Below are positions 1 through 64,000 of a stretch of 64,000 nt of DNA, piece after piece (the stretch's first letter is position 1; the number at the start of each line of letters is the position of its first letter). The stretch is from Actinocatenispora rupis (GTDB taxonomy: Bacteria; Actinomycetota; Actinomycetes; Mycobacteriales; Micromonosporaceae): the NCBI RefSeq assembly GCF_016861975.1, contig NZ_BOMB01000024.1:186001-250000 (forward strand), written 5' to 3'. The notes below the pieces were generated by a model, which saw only the letters and a list, made by a program, of their open reading frames with translations, made no database searches and had not been told where the DNA came from. The position numbers were made by a program, and so were the translations under genes.

Positions 1-1
1 G

Positions 2-1243
2 GCTCCGCCGCGTCCCGCGCTGCCGAAGAACCCGGCCCGCCCGGCCGCACCGGCGCGTTCTACCACGCCGAAGCCGACGACCACGGCTGCCGCCGCCCCG
101 ACGGCGGTGGCCGACGAGCCGATCACCGTGCCGGACGAGGTCCAGCGAATCCTCGACGACATCGCCCAGATCGGTGGCCCGGTCGAAGACGCACGCAACG
201 TCGTTCTCCGCCGGTACCGTGAGGCGTTCGCCAAGCAGGTCGAGGGCGAGCGCAAGCACTGGTGGAACGAGCGGCTGAGCCAACTCGGCGAGGACACGTC
301 GCCGAGCCAGCCGGACAGCGCTGCGGAAGGCGAGCTGGCCGAGCACCTCGCGTCGGACGCGATCCATGGCCGCTTGGCGCGGCAGGCCGTTGCGCCGGTC
401 GAGGCATGGATCCGTCGGGTGCGTTCGAAGGCTGCCGACCCGGCTGACTTCGTCGCCCGCGTTGCCGGCAACGGCCAGGCTCCGTCTCCCACGCCCGGGC
501 AGGTCGTCGCGCGATCGGTTGCTACGCCGCCGCGTCCGGCCGCTCCGTCCCGTCCGGCGACACCGGTGCTCTCGGCGGGCCCGTTCACGGCGGCAATGCT
601 GCCCGCAGAGGTTCGCGCGGTCGTCGACGAGTTCGAGCGGAGCGACAACCAGCCCGCTGTCGTCGAGGCCGCCACGGCCGCCGTGGTCAACAGGTTCCGC
701 TCGGCGTACGAGGAGGCCGTTGCAACGCTGCGCACCGCGAAGGCGCGGGAGTACGTCGCCCAAGGCAAGGGCGAGCCTGAAGCCGAGCGGGAGGCGGACG
801 AGTTCGTCGGGACCGCGCCGGGACGGTCGATCGCCACCGAGCAGGCGGTGGCCCGGACGAACTTCTGGATGAGGCAGACCAGGGTCAGGGCGCACGCCGA
901 CAACGCCGACATCACCCTGCGCGTTGCGGAGTTGCACGTTCGCGAGCAATGGCTGGAGGACGCGAACACCAGCGTCGGCTGGGTCGTTTCCCGGATGGTG
1001 CTCACCCCGCACCAGCAACGGCTCGCGCGCTACCTCGCTGGCCGGGAGATCCGGTTCGCAACCGTCAGGTCCGTCATGAACCGGGTACTTGCCGAGAACC
1101 CGGAGTTCGAGGGCATCGGCGGGCACAAGTGGCGGCAGACGGCGCAGGAGCTTGAGGACTACCTGGGCAACGTGCCGCCGGAGTACTACCTCGGACGCAC
1201 GGCCGACGGTCAGCCCATGACCGATGAGCAGATCGACGACACC
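2..1243 (+). other. Pro/Ala-rich linkers and helical segments
   Basis: This begins inside a Pro/Ala/Thr-rich linker (residues 1-40 of the window). A helical, charged segment follows (about residues 40-155), then a second Pro/Ala-rich linker (nt 475-580) and a longer helical stretch rich in Glu, Arg and Ala up to about nt 1230. I recognise no catalytic motif. The linker-helix-linker pattern suggests spacers between modules lying further upstream and the nuclease-like segment that follows. Confidence 0.6.
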
Positions 1244-4200
1244 CTCAAGGAGCTGGGAAAGGTCCTCAGCGCCATCGACGGTCTGGGCGGCGAGCTGTAT
1301 CTGGCGTCCCGGCTTGAGGGCATCACCCGCCTCAGCATGGACGTGTCGGCCACGGTGATCCGCAAGGGCGTGCAGCGTGACGTCCGTTCCGAGATCGACG
1401 TCGTGACCGATGACGGTCGGACCTGGCACGAGATGAAGGCGACCTTCATCAGCATCCAGGTCGAGGTGACCGGCGGGCGGATGCGGCTCGCGAACAAGCT
1501 GGCCAACCAGATCACGCGGCAGATGGAGATCGCCTGGCAGAACAAGGTCGACGGCCGGCCGCCACAGATCGTTCTGCACTTCCCGCGTGGTGTGCATCCC
1601 GTGGCGCTCGTCGAGCTGGAGGCGCTGCGGATCAAGGACGAGAACGGCGTCGAGATCCCGGACTTCGCCGTGCGGGTCGAGGGTCTGCCGCGGATCTACA
1701 TGTCGCTGCCGAACCTGGACGCCGCGGTGCCGGGGCGGGAGAGCGCGGCCGAGATCGTCGCGAACACGCTGAGGCGGGTGGGCCGCGACGTCCCGCCGAA
1801 TCTCGACGAGCTGTACCCGGAGCCGACCGGCGGCGCGGCCGTCTCCCCGGATGGACGGGAGCTGCTCGCCGGCGAACCCGCTGTCCAGCACGTACGCGAG
1901 GTCGCCAGGCGGGTTCCGGCGGGCTGGTCGTTGCACGCGCCCGGTTCGCAGGAGGCGGAGTTCGCGGCGGCGATCCCGGCCGTGCCGGGGGAGCGGAGCA
2001 TCACGTTCCACCACCAGGACGGCCTGGTACTGGTGGGGAACGCGTGGGTGCCCGCTGCGGACGCCTTCCGTGGCATGAAGGCCGTGCTGGACGAGGAGAT
2101 CCGGACCAGCGCCGACCTGACGCCGGAGACGGCCCGGGTGTCGCTCACGGCGAGCTGCGACTCGGCAGACCTCCTGCACCTCGCGGGCGACACGCTGGGG
2201 GTCGCGGTCGGCGGCGCCTCGACGACGTCGTGGCTCGGCTCCGACGGTCAGGTCGTCATCTCGTCGGTCGACCCGATGTCGGACACCATGGCGCCCAGCT
2301 TCCCCGCCGACGGGTACGAGATCTGGCGGGAGCCGTCGGGCGAGGTCTCTGCGAGGCCGACGCAGCAGCCCCGGGACGCCGCAACCGTGCGGTGGGCCCG
2401 GCTGGGTGGTACGGACGGGATCGACCGGCGGCAGTTCCTGCGGTGGACGGCGGCGGTGGCGGCGACCGCCGCCGCGGCGGAGCTGGTGGGCGGCGACCAG
2501 GGCGGCCCGCAGCCGCCGGGAGACTTCTACGGCAAGCACGGCATTCCGCCGAAGGCCGCAGCGAAGCCCGTGTCGGAGCCGCGTTCGCGGGAGAAGTCGG
2601 TCGGCCCGCGGGGTCTGGTGGCGGACAACTTCCGGCTGAAGTACCGGGAGACTCCGGCGGCGGACGCGCTGTGGAAGGCGTTGCCGGACAAGGCGAAGTT
2701 GCCGGCGGACGCGGGCAAGGCGGTCGCCAAGGTCCTGTCGGGCGCGAAGGAGCACGCGACGCCGACCGCGCACGGCTGGCACTGGCCGCACTCGGTCGGC
2801 GCGGACCACGGTCGGTACCCGCAGGGCGTCGCAACCAGCGTCAACGCGTCGCCCGACGGCACGTTCGGCGGCAAGCGCGTCGTCGGCGTCACCTGGTACT
2901 CGAAGCATCCGAGCAAGACCGTCGGCAGCGAGCTGACCCTGGTCGACTACTCGGATCCGAAGAAGCCGCTGCCGTACGAGGACCTGCTGCTGGTCGAGCC
3001 GTTCGTGGACGCGAAGGGGCACGCGAGCTTCCGCACGATCGACGTGCACGCCGGCGGTCTGGAGATCTACGGCAACCTGGCCTACGTGCCGGTCACCGGC
3101 AGCGGCTTCCGGATCTTCGACCTCAGCAAGATCGTGCGGGTCGAGGACGGTCCGAACGTCGGCCGGCAGAAGGACGGGTCGTACACCGCGGCGGGCTACA
3201 AGCACGTGCTCGTCGAGACGGCGCGGTACGAGTCGTCCGCCGTCAACGCGTACAAGAAGCTGCGGTTCAGCGCGGTGTCGGCGGCGATGACGGAGTCGGG
3301 CCCGGCGCTGGTGGTCCCCGAGTACGACGAGCACGGCCAGGGCAACCGGGTCGTGCTGTTCCCGCTCGGCGCGAGCTGGGGCGACCAGCTGCGGGCGTCG
3401 GCGGACGGCTACGTGCACGGTTCCGACGCCTGGGAAGTCAGCGTGCAGAGCGTGCAGGGCGCCGCGTTCGTCGACGGCAAGGTGCTGCTGTCGTGCAGCG
3501 ACGGTGAGCACCGCAAGGGCTACATCTGGACGTTCGACCCGCACCACGACCGCATGCCGGTCCGGCCGAAGGACCGTTCGCCGTGGGTCGGCGAGGAGGA
3601 CTTCGCGCTCGGCTGGGACAACGCCCTCTGGACCCTCGCCGAGCACCCGAACCAGCGTCAGGTCGCGCACATCCCGCTGACCGACGTGCTCGGTGGCAAG
3701 TGGCGGCCCACCTCGCCGATCACCGCCGGCGCACCCACCAGGCCGGCGCCCGCGCGCCAGCATCACCCGGCGCCGAAGAAGCCGGGCACCGCGGCACCCC
3801 GCGACCGCCGTTCGGCCTCGCACGCCGTGGTCGGCGGGATCCTCGGCATGCTCGGGCTCGGCGGTACCCGCCGTGGCGGCCTCCTCGCCCGGCTGTTCGG
3901 CGGCTCCGGCAGCACGCAACCCACCGAACCCGAGACGCCGACGCCGACGACCGAGGCGCACGTCTGGTACCCGCGGGACATGCAACCGATCGCCGACGCG
4001 GTCGACCTCGTGCCCGGCTGGCACGCCGAGGGCACGGGCTACGGTCACCTGCACGCGGTGCACGAGAGCGGCGAGCGGGTCTGGATCCGCGAGTACTCCC
4101 GCGGCGAGCACCGGTACGAGCTCGGCGAGCGCTGGTCGACCGAGCCGGTGCTGAACCGCGAGACCGAGGCCGATCCGTGGCTGACCAAGACGTGGCGCCG

Positions 4201-7200
4201 GACGCTGGTCGTCAACGACCACCACCTCGCCGACCGGGGGACCCTGGAGCGGCTGCTGCGCCGAGGTCTGGCCGCCGCGGAGCCTGCTGAGGCAACCGGT
4301 GCCGACGCGCCGGCGCTCGGCCCGCACGGCGCGGGCGGCGAGCCCACCGTCGACGACCTGCGCCTGCTGTACGACCTGAACCTGCTGGTCCAGGAGTACC
4401 GGGGAACGCACGCCGACCATGCCGCGGGCATCAACTCGGAGCTGGCGTGGCTGCGCCCCCGGATCCTCCGCCCCGCCGGCGAGCCGGGCGCCGCTGCGCA
4501 GCGCGAACTCGTCGAGCGGTACGTGCCGGGCGCGACCACGGTGCTCGACGCCACGGCCCACTTCGCGTACCCGACGCCGGCGGACCGTGTTGGCGGCGTG
4601 CCGATCGGCACCCCTGTCGAGGTGTCCGACCACCGTCGGCTCTGGACGTTCGAGGTGCCGGCCGAGCTTGCGGAGAAGGTCGCCGCCGGTGACCCGGACG
4701 GTGTGCTCGCACTGACGACCCATGCGCAGCGTCTGATCGAGGCAGCGTCCCGGCTGGAGGACCGGACGCCGCGGATCGAGATCCGCCTGCCCCGGATCGC
4801 CGCCCGGGACGCGCTCGCCATCGAGCACCTGCGCGCCCCGGTCACCGCCGAGGGTGCGGTACGCGCCCGCGTCACGGTGGTCGGTGAGCGCACCTCCGAC
4901 ATGCCGATGCGGGCGGACCGCGCCCCGACGATGGCCGCGGACGACCGCCGGGCGGGCACGCCGTACTTCGAGGGCGACGACCTGGCGCGGACGCTGGTGC
5001 CGCCGAGCCAGGACGGCCTGCTTCGTAGCGCTGACGGTGAGCTCCTGCACGGCAGGTACCTGTACGTGGTGCCGCACGGCACGGACGACCTGCATGCGGC
5101 GCGCGCCGCGGATCTCCGCCCGATCGGGGGGACGCACGCGTCATTCGTGGCCGGTGGACCTGTCGAGGCGTCCGGCGAGTTCTACGCCTACCGCGGGCGC
5201 ATCGTCTGGATCGACGACCACTCCGGTCACTACATGTGGCAGGCGACGGACTCCAGCTGGTTCCTGGACCGGCTGCGGGTGCTGCTGATCGGCCACGGCT
5301 ACGACACCTCCGACCTGTGGTTCCTGGACTTCCGGGGCATGCGGCAGGCTTCCGCCGAACGCGCCGCCGAGATCCTCGGCGCCGCGTTGGCCGAGTTGGC
5401 CGTGCCGGGCGAGATCCCGGGCGTCACCGAGCTCAGCCTGGTCGGGCCGCCCGTGCACACCACGTCGCCCAGCGACCTGCCCGTGGCCTGGGTTCGGGTG
5501 TCCACATCGGACGGTCGGACCCTCGTGGTCGACGCGTCCGCCGCGTACCGGTACGCGGGCGCGCAGCTCCGGTCCCGCGGCGCGGACCTGGTGGCCTGGA
5601 CGACCCAGGACATCCTGCGCACCGCGATCGACCAGGCGATGCGGGACAACCTCACCACACCGAAGCTGCCGCACTGGGATCTGCTCGTACCGCGGAATGC
5701 CGACGAGCTCGGCCACCGCGAGGTCGCCCTCAGCCAGATGCTGCCGCGCGTCGTCGGGGCGCTCACCGTGGGCGGCGCCGCCCTGCATGTCGATCGGGTG
5801 ACCCAGGCGCCGAACGAGATCGGCTTCGAGGTCGCGGTCACCGGCGACGGCGCGCCGCTCGGCACGCTGACGTACCAGGTGAGGCGGAATGACGACGAGG
5901 AGATCACGATCGGCCTCGTCGCGTCGACGATCGACGACGCGGGCTGGACGGCCCAGGCGCACACCGAGCTGATGCCGCACCTCGCCACCGGTGCCCGCGC
6001 GACTGTCGCCCCGGGCGTCGTACCGTCCGACAGTGGTGCGGTCGGCCCGGACGGCCTGCCGATGCTGCAGGGTGACGCCGCGGTGGCGCACGTTCGCCAG
6101 GCCGCCGCACGCGGTGTGGTGGAGTCCGGCTGGTCGCTGCACGTCCCGGGCTCGACGGAGGCCCGGTACGCCGCGGCGGTGCCGGCCGAGCCAGGCAAGC
6201 TGGTGATCCACCTGCACCACCGGCAGGACGGCGACCTGGTGCTGGTGTCGGGTGCGTGGGTGCCGTCGGTCGACGCGTTCACGGCGCTGCGATCGCTGCT
6301 GGACGAGGCGGCCGGTGTGCTGCCGTCCGACGTGAAGGTGCGGCTGATCGGTCCGAGCTCGACCGTGCTCGCCAGGACGGCGGCCGACGCCCTCGGTGTC
6401 GAGACGGCCGGCGCCATGGGCACGATGTGGCTCAGTTCCGACGGGATGTACGCGGTCACCGAATCCGACCCCGGGCTGCCCAGCCGTACGGTGCGGCGGT
6501 TCGGCAGCTTCCTCTGGACCTCGCCGCGGGGACCGGCAATGCCGGAGTCCGAGCGCTCGCCGTACCGCCTGGGCAGGGAGCGAACCGGCGAGATCGGCTG
6601 GGTCCGGCTCGGCTCGGCCGGCGCGGACCCGGCGCTGATGGACCCGTCCCGGGCGACGCCGCCCGTCCGGCCGGCGGGCGAGCGGCCGACCCCGGCCGAG
6701 ATACCGACGACCGGGCCGGACGGTACCCGGGTGCTACGGGGCGACGCCGCGGTGGCGCACGTGCGGCGCACCGCCGGGAACGGCCGGGTCGACTCCGGCT
6801 GGTCGCTGCACGCTCCCGGTACGGCCGAGGCCGAGGCGGCCTCGCGGTCCGGCGCGCTGCCCGGCCAGCGGTCGGTCCACGTGCACCACCGGGACGGCCT
6901 GATCCTGGTCGACGGGGTGTGGGTGCCGCCGGTGGAGTTCTTCCTCGGCCTGCGGCCGGTGGTCGACGCCGAGATCGCCGGCAGCGCCGACCTGACACGG
7001 GAAACCGCGCGTGTCTTCGTCGCGGGTTGTGACAGCGCGGGTCTGGTCGGTCTCGGTCGCGAGATGCTGGACGTCGCCGTCGGCGGTACGTCGGACCTGG
7101 GCTGGATCAGCGCCCTCACCGGCGAGGTCGTCGTGTCGGCGGTCGATCCCGCGTCGGAGAGCATGTTGCCCGACGTGACCGGCCACGTCGTGTGGCAGGA

Positions 7201-10200
7201 CCGGTCCGGAGCGGAGACGACCGCACCGAGTGCCGTGCCGTCGGAGCCGGCGCAACAGACCTGGGTCCAGCTCGACACGCCGCAGCAGCCGGCCGAGATC
7301 GAGCGTTGGCTGCCGACGGACGAGGCGGACGCGCAGACGCGCAGAGCCGAGATCGCGGCGGCCTTGGCGCCCCTGTTCACCGAGGAGATCGACGGGCGGT
7401 CGGTGACCCCGGTGGACTTCCGGCCGGGCCCGGGCCGAGTGACGGTGTTCAGCGAGATCCGCAAGGACGGCGAGCGGATCGGCCGGACCGAGGACGAGAT
7501 CCGGTGGATCGCGGACGGGTCGGGCGTCGAGATCCACCACCACGACATCCGCCTGAACGATGCCGAGCAGGGGCACGGCTTCGGAACCCGCCGGATGCGT
7601 AACCTGCATGTCAAGGCGCGGGCGCTGGGCATCGTGCGCGGCAGCCTCAACGCCGCCGACCGGGGCGCGTACAGCTGGGCGCGGTACGGCTACGACTTCG
7701 CCACTCCGGAGATCGCTCAAGGGGTGATCGGCCGGTTCACGCAGCGCGCGAACGAGTACGCGGAGCAGATCTGGCGGATGCGGCAGTGGGCCGAGGGCCG
7801 GCTGTCCGCCAGCGACGCGGCAGCGTACCGCCAGGTCTTCCAGGAGACGTACGGCGAGGAGGCCGATCCTCAGAAGGTCATCCTCGGCATGACGCACGAG
7901 TGGGTCGCCCTGACACGCGCGCTCAGCGAGGAGCCGACCGCGGAGCGGCTCGCTGCGGTCGACCGGCACGAGGGCGAGCGGAAGACCACCCACCGGCTGG
8001 CGAAGGACACCCTCCTCGAAGAGCCCTGGGAAGGCACGTTCGACTTCCGGAAGCTCGACCAGCCGGCGCCGGGCGACACCGGTACGTCCGAGGCCGCACC
8101 GAAGCCCGCCCCGGACAAGCCGTTCCTGATCGCGCTGGCCGAGGCGCTGGCCGAAGACGACCCGTACGACGGGGAGCCGGAGCCGGTCGGCGACACGCCG
8201 TACGTGAAGGTCGTGAAGTTCAAGACCGGCCTCCGCGCGATCCACAAGGACTACGGGATCCCCGACGACCTGGACCGGGACGAGCTCGCGGCGAAGGCCG
8301 CGAGGGTGTTCGACAGCCCGGGCGTGCCGGTGCACCGCATCAGCGAGACCGAGGCGTACCAGGAGTTGGCGGAGGGCGTCGACCCGAACGAGGAGCATCC
8401 CGACGGCGACTTCGTGCGGCACGGCTACCACCGGACCACGGCTGGCCGCAACCAGGGTGTTCTCGACCTCGTCCTCGGTGTGCTGGACCGGGAGTCGAAC
8501 TGGGTCGTCGAGAAGGGTGCCGGCGAGCACGACGTCGTCCCCGAGAACACCAGGATCCAGTCGTACGACAGCGTCAACGTCCTCGACTGGGACGTGATGT
8601 GGCTGCGCGACAACCCGTTCGTGGCCAGTCTCATCGAGGTCGTCGGCCCGAACGAGGTCGTGTTCCGGCCGAACGACCTGACCCCGGAGTACGTCGAGCA
8701 GGTGCAGCGGGGACTGGAGGAGGAGCTGCGGCCGGAGATCGAGCGGCTGCGCGGCCCCCAGGCGTACGAGACGGCCATGTGGTGGTGGAACGGCCTCAAG
8801 GCGAACGCGCAGGGCGCCGCCGGCCAGACCGCCCGTGAGGCGATGACCGACGTCGTCGCCGAGCACTTCCCCGAGGTGCTGCAGGTCGGCAACGTCTACA
8901 CCACCAAGGGCAGTGCGACCGCGGTCCTCGACGTACAGGTCGACGAGGAACTGGACCCGACGGCCGACCCGGTCGTCGCGCTGGAACCGTACCGGATCTC
9001 GGTCCGGATCCCGCGGCCGGACGGCGACGCGTGGAGCCCGGACCAGTTGCGCGCCCGGCTCGCCGCCGTCCTGGCCGGTCGGATCCACGAGGGTCTCGAA
9101 CTGTGGCGCACCCGCGGCGAGGTCGTCGACCAGGCACCCCGTGCCCGCCGGGAAGGCCAGATCCGCGAGATCCTGGAGCTGGACCGACAGTTGCAGGGCG
9201 GCGAGACGGACCCGCAGCTTCAGTTCTGGCGGCTGGACCGGATGGCCAAGCTGGCGAAGGACGCCGACCCGGAGCATCGTGGTCGGTTGCTGGAGCTGAT
9301 CCGGGGTGGCCAGTTCCCGCAGGCGTCCGGCCAGCTCGCCGACATCCTGGACTGGGCCGGCAACGTCGACCGCCAGCTCGACGACAGCACACCGCGCGTC
9401 CTGCCGATGGTGATCACGCGCGACTTCCGGCCGTACGGCCCGTCGTGGAACGTCTCGCCGTACCTGGCGGACGTGCTCGACCTGATCGCCGACCCCGAGC
9501 ACTACGTGCAGTCCGGGCGGCCGATCCCGCAGGTCGACCCGGACTTCGCGGCGAGGCCGTGGCCGGCCGGCACCATCGAGCAGATCGTCGGAACCGTGCT
9601 CGGCCGTCCGGTCGCCGAGCGGCCGCAGCAGGATGGTGCCGCCGCCTGGCCGTTCCGGGACCCGGCCGGGAGCATGCCGGACATCCCGGGGTCGTCGACC
9701 ACGCCGACGTCGTACCGTCCGGTTACCGATCCGTCCGGCGTGGACCCGTCGCTGTGGCCGTTCGGGTCGCCGGTGGCCCGCGATACGGCGACCGCGCCGA
9801 CGGAGCCCACCAGGCCCGGCGGGGTCGCGCCGCGCGACCCGGCCACTGTCACACCGCCGGCCCGGCACCCGGCGGCGGACGAGCTCGAGGGGCTCGCCAA
9901 CCAGCTCCGTGCCGCCCGCGGCGACGACTACTGGCGGGTCAAGCAGCAGATCGCCGACCTCATCCGGCGGTACGGCCTGACCGACCTGAACAACTGGCAG
10001 GCGTTGCTGCGCGGCTCGGACCCGATCGCGGCCGGCGACCTGTCCTGGGTTCTCACCGACCTGTTCGGCGCGGACGTCGAGGCGCTCTTCCCGCGGTCCG
10101 ACGGGTCGGCGCCGCCGCCGATGCCGGCCGGCGTGCTGCCCTCGGTGTACGTCACGATCCGCGGTCTGTCCGAGGCGTTGATGCCGCCGTCCGACGGGGG

Positions 10201-13200
10201 CGGCGCCCAGCAGGACCCGTACTCGCGGCGTGCGCAGAAGCACCGGCAGGCGCAGGTCCGCGAGCTCCGGGATCTCTTCCAGGCCGTCTCGGACAGCACT
10301 CCGGGCGAGAGCGAGTGGCGCCGCATCGTCGAGCACTTCGTCACGACGATGCCGTCCGGCCGGCACCTGGAGTCGATCCTCAACAAGATCACCCGCGACC
10401 GGCGCGGCCGGGGGTACGCGGAGGAGGAGCCCGGCCTTCCGGCGCGGGAGGCGGACAACGCGACGTGGACCCGGCAGGCGCTGCGCCGCTGGATCCGGCA
10501 GGCGCACCGGCGGTTCGACTCGGTCGAGTGGCAGCCGAACGGCGACGCGCTGGTGGTACCGCGCGGCGGTGGCCGGCCGGTCGTGTTCACCGTGCGGCGG
10601 ATCGGGCTGCACCAGCGGGCCGAGAACCGCCAGGGGCTGCGGTACAGGGACGGCCGGGTCGTGGACCAGATCGTCCTCGGCACCGGGTTCGAGCCGGGCC
10701 GCCGGTACGGCAACGGGATGACGCGCGGCGACTACCTGCTGCGGGTGGCGGCCACCCACGAGTGGACCGAACTGATGGGCCGCCGCGCCGGCAGCTGGCA
10801 GGTACGCGCCACCGAGCACCTGGCGCAGCTGTGGCACGACGCGCAGGGCCATGCCGTCCCCGATCCGCTGACCCCGGACGCCGACCCGACCCTCACCGTC
10901 CTCACCCCGCACGCCGAGGCGCACCGCAACGACGCGCACACCCTGGCCCGGTGGCTGCACCGGGCGATCGAACGCGACGACGACGAGCTGGCGCAGGACC
11001 TGGAGTACTGGCTGGGGCACACGGCCACGAACCTCGGGCTGCTGCCGGACCCGGTGCGGGCGTCCGATCCCGATCATCTGGCCGCGGTCGAGCATCGGCG
11101 CGGCATCGCCGGTCTGCCGCCCGCGGACCTGCGCCTGATCGACGAGCGGCTGGCCGCGCCGGACGCCCGGTGGCGCACGTACCTGCCGCCGGAGCGGCGT
11201 GCGCACGTGGCCGAACGGGTGGCGTCGGCCCTGTCGCATCTGGCGACGGTGTTCCCGCTGCACTACGACGGCGAGGTGCCGGTCCTCACCCACGCTGGCC
11301 GCACATTCCGGTTCGAGTCGCTGCCCGACCTGATCGAGCAGCTGGCGCGTGGCTCCGCGTCCGGCCTGCCGCTGGAGCTGGCCGCGATCCACGTACTGGC
11401 CGGGCAGCTCGTCGGGGAGCTCGGCGGCGGCACACCGGTGGAGACGACGACGGCCATCGCGCGGGCGTTCGCCGCGCGGTATCCGTCGCTCACCGATCCG
11501 GACGAGCGGCAGGAGTTGCGGGACCGGTTCACCCGGGCGGTCGCCGGCCTCGGCACCGACGATTTGCGCGCGCTGCTCGCCGAGCTGCCGCCGGAGGCCG
11601 GTGCGCTGAGTGCGATCGGCTGGTTCGACCTGGCCGCCCGCGGCACGGATGCGTTGCCGGAGCTGCACGGTGGCGTGCCGACGGCGGTGCCGGGGAGCGG
11701 ACCGGCGGCCGTACCGGTGCGGCTGGCCGCCGAGGCGCTGGCCGCGGCCGAGGCATGGCGCGGCCTGGACGACGAGGCGATCGAGCGGGCGCATGCGCTG
11801 GACCAGGCGCGGTGGGAGCTGGAGAGCGCCACCGACCCCGATGTACGGCGCGAGCTCGACGATCGCATCGAGCTGCTGGAGAGCCGGCTGTTCCAGATTC
11901 CGCTGGCCGCACAGTTCGTGGCCACGGTGTACCGGCAGCGGCTGGACACGCTGATCGCCTGGCACGAGCGGTCGGGTCCGGTCGGGCAGCTGGCCGCGCG
12001 GCTGCTGCAGGCCGCGCGTACCGCCGGCGATGAGGCGCACCGGTTCCGGTTGGATCCGTCCCGGTCCGGGCCGGCGCAGATGACGGTCGAACGCACGCTG
12101 CGGGGCTACCAGGCGCTGCTCGTGCACGACCCGGACTCCCGGCCCCGCAGCGCCGCGCCCGAGCAGACCGTCGGGCCGACCGACCCGGCGTCGTTGTGGC
12201 GCGAGTGGACCGTGTTGCAGTCGCTGGCCGACTCCGTCGAGCTGGTCGCGGAGCGCGTCGAGCGGCCGATCGCGACCCGGCTGGGCGACGCGGTCGGCAG
12301 CGCCTCCGCCGCCCTCGACGTACTGCAGCAGCGGTTGCGGCTGGTGGCGGGGCAGCAGCGGGCCGACGACGAGCGTTTCGACGAGGTGATCGGCCGGCAG
12401 CTCGCGGTCCGGCAGATGCTGGCCGAGCTGCTCGGTACCGACCCGGTTGAGGCCGACCCGAACCGCGCCGACCTGGCCGACCAGCTCACGCTGTCGGAAC
12501 GGCGGCTGGTGCAGCTGCGACGGCTCGCCGAGCACCGTACCGATGCCCGTGACGCGTTGGCCGAGCTGACCGCGATGGTCGAGCAGGTCGACGCGCAATG
12601 GCTCGCCGCGATACGCGACGCCGACGGCACGGGCAACCCGGCGCCGTTGGGCGAGTTCGTGGACCGGGTGGCGGAGCTGCTCGCCGCGGCCGACCGGTAC
12701 CGGCAGGCGGAGGCGCGCCTGCAGAGTTCCGACGGCCTGCCTGCCGCGCCGGAGGCGCCACCCGCGGCGCCGGCGACGACGGCCGTGCCGGCGTCGTCGT
12801 TCGTCCCCGTGCTGGGGTCGTGGCACGCGGCCCGGAACGTGGTCTCGGCGAACGCCGCCGAGATGGCTGCGGCCCGCGCCTTCCACGGGAACTCCGTGTG
12901 GGAGGGCTACCTCGACCCGCGGTCCGACGGCCAGACCGCCGCGTTGGAGCACCTCGGCCAGCTCGCCGGCGCGGTTCCGGCCGGACACGCCGAGAACGGC
13001 CGCGACACCCTGCTGTACTGCCTGGACACCGCGATCGACCTGCATCGCCAGCAGATCCGGCAGTACACGGCGGTGCGGGTTCGGGCGGAGCGCGCCGGCG
13101 AGCCGGTGCCGGCCGGTACCGACGAGGCGGTGGCGCGGCAGGAGCTCGCCCTCCGCACGCTGATCGCGGCGCGCCGGGCGGTGCTCGACGACGAGATGTT

Positions 13201-16200
13201 CTGGTCGGCGTGGCAGCGGGCGGAGCGGACCCTCGACCGCGCCGTTCGCGCCGGTGAGGTGGCCGAGCGGGCGGGGATGTCCACCGCGGACACGCCGCCG
13301 GAGGCGCAGCCGGCGCGCCGGCTCGCGCTGCTCAGCCTCGACGCGGCACACCGCGCCGAGAACCTGCTCCGGGCGTACGACGAGGCGCTGTCGGGCGGGC
13401 CGGACGAGGAGCCGGGCGTGCTGTCCGCGTTGCGTGACGACGTGGGCGGCGACGTCGACCCGTTCGTCCGCCACCGCCAGGTGGCGCAGCTCGCCGTGCA
13501 GGCGTTGAACGCAGTGGACACGCCGAACTTCGCGGTCCGCGTCGACGAGGACGGCATGGTCACCGTCCAGCCGCGCCGTGGCGCGACGTTCCGGGTCGAC
13601 GTCCGGATCGTCAGCCTGCCCGAGTCGGGCTCGACGACGGTGCACCCGCCGAAGGACGGCGACGACCCCGACCGGCCCGACGTGGTCCTGATCGACCACC
13701 ACGCGGCCGACGGCGAGGACGGCACCCCTTCGTTGGAACGGCTGGGCAAGCGGCTGGTGCCCCTGCTCGCGGACATCGCCGTACGTCGCGCGCCGCGGCC
13801 GAACCCGTTGGCGCGGCTGGTCCGGCTCGGGCCGGCGGCGACGGACGCGGAGGCGGAAGGGATCCGCTGGCTGCTCCAGCAGTACCGGAAGATCGAAGCG
13901 CGGATCGCCGATCTCGCCGACCAGCGTGACGCGCTCGACTCGCGGTACGAGGACCTGAAGCGGCGCGAGTCGGCCACCGCGACCTGGCGGGACGAGCTGG
14001 AGCGGCAGAAGCGGGGCGAGATCGCCGCGGTCGACGCCGAGCAGCAGCGGGAGATCGCCGCCCGGGACGCGCTGTTGTCGGACGTGGTCGGTGCGCTGGG
14101 TTCGTACGGGGCGCTCGCCGACCCGGCCCGCTTCGCGCACCTGCGCAAGACGCTGGACGATCCGGCGCTCGACACCCCGCTCGTCACGATCCGGCAGGAG
14201 GGGACCGTCGAGCTGGCGTGGCCGGAGTCGGCCATCGAGGCGCCGGCCGAGCCGGAGCCGGCGCCTGCGCCGGCCGGCCCCCAGGTCGCCGCCGCACCGG
14301 CTGTTCCGGAGGCGGTTGTCGCGCCGGCGGAGGAGGCCCCGGCTGCGGCCGTTCCGCCGGCCGGCGAGGACCCGGCCCGGCGGGCGCAGGCGAGCGTGTA
14401 CGTGGTGTTGCCCGCGATCGGACAGGCGACCGGTACCGAGCTGAGTCTGGGGCCGGACGGGCTGGTCGTCACCGACGCCGGCACCGTCACCACGGTTCCG
14501 GTGGACGACGTGCTGGCGACGCTGAGGCCGATCGAGGACGCGGTCGAGCGGCAGGCCGCCGCGGCGGTACTGGTCGGTCGCAGGATCGGCGCCGTCCTCG
14601 GACGGCGCGCCGACCCGAACGTCGTGGCGCTGGAGACGCTGGTGCGCTGGCGCGCCAGTTTCGGCGGGGGCACACCGCAGCTCGACGGCTGGATCGTCGA
14701 CGTCGCCGACGACCTGTACGGGCTGGGTCTGGTCCGCCACGACGACCTGCCGCAGGCGGTCCGCGACGTGCTCGGCCAGATCTACACCCCGCCGCGGTCC
14801 GTGGCGAACGCCCCGTTCGCCGACGGGTTCGGTCCGACGACCGTCCTCGCCGATCCCGAGACGACCGCCGACGCCGCCCAGCGGTACGTCCTGCCGGCGC
14901 TGACCGCGCTGGACGACGTGGTCGCCGCGTGGATGCCGACCGTCGACGCGATCGTGGTCGCCACCGTCGACGGCGAGCACCACCAGATCCCGGTGCAGCT
15001 GCCGCCGGACCGTGCCGGGGTGTACGGGCAGCGGCTGCCGGCCATGCTCGCCGAGTCGGTCGGCCGCCAGCTCGGCCGGGCCCGGCAGACCGCCGACGAC
15101 GACCCGAACGCGTACCTGCTCACCGGACCACAGTTGCTGGTACGGGTGCGCCAGCTGCTCACCGGGTGGGAGCGGGCCGCGGCGGAGCAGCGGCTGGCCG
15201 AGGTCGCGGGCGAGACCAGCCAGCGCAACGCGGACCTGCGCGAGGCGGGCAGCTCGCCCGCGTTCCTGCTCTCGCCGTACGAGGAGCACGTGCTGGCGGA
15301 GCTGGCAGCCCGGCCCGCGGACCGGGAGATGGCCGCACCGCACCGGAACCCGTCGAGGGACCGGCAGCTCGCCGCGGTCGAGCTGGCGCTGGCCGCGCTC
15401 GTACCGACGCTGCCGGTGTCGGTCGTCCGGTGGGTGGAGCTGCGCCCGGACGGCCGGATCGGCATCACCTGGCCGGACGGTACGACCGGGGTGGCCACCG
15501 CGCCGGCGGTTCCTGTGGACGGTCCGGTCGTCGGTAGCCCGGCCGGCCGCGAGCGGGACGTGGACGCCGCGTTGGCGGTCCTCGGACCGTGGCTCGCCGG
15601 GCAGATCGCCGCGCACATCGGCGAGCCGGCCCACGTCGTCGAACTGAACGCACTCGGGGAGCGCTGGCACCGCCTCGACGAACGTGCGTTGGTCGCCGGC
15701 CGCCTCGGGCCGATCACCGGCGTGTACGACCGGCTCCGGACCCGGGAGGCGGAGTACCGGCGCGTCGCGGCCGACGGCGCGCTGCTGTCCGCGGTCGGCT
15801 CCGCGCCGGAGCGTTCTGGGCTGACCGAGGCCGAGAGCCAGCTGTACGCCAGCCTCGGCGATCCGGGCCTGATCGCCGACATGTCCGCCGCCGAGCAGGC
15901 GTTCTGGCAGGCACTCGGCTCGGTGACGATCGACGAGCAGGCGGCCCTGGCGACCGCCGCCGCCGACACGCTCGCACCGCGGATCCGGGCGGTGGAACAC
16001 CAGCTGTGGACGCTGTCGGCGACGACCGGGCTGACCGGGCAGAGCCTGGCCGAGGTCACCGCGGAGCGGCGCGCCGTCGAGGCCGCGCTCCGCACCGCGG
16101 CGCGCCGCGCCGGCGTACTCCCGGGACCGGACGGGACCGTCGCCGATCCGGCCGCGCTCCGGGCGCTGCCGGACGGGCTTCGGGACCTGATCGGCCGGCT

Positions 16201-19200
16201 GGGCCGGGACCGGTCACTGGGCGAGCTCACCGGTACTCCGGACGTGGTGGCGGAGCAGGCGCTCACCGACGCGGTACGACTGCTCACCGGGCCGGGCGGG
16301 CTCCGGGCGGAGCAGCTCGCCGACGGCCGGGTGCACGTGGTCGCGGCCGACGGTGTCGAGCTGACCCTCGACACCGCGGACCTGGTGGGGACGGCGCGCG
16401 CCGACCTCGCCGCCGGCAGCCTCACCCCGCCGGGGGCGCTGGCGTGGCTGCTGCGGCTGCTGGGCCTGCGGATCGCGGCGGCGCACGCCCAGGCCGGGGC
16501 CGCTCCCGCCCTCGACGCCCGGGTGGTGACGCTGCACGGGCTCGGCCGGTGGCATCTGCTCAGCCCAGCGACAGTGGACCGCGCCGCCGCCGAGACGGAG
16601 TTCGCGCACGTACTGCGGGCCGGGCTGCCCGATGCGGCCGCCGAGCTGCTGTCTCCGCCGGCCCGTGCGCTGCGGGCCCGGATCGAGGCCCGTGCCGCCG
16701 GCCGGACCGTCCCGGACGTGGGCGCGCCGCTGGGCTCCGACGCGTACGTCGCGGTCGCCGGCGGGCACGCCACCGACGCGGAGCTGGCCGCCACGACCGG
16801 TGCGGCGACCGGCGCCGAGACGGCGGGCTACGAGGCGTTGCGCTGGGCGCTGTCCGAGCTGTCCGGCGCGGACGACGGCGCGCTGACCGACCGGCTGACC
16901 CTGCTGGCCAACGGCCGCGTCCGGGCGGACGGTCCGCTCGGCCGGCGGGGCCTGCGCCGCCGTACGCAGGTCGAGTTCGATGTGGACCTCGGCGGGCTGC
17001 CGGCCGACGACGCCGCCCGCCGCGCCGAGGTTGTCGTCCGGGTGGGTCGCGCGTTCGCCGCCGCCCGGCACGAGTTGCTGCACGGCACGCGCAAGCGTCC
17101 CGACATGCTCGTACCGCTGCTGCCGTACCCGCGGAGGGCACCGCTGAGCGTCGGGGACGCCGCGCACCGCGGATCCCGGCTGGCCGCGGCCCGGATGCAC
17201 GACCGCGTCGACCCGGCCACCCGCCAGCACCTCCAGCCACACCTGCGCGCGCCGGAGATCGTCGACCCCAACGTGGCCCGCCGGTTCGAGAAGGGCGTGG
17301 ACGCCGGGACCGCGGACCTGCTGCACGACTACAACCGGCCCGACGAGGTACGCGGCGCCGAGCTGGACCGGCTGGAGGCACTGCTTCTCGGCGACCGGAC
17401 CCCGGGGATGCTGGTCGAGAAGTTCCCGATGGCCGCGACCGACCGGGACGTGCGGGTCGACGCAACCCAGGTCGAGGGGCCGGAGGACCTGCACGCGCGC
17501 CGGGTCGACCAGGGCTGGCTGCGGATCTTCCCGGACCACGCGCTGCTCGGCTCACTGCGTCGTGGGGGGAACATCACCGAGGGCATCCGAGTGATGCCGA
17601 CGACCGGCGTCGACCTGCCGCCGGGCCAGCTGTTCCGGTTCAGCCGCTCCGCCACGCACTGGCGGATCCCCGGCACCTATCGCGTCGAGGTGGCGCCGGA
17701 GGTCGCGCAGCTGCCCGCGGAGTACGTGCGGCAGCGGTTCGCCGAGGCGGCCCGCGAGATCCTCCTCGACTTCTACCGGACGCCGCGCGCCCCCGTACCG
17801 CGCACCGGCGTGCTCGTCGTTCGGGACGCGATCCTGCCGCTCGCCTCCGCGACCCCTGCTGCGCTGATGGGCGTCACCGGCGTACTGCCCTGGCTGGCGG
17901 TGGCGCCGTACCTGATCGCCATGGGCCTCACCTCGGTCATCGCGCCGCGCTCCAAGTACAAGATGGTCCGGGCGACGGCGGTCGCGTACGCGGACCGGTT
18001 CTTCGAGGAGCACTTCCAGTTCATCCGGCGGGTGCGCGAGCAGGACGTACTGTCCGAGCTGGAGCAGACCCGACGTGCCACCGAGACGACGCTCGACGGT
18101 GCCGGTCGGCGCGTGGCGGGCGAGGCTCCGGTGCTGCCGCCACCGCGTCCGAGGGAGATCGACCCGGAGCTGGCCGCCGCGCTGGTCGCCGAGCTGCCGC
18201 GGCCGGGCGACACGGTGCCGGCGCCGGACCTGCCGGAGGTACTCGGCACCGAGGTCGTGCGGCCCGGCGTCGTCCGGGTCTACCTGCGCAACATGGCCGA
18301 TCCGCGCCGCGCTCCGGCCGGCATCAGCACCGAGCGGCTGGCCACGATGGCCCGGATGCACCTGATCAACCACATGGACGTGACACTCGCGCCGGGCCGC
18401 CCGAACCGCAGGCCGATCGTCGGGGAGATGGCGGCGACGCTGCGTCCGGAGGACGTCGACCTGAGTCCCGTCTCCGGGGACACCGAGCACTCCTACACCG
18501 TGTACGTACCGGTCGACGTGGCGCGCGCGCCGCGGGCCCGGATCGACGACGTGGTGGCGCACGCGGTCGCGCGGGCCACCCGGATCCAGCTCAGCCACCG
18601 CAACCGGCTGCCCACCGCGAGAATGCAGCTGACCAACTCGCTGCTCGGGTTCACCGCCGGCGGCGTCACCTGGGGCATCGCGGAGCTCGTGGCCACCGGC
18701 AACCCGTGGTCCGCCGCGGTGTACGCGGCGGGTGCGGCGGCCAGCGAGCTGGTCGACCTGACCGGCCTGCGGCACAAGGTGGCCGTCGCCGGCCGGAACG
18801 CCGACCGGGCGTACGAGGAGAAGGGCGAGGACCGGGACGACGAGATGGTCTCGGCCCGGTACGTCAAGGAGGCGGCGCTCTACCTGCGGCAGCAGAACCA
18901 GGCGCTGCTGGCGTTGGCCGACGACAAGACGGACGAGCTGAACGTCAAGCTCGGCCGGGTGACGCCGGACTCGATCAACGAGCACCCGCACTGGCCGAAT
19001 ATGCGCGCCACCGCACTCGGCCTGGAGCGCAACCTGCCGGCCGGGTTGGCGCGCAGCAGCCGGCTGCGCAAGCTCGTGGGCCCCGATCCGGTGGTGGAAC
19101 TGCGGTTCCGGGAGATCGACCGGAGCCACGAGGCGGAACTGAACGGCGAGCCGCGCCGGGCGCTGTACGGCGGCTCCGCCGGCTCGCTCCGCCCCGCGGA

Positions 19201-22200
19201 CCCGGACGCCCCCGCGGCCCCGATCGAGATCATCGCGGCCATCGCGGATGCGACCGCGCAGCGGCAGGGCACGTTGCGCCCGAAGCTGGCGATCCGCATC
19301 GTGCTCGTGCCGGGCGAGTTCAAGGGGCCGCGCGGGCACCGCACGATGGAGGTGCACGACAACGGCACCGTCTTCGTCGCGGTGCCGAAGAGCGCGCTGC
19401 CCAGCGAGGTCATGGCCGACATCGACCGGCTGGTCAACGGGATCATCAACCTGTTGGAGCGCAAGGACTTCCGACCGTACTGGAAGTACCAGTGGGAGAT
19501 GGGTGGTGCGGCCGCCGCCATCGCCGGTGTGGTGCGGTCGGCGGGTGCGTTCGCGGCCGGGCTCGGTACCAACGCGCTGCCGGCGGCCGAGGCCACCGGC
19601 GCCGGCGGCACGATCGGCTCGTTCGTCGGCGCCCGCAACGCGCGGCGCTACTCGTGGCTGCGGGACGGCCAGCGTCGTCCGCTCACGTTCGACCAGGACG
19701 TGGAGTGGGAGGGGCTGCTCGCCAACACCAGCCCGGCCGCGATCGAGGCCGAGCTGGAGGCGCTCCTCGACGCGCTCGCGTACTACGACGACGCGATCGA
19801 CTCGGGCCTCACCGAGCTGCTGAACGACCAGGCCGTCGGCGACGCCGCCCGGGCGGGGTACGACGCGATGACGGCCCGCCCCGGCGTGACCGAGGCCCTG
19901 CGCGGATCCCGGCGGCTGCTGGAGGACCCCGACGCGACCCTGCTCGGGCTGCCTGGCCCGAAGTTCCGGGACCTGCTCGGCATCACGAAGGTCACCCGGA
20001 TCGACAAGGACAAGTACCGGATCTGGTTCGGCAAGGGGCGCAACACCCACAACGCGCTGGTCTCGATGGCGACGACCGACAGCGCCGAGGCCGCGACCCG
20101 CCTGGAGTTCATCGACTTCCCGACCGGTAACAAGTGGGTCATCGAGATGAGCTCGGCGGTCAGTGAGATCGACCGGCTGGTGGGCTTCGCCTCGCGGCTC
20201 GCCGAGATCAGCCTGCTGTCGCGCAGCGCCCGGCCGGCTCGGCCGGACACCTCGGTGTTCATGCGCAACTCGGCGGGTTCGATGGTGCCGTGGGCCACGG
20301 CGGTCTCCAGCGGGCTGGTCCTCAGTGCGCTGGCCCAGGGCGTGACACAGGCCTTGACGCTGGGCACGATCGGCGGCTCGCTCGCGGCGATCGCCGGCTA
20401 CGCGGTCCGGGCACTGCACAACGGTCCCGCTGGCGCGTCCGGCATGAACGAGATGTTCGAGCACGACGAGACGGTCCAGCACAGCACGTTCAGTCAGGAC
20501 CTCACGCCGTCGCCGGAGCGGCTCATCGCGTACGAGCGGCAGACCCGGGTGTTCGCCGAGCGGCTGCGGGTCAAGATGGCGATGGGCGACCTGCTGGTGC
20601 GGCTGCGCACCGCGGTCGGCGTACCGGACGGCACGCCGCTGGCCGCGGACAGCCCCGGGTTCCGGCTGGGCCCGGCGCCGACGCACGACGTGCACGAGCT
20701 GCCGCCGGTCATGTTCGAGTCGACGTCCCCCGTGTACGGGCCGCTTGAGACCGCGCTGGACGACCTGGCGGCGCGTTCCGACGGCGAGCCGGAGGACTGG
20801 GCGCCGGCCGTCGACGCGGTCCGTGCGGCGCTGGAACGCGCCACCGGTCGCCTGTTCCGTACCCACTGGCGCAGTGGTCCCGGCGAGCGCGGTCGTGCCG
20901 CGGTGCGCGCGGCGGTCGAGCTGGTGGACCGTGCGGTGGCCGCGACCTCCCCGACCGCCCTCGCGTACGTGCAGACCACGCACGCCGACGGCCGGACCGA
21001 GCTGTGGCGGGTGGCCGCGCACGGCGACCGGACCTCGGCCACGAGCCTGCGTACGGGGCGCTCGGTGCGGTCCGGTCGGCGTGCCGGCGAGGACGTGCCG
21101 CTCAACGCGCTGCTCGCTGGCGGGGTGCAACCGTTCCGGCCGGACGCGGAGCCCCTTCCGCCGGTCCGCCAGATCGACGTGCTCGTCATGGACGGCCCGG
21201 TCAGTTCGGTCGGCGCGGCGCCGGATCTGGTGGCGGCGCGGCGTCCGGGCGGCGCGGTGGTCGGACCCGACGGTCGGAACGTACTGGCGGGCGAGGCCGC
21301 GGTGGAGTACGTCCGTCGCGCGCTGCGGCAGGGGCGTGTCCCGGCGGGCTGGTCGCTGCACGCGCCCGGCTCGGAGGAAGCCCGGTTCGCGCGGGCGGTC
21401 GGGTTCAAGCCGGGCGAGCGTTCGGTGAACTTCCACCTCCAGAACGGTCTGATTCTCGTCTGGGACCGCTGGGTGACGCCGGCGGACCTGTTCACCGCGC
21501 TGCGCGAGGTGCTCGACGTCGAGATCGGGGAAGCCGACGACCTGACTCCCGACTCGGCGCGGGTCCAGCTGGACTCCTGCCACAGCGAACCGATCGTGGA
21601 GCTGGGGCGCCGGATGCTGGGCGTGGCGGTTGGTGGCGCGAACTCGCTCACCTGGATCAGCGAGTTCGGTGACCGGTTCGTCGGGCCCGCCGATCCGACG
21701 AACCGCAGCATGCTGCCCCGGCCGGCGCTGCCCGGCCGCGACGGCGAGCGGTACGGCATCGTCTGGGAGCTGCCGACCGGCGAGCGGTACCTCCAGCGGA
21801 CCGACCTGCCGGCCGGGGTCAGGGACCGCCGGTGGATCGCCCTCGGCAGCCGGGATGCGGCAGCGCGGTGGCTGCGAGCGCTCCGTGGCGGGTCACGACC
21901 CGACTCCGGGCTGCCGGCCGCGACGAAGGCGTTCGAACAGCAGGCGCAGCGCAGCGGCCCGTCCCGGCGCGCGATGCTGGGCTGGATCGGTCTCGGCGCC
22001 GCGGCGGTGACGGTCGGCCTGCCCGGTGAGCGCAAGCAACCCGAGCCGGGGGTCGAGAAGCTCGCCCCGACGCCGGAGAAGGTGCCGCCGACACCGCAGG
22101 CGACGCCCAAGCCGACGAAGACGCAGCGCCCGCCGATGCAGTACCAGATGGCGGTGGCCGACCAGTCGGTCAACGAGATCCTCGTCTGGAACCTGCACGG

Positions 22201-25200
22201 CGCGCCGGCGACGCTGAACCGGAACGACGCCGCCTGGCGGTTCAGCCCCGGTGGGGGCTACTGGGCGAACGTGTCCGACGTGAAGTTCCGCGCGCTCGGT
22301 TCGGGCCGGCGGATCGCCCTGGTGGCGGCGTCCGGTGGCGCGGCGGGGATCGTCGAGTACAGCGGTCGCCGGCCTGACCGGTCCAACCTGCTGTGGGAGG
22401 CGTCGCCGGGCGCGAACCCGCACGCCATCGAGCGGGTACCGGACAACGGCGCGGTCGTGGTGGCCTCCGCCGAGGGCATGCTCACCGTGTACGGGGCGCC
22501 CAGCACCGACAACGTCGAGCAGCTGCGCGAGGTGCAGCGGATCGCCTTCGACGGTGCGCACGGCGTGCTGTGGGACACCAAGCGCAAGCTGCTGTGGGCG
22601 ATCGGCAGGAACCAGCTCCAGCCGTTCCGGGTGACCGGGCGAGGTGCCGGGACCAAGTTCGTGCCGCACGGGAAGCCGTTGACGTTCAACGGTCTCGGCC
22701 ACGATCTCGAACCCGACCTGACCAACCCGGACCGGCTGGTCGCCACCGCTACCCGTGGCAAGTACCTGGTGGATCTGTCGAAGCCCACGTTCACGATCAC
22801 CCAGACGGCGACGGTGCGCAGCGTCAAGGCGTACACGATCGATCCGAACGGCGAGCCGATGACGCTCGTCGGCAAGGGCGTCGGCGTCCGGGACTGGTCC
22901 AGCGACGTGGTCAGCCTCGGCAAGCGGACGTACAAGGTGCCCGGCGGGGAGATGTACAAGGCCCGGGTGGTGCTCACCGCGGCGCAGGCACACGAGACCG
23001 GGTGGGACATCGCCCCCGTCCCGCAGAGGCCGGCCGGTGCCAAGCCCGGCGCCACACCCACCGGGCCGCAGAAGCCGGCCACGCCGACGGCCACGTCGCC
23101 GAAGCAGCAGTCGGTCGCGCCGCTCGGTGCCGCGGTCGGGCTGCTGGCGGGACGCCGGTTCGCGACCTGGTTCCGGGGCGAGGTGAACGCCGCTCGCACC
23201 GACGTGGCACCCGCGGGCGGTGCGACGACGGTCGCCCTCGCGCCGGCGTCCGTGGACCCGATGCCGTCACTGGGTACCCCGCCGCCCCCGGCGGTTCCGG
23301 CGACGGGCGGTCCGGACGGCGCCGCACCGGCCGACGACATCGCGCACGTACTGGATGTGCTGCGGCGCGGTACGGTCGCGTCCGGCTGGTCGCTGCACCA
23401 GCGCGGGTCGATCGAGCACGAGTTCGCAGCGCAGGTCCAGCCCACCGAGGGTGAGCGGGCACTGCACTTCCATCACCGGGACGGCCGGATCCAGGCCGAC
23501 GGTCGGTGGGTGGAGCCGGCGGCGGTGTTCGCCGCGCTGCGCACGCTGGTCGACGGCGAGCTCGTGAGCAGTACCGACCTGGAGCAGGGGACGGGCCGGA
23601 TCCGACTGGTGGGCTGCGACAGCGCGGCGCTGCTCGACGTTGCGGGCGACGCGCTCGACATCACCGTCGTCGGTGCGGCGAGCCGTGCGGACGACGGCAT
23701 CGAGACCTACGCGATGACGAGCGCCGACGGGCAGGTGATCGTCGCCGCGCTGGACCCGACGTCGGACCGGATGCTGCCGCGCCCCACCGACCCGGGTACG
23801 CCCGGCGGCGAGTGGGTCGTCCGCCACCGGTACGGCCAGCGGACCGTCGAGCCGTCCGCGGAGCCGGTACGCCGCCGGTCCGTGCAGTGGGTCAAGCTCG
23901 ACGTCCCCGCCCGTCCGGGCGGCACGCCGCAGGGCCGGCGCGGGTTCCGGCTCCGGTTGCCGCGCCGGGTCAGGCCGGCCGCCGCCCACGAGGGTCTCGT
24001 CATGGGCCGCCGGGACGAGGCGGGCATGGCGCGGCTGGTTCGCCTGTCCGCGCGGGAGGAGCGCCTGCACGAGCGCCTCACGCAGGAACTGGCCACGGCC
24101 GGCGTGGAGCTCGTGCACGGTCGGCCGCACTCGGTGCCCGACCACACCGAGCTCGACTGGACCGATCCGCGGATCCCGGAGACCGCCCGCGCCCTGCGCA
24201 CCGAGTACCTGGCGGTGAACCGGTCGGCGGTGCTCGGCAGTGCGTACCGGACGCTCATCGACGGGTTCCCCGGGCTGAGCGGCACGCCGGACCAGCCGGG
24301 CGCGAACTGGCTGCGCGGGACACCGACCGACGAGGTTCCGATCGACCACACCGGGTTGGCGCCGGGGGAGCACCGGCCGGGTGTGCGCGCCGACGGCAGG
24401 TTCCGCGGCGTGGTGCTGCTGGCACCGGAGCAGCGGGGCAGGTTCGGCCGGCTGTCCGGCAGCCCGGTCGCCGTGTACGCGGTGGTCGAGGAGCCGGCGA
24501 ACGGTGCGCTGGTGGACGTCGACTGGAGCGTCGACGTGACCGAGGCCAGGGTCAGGCTGTCGCCGCGGCTGCGCCCTCAGGAGGTCGCGCACGAGCTGGG
24601 GCGCGCGCTCGCGGACGCGATGGCGGCGCGGCGGTCGGGGATGGCGCGGCTGCGTGACCACTTCCCGCTGGCGAGCGTCCCGGCGGTGGCCGGGTCCGCC
24701 GGTGCGGCCGTCGTCGCGGCGGCGGAGGGCGCGGGTCTCGCGGGGGCCATCCCGACGCTGGGTCACTTCCTGCTGTGGGGCGGGGGCGTCGGAGCGGTCG
24801 TGCTGTACCAGCGGATGCGCGACCGGCTCTCCATGGGCCAGCGGCAGCAACGCGAGAACAGCCGGACGGCCCGCCCCGTGACCCGTGCCGACCTGGCGGC
24901 GGCCGCCGAGCGGTGGGCGGACGACGACGAGGCGGCGACCGGTACCAGGCCGCAGCCGGTCGTACGGCCGGTCCGCCCCATGCCCGAGCGGGACGCGGAC
25001 TGGAGCGAGGCCCGCAACGCCGCCCAGGACGTACTGGACGACCTGGTGGCCGGCATCGCTGCCGGCGACGTGCCCGACGCCCGCTCGGTGGAGTACGAGA
25101 ACGGCCGGCTGGTCGTCGACCTCGGCACGCGGCTGCGCGGCGGCACGGTCGTCGTGGACGAGGTCGTCATCGGTGACTTCGACTCGTCGTTCGTCGTTCC

Positions 25201-28200
25201 GGTGGACTACCGGCCGGGCGTGGGGCATCCGCGCTCCGCGCCGGTGCACTACCGGATCCAGATCGGCCTGCCCGAGGCCGCCCGCCGGTGGAGCGAGGGC
25301 GAGTCCGGGATCGGCGTGGACGGCCGCACCTTCGATCCGGCGCTGGGCCGCGCGGTCCTTCGCGCCGAACTGCTGCGGATGGTGGGCGAGGCGGTCGACG
25401 ACCGCAAGCAGTTCTTCGCCCGGGTGCCCGGCATCGCGGTCCCCGCGGTCCGCAACCTGCTGGCACTGCCCGGATCGATCGTGCTCGCCGAGGCGGTCGG
25501 CCGGTTCCTGCTGCACGACCCGGCGCTGGCGGACATGTTGGCCGCCAGTACCGCCGGATCGGTGACGGCGATGGTGCCGGTCATGTGGCGCTACATGTTC
25601 CAGCGGCATGCGGCGAAGGAGATCCTGAAGGGCCAGCAGGAGACGCAGACGGACCGGCCGGGTGGCGGTGACCGCGGCAAGTCGGCGGGCAAGGTCGCCG
25701 AGCGGGCCATGCGGCTGAGCGAGGAGGCCGAGAAGGTCTCCGAGCAGATCCGGGAGAGGCGCCCGGGTGGGTTGGCGTCGAGCGGCGAGCAGGTCCTGCC
25801 CTACGCCGTACCCAGCGCGTACGGGGTGGTGCTGGACTCGCTGCAGGCGCTGGCGGAGTCGGGCCAGGTCAAGGACATCGAGTGGGAGCGCTCCCGCTAC
25901 CGGATCACGTTCAAGCTGCGGCTGCGGCGCGGCCCGCTGGCGTGGCGCAAGGTCACCCTGACCCTGGCCGAGAAGCGTCGGGAGCCGGGCAAGGCATGGG
26001 ACGGCACGGCGGTACTGCCGCGTCTGGCCCGGGTGGCCGACTGGGATCTGTTCGTGATGCGGGACAGCACGGTGTCGGCCGTCGATCGCGGCGCGCGGCG
26101 TGCGCTCGCCGACGTGATCACCAGCGAGCTGGGATACGGCCCGCGCCCGCTGTGGCGCGCGCTGCTCTCCGAGAGCGCCCGATACGTCGTGCCGTCCGGG
26201 TTGGACATGCTCACCGCCGATCTTGAGGGCGACGACCACGCGTACGCCAGCGACTCGGCGCGGGCCGGCAAGTCCGGCAGCGGGCTGGGCAGGTGGAGCG
26301 CCGACTTGCTCGGCCAGCGCGCCGACAGCAACGCGCGCAGCGCCGGCTTCGACCCGCGCAACCACTTCCCGCCGAACGAGCTGCCCCGTTCGTCGGCGCA
26401 GGCCCGCAACAACGTCGAGACCGCCGAGTGGGACGCGCTGACCCTGCTGGCGTACGACATCGAGGCGAACCCCGACGTCACCGACGAGCAGCGCGAGCAG
26501 CTGCGGGCGGTGCGTGCCGGGCTCGACGCCGGCCGCCCGCACCGCGAGCTGATGGGCACCGTCCAGCGCGTACTGGACGACCCGTACGGCGCCGTCTCGA
26601 AGCTGCCCGGCACCATCACCCGCAGCTCGCACGAGGGGCAGGTGCTGCACGACATCACGATCGACCCGTGGCCGGCGCCGTGGCAGCGGTGGCTGCACGG
26701 GCACCACACGATCCGTACCCGGATCGTGATCACCACCGGCACGGTCACCGATGGTGTCGTGGAGCGGATCCCGGCGGGCGACTACGCGCACACCGTGTTC
26801 GTGGTGGACCACCGGGCGAGCAACGCCGAGATCGCCGACGCGTTGCCGCGGGCGCTCGGCGGGTTCATGCAGGACCAGATCACCGCGGCGCGGACGCCGG
26901 GCGCGCTGGGGCCGGAGCTGCGCTACTCGGCGGGCCGTCAGGCCAGCGCGTACGCGAGCAGCCTGGTGCGCGGTTTGGCCACAGGGCACCACCTGGCCGG
27001 TCTGGGCATCAGCGTGCTGGGCCGTGGATTCCGCGTCGGGGTCGAGGCGGTGACCCGGACGGAGCGCACGGCCGACCGCCGGCAGTACCGGCAGCAGTCG
27101 AAGGCCAGTCACGCCCGGTTCGGTGGCGCGCCGTCCGGCGAGAACATCCTGCTGACCGACGAGCAGATCGGGCACCTGCGCGACCGACTGGCCGCCGCGC
27201 GGGCCGCCAACGAGGCGCGGACCCGCATCCTTGGCCTTGAACCGCCGCCCGCGCCCACCTCAGGACCGGACGGGACGCCGCCACGCGGGCCGGCCGGCCC
27301 TGGCTTCATCCCCGTTACGACGACGTGGGTCAGCCACCACCGTGATGGCACCGACGCGGATCCCGCCGCGCCGTCGGGCGACCCGGACCCCGGTACGCCA
27401 CCGCCCGGCCCCGACCCCGCGGCGACGGCACCGGCGGTACGCCCGGCGACCCCGGTCGTGCGGCCCGAGGACGAGATCGCGGTCAGCGGGCTCGGCACCG
27501 AGACGGACATGGCGGCGATCAACGCGGCGATCAACGACGCGCTGGCCTGGCTGGCCGAGCACGGGTCTGGCTTCGAGATGCGGCCGTTCACGATGCGCTG
27601 GGACGGCGACATCCGGTACGCCGAGCTCATCCCGGCCGGCGGTGAGCCGGTGATGGTCGAGGTCGTCGCCGGGCACAACCGGAACGGTGAGCTGGCCGCC
27701 ACGACCGACCGGTGGTACGACGAGGCCGGCGTGCACCACTACGTCGACGCGAACGGGCGGCGGTACACGCGGATTGTCGTCGACGCCCGGATCCTGCCGC
27801 GCGGCCGGAACCACACGGTACGGATGGCGCTGGCCCGGGCGTTCGGGCAGATCGTCCGGACGGCGGCGGCGGAGAACGAGCGGCCCTCCTGGTGGCAGCG
27901 GCTGCGCTCCACGATCGGCCGGGCCGAGGCGCAGGGAGCGGACGAGCCGCGGGCGGGTCTGCTCGCCGAGGTCGACGCCGAGCTGCTCGCGTTGCGCGCC
28001 GCGCAGCGGGTCGAGCGGATGGAACTGGCCCGCCGCGCCGCCGGGGAGCCGGACCGGGTCGACTGGGCGCGGGAGCAGCAGCGGGTGATCCGGTGGCGGC
28101 TGGGCCAGCTGCTCGACCGCCTCGGCTACCAGTACGGCGGGGGCCGGTGGGGGACGCTGTCGCTCGACTTCGGGCACGAGGCCGTGGTGGAGCTGGAGCC

Positions 28201-31200
28201 GCTCACCCACGCGACGGCGGACTGGCGGCACAACCCGCCGGCCGGTGCGCTCGCCGCGGCGCGCGACGCCCTGACGATCGCCACCGAGAACCTGAGCCGG
28301 GGCGTCAACGCGCTGGTCGAGGACGCCGAGATCCAGTTCAGCCCGGACGGCGACGTGGTCATCGCGACGACGTACGGGCACGGGTTCACGGAGGTGCCGC
28401 TGGATGACCTGGTGCTGCGGCTGGCCCGCACCGGGCACGGCGGCGCGCTGCTGGCGGCGCACGCGGTACGGCTGCTCACCGCCCGGGTCGCCGAGGTACG
28501 CAACGAGCTGCCCGGCATTGCACAGCGCGATCCGGGCCTGGCCGCCGCCGTCGCGCTCGGCCACTGGGCGACGCACCTGGGCACACAGGGCCGCGGCGCC
28601 GGTACGGCCCTGCTGTTCACCGCCGACGTCTTCGAGGACCTGCTCGCCGGCATGGACCCGTCGTTGGTGGAGATGCTCCGGGTCCGGGTGGCCCGTGGCG
28701 TCCTGCCCGCCGAGCTGCGTGAGGTGCTCGACCGGCGTCAGGCCCGGCTGGTACGGGACGAGGTCATGGGCCTGTTCGCCGCCGAGGCCACGCGCCACGC
28801 GGCCACCTTCCCGACACACTCGCTTCTCGACGTCCGGAGCCGGGCCGCGCTGAACGTCATGGAAGCCATGTCCGCCAACGGTGCGGACCTGGGCGCACTG
28901 CGGGCGCAGGCCGCCGCCTGGCTGACGTTGCCGCCGGAGGCCATCGACTGGGACGGCGCCGACACCGCGGTCCTCACCTCGCTGTACGGGTTGGCCCGCT
29001 ACTACGAGATCGCCGACTCGACCCGGACCCGCGCCGCGGTGCTGCGGGCGGCGCGGGACCTGATCGGCGACCCGGCCGTCGTACCGCCGGATCTGCCCGG
29101 GCCCGTCGGCCGGCTGGCCAACGCCCTGCGCAGTACGTGGCTGGACGTCGACGCCACACCGTCGGCCGGCGCCCAGCTGCCGTACACCGAGTTGCAGCGA
29201 CTCCAGGTGATGCACGACCGGTTCCCCGAGCCCGACGTAGCGGACTTCGACGCCCGTCGCGCCCGGGCCGACGAGCGCTTCCGCGCGGCGCTCGACGACC
29301 TGCGCACCGAGTACGACGGGGCCGTCGCCCTGTTCGGGGCCATGCTCGTGGAGGCGGAGGACGATCGGCTGCGCCTGACGACGCTGCGGGACGGGTACAC
29401 CGAGCTGCGCGACCTGGCGGACGAGATCGCCGTGGCGCACCAGACCGCGATCGACCGGGAGCAGCCCGGGACCGGGCAGGGCGCACACCGGCAGGTGGCC
29501 GTCGGGCCGCGGGCCGCGATCGCCGAGGCGGTAGAGCGACTCAGCGACCGGCAGCGGGACCTGGCCGAGCTGTGGGCCGATCTGGCGCCGACCCCCGACC
29601 CGGCCGCTGCGGAGGGCGTGCTCGACGACCTCATCGGCCGGGGGATCTCGACGATCTCGTTGGTCGGGCCGCTGGCGCATCTCGGCACGGTGGTCGCGGT
29701 CAGCAACGACGGCATGGCCCGGCACGGCATCGACGACGAGTTCGAGTACGCCGACCTGGACAACCTGATCCGTTCGCGGCATGACTCGCTCGTCTCGACG
29801 GGGCTGCGCATCCCGGTCGGGCAGGACCACGCGGCGACCCTGCTGCTCGACGCCGAACCGATCGGTGTGCGGCCGGTACCCGGCCTCACCGGGCTGAACG
29901 GCGAGCAGATCGCCGGCGAGTTCGAGGTGCAGGGGCCGGACGCGGGCGTCACCGCCGGCCGCACCACCGGGCCGAACGTCGACTCCGTCATGCGCCCGCT
30001 GACCGGTGGACTGGTCGGCCTGCCGCTGGGCTGGCACGTGGCCGAGGGGCGGGGGGTCGACGCCTACCGGAACGTCTCCACCGCGTACGTGGTGGACGAT
30101 CGCGGGCTCTACCTGGTGGGCCGCGGCGGGCTGAAGTACACGGTGCGGCTGGAGCTGCCGTCGGGTGAGGTCGTGCCGCTCGGCGTCGTCGCGGACGCGC
30201 CGAGCGCCGCCACGCCGGACCCGCAGTCGTTCGCGGTACCGGAGCCGTTCGCGAAGCCGACCGGCGACGTCGTCGTCGCCGAGGACGACCAGCTTGACCG
30301 CGACGCGGAGTTCCCGGTCGGCTCCGCGTCGGCGGTGAGCGTGATCGACCCGGCGACCCGGTGGGCGCTGTCGACCCTGCCGCCCGAGGCCGCGACCCCC
30401 GGCCAGCAGGCGTACCACGACGTCCGGGTGGGTATGGCCGCGCTGCGGCAGAACGCGAACCGCGCGTTCAACGACCCGGCGGGCTACCAGTTCTGGGTGG
30501 CGCACGAGGGCCGTGACATCCGCATGATCACGCTGCGGATGGAGCCGATCCTCGATGGCTCGGGCCGCCCCGTCGTCCGGCCGGTGGGCGCGTCGACGAA
30601 CCTGATCCAGCTCGAGTGGGGCCTGGACATCTCGTTCGACAAGTACGGCGTGGCCTGGACGCGGTCCAGCTCGTCGTCCGCGGGCCTGCCGCTCGGCGAC
30701 GACACGCTGCTGCCAGACAGCCTCCCGGTCAACATCGGCGCGTCGCTGGACCTGGTGAACCGCAGCGCCACCAAGACCCTGGGTGTCTCCGGCGGTCTGA
30801 GCAGCATCCGGCCCGGTGTGCCGAAGAAGATCGGCCACATGCACGAGTACGAGGTCGCGTACCGGCTCGTGGCCAGCTCGCAGGACCTCGACACCGGGGA
30901 GATGCACCGGGCGCTGATGGACGGCAGCCTGATGACGGCGACGCCGGTCACGGAGGCGTTCGCCGCCGGGTTCCCGGTCGCGCGTGACGCGATGGTCGAG
31001 GAGAACGGGCGTCTCGTCCCGAAGACCAACCCGACCGAGTACGAGCTGACCGACGAGCAGAAGCGGTACCCTGCGCGGCTGCGCAAGCCGGGCAACCCCG
31101 AGCTGGCCGCCGGGGTCGGCGCGACCGACCTCGTCACCGACGCGACCGGGCACCTGTTCCTCCGCCGGAAGCTGTACGAGTGGGGCACGCCGCTGGGCTT

Positions 31201-34200
31201 CCTGCCGGAGAGCGACCCGAACCGGCCGGACTGGCTCGGCTTCTCCGACGACCCGGTACTGCGCACGTTCCAGCGGGAGAACGTCAAGGCGGTCAACCGG
31301 CTGACCACGGACAAGGCGCTGCACGGCGCGTTCAACCAGCTCGCCGCCGACGGCGTGCCGATCACGCTGACCAAGCCGGGCCCGCACGGCACCGTCGAGC
31401 GCGTCACCTACCGGGTGCGCAAGGTCCTGCACGCCGACCGGGCGCGGCACCTCAGGCAGAACAACGACCTGCGCAAGGCCGACCTGGCGATCTCGTCGGG
31501 CACCCGTACCGAGTCGCAGGGTTCGGACCGGTCCTGGTCCGGTTCGGTCGGAGCGAAGCTGAAGCTGTTCGGCTTCACCGCCGGGTACAAGCACGAGTGG
31601 GGCCGCAAGGTCAGCGTGAACACCACGCGCGGCGACACCACGAACGTGGTACGGGCCCTGCTGGAGCCGGTCAAGGAGATGTCGGACTTCCTCCTGCCGG
31701 ACACGACGATCCTGGAGGAGATCGTCAGCGTCCGGGAGGGTGAGGACGCGGGCGAGGTGAAGGTCCTCCGGTCGGCGCAGTCGGAGGAGTCGTCCGTCGT
31801 CCACCTGGCCACGGAGCTGATGGGGCACGACGCGGTCCGCAACCAGTACATCGGGGACACCCTGCCGACGCCGCGCATCGTCAAGGAGCCGCCGGCCGTC
31901 CTGGTCCCGCCGCCCGGTCGGGTCGACCCGCACGTGGCGAACCGGATCGCGTTCGACCTGATCCACACCGACGGACTGGTCGAGGCGGTGCGGCTGGCCC
32001 TCGGCGACATGTACGAGGAGGGCGCGCCGTCGACCGCCGCGGTCCAGGCGATACTCACGAACAACGCGATGCGCGCCAACATCGCCGACGCCGCCGACGG
32101 ACAGTACTCGCTGGAGATCGTGCTGCGGCCGGGGTCGAACCTGCCGGAGATGGTCGACGGGAAGCCGCGCATGGACCCGGAAGGCCCGGGTCGGGTGGCC
32201 GAGATCCGGGTCAGGGTGCTGCTGCACCACACGGCGGTCACCGAGGTGGTCAAGCCGCAGGTGCTCAGCCACATCCGGTTCACCATGCACGCCTACGGGT
32301 ACTCGGCCACGGCGGAGAAGTCGAGTACCGGGCACGGTGCGGGCGACGACGCGATCACGGCCGTCACCGATCCGGGCGTGGAGCACAGCCGCGGCAAGAC
32401 CCGCGGCAGCACGCAGAGCAGCCTGCAGATCGTGGGTCGGGAGACGCTGCCGATCAGCGTCTCCAACCACCTGCACCGGGTGACCGGCCTCGCCGACATC
32501 ACCGTCGACGTGGTCGAGCGGCGGAACGGCATCACCGGCAAGCCGCAGAAGCGGCAGGTCGCCCTGCTCGACACGAGCTTCGAGGGCTACCTCCCGGAGC
32601 CGGAGTCGCTGTACTACTTCGGCCAGCACCGCCTGGCCATCCCGGCCGAGCTGGCCCGCGCCGTGCTCGACCGCTGGGAGTGGGGTGAGCTCAAGCTCGA
32701 CGCGAACCTGGTCGCCGACGTGCTCGCCGCGCTTCCCCAGGACGCGATCAGCGAGCCGGACCGGGCCCGGCTCCGCGACGAGATCCTGACCGCGTACGAG
32801 GGCGACGACGAGATCCCCGCCGAGGTCGTCGATCCGGACGAGCGACTCGCGTACGTCGTGGCGAACCGCATCGTCCCGCGCTACCTGCGCGATCTGAACC
32901 CGCCCGAGCACCTGTTCCAGGGCGCCGGCATCGGCGGCGTGCAGGAGAGCCGGACCTTCGTCGACCAGGAACACACCGAGGAGCAGTCGCTCTACGTGGC
33001 GACCCTCCACCTGATGCGGAAGTTCGTCGGCCACCAGCTGCCGAGCTCGGCCGCGCAGCTGCTCGGCACGCAGCTCGCCGGCACCCGGTACCACGGGCAC
33101 ATCAACGGGATGCTGCACGGCCGCGGGTGGCGTTTCCGGCTGCCGGTGCCGGTGGCCGGCCGCTGGGACAACCTGCTGCAGGTCCGCATCAAGGCGCGGC
33201 CGGTCGGCAAGCCGCAGATCGTGTTGTCCGACCCGGGCTCGAACGAGGAAGGGCAGGTCTACGGGTACATGAACGAGACGTACGGCGTCTCGTTCGGGAA
33301 GTCGCGCGCGACCAAGCGGACGGTCAACACCCCGGTCGTCAACCTGTCGCACGCGGGCGGCGCCGCCGGCAGTACCGGGCAGACCGCTTCCTGGCAGCGG
33401 ATGAGTGGGCAGCTCGTCCAGTTCTTCGACGGCGAGTACGTCTATGAGCAGGAAATCGACTACTACATCGAGCTCAGCTGGGTCGACATCGCCGGTCGTC
33501 CGATCAGCAACGCGGTCGGTGACCTGACGCGGTTCGTGGACGGGCGCCTGACGACCCAGCCGCCGCTGCCGAAGGTCGGCCGGACCGTCCTGCACGGTAC
33601 GACGAGGCTGACCGCGCCACGGGTGCTGGTCAGCTCCGGCGAGCGGCCCGACCTCACCGAGCCGGAGAACGAGGGCGACCTGCCGGAGCGGCTGCCGCTG
33701 GACACGTTCGGCCGGTTCTCGTCCGACATCTTCCCGGTCGGACTGACGGCCGAGACCGACCTGGTCACGCCGGTCCTGGCCGCCATCCAGTCCCGCGAGA
33801 CGATGTCGCGGCTGTTCGGCGTGACGGCCCCGCTGGGCGCGCAGCTCGACCTGGACCACATCGAGGAGCGGCTCGGCCAGGACGCGATCACCGCGTCGTT
33901 CCCGGCACTCGTCGCGGAGAACGGCCGCACGATCGGGTACGCGAACGTCCTGGGCGACAAGCGGTGGGGCCGGCAGCGGGTGGCCGTGCGGCTCTCGCTG
34001 GAGCCGACCCGGGTACGCCAGCTGCACGAGATCCCGCTGCGCCAGGAGTTCGACCCGACGACGGGGGCGACCCGGTGGGTGCCGCAGGCGTCGACCGGCT
34101 GGCTGCGCCGCAGCCAGAGCACCGCCGAGCAGAACGTCGCGGCCAACCGTACGGTGCAGTCGACCGGGACCACCGTGCCGGTGCCGAGCGTCGGCCCGGT

Positions 34201-37200
34201 CGGGTACGACTACTCCCGCTCGCTCGGAGCGACGCTCGCGGCGCAGGGTGGAGGCCGCGAGGAGCGCACCTCGAAGCGGCAGGGCATCGTCGGTGAGGCG
34301 CTGGTCAGCTTCCGCGTCCAGGTGACCCTCACCCGGCAGGTCCTGCGCGGCGGCGTCTGGGAGGACCGGCAGGAGATCGCCCTGTGGGACGGCCGGCCGG
34401 AGATCTCCCCGCAGCAGCCGCGCGGCCGGGTCTTCGTGTACGCGCCGGTCACCGTGCTCAAGCTGCTGGAGAGCGGCAAGGCCACCGACCTGATCCAGCT
34501 CACCGCGCCGACCGAGCCACCGCCCGCCAAGGTGAGCCTGATCCGCGGCGAGCGGCAGCCGTACACCATCAACCCCACGTACGGGGCGATCACCGCAACC
34601 GGCGGTCACCCGGGCTTCTCCGGCCTTGGCGGCACGCTGCACGCCGCGCGGGTCCGCGAGGCGGTCGCCGACGTGGTACCGCTGGTGGCGCGGGCCGCGT
34701 CCCGGCGGCTGACCGACGTCCGGATCGTGCTGGGCGAGCCGCGGGAGGACGACGTCGTCGCCCACCTCGCGGTACGCACCCACTCGTGGGGCAAGGGCGC
34801 CCGGGTCCGGGTACGGGTCGGCGACGTTCACCCGATCGTGCGTCGCGCCACCCCGCCCGGCCGGAAGGTGCCCGAGGACGTGGTGGCCGTGACGGCGGGC
34901 CGCACGCTCGGCGCCGACGGCGTACCGGAGTTCGACGTGGTCATCTCGGAGACCACGACCATCACGAACGAGCGGCACCTGCGGCGGGTGCTCGCCCAGG
35001 CACTCGGCCACGAACTGGTCGAGGCCGCGCGCGTGACCTCCGACTTCGTGACCCACATCCTGCCGCCGTTGCCGGACACGGCGTCGGCGCTGCCCGCGCA
35101 CGAGTACCAGCTCACCGGGCACCAGGAGGGCCTGCTCACCCAGCTGTCCGTGCTGGCCGAGCTGCTGCGTCGGGGCGACACCGACGCTGCGGCCGACATG
35201 CGTGAGCTGGCGAAGCCGATGGTGCTGGCGGCGGACGACCTGAAGGGTGGCTGGCTGGTCGGCTTCCTGAAGCGGGACGCCGCGACCATCCGCGAGGTGC
35301 TGGCCGGGACGACGTCGCCGGACTCGGCGCCGGAGCCGCCCGACCCGGCCACCCTGGTCTCCTCGACGGAGCTGGCCGTGGCGCGCGGTCGGATCGTCCA
35401 GCTCAGCGAGAACCGCGCGCTCACCCTCGCCCAGCGCTCGCGGCAGGTCCGGGAGTACTGGCTCGGGCTGTCGCAGCCGATGCGTGACGCGCTGACCCAC
35501 CGGTACCCGGACCTGGTCGGCAACACCGACGGCATTCCGGAGCCGGACGCGATCCGTGCCAACGCCCGCAACCTCGTGTTGGGTACGGAGGCGGTCAAGC
35601 AGGCGCTGGCCGACCACCTCGCCCGGCTGACGGCCGAGGGGAAGACGCCCCGCGCGCGGGCCACCGATCCGCGTACGGTCGCCCTGACGACCCGGCTGCA
35701 GACCGCGCACTGGATGGCACAGCCGGTGACCCGGCCGGTGTGGGACGCCGACGGCACGAAGCGCCTCGAATCCGTGCAGCGGCAGTTCTACCGGCTGCGC
35801 CTCGACCCGGACGGCATCGGTCAGGTGGCCGAGCGGATCGGCTCCGCGCTGTCGGACGCCGACTACTTCACGGTGCTCGTACCGGGCACCTGGCAGAACA
35901 TCGACACCCTCAGCTGGCAGAACCAGCGCGCCGAGCGCATGTGGGAGCAGGCGATCGCCTGGGCCGGGGGCAGCGACCCGCGGTACAGCCTGCTCACCTG
36001 GATGTGCTTCGACATGCCGCAGAGCGCCGCGGCCACCCGGGATCCGCAGCGCGCGGTCGACGCCGCCATCGAGCTCGAATCGATCCTGTACAGCGCGGAG
36101 CTGGACCTGCCGCGGCCGTTCGCGACGAGCGTCGCCAGCGGCACGCGCACGTCACTGGTCCTGCACAGCTTCGCCGCCAAGATCGGTGCGGTCATGCGGG
36201 ACCGCACCCGCGCCTTCGACAACATGCTGGTGGCCACGACCGGCCCCGTGACCGCGGTGCGGGGACCGAACTCGTACGCGATGTTCGCCGACCACGACGT
36301 CGTCGCGCAGTTGCACCCGCTCGGCGGCGACCCGGCGCCTGACCCGGCGGGCAGGCCGGCCGACGAGGCCATCATCCGGCTGTCGGCCGGTGACGCCGTC
36401 GACCACCGCGGCTACTGGCACACGCCGGACGGTGTCGGCCTGTCCAACCTGACGGCGCTCGCCACCGGCTGGCGGCCGCTGATCGTCGTGCCGTACGGCG
36501 CGGACGTGCCGAACAACCACCCGGCCAGCCTGCGTCGCGGGCTGAGCGCGGCCGTCGCCACCGCCCGTGGTCCCAAGAGGACCCGGCCCCCGCTCGGGCC
36601 CCGGCGGGTGGGCGTGTCGGACCCGTCGCCGCAGGGTCCGTGGCGGCTGTTCCCGCTGCGGGTCGCCGCCACCGACCCCGACATGGAACGCGCCGGCCGC
36701 CTCCTCGGCCTGCTCGACGTACTGACCGGCGAACGCGAACCCGGGCTGCGCCACTGGCTCGTCAACCGCATCCGCGAGCTGACCGGCTACGACCTCGCCG
36801 CCGTCGAGACGGTCGTGGACGAGCCGCACCGCGAGTCGTTCGTCGAGTACTACGTGCAGACGGGACCGGACGGCCGGCCCGCGTGGGCACCCAACGGCCT
36901 GACCGCGCAGGACATCCAGATCCTGCGGCGGCAGTTCGGCGCGCTGCGCCCCGACTTCGCGGCGCGCGGCGCGGTCCGCGACCACGACGTCCTCATGGAG
37001 CGGATCGAAGCGCTCGCCGAGAACGCCCGTGGCCGGGGCGAGTCGCTGCTGCTGACCCACGCCGAGGCGGTCGAGTGGGTCGCGGCCCACCGGTTCGAGA
37101 CCGACTCGGGCACCGCGTACGGCCGCGCCGACGATCCGCGGGTGCTCGACGCGTACCGGATCCGGCCGTTCGTGGGCACGCTGCGCGGCAAGCCGGTCGA

Positions 37201-40200
37201 GGTCGTCGCCGTACCCACGGTCAGCGACTGGGTGGGCAGCGGCGGCGATCTGCTGGTCGGCGTGCCGTGGCTCGACGTCGCCGGCCTGCCGATCACCCGC
37301 GAGCAGTTCGTCGCCGCCGGCCACTGGAACCCCGACAGGGTGTACGCGATCACCGGCTGCGGCGCCGACGCGCTCGGGCTCGCACCCGTCGCCGGCGTCG
37401 AGACCATCACCGCCGACCAACTCGTCTACCAGACCGACGCCCTCGCCGGTACCGCCCGCGGCGGGCCGTCCGGTCTGCTGTTCACCACCTCGATCGACGA
37501 GAACGACGAGTACGGCCGGCCGATGCTCCCGCTCACCGGTACCTTCGTGCACCGCGCCGAGGACGGCTCCGTCGTCGGCGTGTACCGGGGCGGTGCGCTG
37601 CTGCCCGAGCTGACCGACCCGTACTGGCAGGCGCCCCCGGTTGGCAACGACGGCGAACTGCGCCACTGGGGCCGGCAGCGCCCTGAGCGGCCCTCGACCC
37701 CGCTCCGGCCGTACGACACGGTCCCCGAGCAGGAGCCCGCGGAGGTTGCCGATCCGGCGGGTGCGGCCAGCGTGTACGCCGTGCGGTTCGAGGGTGGGAG
37801 GGCCCAGCGCCTCGACGGCAGCCCGGTCCGGAGGCACGACAACGCCGAGTACCAGGACCTGCGGCCGTTCCTGGTCACGGCCGACGGAACGTACTGGACC
37901 ACGGACCGGAACATCGGCCATGCCACGTTCGTGCAGGCGGTCGGGGGCCCGGTCGTGTCCTACGGGGCCTGGTCCCACGACGACACGGGCATGGTCGACG
38001 GCATCGCGTACCAGATGGGCGTCACGCACGGCCTCACGCTCGAGGAGCGCGTGAAGTTCGAGGCGCAGGGTCGGCACAGCCTGCGTCAGCAGGGGGCCGA
38101 CCTGTCCCGGGCCACCGTCCATTCGCAGTACGGATCGCTGTGGGAGGTCGACCAGGAGCCGGTGTGGCTCTCCTCGGTCCTGCGCCCCACGGACGAGGCT
38201 GCGGCGGCGGCCCTGCCGGGCACCCGTCGCTGGGTGGCGAACTGGCTCACCGGGGGTACGGACGAGTTCTGGATCGAGGTCGAGCACGTCCGCGCCGCCG
38301 CCGACGCCCTGACCGTACGGCTGTCCACGCACAGGGTTCGCGGTGGCACCGGTACGGCGACGCTCTCGCTGACCCGCCGCGACGGTGCGTTCCGAGTCGA
38401 GTGGTCCGATCTCCACCCGGGCGACGACCCGGAGATGTTCGACGCAGTCCTCGACACCGTCTCCGCGCGTCTTGCCAGCCAACTCGCTCTGGAGGGCCCG
38501 CGTACGGGCGGCAACTCCGGCGTCGTCGTACCGCGCCGACCGCGGTTCGGTGGAATGGCGGGACGGTTCCGCAGCATGTTCAGCCGGCCTGGTCAGCTGG
38601 CCGTGCCGGAGCCGGCGACGGCGCCGGGCCTGCCTGCGGGCCTGCGGTACCAGGCGATGCCTGGGCTGCCGCGACTCGACAACGGCGTGTCGCGGACACC
38701 CGAGACGCGGGCGTACGAGGTGCGGTTCGTTGGCGGCCGCGTGCAGCGCCTGGACGGCACTCCGGTCGGCCGGCATCCCGGCACGGCACTGGAGGGCGGA
38801 CGGACGTTCGTCCTGACGACGAGCGGCAGGTGGTGGACGACCGACGACGTCCACAGCCTGGAGAAGGACACGTTCGTCGGCCATGAGCTGCTCGTACAGG
38901 CTGCTCGGGAGGCGGCGCCGGACGACGAGCCCGCCGCGGCCGGGGTGCTCGTCCTCGACGACGGCGGCCAGGTCGAGAGGGTCACCTTCGGTTCGTCGCT
39001 CCGTAACGTGCACATGTCCGAGATCCAGGCGACCGATGCGCTGCAGCGCGGCGGCGTCGACCTCGCCACGGTCGACGTCGTGCACTTCGTCGGCGACATC
39101 TGGCAGCACGGTGTGGCCCGGCCGTCGCTCGGCGACTACGTTCCGCGCGACGACGACGAGGCGAGGCGGCGGGCGGACGAGATCGCGCGCCAGGTCGACT
39201 TCTGGGTCAGCGGCGGTGACACGGACTTCTGGGTCGTCGTCGAGAACACCGACGTCACGACCGACGAGTTGACCCTGCGGGTGTCGCTGCACCTTCTGTT
39301 CGGCGGCTCCGGCACCGCCACGGTACGGATCCGCCGCGAGACGCCGACCCCGGACGGCACCGAACGGTTCGGCTTCACCGTCGAGGACGTCACGTACGGC
39401 GAGGACGCCGAGCGGATGGGCCGCGTGGTGGACGCGCTCACCGCGCGGCTGGCGTGGCTGGTCGGCGGCCATCCGCCGGCCGGCGGGGACGTCGAGCCGC
39501 GCCGCGGCCCCGGCCCGGACACCTCGGGTGGACCGGCGTCTGCGGGCGCTCCCGCGGACTCGTCCGCCGACACCACGGGTACCCCCGCCGGACCGGTGGC
39601 GGGCGCGGCCCAGCCGACGGCACCCGCGGGCACGTTGCCCGAGGGCTTGTCGTACCGGCCGATCCCGTGGCCGGAGTGGCTCGGCGAGCGGTCGTCGGCG
39701 ACCCGGGAGACGCGGGCGTACGAGGTGCAGGTCGTTGGCAGCAAGGTGCTGCGGATGGACGGCACCCCGGTCGATCGTCACCCCGGCGGGGTCATGGAGG
39801 GTGAACGGCCGTTCGTCCTGACGACCCGCGGCACGTTCTGGACGACCGACCACATCAACAGCCTGAAGAAGGGTGAGTTCGTCGGCCACGACGAGCTCCT
39901 GCGGGCTCTGCCGGACGATCAGGCGGCGGCCGGGGCCGGGACGTGGATCTTCGACGACGGTGGTCTGATCGAGGAGTTGGCCTTCTGGTCGTCGCTCGAC
40001 AGCGGTCAGATCTCCGAGATCCAGGTGACCGACGTGCTGCGGCGAGGCGCCGTGGACCTCTCGCGTATCGACATCCGGAGCAGGATCGGTGACCTGTGGC
40101 TGGACTCCGCGGTGCCCCTGCCGGTCGGTGCGGTCGTTCCCGGTGCCACCACGGACATCGAGAAGCAGACGACTCCGATCACGAAGAAGGTCGGCGGTTG

Positions 40201-43200
40201 GTTCCGCGGCGGTGACAGGGACTTCTGGGTCGTCGTACGGGACGTCCGGCTCCAGGTCGACGAGCTGACGGTGCGGCTGTCGCTGCACCCGCTGTTCGGC
40301 GGAGACGGTGCGGCCACGGTGCGGATCCGCCGCGACGCCCCCGGCCCCGACGGTGCCGAACGCTTCAGCTTCGCGGTCGAGGACATCACGTACGGAGAGG
40401 ACCGCCCTGGGGTGAGCCGCGTGGTGGACGCGCTCACCGCGCGGCTGGCGTGGCTGGTCGGCGACTCCGAGCCCGCCTCGGGTGCGGAGTCGGATCCGCA
40501 GGCCACGACGTCGGTCGGCACCACCGGCAGGCCGTCCTCGTACGACGATGTGGTGCAGGCGGGCCCGACCGGCGCGGACCTGCAAGCGTCGGTGGACGAG
40601 GCCCGCGACGAGCTCGGGGACACGCTGTCCGCCGACGATCTGGAACGGGCCGGGGTCGTAGCGCCCGCGCGGGAGTACCGGAGCCAGCTGCCGGGCTACG
40701 CGGCCGGCCCGGTCGGTACGCCGGTCGTCGGTGTGTCGACCCGCTCCGCTGACCCGGTGGAGGGTCCGGTCCTTGCCTCCAGCCGACTCGTCGCCGTGGC
40801 CGACGGCGTCGACGGGACGTTCGGGGACGAGGCCGCCGCGCTCGCCGTCCTGGCGCTGGCGGACCTCGCGGACGGGCCGGTCGCCGGTGACGATCTCGGC
40901 GAGCAGGCGCTGCTCGCCCGCATCGCGATCGCCAAGCGGGCGATCGAGCGGCAGGCGGCCCGGCTCGGGGTGCGCGGTATGGGCGCCGCGCTGGCTACGC
41001 TGCTGTTCACCCCGCAGCCGGACGGTGGACTGTTCGCCACGCGTGTCGTCGTCGGCGGTGCCCGCGTGTACCTGCTCCGGGACGGTCAGCTGCACGACCT
41101 GTCCGGCCGGCTGCAGAGCAGCACGCTCCTCTCCGCGCCTTCGGTCGGCGACGGCGCGGATGCCGCCCCCGAGATCGCCTTCGGCCCGGTACACCCGGGC
41201 GACCGGTACGTGGTGGCCAGCGCCGGGCTGGTGTCGGGTCCGTTCGGCGTCCGGTTGAGCGAGTCCACGATCAGCAGGATCCTGGGCTTCGCGCCCGACG
41301 CGCAGGCGGCCGCTGAGCAACTGGCCGACGCGGCGTCCGACGGCACCGACACCCCGCTGGTAGCAGTGGTCGACGTACCGACGGCTACTCCCCGCCCGGA
41401 GACGACCGAGCTGGAGCTGGAGTACGCGCGGGCGCGGGACGCCGAGGAACGGGCGTTCGGGGAGTACGTGGGGGCCAGCGAGGCCGCCGCGCGCGTCGAG
41501 GCGCTCGAACCGACGGTCTACGGGGCGCGCCGGTTCGACAATTCCGACGAGGCCGAGTCGCGGATCGACAAGTCGCGCACCGCGGCCGACCCGAACCTGT
41601 CCGGTCTCGCCGAGCGGGCCGAGACGGCGGAGGCGGCGTACACGGCGGCCCGGGATGCCAGCCGACGCTGGGCCGAGACGGTCGCCGAGTCGTGGCGGGA
41701 GCGGGCTGCCGCGGCTGCGGGCACGCCGGAAGCCGTTCGGTACCAACAGATCGCGGATGCGTGGCTGGCGCGGGAGGACCTGCAGGACGAGTGGCGTGAC
41801 GCGCAGCGGTTGGCGGCGGCCGAGACCGCGAAGCTCGCCGCTGCCGACGCGACGCTCGTCCGGTTGGCCGGCATCAGGAAGCTCGACAACCTCGACGACA
41901 TCACGGCGCCGACCGTCGCGACACGTGGCACGGTCCGCGGCGAACTGGCCGCGTACCGGATGGCGGTGGAACTGTTCGGTGCCCAGTTCCGGGCGCTCGA
42001 CGAGTGGCTTGGCGGTGACCCGCTCGCCACCGCTGCCCCCGATCTGGACAGTGCTGCCGCGATCGTCGAGGCGCTGACCGCGATCGTCGACACCGAGATG
42101 GCCATCCTTGCGGTGGCGGCGGATGCCATGGAGGTGAACCCGGACCGGCGGCTCGAACCGAAGGAGCGGGCCCGGAAGGAGACCGCCTTCGCCGAGGCGA
42201 AGTACGCGGAGCTTCGCGACCTGCTCGCCGCGCAGGCCAGGACGGTCGAGGGCCCGGCGGCGCTGGTGCCCGTGGTCGACGCGCTGGTGGCGCACCTCGG
42301 CGCGGAGCGGCTGGAGACGTTGCGGCTGTCCGGTACGCCGACCATCGACCGCTTCCAGTTCGGCCCGCCACCGAACCGGGTCGGGCGGGTCCGGGCGGCG
42401 ACCGACCGGATGTTGCACTCCGACGAGACGCTCCTGCAGTACGTGCGGGCGGTGCTGGCGCTCGCCGGCCTGCGCCCGACCGAGTCGTACGCCCGGGCAC
42501 CGTACGAGATCGTCGCCGACCTGTTGGACGGCGCCGAGCTGTACCGGCACCACGCCGAGGCGGCGCCGGCCGACCTGGAGAAGGTCGACGCCACGCTCGG
42601 CGAGGTGGTGGAGGCCCTGCCACCGTGGTACGACCTGGACCGGGGTGTGCTGCCGCGGGCCGAGAGCAGCCAGGTGAAGAAGCTGCTCAAGCGCATCGCC
42701 GGCATGCGGGAGGCGCTGGCCGAGCGGCGCGTGGGGCGTACCGCGTCCGGGGATGTCGCCCGGGACGAGGCCGAGCGGGTGTCGGGTCTGCTGAGCGAGT
42801 TCGCCGTCGCCGTCGCGGGACTCGTGGCCGGGGACAGGGCTGGCGACACGGTGCGCGCCGCCATGGCGGCCGAGGTCTTCACGCGGATCGCCGCGTACCG
42901 GTCGGCGCTCGCCAGGCACGTCGCGGCGACGGGTGCCGCCGCCGCGGGCGCGCTCGCCGGGACCGTCCTGGCAGAGCTGGAGCAGAAGCTTCCCAAGGTG
43001 GCCACCCTCGCCGCCGCGGAGCCGGGCCTGGCAATCCTGCGTACGGCCGCGGACGGCGCCACCGACGAGGTGTACCCGACCCAGCACTTCACCGACGAGG
43101 CGGCCGCGATCCTGCGTCTCGTCGAGCGACTGGCCGCGCCGACGGTGCCGGTGGCCGTGGGGGAGACCGGGGATCGGCTGGAGCGGCTGCGCGGCCTGTT

Positions 43201-46200
43201 CGAGGTGCTGCTCGGATCGCGAGACGCGGACGAACTGCACTGGCTGGCCGGCCTGTTGCGCGAGACGGCGGGGCTCGACCTCGGCGCGGTCCTCGCCGTA
43301 CCGGCGGACCGGGACCACACCGGGCACTACGCCTCGTGGGGTGCCGACGGCCCGGAGGGTTGGCGCGACAACGGCCTGACGGCGCAGGACATCCAGCTGC
43401 TGCGCTGGCATCTCGGTGGGCTGCGCGACCAGTTCGTACAGCGCGGCAATGCCGCGGCGCACGACGCGATGATGGCGCGCGTCGAGGCGCTCGCGGCGCA
43501 CGCCACGGGGACGGGTGAGTCGCTGGTCCTGTCCGACCGCGAGGCCGCCGACTGGATCGCGCACAACCGGCACGAGACGCGCGCCGGGGCCGGGCGGGCG
43601 CTGGCGTTCTACCACCAGAGCGATCCGAGGCTGATCGACGCGCAGCGGGTCCGACCGTTCGTCGGCGAGCTGGACGGGCGCCGGCTCGTGGTCGTCGACG
43701 TACCGGTGGTCCGGGACTGGACGGGCGCCGGCGGCAAGCTGCGGACCGGGGAACCGTGGCTGGACGTCGCCGGGATGCCGGTGACGCGCGAGCAGTTCGT
43801 GGCGGCGACCGACTGGGACCTGACCCGGACGTACGTCATCGCCGGCTGCACCGTGGACGAGCTGGACCTCGGCGCGGCCGCCCAGGTACGTACGATCGCG
43901 CCGACCGAGCTGGTCTTCAACAGCGAGTTCGCGCCGCCAGGCTCGGGCATCGAGGGCACCGGCCTGCTGGTCAGCAGCAGCGTCGACGCGACCGACGCGT
44001 ACGGGCGGCCGGCGTTCCCGTTCACCGGCGCCTGGGTGTACCGGGACGAGGTCGGAACCGAGCTGGACCGGTGGGACGGCGTGCTGCTGCCGGACCTCAC
44101 CGAGCCGACGTCCGATCCGGCGCCCGAGCTGCCGGTGGACGAGCCCGCGCGCCACCGGGCCCGTTCGGTCGACGTCTCGAAGTGGACCGGCGGCAACGGC
44201 ATCGAACCGCCGACGGTCAAGACGCTGGACATCGCGGGCGGCCGGCCGTCCGCGGTCGGCGAGCTGACCTTCGGCGTACGGACCGGGCAGGGTGACCGCG
44301 ACTACCAGCAGGACGCGGCGCTGACCGGCCCGGTGGCGGGCGTCGCCGACGGCCTCGGCGGTGAGGTCGCGGGTGACGTGTCCTCCCGTCTCACGGTCAC
44401 GACGCTGGCCGACCACGCTTCCGCCGGCGCCCGTCCGGTGGACCTCTTCGAGGGGGTCGTCGCAGCCAAGGGCGAGCTGCTCGCACAAGCGCCGGAGGGT
44501 TCGGCGACGACGCTGGTCGCCGGAGTGGTCCACCGCGGTGTGCTATCCGTCGTCAACATCGGTGACTCCCGCGCGTACCTGGTGCGGGAGGGCGAACCGG
44601 AGGCGATCCAGCTCACCGATGACCAGGAGGACGAGTGGGGGTACCTGGAGCAGACGCTCTCCGGCCCCGGTCGGATCGACCGTCCGGTCACGCCGCAGCT
44701 GGTCACGGTGGACCTGCGGCCCTCCGACGTCGTGCTGTACGTCAGCGACGGTGTCTTCCAACCCCTGCCCGACGGCCGCCCGGTGCTGACCCGCCGGGAA
44801 CTGGCCGAGCTCGTCCGGTTGGCGGGTAGCCCGCAGGCCGCCGCGGACCGGATCCACGACGTCGTACGCGAACGGATCGCGCCGTACGGCAACGGCGACA
44901 ACGTCACGGTGGTCGTCGCCTGGGTCGGCCGGGCCGGCGAGCCGGTGCAGGGTCTGCGTACCACGATCAGGGTGCTGCCGGACGGCACGGCAGACGCGGC
45001 CGGGCTCCCGTCCGCCGAGCTGGACGCCGTGGTGCGGGACCGCACAGAGCCGGCGCCGCTGCCCGTCGGTGACCTGGCCGTGGCGCGGAAGCGGGCCGCG
45101 CTTCTCGACGCCCTGCTGTCGGTCGACCGTGCGGACACCGTCGAGTTCGGTCGCCGCGCCGAGGAGCTGTTCGACTTCGCCGACCTACAGGGCACCGCGT
45201 ACGCGTGGGTGATGGACGACAGTCCGTACCACCGTGCCCTGTCGCGCGACTACGTCAAGCTGACCGAGCTGTTGGACCGCCCGGCCGGCGAGATCGAGCC
45301 AAGCGCGGTGATCCGCCGCCACAACCGCATCATCTGGTTGGAGGAGCAGGCCGGCCGGCTCGGCTACGACGTGTCGTTGCCCGCGCACGACGACCTGGAT
45401 TCCACATCGGACGGACGTGAGACGCCCGCCGAGACCGGCGATCCGGCGGGGAACAAGTCCCCGGTACCCGGTGCGGGCTCCCCGTCCGTCGCCGAGCAGC
45501 GGACCGGCGACGACCAGCGGTCGGCGGAGACCGCGGCTTCCGTGGCGAGCACCCGAGGCGATGCGGGGCAGGGCCGGAAGTCGGTGGCCGACCTGCGGCG
45601 CATGGTTGCCGCGGCCAGCGCCGAGGTCGGGACGGGGCTGACCGACTACCAGCTCGACCGGTTCGGCGTGGTGCCGCCGACCGGCAAGTACCGCGTGAGC
45701 CTCGTCGACCAGTCGCCGGGCGGGGGCGTGCCGGCCTCCGCGGTGCAGGTCCGGCAGGGCCGTCGGGACTCGATGCAGGACTCCGCGTTCGCGGGTCGGC
45801 AGCTCGCCGTCGCGGCCGACGGCGTGGCCGGGCGCGCGCACGGCGCGTTGGCCAGCGCGGTGGCCAGCCTCGCGCTCGCGGACCTGGACGACCAGCAGCT
45901 GACCGCGGCCGGGGCGGACGCCGCGCTGCTGAACCGCGTCGCCGTGGCCAAGTTCGCGCTCGAACGTCTCGCCGACGAGCTGGGCGTCAGCAGCGTGGGT
46001 ACGACGCTGGCGGCGATGCTGTTCACCGAGGGGCAGTTCACCGGGGTACGGATCGGCGACGCGAGGGTCTTCCTGCTCCGCGACGGTGAACTGTTCGACC
46101 TGAGCGGCCAGTACCAGACGGCCGGGGCCCTCGTGGCGATGCTGTCCAACGACACGGCCGCCACCCCGGAACTGGTCTCCGGCCCGTACCGGCCGGGCGA

Positions 46201-49200
46201 CCGCTTCCTGATCGCCAGCGACGGTCTGCCGACGCTGCCCCGCGACAAGGCCCGGGCCGACGAGACCGTCATCGCGCGCATCCTCACCACCACACCGGAC
46301 CGGCAGGTCGCCGCCGAGCGGCTGGTGAACGCGGCCCTGAGTACCAACGACGACAACAAGTCCGTCATCGTCGTCGACATCACCGAGAACGGCGACGCGG
46401 CCAGCAGCGGCCCGGTCCTGGCACTCCCCACCGAGACCACGACGCCGGCCGGCGACCCGCTGCCCGTCGAGGACGTCATCCGGATCCGGCACGGCGCCCC
46501 GGCGCTGGACATCGCCTACGTGTCGGAGTGGCGCGCGGCCCTGTTCTCGGAGCTCACCGATCGCGCGAGCGGGAGCCAGGTGCGCCTTCCGTTCCGTGCC
46601 CTCGCCCTGGTACGACTGGCCGCGGAGCGGGCGGACGTGCATGCCCGGTTGGCGGCGGGCGGTGTCGCGGGGGCTGCGACGCACGCGGAGCTGGCCGACG
46701 CGTACCTGGAGCTGGGCAAAGCGGCCGCGGAGAACGCGGATCCGGACTCGGAGACCCAGGAGCGCGGGGAGCTTCGCCGCTTCACCGACGCCAACCGCCG
46801 GGTTGCCGAGCTGGAAGGGCGCCTCATCGGGGAGGACCCGCGGGTCACCGGTGAGTGGAACGACGTGGAGCCGCCCCCGCTCGTCGAGGTGATCGGCTCG
46901 GCGCAACGGTTCTGCGCGAAGTGCGGGACGAAGGGGCTGCCCGGCGAACCGTGCGCATCGCCAACCTGCGACCACGCCCTGCCCGCGCACGAGTTCCCCG
47001 ACCGGATCAGCCGGTCCGTGGGGAACGTCGCGGCGGTGACCGACCGGGGCCGTACGAAGCGGAGCAACCAGGACGCGTTCGCGATCGCGCCGAACGTCGC
47101 GGTGGTGTGCGACGGCGTGAGCACCGCGTACATGGCGGACCGCGTCGCGCGGGCGGCGTCCATGGCGGGCGGCGTCGATCTGGCGCGGCGGTTGGCGTCC
47201 GGTGAGACGGCCGAGGATGCGAGCCGTGCTGCGGTCGAGGCGGCCCGCCGCGCGGTGTCGCGCAGCGTCGGCGGCGCCGACGGGGTCACGACGTACGTGT
47301 CCGCCGCGATCGTCGGCGACAAGGTCCGGGTCAGGTGGCGCGGTGACAGTCCCGCGATCTGGGTCCCGGCGGACGGCTCGCCGGCCATCCTGCTCACCGA
47401 CCCGCTGGTGGCACCGAGGACGACATCCGGGGGGCTCGGCCGCGGCGACGACGGCACCGAGCTGAACACGTACGAGATGACGATGCCGGGGCCCGGCTGG
47501 GTCATGGTCTGCAGCGACGGCCTCGACATGAACCGGTCCTACCCGCAGGCGGACCAGGTGGCCGAGGCGATCGCCTTCGCGTCGGCCGAGGTTCGGGCCG
47601 ACCCGGCGCGACTGGCGGAGCACCTCACCCAGGCCGCACACGACGCGGGCGGTTTCGACAACATCACCGTCGCGGTCATGGCGTACGATCCGGCTGCACC
47701 GGTCGCCGGCCTGCCTTCCGCTGCCGCGTCCCTGGCTCCCGAGCCGGCGTCGCCGGACACGCCGGAGGAGGCCGAGGCGCCGGGCCAGGCGCGCGAGCCG
47801 CGGTCCCCGTCGACCGGCACGGACGGTGCGCGCGGGCCTGACGAGCGGCCACGGCCGCGTGTGGTGCCCGCGGAGGTCCTGCGGGCGCAGGACACGGCGC
47901 GATCAATGTACGGCGAGGCGGCGCTGGACTTCGCTGCCGTCGTGGCGGAGCGCGAAGGGCGGTACGACAGGTACGAGGGTGCCGCCGGCAACGGCGCGCC
48001 GCGCGCCGACCTGTACGAGTTTGCGGAGCTGCGCGCCGCCGTGCACCAGACGCTGGCGGCGGGCTACGTGGGCGGCAGCGTGCACGCCCGGCTGGCCGGG
48101 GCGTACGAGGACTTGGCCTTCGCGCTGGAGCCGGGTGGCCACCTCCCGTTGCCGTCGACGGTTCGCCACATCTACGAGCAGATCGCCGGCTTGGAGGCGC
48201 AGCTGGTCGCCGACGCGTCGGCCGATCCGGCCACCGCACCTGCGCCGCGGGAGGTGCCGGCTCCTGCAACCCGCCGGGGCCGCGCGGCCGGCCCGGTCCG
48301 TCGTACCTTCCCGCGGGAGGCGGTGGAGCGGCAGCGGGAGGTGGCCGCCGCACGGCGCGAGGCGGAACGCGCGGCGCTGCTGATGTACGGCCCCGACGCG
48401 TTGGACGTCCGCGCTGCCGCGGGGCGTCGTGTCCAGCTCCACGAGGCGTTCGAGCGGGCGCGGGCCGCGGGCGCGCCGGCAGAGGCGCTGTCCCGGTTCG
48501 CGAACCAGCGCACCGGTCTGCACGCGCTACTGGCAGCGGGGAACAGGGACGGGCTGCACGCCAGGTTGCAGCGCGCGTACCGCGACCTCGCCGAGGCGAC
48601 CGCACCGATCGATGGCGTCCTCCCGCACCGCTGGACGCTCGACCGAGCGTACGAGCGGGTCGCCGAGCTGGAGGAGGCGCTGCTCGCGCCGTCGCCGATC
48701 GAGGGCTGGGACGAGACCGGCACGTACTCTTCGGCGGAGGTCTTCTGCCCTCGGTGTGGCGCGCCGGCGCTGCCGAAGGAGCGGTGTCTCGTCGCGGAGT
48801 GCGGCGCGACGGTCCCGTCGCAGAGCTATCCGGACCGGATCAGCAACGCGGCGCCGGGGGTCGGTGCGGCCACCGACCGGGGCGTGCGGAGGCCGACCAA
48901 CGACGACTCGTACACGATCGGGCCGAAGCTCACCGTGGTGTCCGACGGCATCTCCGGGGCGAAGCGGTCGAAGTACATCGCGCGGATGGGTGCGATGGTC
49001 GGTGGTGCCAGCTTGGCGCGCCGGCTGGCGGCCGGCGAGCCGGCTGTTGCCGCCGTGCGTGGTGCGGGTCAGGATGCGCGTGCCGCCGTGGCGCGCAGCG
49101 TCGCCGCGGACACCGGTTTCGCGACATACGTGTCGGCCACGACCACGCGGGACGGCGTGGTTGTCGGTTGGGCCGGCAACAGCCTCGCGATGTTCGTTCC

Positions 49201-52200
49201 GCGGGACGGCTCGCCCGGCACGATGCTGACCTTCCCGCACGACCACGCCTGGCATCTGGTCAACAAGCGCGGCATGACCGAGGCGGAGGCAGCCCGGCAC
49301 GCCCGGCACAACATCGTGGCCCGCGGGATCGGCGCTCTGGACGACCGTGAGCCCTTGGCGGTCAGCGAGACGCGACTGTCCACCGCGGGCTGGGTGGTGG
49401 TGTGCAGCAACGGCCTCACCGACCGCTACCCGGAACCGGACGACGTGGCCAGGCTGATCGCCGACGCGCCCGCGGAGGTCCGTGCGGATCCGGAGGCGTT
49501 GGCCAACCACCTCACTCAGGCGGCGCTCGACGAGGGCGGCCACGACAACATCACCGTCACGGTCCTGGAGTACGAGCCGTCGACGCTCGGTACGCCACCG
49601 GCGAAGCCGCGTGCGGCGCGCGGCGCGGCCACCAGGACCGGCACGCCCGCGCCGGCACGTACGAACGAGGCGCCCGCCGCGCCGCCGGCGGAGCCCGAGC
49701 GGCGGTCCGCCGGCAGTGAGGAGCTCGACTTCGCCGCGGTGGCACGGCGTCGGGCGGAGCTGGTGGCGGCGTACGAGTCCTGGCGTTCGGGTGGTCCTGG
49801 TGACGAGTCGGCGCAGTCGACGTTGCACCGGTTCGCTCGCGAACGCGCCGAGGTGCACGGCCGGTTGGCGGCCGGCGACGACCCGGATGGCGTACATGCC
49901 GAGCTCGCCCGTGCGTACGGGAACCTGGCGTTCGGGTCGTCGCCGGTCCGGTTGATCGCCGCGTTCTCGACGATGGTGAATCTGGCCAGGCGGATCGCCG
50001 AGTTGGAACAGCGGCTGGTCGATGCCGAAGCGCGGGCGAGGACCGATCGCCCGGCCCGGACGACGTCGGTCAGTTCGGCGCAGCGGTACTGCCCCCTGTG
50101 CGGGAAGCCCGGGCTGCCGGACGAGCAGTGTGTCGCCGACGGCTGCAACCAGACGCTGAGCCCGTACGAGTTCCCCGACCGGATCAGCAAATTCGCGGGG
50201 AACGTCGGTGCCGCGACCGACCGGGGGAGCAGCAGGAGCCGACCGGTCAACGAGGACGCGTACGGGATCGCGGCGAACGCCGCGGTCGTGACCGACGGCA
50301 TGTCGTCGTTCCCGGATTCGAAGTACGTCGCCCGGAAGGCGGCGATGGGCGGCAGTGCCGGGCTGGCGCGGCGGCTGGCGGCCGGTGAGTCGGGTCGCGA
50401 GGCGGTGCTGGGCTCGGGAGACGACGCCCGCGAGGCGGTGGCGACCAGCTTCGCGCGGTTCAGCGGTGCTGCCAGCTATGTCGCGGCTGCGATCGTTCGT
50501 GACGTGCTGACGGTGGGTTGGGCCGGTGGCAGCCCGGCGATGTGGCTGCCCAAGGATGGCTCACCGGGGGAGTTGCTCACCTTCCCGCACAACGAGGAGT
50601 GGGACCTCGTCACATCCCGCGGCAAGTCCCCCGAGCAGGCGCGCATGCTGGCCGATCCCCATCGCGTGATACGCGGGCTCGGCGCGGGCGACGGCGAGTC
50701 GCCGCTGACCGTCCGGCAGAAGAGCCTGCCCGGTGCCGGGTGGGTCATCGTGTGCAGCGACGGTTTCACCAGGTACTACCCGGATCCGGCCGCGGTGGCG
50801 GCGTTGATCGCCGATGCGCCGGCCGAGGTGCGCGCCGGCGCGGAGTCGTTGGCCAACTACCTGACCCAGAAGGCGCGCGACGCCGGCGGTGCCGACAACA
50901 TCACCGTCGCGGTCATCGACCACCAGCCGACGGAGCCGGAGCTGCTGCCGGACGCCGAGGCGACGGAGACGATCCGCCGGTACGCGGAGCGCACCCCGGC
51001 CGGCTGGCACCTGTACGGCAAGCCCGGCGACCCGCGGTACCCGGCCACGCGCAGCACGACCACCGTGTACGACCGGGAGCTGCGCGATCTCGCCCACCGG
51101 GTGGAGCCGCTCAACAACGGCATGCAGGTCGTCGACGGTGTCACCCGCAACGGGTACTTCTGGATCGACGGCCAGGCGTTCACCGGTGCGCAGGTGGCTG
51201 CCGCGCTGCCGTTGCAGGCGGGCACGACCTACGTCCTGACCGGCTGCCACGCCTACTCGCCCCGGAGCGGCCGGTCCGTGGCGTCCGAGTTCGCCGCCGC
51301 CGGTCGGGTGCGCACCGTCGCCACCACCACCTTCGTGTACAACGGCGACCTGGTCGGTCAGCCGGGCACGCTGCTGGCCGCGGACATCGACCAGACCGAC
51401 GAGTACGGACGGCCGACCCGTCCGGTCGGCGCCGACTGGGTCGTGCTCGACACGATGGGCCGGCCTGTCGGCGCGACCCGCGGCCACGGCGTGCTCGACT
51501 CGACCGAGCGCTGGCTGCCGTTCCCGGTCGAGGTGCAGCCCAGGTTCCTCCGCCACCGCGGCGCCGACGACCCACCGGCGCGCGACCCCCTGGACCGCCG
51601 CGCACTGCGGCATGCGTCGTACCAGATCCGGGGCGGCCTCACGCTCGAAGGACGAGACGTCCACGCGCGGGAGCACATCGAGCGGCAGGTCCCGTTCGAG
51701 ATGGGCGAGCTGGCGCTGGTCGTCGAGGCGAATGCCGACGGCGTCGAGCTCTATTCCAGCGGTCGCCCCAACCACTACTCCTACACACCCGGCCGGACGG
51801 TTCCCGCCGCGGTCCTGTCGGAGTCGATCCGGCTGGATCACCCGGGCCTGCTCGACGACAAGACCGCGATCCGGGTACACACGCGTCGTGGGGCCGCCTC
51901 CGGTGAGGAGACGTGGGCGCTGTTGGCCCGCGAGACGGGGCTCGACGTGTGGGTCACGGAGGGGTCGTCGCCGGTCTACCCGGAAGGGAGAATCGGTCAG
52001 CCGATCTGGAGCCGGTACGCGGGCGGCACCGGTGTCAAGACACCGGGAACGGACCAAAAGGTGCCGGTCGCGGAGCGGGTCGCGCTGATCGTCGACGAGA
52101 TCGTGGCGCGCGACCTGTGGCATCGGGTGGACGCCGGCTTCGCGCTGTGCGCAGCGGACCATCCGCGGCTGCGTCACTACCGAATGATGGAGAAGCGTCC

Positions 52201-55200
52201 CGGTCTGACGCTGCTCGCCATCGTCAGCGCCGGCGACAACGGCGAGTCCGTCGACGGCAAGCCGGTGGTGCTGGACGAGCCGCTGAGCGGCGCCGAGCTG
52301 AGCGCGGTGCTGGACGAGTTGGCGCGTCGCAACCTGTTCCCGGAGCGGCCCGAGGCGATCGTGCTGGAGGCGCACCAGACCGCGATGTTCGGCCCGCCCA
52401 CGTTCGCGGAGGATCTCGCCAGGGTCCACAACGTGCATGTCTTCGGTCCGGTGGGCTCCGTCAGGCGGACCGGACCGGAAACCCTGGAGGTGGTACGCCG
52501 GAGCGAGACGGGGGAGTGGCAGCAGGCGCCGGCGAACGAGTGGTGGCGCGAGTACCTGCCAGGTGGTGAGCTGGTCGACAGTCAGCCGACCCATCCGTGG
52601 GGTGCGCCACCGGAGTCCGATGACCAGCCGGACCCCGGCGAGTCGCGGGACGACGGCGTCGGCATCAGCATCACGGTGGAGCGCGATCCCGAGGACGTCA
52701 CCGAGGAAGAGGAACTGCACCGGGGACTGCTGGAGTTCGTCACCGCGAACGCGCGCGCCGACGGGCAGTTCAACACGGATGGGCCGCTGCTCTCGCTGGT
52801 CCATTCCTGGATGCCGGCGGTCCAGCCGGACGATGATCAGTTCGGCATCGCGATCGAGGCGGACGAGTACGGCTTCGTCGCGTTCGGTCGCCGGCTCAGC
52901 CTGCGCGAGACCGCGGCGGTGCTGGCGTACGAGGTGGGTGAAGGGGCACGTCTGAGGCTGTACGTCCGGCATGCCGGAACGGCGGACACCGACCTGGCCT
53001 GGCTGCCGGCAGCCGCGGACTACCTGGCGGCGCAGGCGGGCATCGAGCTGCTGGTACCACGCGGACCACTGGTGGCCGACGCAGACAGCGCGTCCGGCGC
53101 GGCGACCGCCCTGGCGGTCCGGATCGGTGTCCGTGGCGACGGCGCGCCCATGACCGTGCCGGTGTCGGCGGCTGAGGCGTGGTCGACCCACCTGCCGGCG
53201 GGGCGCGCGGCGCGGCCGGCCACCCGGCCTCGCCCGGTTGCCCGGCCGGATGAGCCGCCGCTCTGGAACTTCGTGCATCCGGTATGGCGTTTCCTGACCG
53301 AGGTCGCTCCCGGGTACGCGCTGTTCCACGACGCGGACCGGTTGGCCGCGGCCAACCGGGTGCAGGCCTGGCCACGCGAGGTGGCCCTGTTCGCGGACAC
53401 CGACGTCCAGGGCAACCTGGTGATCGGCGGCCGCGGGATACGGCTGAACCACGCCGTGGCCGAGCTTCGCGAGCTGGCTGAAGCGTCCGTGATCGACCTG
53501 CCGGACAACACACCAGAGTCCGAGGGCGGCCTCCTCCGTCTGTACGTGTCGGAGGCCGGTTCCGGCCAGCAGCCGCTGGCCGCCGTCCTCGCGCGCTTCC
53601 TGGGCACCGACGTCGCCGGGCTGGTTGGCGATCTGCGGATCGTCGACGGTGCGTACGTGGTCGTCCAGCACGCCGGCGGACGCGAGGTGACGCTGCCGAT
53701 CGAAGCCCCAGAGGCGTGGCGGATCTTCGTCGGTGGCGTCGGTGTCGAGAGCCAGGCCGCCTCCGCCGCGGCCCAGACCGCGCAGTACGCCCGGGACCAT
53801 GCCTGGTCGGTGCCGAACGGGCTGGTGCTGGCGCACGAGGACGACCCGCGGGTGACCCGGTGGCGCGCGCTCGCCGAGTCCGTCGACGGGACGGTGCTCG
53901 GTGTCGACGTGTCCGACGACGGCACCGCCTTCGAGGTCGCGGGCGTACGGGTCGGAGGCGGTACCGAGCTGGCGGTGCTGCTGCGGGCACTGGAACGACA
54001 GGGGATCGTGGCGCTGCGCGACCGGCTCGTCGTCGTGGTCGGGCGCCCGTCGGCCGGCGACGGGCGGCTGTTCCGCGAGCTCGCCCGCGGCCTGGGGATG
54101 TCGGTCGTGTCGGTGGTCGGCGACCACCACGGGTACGACCTGACGGCGCCCGACTGGACGCCGCCGGACACCGGCGCGTACCGCCGGGTGTTCGACGCCG
54201 ACGGTGTCGAGGTGCTGGACATCGCGGCCGGGCCCGCGCTGCCGGGTCTGCTCACGGACCTTGCCGAGGAATATCAGCTGGCGTGGGGCGCGGGTGTCGA
54301 TGCGGCGGCCGGGCACGCGGCCGCGGACGCGGTGACCGAGCGGTACCGGCTGCTCGACGTGGACCGTGACGGGGCCGGGCAGTTGTCGGCGACGGATCAC
54401 CGGCTCGGCGACGGCGCCTGGCTCGCCACGACGGCAGCCGACGCGGAGCGGGCCGACCAGGCGCGGATCGCCGTGCTCGACCGGGCGCTCGCCCTGTTCG
54501 AGGCGGCCGCGGCGGCGGCCCGGCGGGACGGCGAGCACACGCGCGCGTTCGAATACGAGCGGGCCGCCGCGCTGTGGCGCGAGCTGCACCAGGCGGGCGA
54601 CCGGGAGCGCGCGTGGCAGCGTGCGGCGATGCGGGCGGCGGTGCTGCGCTGGACCGCGCGGGCCGCGCTGGAGAGCGGGACGGACCGCGCGGCGTACTGG
54701 CAGGGCGTGGCGTTTCGGGCCGAGGCGGCCGGCGCGCACGCCAACCGGTTGGCCGTCGGGTACGGGGCGCGGCGCGCGGAGCTGCTGCGGCACCTGGGTG
54801 ACGATCCGCTGGCGGCGCCGAGCAGGGTCGGTGACGCGCAGGCGGCCGTGCTCGCGGCGCTGGACGACGTGGCCACCGCCGAGGCGGCGGCCATGCACCG
54901 CGCGGAGACCGACCAGACATACCGGGAGGGCGACGCGCGGGTCTGGTGCCACCGCCTGCTGCTGGACCTGTCCCGGGCCGCCGACACCGACGTACCTGGG
55001 CTGCGCTCGGCGATGCACGGGGCGTTCCGGCAGCTGAGGCCGGAGCGGGTGACCCGGCTGTTCGAGTATGTCCGCGGTGCCCGGGCGTACGAGCGCGGCG
55101 ACGAGCGGGTCGAGCCGGAGGTCGACGTCGCGGTCCGCGCGATGTTGGCGGCGGTCGGCCTGCACGCCACCGACGTGGACCGGACCGAGGACGAGTGGCT

Positions 55201-58200
55201 GGACGAGGCGCGACGGTGGTGGGCCGAGGCCGACTTCCCGGCGGAGCTGCCGGCCGGCGGCCCGGGCGCGGTTACGGTCGCGACGCCGCCCGTCCCGGCC
55301 GACGACACCGGCTCCGTACCGGTGCTCGACGCGGTGCGGGACGTGTTCGGCAGCGAGCTGATGGTCCGGCACGGCGTACTCAACGCCCAGGACGTGCGGT
55401 TCGTCGAGACCGACCGCGGGCAGCTGCTGGAGGTTCGGACGATCGACGGGCGGTGGCTGACGTTCGCCCTGGTCGTCGGCGACGTACCCGGCGGCGCGTC
55501 GGCGCGGTTCGAGCCGACGCCGGACGATTCGGTGGACGGCTCGGTCGTGCTGGCCGCGCGGTACGACTCGGCGGTCGCGGTGGGCGCCACGCTGGCCGGC
55601 GCGGTCGCGGCCGGCATCGCGCAGTTCGCCGGCACCGCCGGCCACCTGCGTCGTCCGTACGTGCGCCGGTCGGTGGCCTTGGACCTGACGCCAGCGACCG
55701 TCGTACGGCTGGCGCAGCTGGCGCACGTGGGCGTCGCGTACCGGCGTGCTCTGGCGTTCGGCGCGGACATCGACGAGCAGGGCCGGCTGGCCGAGACGAT
55801 CCGGCGGCTCGCCGCCGAGCTGGGCGTCGACTGGCTGCCCGCGCACGTCGCGCACCGGCGCGGGCTGGTCTCGCCGGACCCGGTGGAGCTGGCGACGGAC
55901 CAGTGGGACGGCGTCCGGCCGTACCGGGCGGACGAGCTGGACGCGGCCCGGCTGACGCTGCGCGACGGGCACTTCACGTACTGGGCGGAGCCGGCGCGCA
56001 GCTTCGATTCCCGGCTCGCTGACCCGAGCGGACGAGCCCGCGTCGAGCTCGGAGCGGACGGGCACTGGTACGTCCTCGCGCCCGACCGGTCGACGGGCGA
56101 GGTGTACCAGGCGCGGGCGAGCGTCGAGGTGCACGCCGGTGAACTCGTGGCGATCGAGGTCGAGGACGGCCCGCTGGCACCCGTCGCCGGCATCGTGTTC
56201 GACCGGCTGGCGGTGGGCGGGGTGCACCGTGCCTACCGCGCCACGGTGCGTGCCGCGCATCCGGACGGTACGACGCACGTCGATCCGCTGGACCCGGCCC
56301 GAGTCGCTGCCGCGGTCGACGCGGTGCACCGGGCGGTGGACAGGCTGGCGCTGGCGGTGCAGGCAGGCATCGCGCATCCGGCGCTCGCCACGGTCGAGGG
56401 CGTCGGGGACCAGCAGATCCAGCTCGGCCTGCACGACGCGGGCACGGTGCGGATCGACGCGTACGCGCCGGTGCCAGGGATGGCGGTCCGTGACCTGACC
56501 CGCGACGATCTGGACCGGGCGGCGACGGCTTGGCTGGAGCGCAGCGTCTCCGCCGCCGTCAACCGGGCCCGGCACGACACCCCGGCCGACCCGGTACGCA
56601 TCGGCTCGTCGCCCAACACCGGCGACCTGCTCGACATGGTGCACCGGGTGCTGATGTCGAGGGACCCGGCGTGGCGCGTGCGTCGCGCGGGCCGCGACGT
56701 GGTCATCAGCCGGCCCGGCGCCCGTTCCATCACGCTGCGTCTCGCGATGGTCGGGCTCGGGGACGACGAGGTGTCCCGGTCCCACTCGACCGAGCCGCTC
56801 GTCACCGGCACCGCCCGGTCCGCGGTCGTACTCGTCCATGAGGCGCTGGTCGGCGAGCCCGACCTGCTGCGCACGCTGATCGACCGGGTGCTGCTGTTCC
56901 ACCAGGTCGAGACGGAGCTGCACAGCCTGCCCGGCCGCGGGCTCGGCCGGCTGTACGACCCGACCGCGCTGCCGCGCGACGACGAGCAGCTCCTCGGCCG
57001 GGGATACACGAGGCGTACCGCGGTCGAGGAGCGCGCGCTGCGCGACCTGCGGCTGCTCGTGAAGCGGTACCGCGGTGCGGCGCCCGGCCGCCGCGCGGGC
57101 CACGCGGTCGAGATCCAGGAATGGACCCGCCGTTGGCTGACCGAGCTGCCCAACGGCTGGAGCGCCCGGCGCTACGGGATGTGGCACGCCTACGTTCTGG
57201 ACCAGGTGCCGGAATACCGCGCGGTCCTCGACGAGGTCCGTGGGCTGCAGCGGCCGGATCCGGTCACCCGTGAGCCGCGCGTGTTGCTGTCCCGCGACGA
57301 GGCACTGTCGTGGGTGGGTGAGCACGCCCAGGTGACGGCCTCCGGCCTGTCGTTCCACGAGGCGGGGTCCGACGACGGCCGCTTCGCGGCGGCGGTGCCG
57401 TTCACGCGCGGCGAGCGGACGCTGGACATCCATTACCAGGACGGGCTGGTCCAGGTCGCCGGCGCCTGGGTGACGCCGGCCGACTTCTTCGCCGCGGTGC
57501 GCCCGCTGGTCGACGGGATGATCGACGAGGGCGGCGACCTGACCCGGCGTACGGCGAAGGTCCGGCTGATCGCCTGCCACGGCGCCGAACTGCTCGACCT
57601 CGCCGTACGGGAGCTGCGGGTCACGGTCGGCGGCGCGAGTGACTACGCGTTCACCAGCGAGCTCGGTGACGTGACGGTCGCCGACCTGTTCCAGGCCGGT
57701 GACACGATGCTGCCCGGCACGCCGGGTCACTGGGTGTGGCGCGACCCGGACGACCACGAGTGGGTGCAGCCGTCCACGCAGCACCCGGACCCGGCCGCGA
57801 CGACCTGGCTGCCCCGTGGGCCCGGCGCGGACACGTCCGGCGGCGGGCGGCCGGTGATGGACGGGTACGTCCTGGTCGACGACTCCGGACCGGGCGACGG
57901 TGTGTGGCGGGATCCGGACGGCCGGCTGTTCCGGGTCGTCGCGCCGCCCGATCCGCGCGTCGCCCGCATGATGGTCCTGCGCAGCCGGCTGTACCGGGAG
58001 TTCGGCGAGGACGCCGAGCGCGCCGAACTGCTCGACCTGAACGGGCACTTCGGCGACCGTCAGCTCGGCGTACGGACGTGGATCGACGAACCGGCCGCCC
58101 CCGGCGAGGCGGATCCGCGACGGCAGGTGGGCGAGAGCCTGCCCGTCCATGCGTTGCTGGACAACCCGGGCGCGCTCCGGGACCGGTCCGGGTCGGTGCT

Positions 58201-61200
58201 CCGGCCGGACGGCAGCGTCGTGTGGCGCCTCGGTAACCGGACCACCGTCCCCGCCCGTACCGGCGATCTGCACCTGGTGTGGTCGTCGGCCAGCGGGATG
58301 CTGGCCATGGCCCTGCATCAGACCCGGTACGCCGACGTCATGGCCGGCGTCGCCCGGATCGCCGCGGTCGCACCGGAACGTCTGGACGAGCTGGTCGACG
58401 AGGCCGGGCTTGCCGCGGACGAGGCGGACCGCCTCAAGGCGTGGTTCCGGGCGGGCCGGGACGATCTGGTCGCGCGTTTCGGCGCGACGCAGGAACCGCC
58501 CGTCGAGCTGCCGTCGCCGGTGTTCGGCACGCTGACCGTGGACGACCTGACGGCGCTGGTCGACCGGGACCTGCTGGAGTTCGCCGGACGACGGGGCCGC
58601 CGGCTCTACGACATCCTCGCCGCGCGGGCCGCCGAGGCGCGCTCCGCCGGGTACGACGGGATGACCGTGCTGGACCTGGCCCGCGCGCTCGACGCCCGGT
58701 CGGGGACGTCACGTGCGGCCACCGAGCTGACCGACTGGCTCACGACGCCCGAGGGCATCGCACACCACCGCGCGGCCGAGGCCCGGGAAGCGGTGTTCGC
58801 CGCCGTCGACTTCACCGAGGACCCGGCGTACCGGCTGCCCACGGCGGACGAGGCCGAGCAGCTACACGAGGCGCACGGCACCGCGTACGACCAGGAGACC
58901 CGCGACCTGTACTACCGCTGGTGGGCGTGGTCGAACAAGCTCAGCCAGCACCTGCGCAGCGGCGGGGTCGAACACCCCGAGCTCGCGCCCGTGGCTGCCA
59001 GGGTGCTGGACAGCATGTACCCGGCGCCGCGGGCCATGCTGCTGCGACGGGGAACCACGTTCGGTCAGGGCCACAAGTTCCAGGGCGTCGATCACCTGCT
59101 GTCGCTGGTCGGTACCGACGTCGATGTGTCCACTGTGGACAGCTATTCCGGGGTCGTGGACGGCGGTCCCGAGCAGGAGCGGTTCGCGGCCCGCGAGGTC
59201 CAGATGTACCTGGAGACTCCGGAGGGCACGCCGCTGGCCTGGATCGGCCGGTACCGCGGCGGTGGGCTGAACGAGTTCCTGACCGCTCCGGGCACCGTAC
59301 GGATCGTCGGCGTGCGCCGCGTCGTGACCCGGTACGGCCTCCAGTACCTCGTGCGGTGCCGTGCCGTGCTGCCGGGCGAGGACCCGGGCCGCGGGGATGG
59401 CCCCGGACCGGACGCCGGGCCGGGCGGCGGTTCGGGGCCGCGTGGTGGCGCGTCGCCGGAGCCGACGCCGACGATCGGCGTGCTGCCGCCGTCGCTGACC
59501 GGCGCGGAACCCGCGGCCGCCGAGAGCACCGGGACCGGCGCGTCCCCGCAGACACCGGACGCCGACCTCGACCCGGTGCCGGACGGGCAGGCGACCGTCG
59601 AGGTCCTGAACCTGATCGAGACGCAGATCGCCGCCGTGGCACCCGGTGCCTTCGACCGGGTACCCGAAATGCGGGCCGAACTGACCCGCCGCTTCGGCGG
59701 TACGGCCTGGTGGGGCGAGCTGCGCGACCTGCTCGGCGCCGAAGGCGTCCGGATGCGGTACGAGCTGCCGGTCGGGTCGCTGTGGACCGAAAACCTGGAC
59801 GTGGTCGTCACCGCCGAGCTGGTCGACCCGGACCAAGCGCCGACCGAGCCGAGCACCACCTACGCCTGGCGCGACGCCGACCGCGTGCCGCACCAGGTCC
59901 GGGTACGGGTGGCTGTGCAGCGGTCGCGTCCGGTGGGCCGGCCGCTGAGCGCCATCGCGATCACCGCCGCCGACCTGTTCCGTGGCCGCGGTACGCGGTC
60001 CGCGACCGCCGCCGCGACGGGTGTCGTTCCGGCGCTGCCGCGTCCCGCCCCGGCCACGGAGGTGCCGGACACCAGGGTGCTGCGGCGGCTACCGGCCGGC
60101 ACCGAGGTCCTCGCCGTCGACACGGACCGCTACCCGGACGCGTTGCGCACCCTGCTGACCGAGCTGGTGGGGCGGCGGATGGTGACCCGGCACGAGCCGC
60201 GCATCGCCGCGGCGACCACGCCGTCGCACGTGGCGGACCTGCTGACGCAGCTCGCGACGCCGGAGGGCGCCGTGCTGGGCCGGTTCTGGCTGTCCGACCA
60301 CGGCGGCCGGCGCGTCTCGGTACGTGGCTGGTCGACGTTCTCCGACCTGCGGGTCGTCAACCCGTCCGCCGGTACGGGGCCGCACGGGCAGATGGTGGTG
60401 GTGCGGCTCCTCGCGCACAGCGCGTTCGAGGCGACGCGCGTGGACGACGACGCCGCGCGGACCGAGACGACCCGGCGGCTCCCGCACGGTCCCACCGGCT
60501 ACGTGTACCTCCGGGTCCCGGAGCGGTCGCTGGCCGCGATGCGCGATCTGCTCGACGGCGATCTCGGCAGCACGCCGCTCGCGCTGGTCGGCGCGGACAC
60601 CGGCGCCGAGGCTGTGCACGTCGCCGGCGTACGGCCGGGCCTGGTGGCGGGGATGCGTCGCCGGCTCGCCCGCCGGTCCACCGACGCGCCGGGCTTCATG
60701 CTGGACGAGCTGACCGCCGAGGTCGACGCCGCGCTCGACTTCGCCGCAGGCCCCTGGCAGTACGTGGACGCGGTCGCGGCGCTGATCCGGGACCGCGCCG
60801 GGCTGGACCCGCGGGAGTACCCGGTGGTCCGGCTCTACACCGATCCTGCCGGCACCGGGCGCGCACCGGTCGCGGCGGACGGCACCGAGCTGCTGCCGGT
60901 CGAGTTCGCCCGGCTGCTGGCGCGGGCGCTCGGCGCCGAGATCCACCTCGGTACGACCGGCCCGCGCGGCGCGGTCGACGGCCACCGCATCGGCCCCGAC
61001 GGCACCGTGTACGAGGAGGCCACCGCGTCGGACGCGGAGCCGCCGCTGTTCCGGACTGGCATGGTGCCGAAGGAGGACGCCCCGCTGACCGAGGCGGACT
61101 GGCGGCTGCTGCGCGCGCTGAACCGCCTGCTGTTCGAGCACGAGCAGGCGGTCACCGCTCTCAACGCCGCCGGGTACGCCGGGCGGCTGGCGAACGCCTT

Positions 61201-64000: not shown

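Follow-up and report, generated by a model that had tools for sequence, protein, structure and literature searches.

The window analysed here, a 64,000-base stretch of DNA (bases 186001-250000 of the 301,726-base contig C24), lies inside one giant gene, which by its predicted gene order stands at the end of a type VII (ESX) secretion locus. We consider it probable that this is one real gene of 39,571 codons and that its product is a polymorphic-toxin-like protein, exported through the ESX route and able to process itself. The reading is built from what the sequence offers: the frame itself, the set of T7SS genes, the N-terminus, a predicted CPD-like fold, several enzyme domains, and related frames in sister species. 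An earlier note on this DNA had correctly described the frame, its size, and the absence of PKS and NRPS signatures; the identity of the gene, the terminal member of a T7SS locus encoding a toxin-type protein, was absent from its interpretation.

Frame 2 on the + strand of the window contains no stop in 21,333 codons, against 17 to 402 stops in the other five frames. The window has a GC content of 73.6% (92.8% at codon position 3), and about 245 stops are predicted for its frame from the position-specific composition; 20 sequences of 64 kb simulated with a first-order Markov model had open runs of 614 codons at most in their three forward frames. On C24, read over 175,726 bases without a single N, the stop-to-stop frame extends from 165392 to 284137 (39,582 codons, 118.7 kb), so the single stop-free frame proposed in the earlier note does have both ends beyond the window. 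The likeliest start, predicted from sequence, is the ATG at 165425, with GGGAGGTG visible by eye a few bases upstream, giving a protein of 39,571 aa and a gene at C24:165425-284140 (codons and stop); extending the contig, as the note had suggested, thus supplied both ends. The full protein has a computed mass of 4.24 MDa, counted from a point three codons ahead of this ATG, and the note's figure of more than 2 MDa for an incomplete chain was sound, if understated. Its claim of GC-rich third positions from end to end extends to the whole gene, in which position 3 has strictly the highest GC of the three codon positions in 1,960 of 1,974 100-codon windows. Pairs of internal paralogous modules had their best similarity in the giant's frame in 12 of 12 cases, a test that leans towards this frame because the pairs were chosen by in-frame protein similarity. 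Long minus-strand open frames also occur in the window, for example at 27263-36151 (2,963 codons) and 36155-44542 (2,796 codons); these are attributed to codon bias, since TTA, CTA, and TCA codons are rare in the giant gene (38 in total). An argument from TTA codons was dropped, as TTA makes up 0 of the gene's 3,705 Leu codons and 1 of the 2,174 in its neighbours, proportions that do not really differ. At bacterial translation rates of 10-20 residues per second, one full chain would by simple arithmetic take 33-66 minutes to make.

The placing of this protein among the largest of bacteria stands, though a record it is not, giant proteins of up to 85,800 aa being described from Omnitrophota and related PVC bacteria (PMC12057145). 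Huge bacterial proteins are described as mainly NRPS/PKS, followed by surface proteins (PMC11573180). In eight pieces covering the giant protein, Pfam at E<=0.01 matched no ketosynthase, acyltransferase, adenylation, condensation, or carrier domain, in agreement with the earlier note, and a PKS/NRPS reading is rejected.

Genes of the surrounding locus were called by a simple script and annotated with Pfam (and NCBIfam for one 121-aa product); coordinates are collected in the table. The EccC of the locus shows three FtsK stretches in Pfam. Near-full-length EccC matches number six in this genome (G000), on contigs C24, C25, C36, C43, C48, and C49, so the organism may have six ESX-type systems. 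Two small partner genes directly precede the giant. The 136-aa product is YbaB-like (PF02575), and the 121-aa protein has no Pfam or NCBIfam match, so that its label "Esx-like" rests on a WG pair and a YxxxD motif seen by eye. A YxxxD-type motif of this kind is described as required for export of CpnT, which also requires two Esx proteins encoded upstream of cpnT (PMC8092274); in the giant itself no YxxxD motif was seen by eye at the usual place. The 93-base gap from the 121-aa partner to the giant (C24:165332-165424) holds a perfect 12-base-pair GC-rich stem-loop (z -2.88; 2 of 200 shuffles equally stable), possibly an attenuator or processing site, which might keep the giant expressed at a lower level than its partners. 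Downstream of the giant are a gene fusing a WHH nuclease to a SUKH immunity domain, a DUF6406 gene, and small proteins, one of which weakly matches a zinc ribbon (E=0.0024, below cut-off). A SUKH domain is thus present, but fused to a nuclease, and no immunity gene was matched to the giant's own enzymes. A nuclease with an SMI1/KNR4 immunity protein is described at another T7SS locus (PMC11217815).

The N-terminus of the giant is a predicted WXG100_2/PPE-like export module. Taken alone, it matches PF25547 (WXG100_2) at E=0.0028, under the curated cut-off; in the alignment of this N-terminus, all 16 members match this family at E<=0.1, and 9 of them match PPE and 8 WXG100 at that threshold. A Trp is invariant across the 16 rows. 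Relatives of the first 500 residues were found in 42 of 354 genomes of the family, including its own, and in 13 of 44 genera; a scan of the class found the N-terminus in 35 of 394 genomes, again including its own. The single-sequence search matched one of four same-genus genomes, its own, and a profile of the N-terminus later matched the giant of the sister species G002 (E=8.3e-19 against a small local set). In the family scan, open frames at the matching sites range from 236 to 39,582 codons, the latter being the giant's own; the next longest has 15,374 codons and no N (G350), and the longest in the class scan has 12,978 codons, possible N included. Few inner modules are common to the giant and the fetched relatives. 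A conserved N-terminal export module followed by variable downstream parts is a polymorphic toxin trait, and the predicted architecture here has this form. The 15,374-codon frame of G350 (contig C81) is itself a giant T7SS-type frame that has only 6 Cys and, towards its end, two calpain-like stretches.

Self-comparison of the giant shows many duplicated modules. Most of the chain is without assignment, no Pfam family being matched at E<=0.01 in four of the eight pieces. Where families are matched, they include enzymes. Phosphatase domains of the SpoIIE and PP2C types are followed by three successive units that combine a four-Cys zinc-ribbon-like motif with a PP2C phosphatase; NF033484 (Stp1-type) matches five stretches in that piece of the protein, over cut-off (E=9.5e-76). 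These units are a regulatory type of enzyme, odd in a chain that looks exported. Within the last 1,000 residues lie both Gln_amidase, by description a papain-fold toxin domain, and a calpain-like Peptidase_C2 domain, so that the protein is predicted to end in toxin-type enzymes, another trait of polymorphic toxins. At E<=0.01 the eight pieces gave no Pfam match to a lethal-factor or ADP-ribosyltransferase family.

Several modules resemble enzymes by motif. One, present in three copies, has an invariant pattern that we take to resemble that of PD-(D/E)XK nucleases, and it is possibly such a nuclease; it had no PDB sequence match, its best Pfam match was a transposase family (E=0.27), and its model had a pLDDT of 56. 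The module at 35390-36415 looks alpha/beta-hydrolase-like by eye, its best Pfam match being an unrelated family (E=0.054). A stretch at about 58853-59410 of the window is ADP-ribosyltransferase-like by motif; it matches no Pfam family. A kinase-like pair lies near the C-terminus, and the one copy tried had a best Pfam match of E=0.41.

Two Tat-like signals lie deep inside the chain, each ahead of a module with relatives elsewhere in the genome. The module after the first has, in each of the four same-genus genomes, a best match outside the giant at 38-41% identity; in three of the four the matched stretch contains one TGA. The second precedes a DUF6528 domain, and a different contig of this genome has a short standalone DUF6528 gene whose start looks Tat-like by eye; in the three sister genomes, DUF6528 is matched within longer, regulator-like frames. 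Buried Tat-like signals together with such relatives support, but do not prove, the in-frame capture of whole genes.

Table. Predicted features of the giant gene and its locus. Positions are those of the window unless prefixed with C24 (contig positions).
Feature	Position	Strand	Basis or remark
Giant gene, window part	2..64000	+	Frame 2, 21,333 codons
Type VII secretion locus	C24:146565-164210	both	EccE, WXG100, EccB, EccD, EccC, second EccE, mycosin-like subtilase
Two small partner genes	C24:164563-165331	+	YbaB-like, 136 aa; 121-aa protein; last before giant
N-terminal WXG100_2/PPE-like export module	C24:165425-166024	+	PF25547
Repeated module, 3 copies in gene	1184..1858	+	Invariant E...D...ExK...Q; 43 invariant columns
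CPD-like copy, His and Cys; copy modelled	1880..2395	+	Profile and model
Embedded Tat-signal-like peptide	2420-2479	+	PF10518 E=0.00023, just below cut-off
Region after first Tat-like signal (feature 2420..3679)	2624-3679	+	Homologous stretches elsewhere in 4/4 same-genus genomes
CPD-like copy, Cys lost	6077..6562	+	Profile
CPD-like copy, His and Cys	6746..7264	+	Profile, His by eye
CPD-like copy, His and Cys	21296..21835	+	Profile, His by eye
Second embedded Tat-like signal (feature 21965..22978)	21965-22024	+	By eye
DUF6528 domain	22265-22978	+	PF20138 E=4.7e-13
CPD-like copy, His and Cys	23339..23890	+	Profile, His by eye
Module recurring once later in gene	35390..36415	+	Part matches long frames of G001, G002, G003
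CPD-like copy, Cys kept, His not seen at usual place	37064..37576	+	Profile
CPD-like copy, Cys kept, His not seen at usual place	43541..44071	+	Profile
SpoIIE-type and PP2C-type phosphatases	44339..46327 (44339-44920; 45755-46327)	+	PF07228 E=2.1e-14; PF13672 E=1.7e-30
Three successive units, four-Cys zinc-ribbon-like motif and PP2C phosphatase	46919..51226	+	NF033484
CPD-like copy, Cys kept, His not seen at usual place	50957..51478	+	Profile
Three degenerate CPD-like copies without Cys	52109..54112 (52109-52537, 53282-53620, 53780-54112)	+	Profile
CPD-like copy, His and Cys	57299..57808	+	Profile, His by eye
Gln_amidase domain	C24:281291-281623	+	PF15644 E=7.8e-7, over cut-off
C-terminal calpain-like domain	C24:283388-283672	+	Peptidase_C2 PF00648 E=8.3e-8, over cut-off
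WHH nuclease-SUKH immunity fusion gene	C24:287236-288234	+	WHH PF14414 E=2.8e-11; SUKH PF09346 E=1.1e-10

The proposal that the chain processes itself stems from a domain dispersed through it in 28 copies, a count made at a looser listing threshold. Nine copies were recognised at first, and two iterated profiles gave 26 and 27 at E<1e-3. Iteration was confined to one protein, which makes drift possible, and the controls argue against it: at the same threshold the reversed protein and five local shuffles gave no match, and at E<0.05 the reversed protein gave one, with one of the two profiles. For a confident model of one copy, the eight best structural matches were the autoprocessing domains of TcdA, TcdB, and MARTX toxins, at 9-12% identity; a family absent from that comparison is not thereby excluded. 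The predicted fold is thus CPD-like, of clan CD. None of the nine copies tried had a Pfam match at E<=10 with filters on, and because no family profile matches we call the domain CPD-like and do not file it as C80.

The Cys of the CPD-like domain is kept in 18 of the 28 copies, and 12 of these also have a His in a fitting context 42-55 residues earlier, assigned by eye, so that they keep a candidate catalytic pair; for two (Cys 3544 and 4319) the His was assigned by spacing and an HG pair only, its alignment column being different. Two copies with a His 50 and 41 residues before the Cys in a different context (Cys 23944 and 32639) were left out of the 12. Of the giant's 60 Cys, sorted by hand, 18 stand at the CPD-like column; zinc-ribbon-like motifs account for 12, phosphatase domains for 4, and the deamidase-like and calpain-like domains together for 2, which leaves 24 elsewhere. 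The likeness to the CPD (C80) of TcdA, TcdB, and MARTX toxins extends from the predicted fold to the His before the Cys and the embedding in a large multi-domain chain. Those toxins carry one CPD each, whereas the giant carries 28 copies, remote in sequence and, in the nine tried, without a Pfam match.

These repeats can also be read without any cutting. The giant would then be a real T7SS substrate in which the CPD-like repeats serve as spacers or binding modules of a surface stalk and only the C-terminal enzymes act, a reading we consider rather unlikely. It gains from the 10 copies without Cys and the 6 more without His at the usual place, from the sister giants scanned, in which the array was not seen except for two weak copies in G002, and from the description of caspase repeats that have no catalytic residues and are perhaps structural (PMC3482391). 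It has to contend with the 12 copies that keep both residues and with the concentration of 18 of 60 Cys at one column of a very Cys-poor protein, which together suggest that this Cys is under selection. A binomial estimate of that concentration was set aside, since the copies lack independence and their Cys is what singled the column out.

Related long frames also occur in sister species. In the single-contig genome G002, a locus of this kind carries an ORF of 10,631 aa, with related modules, and one of 5,343 aa. In G001 an open frame of 11,043 codons or more runs into a contig end; at 62-93% identity it corresponds to roughly the latter half of the first of these ORFs and the greater part of the other; linkage of this frame to T7SS genes is not seen, because those of G001 lie on another contig. 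G003 has several ORFs, the longest N-free one of 4,901 aa; part of its locus reads N, and a 16,632-codon frame there was rejected as evidence, since N cannot create stops. All three match the Gln_amidase region of the focal gene, along with a few of its other modules, at 26-48% identity and in a different order. Between G001 and G002, dN/dS was 0.36 over 9,908 codons, the first G002 ORF entering this comparison only past codon 5,150 and without its end, and ranged from 0.15 to 0.67 across 40 measured windows (one of 41 was dropped). From this value, the giant frames appear to be kept as proteins where compared, though they are fast-changing.

Such purifying selection weighs against the idea that the frame is real DNA yielding several products by internal initiation, or a silent, decaying or rarely expressed locus. 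That idea can draw on the 504 in-frame ATG codons of the giant gene as possible internal starts, on the presence of more than one ORF over the related region in G002 and G003, and on the stem-loop ahead of the gene, which might limit transcription. It fits poorly with the absence of any stop in 39,571 codons, where composition predicts about 463, and with GC3 that is even along the gene, and we regard it as improbable. That unrelated genes or repeats were joined in one frame by the assembly, a draft in 81 contigs, is hardly credible and was rejected, since the longest exact direct repeat within the gene is only 48 bases, which makes repeat collapse unlikely, the sequence holds no N, random joining should have interrupted the frame at some point along its 118.7 kb, and the single-contig G002 has the same kind of locus with its 10,631-aa ORF and related modules.

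If the giant is indeed a self-processing ESX substrate, its N-terminal helical module would pair with the small upstream partners and dock on EccC, a step modelled on the requirement of CpnT for EsxE and EsxF, and the neighbouring ESX system would export the chain bound to its partners. Once outside, or inside a target cell, the CPD-like domains would cut the chain and free its modules, and the freed enzymes could then act on competitors or prey, with SUKH-type immunity encoded nearby. The gene itself would have grown by internal duplication and, it appears, by the in-frame capture of whole genes, two of them still with Tat-like signals. Taken to its full extent, this would give a bacterial polyprotein weapon, in which an ESX-exported chain of 4.24 MDa is dismantled, much like a viral polyprotein, by up to 28 CPD-like domains (12 with His and Cys) into many effectors that would include phosphatases as well as deamidase-like and protease-like enzymes, the whole built by duplication and the in-frame capture of complete genes for secreted proteins. 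We offer this tentatively, as a possibility that is less likely than not.

The focal gene belongs with the gigantic actinobacterial toxins already known, among which its size and build are remarkable. Zhang et al. (2012; PMC3482391) describe actinobacterial proteins that exceed 10,000 aa and carry several toxin domains, the longest of 13,652 aa (SACTE_5178), propose that arrays of caspase repeats yield several cleavage products, and name T7SS among the export routes. The giant is likewise longer than 10,000 aa, provided with several effector domains in one chain, and probably actinobacterial, its family resembling Micromonosporaceae in G+C, genome sizes, genus counts, and the ESX system; it differs in being about 2.9 times the maximum of that 2012 survey, in its CPD-like copies missed by Pfam (nine tried), in its position at the end of an ESX locus, and in its effector set (PP2C, Gln_amidase, calpain). 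Beyond PMC3482391, no report of such a T7SS giant was found in the titles and abstracts consulted. With CpnT of Mycobacterium tuberculosis, the substrate served by EsxE and EsxF, it shares a helical ESX-type N-terminal module, two small partner genes directly upstream, and an enzyme at the C-terminus (PMC8092274, PMC7810871). CpnT, however, is described as a 100-kDa band with one toxin domain, whereas the giant has many modules and protease-like repeats in 4.24 MDa, and one of its two partners is YbaB-like. The giants of Omnitrophota and related PVC bacteria are also very long single frames, proposed to be surface or predatory weapons; they are described with transmembrane helices and carbohydrate-degrading domains, and the part of PMC12057145 drawn on here mentions no T7SS module or CPD-like array.

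The ORFs of 10,631 and 5,343 aa in G002, the frame of at least 11,043 codons in G001, and the 39,571 codons of the focal gene offer a series in which the growth of giant genes can be studied. If made and exported as one chain, the product would far exceed in size any other type VII substrate known to us. It would then pose a hard question for models of ESX export, namely how a chain of 39,571 residues passes through the EccC machine. The dispersed CPD-like domains, for their part, would allow the idea of a bacterial polyprotein strategy to be tested directly on individually expressed domains.
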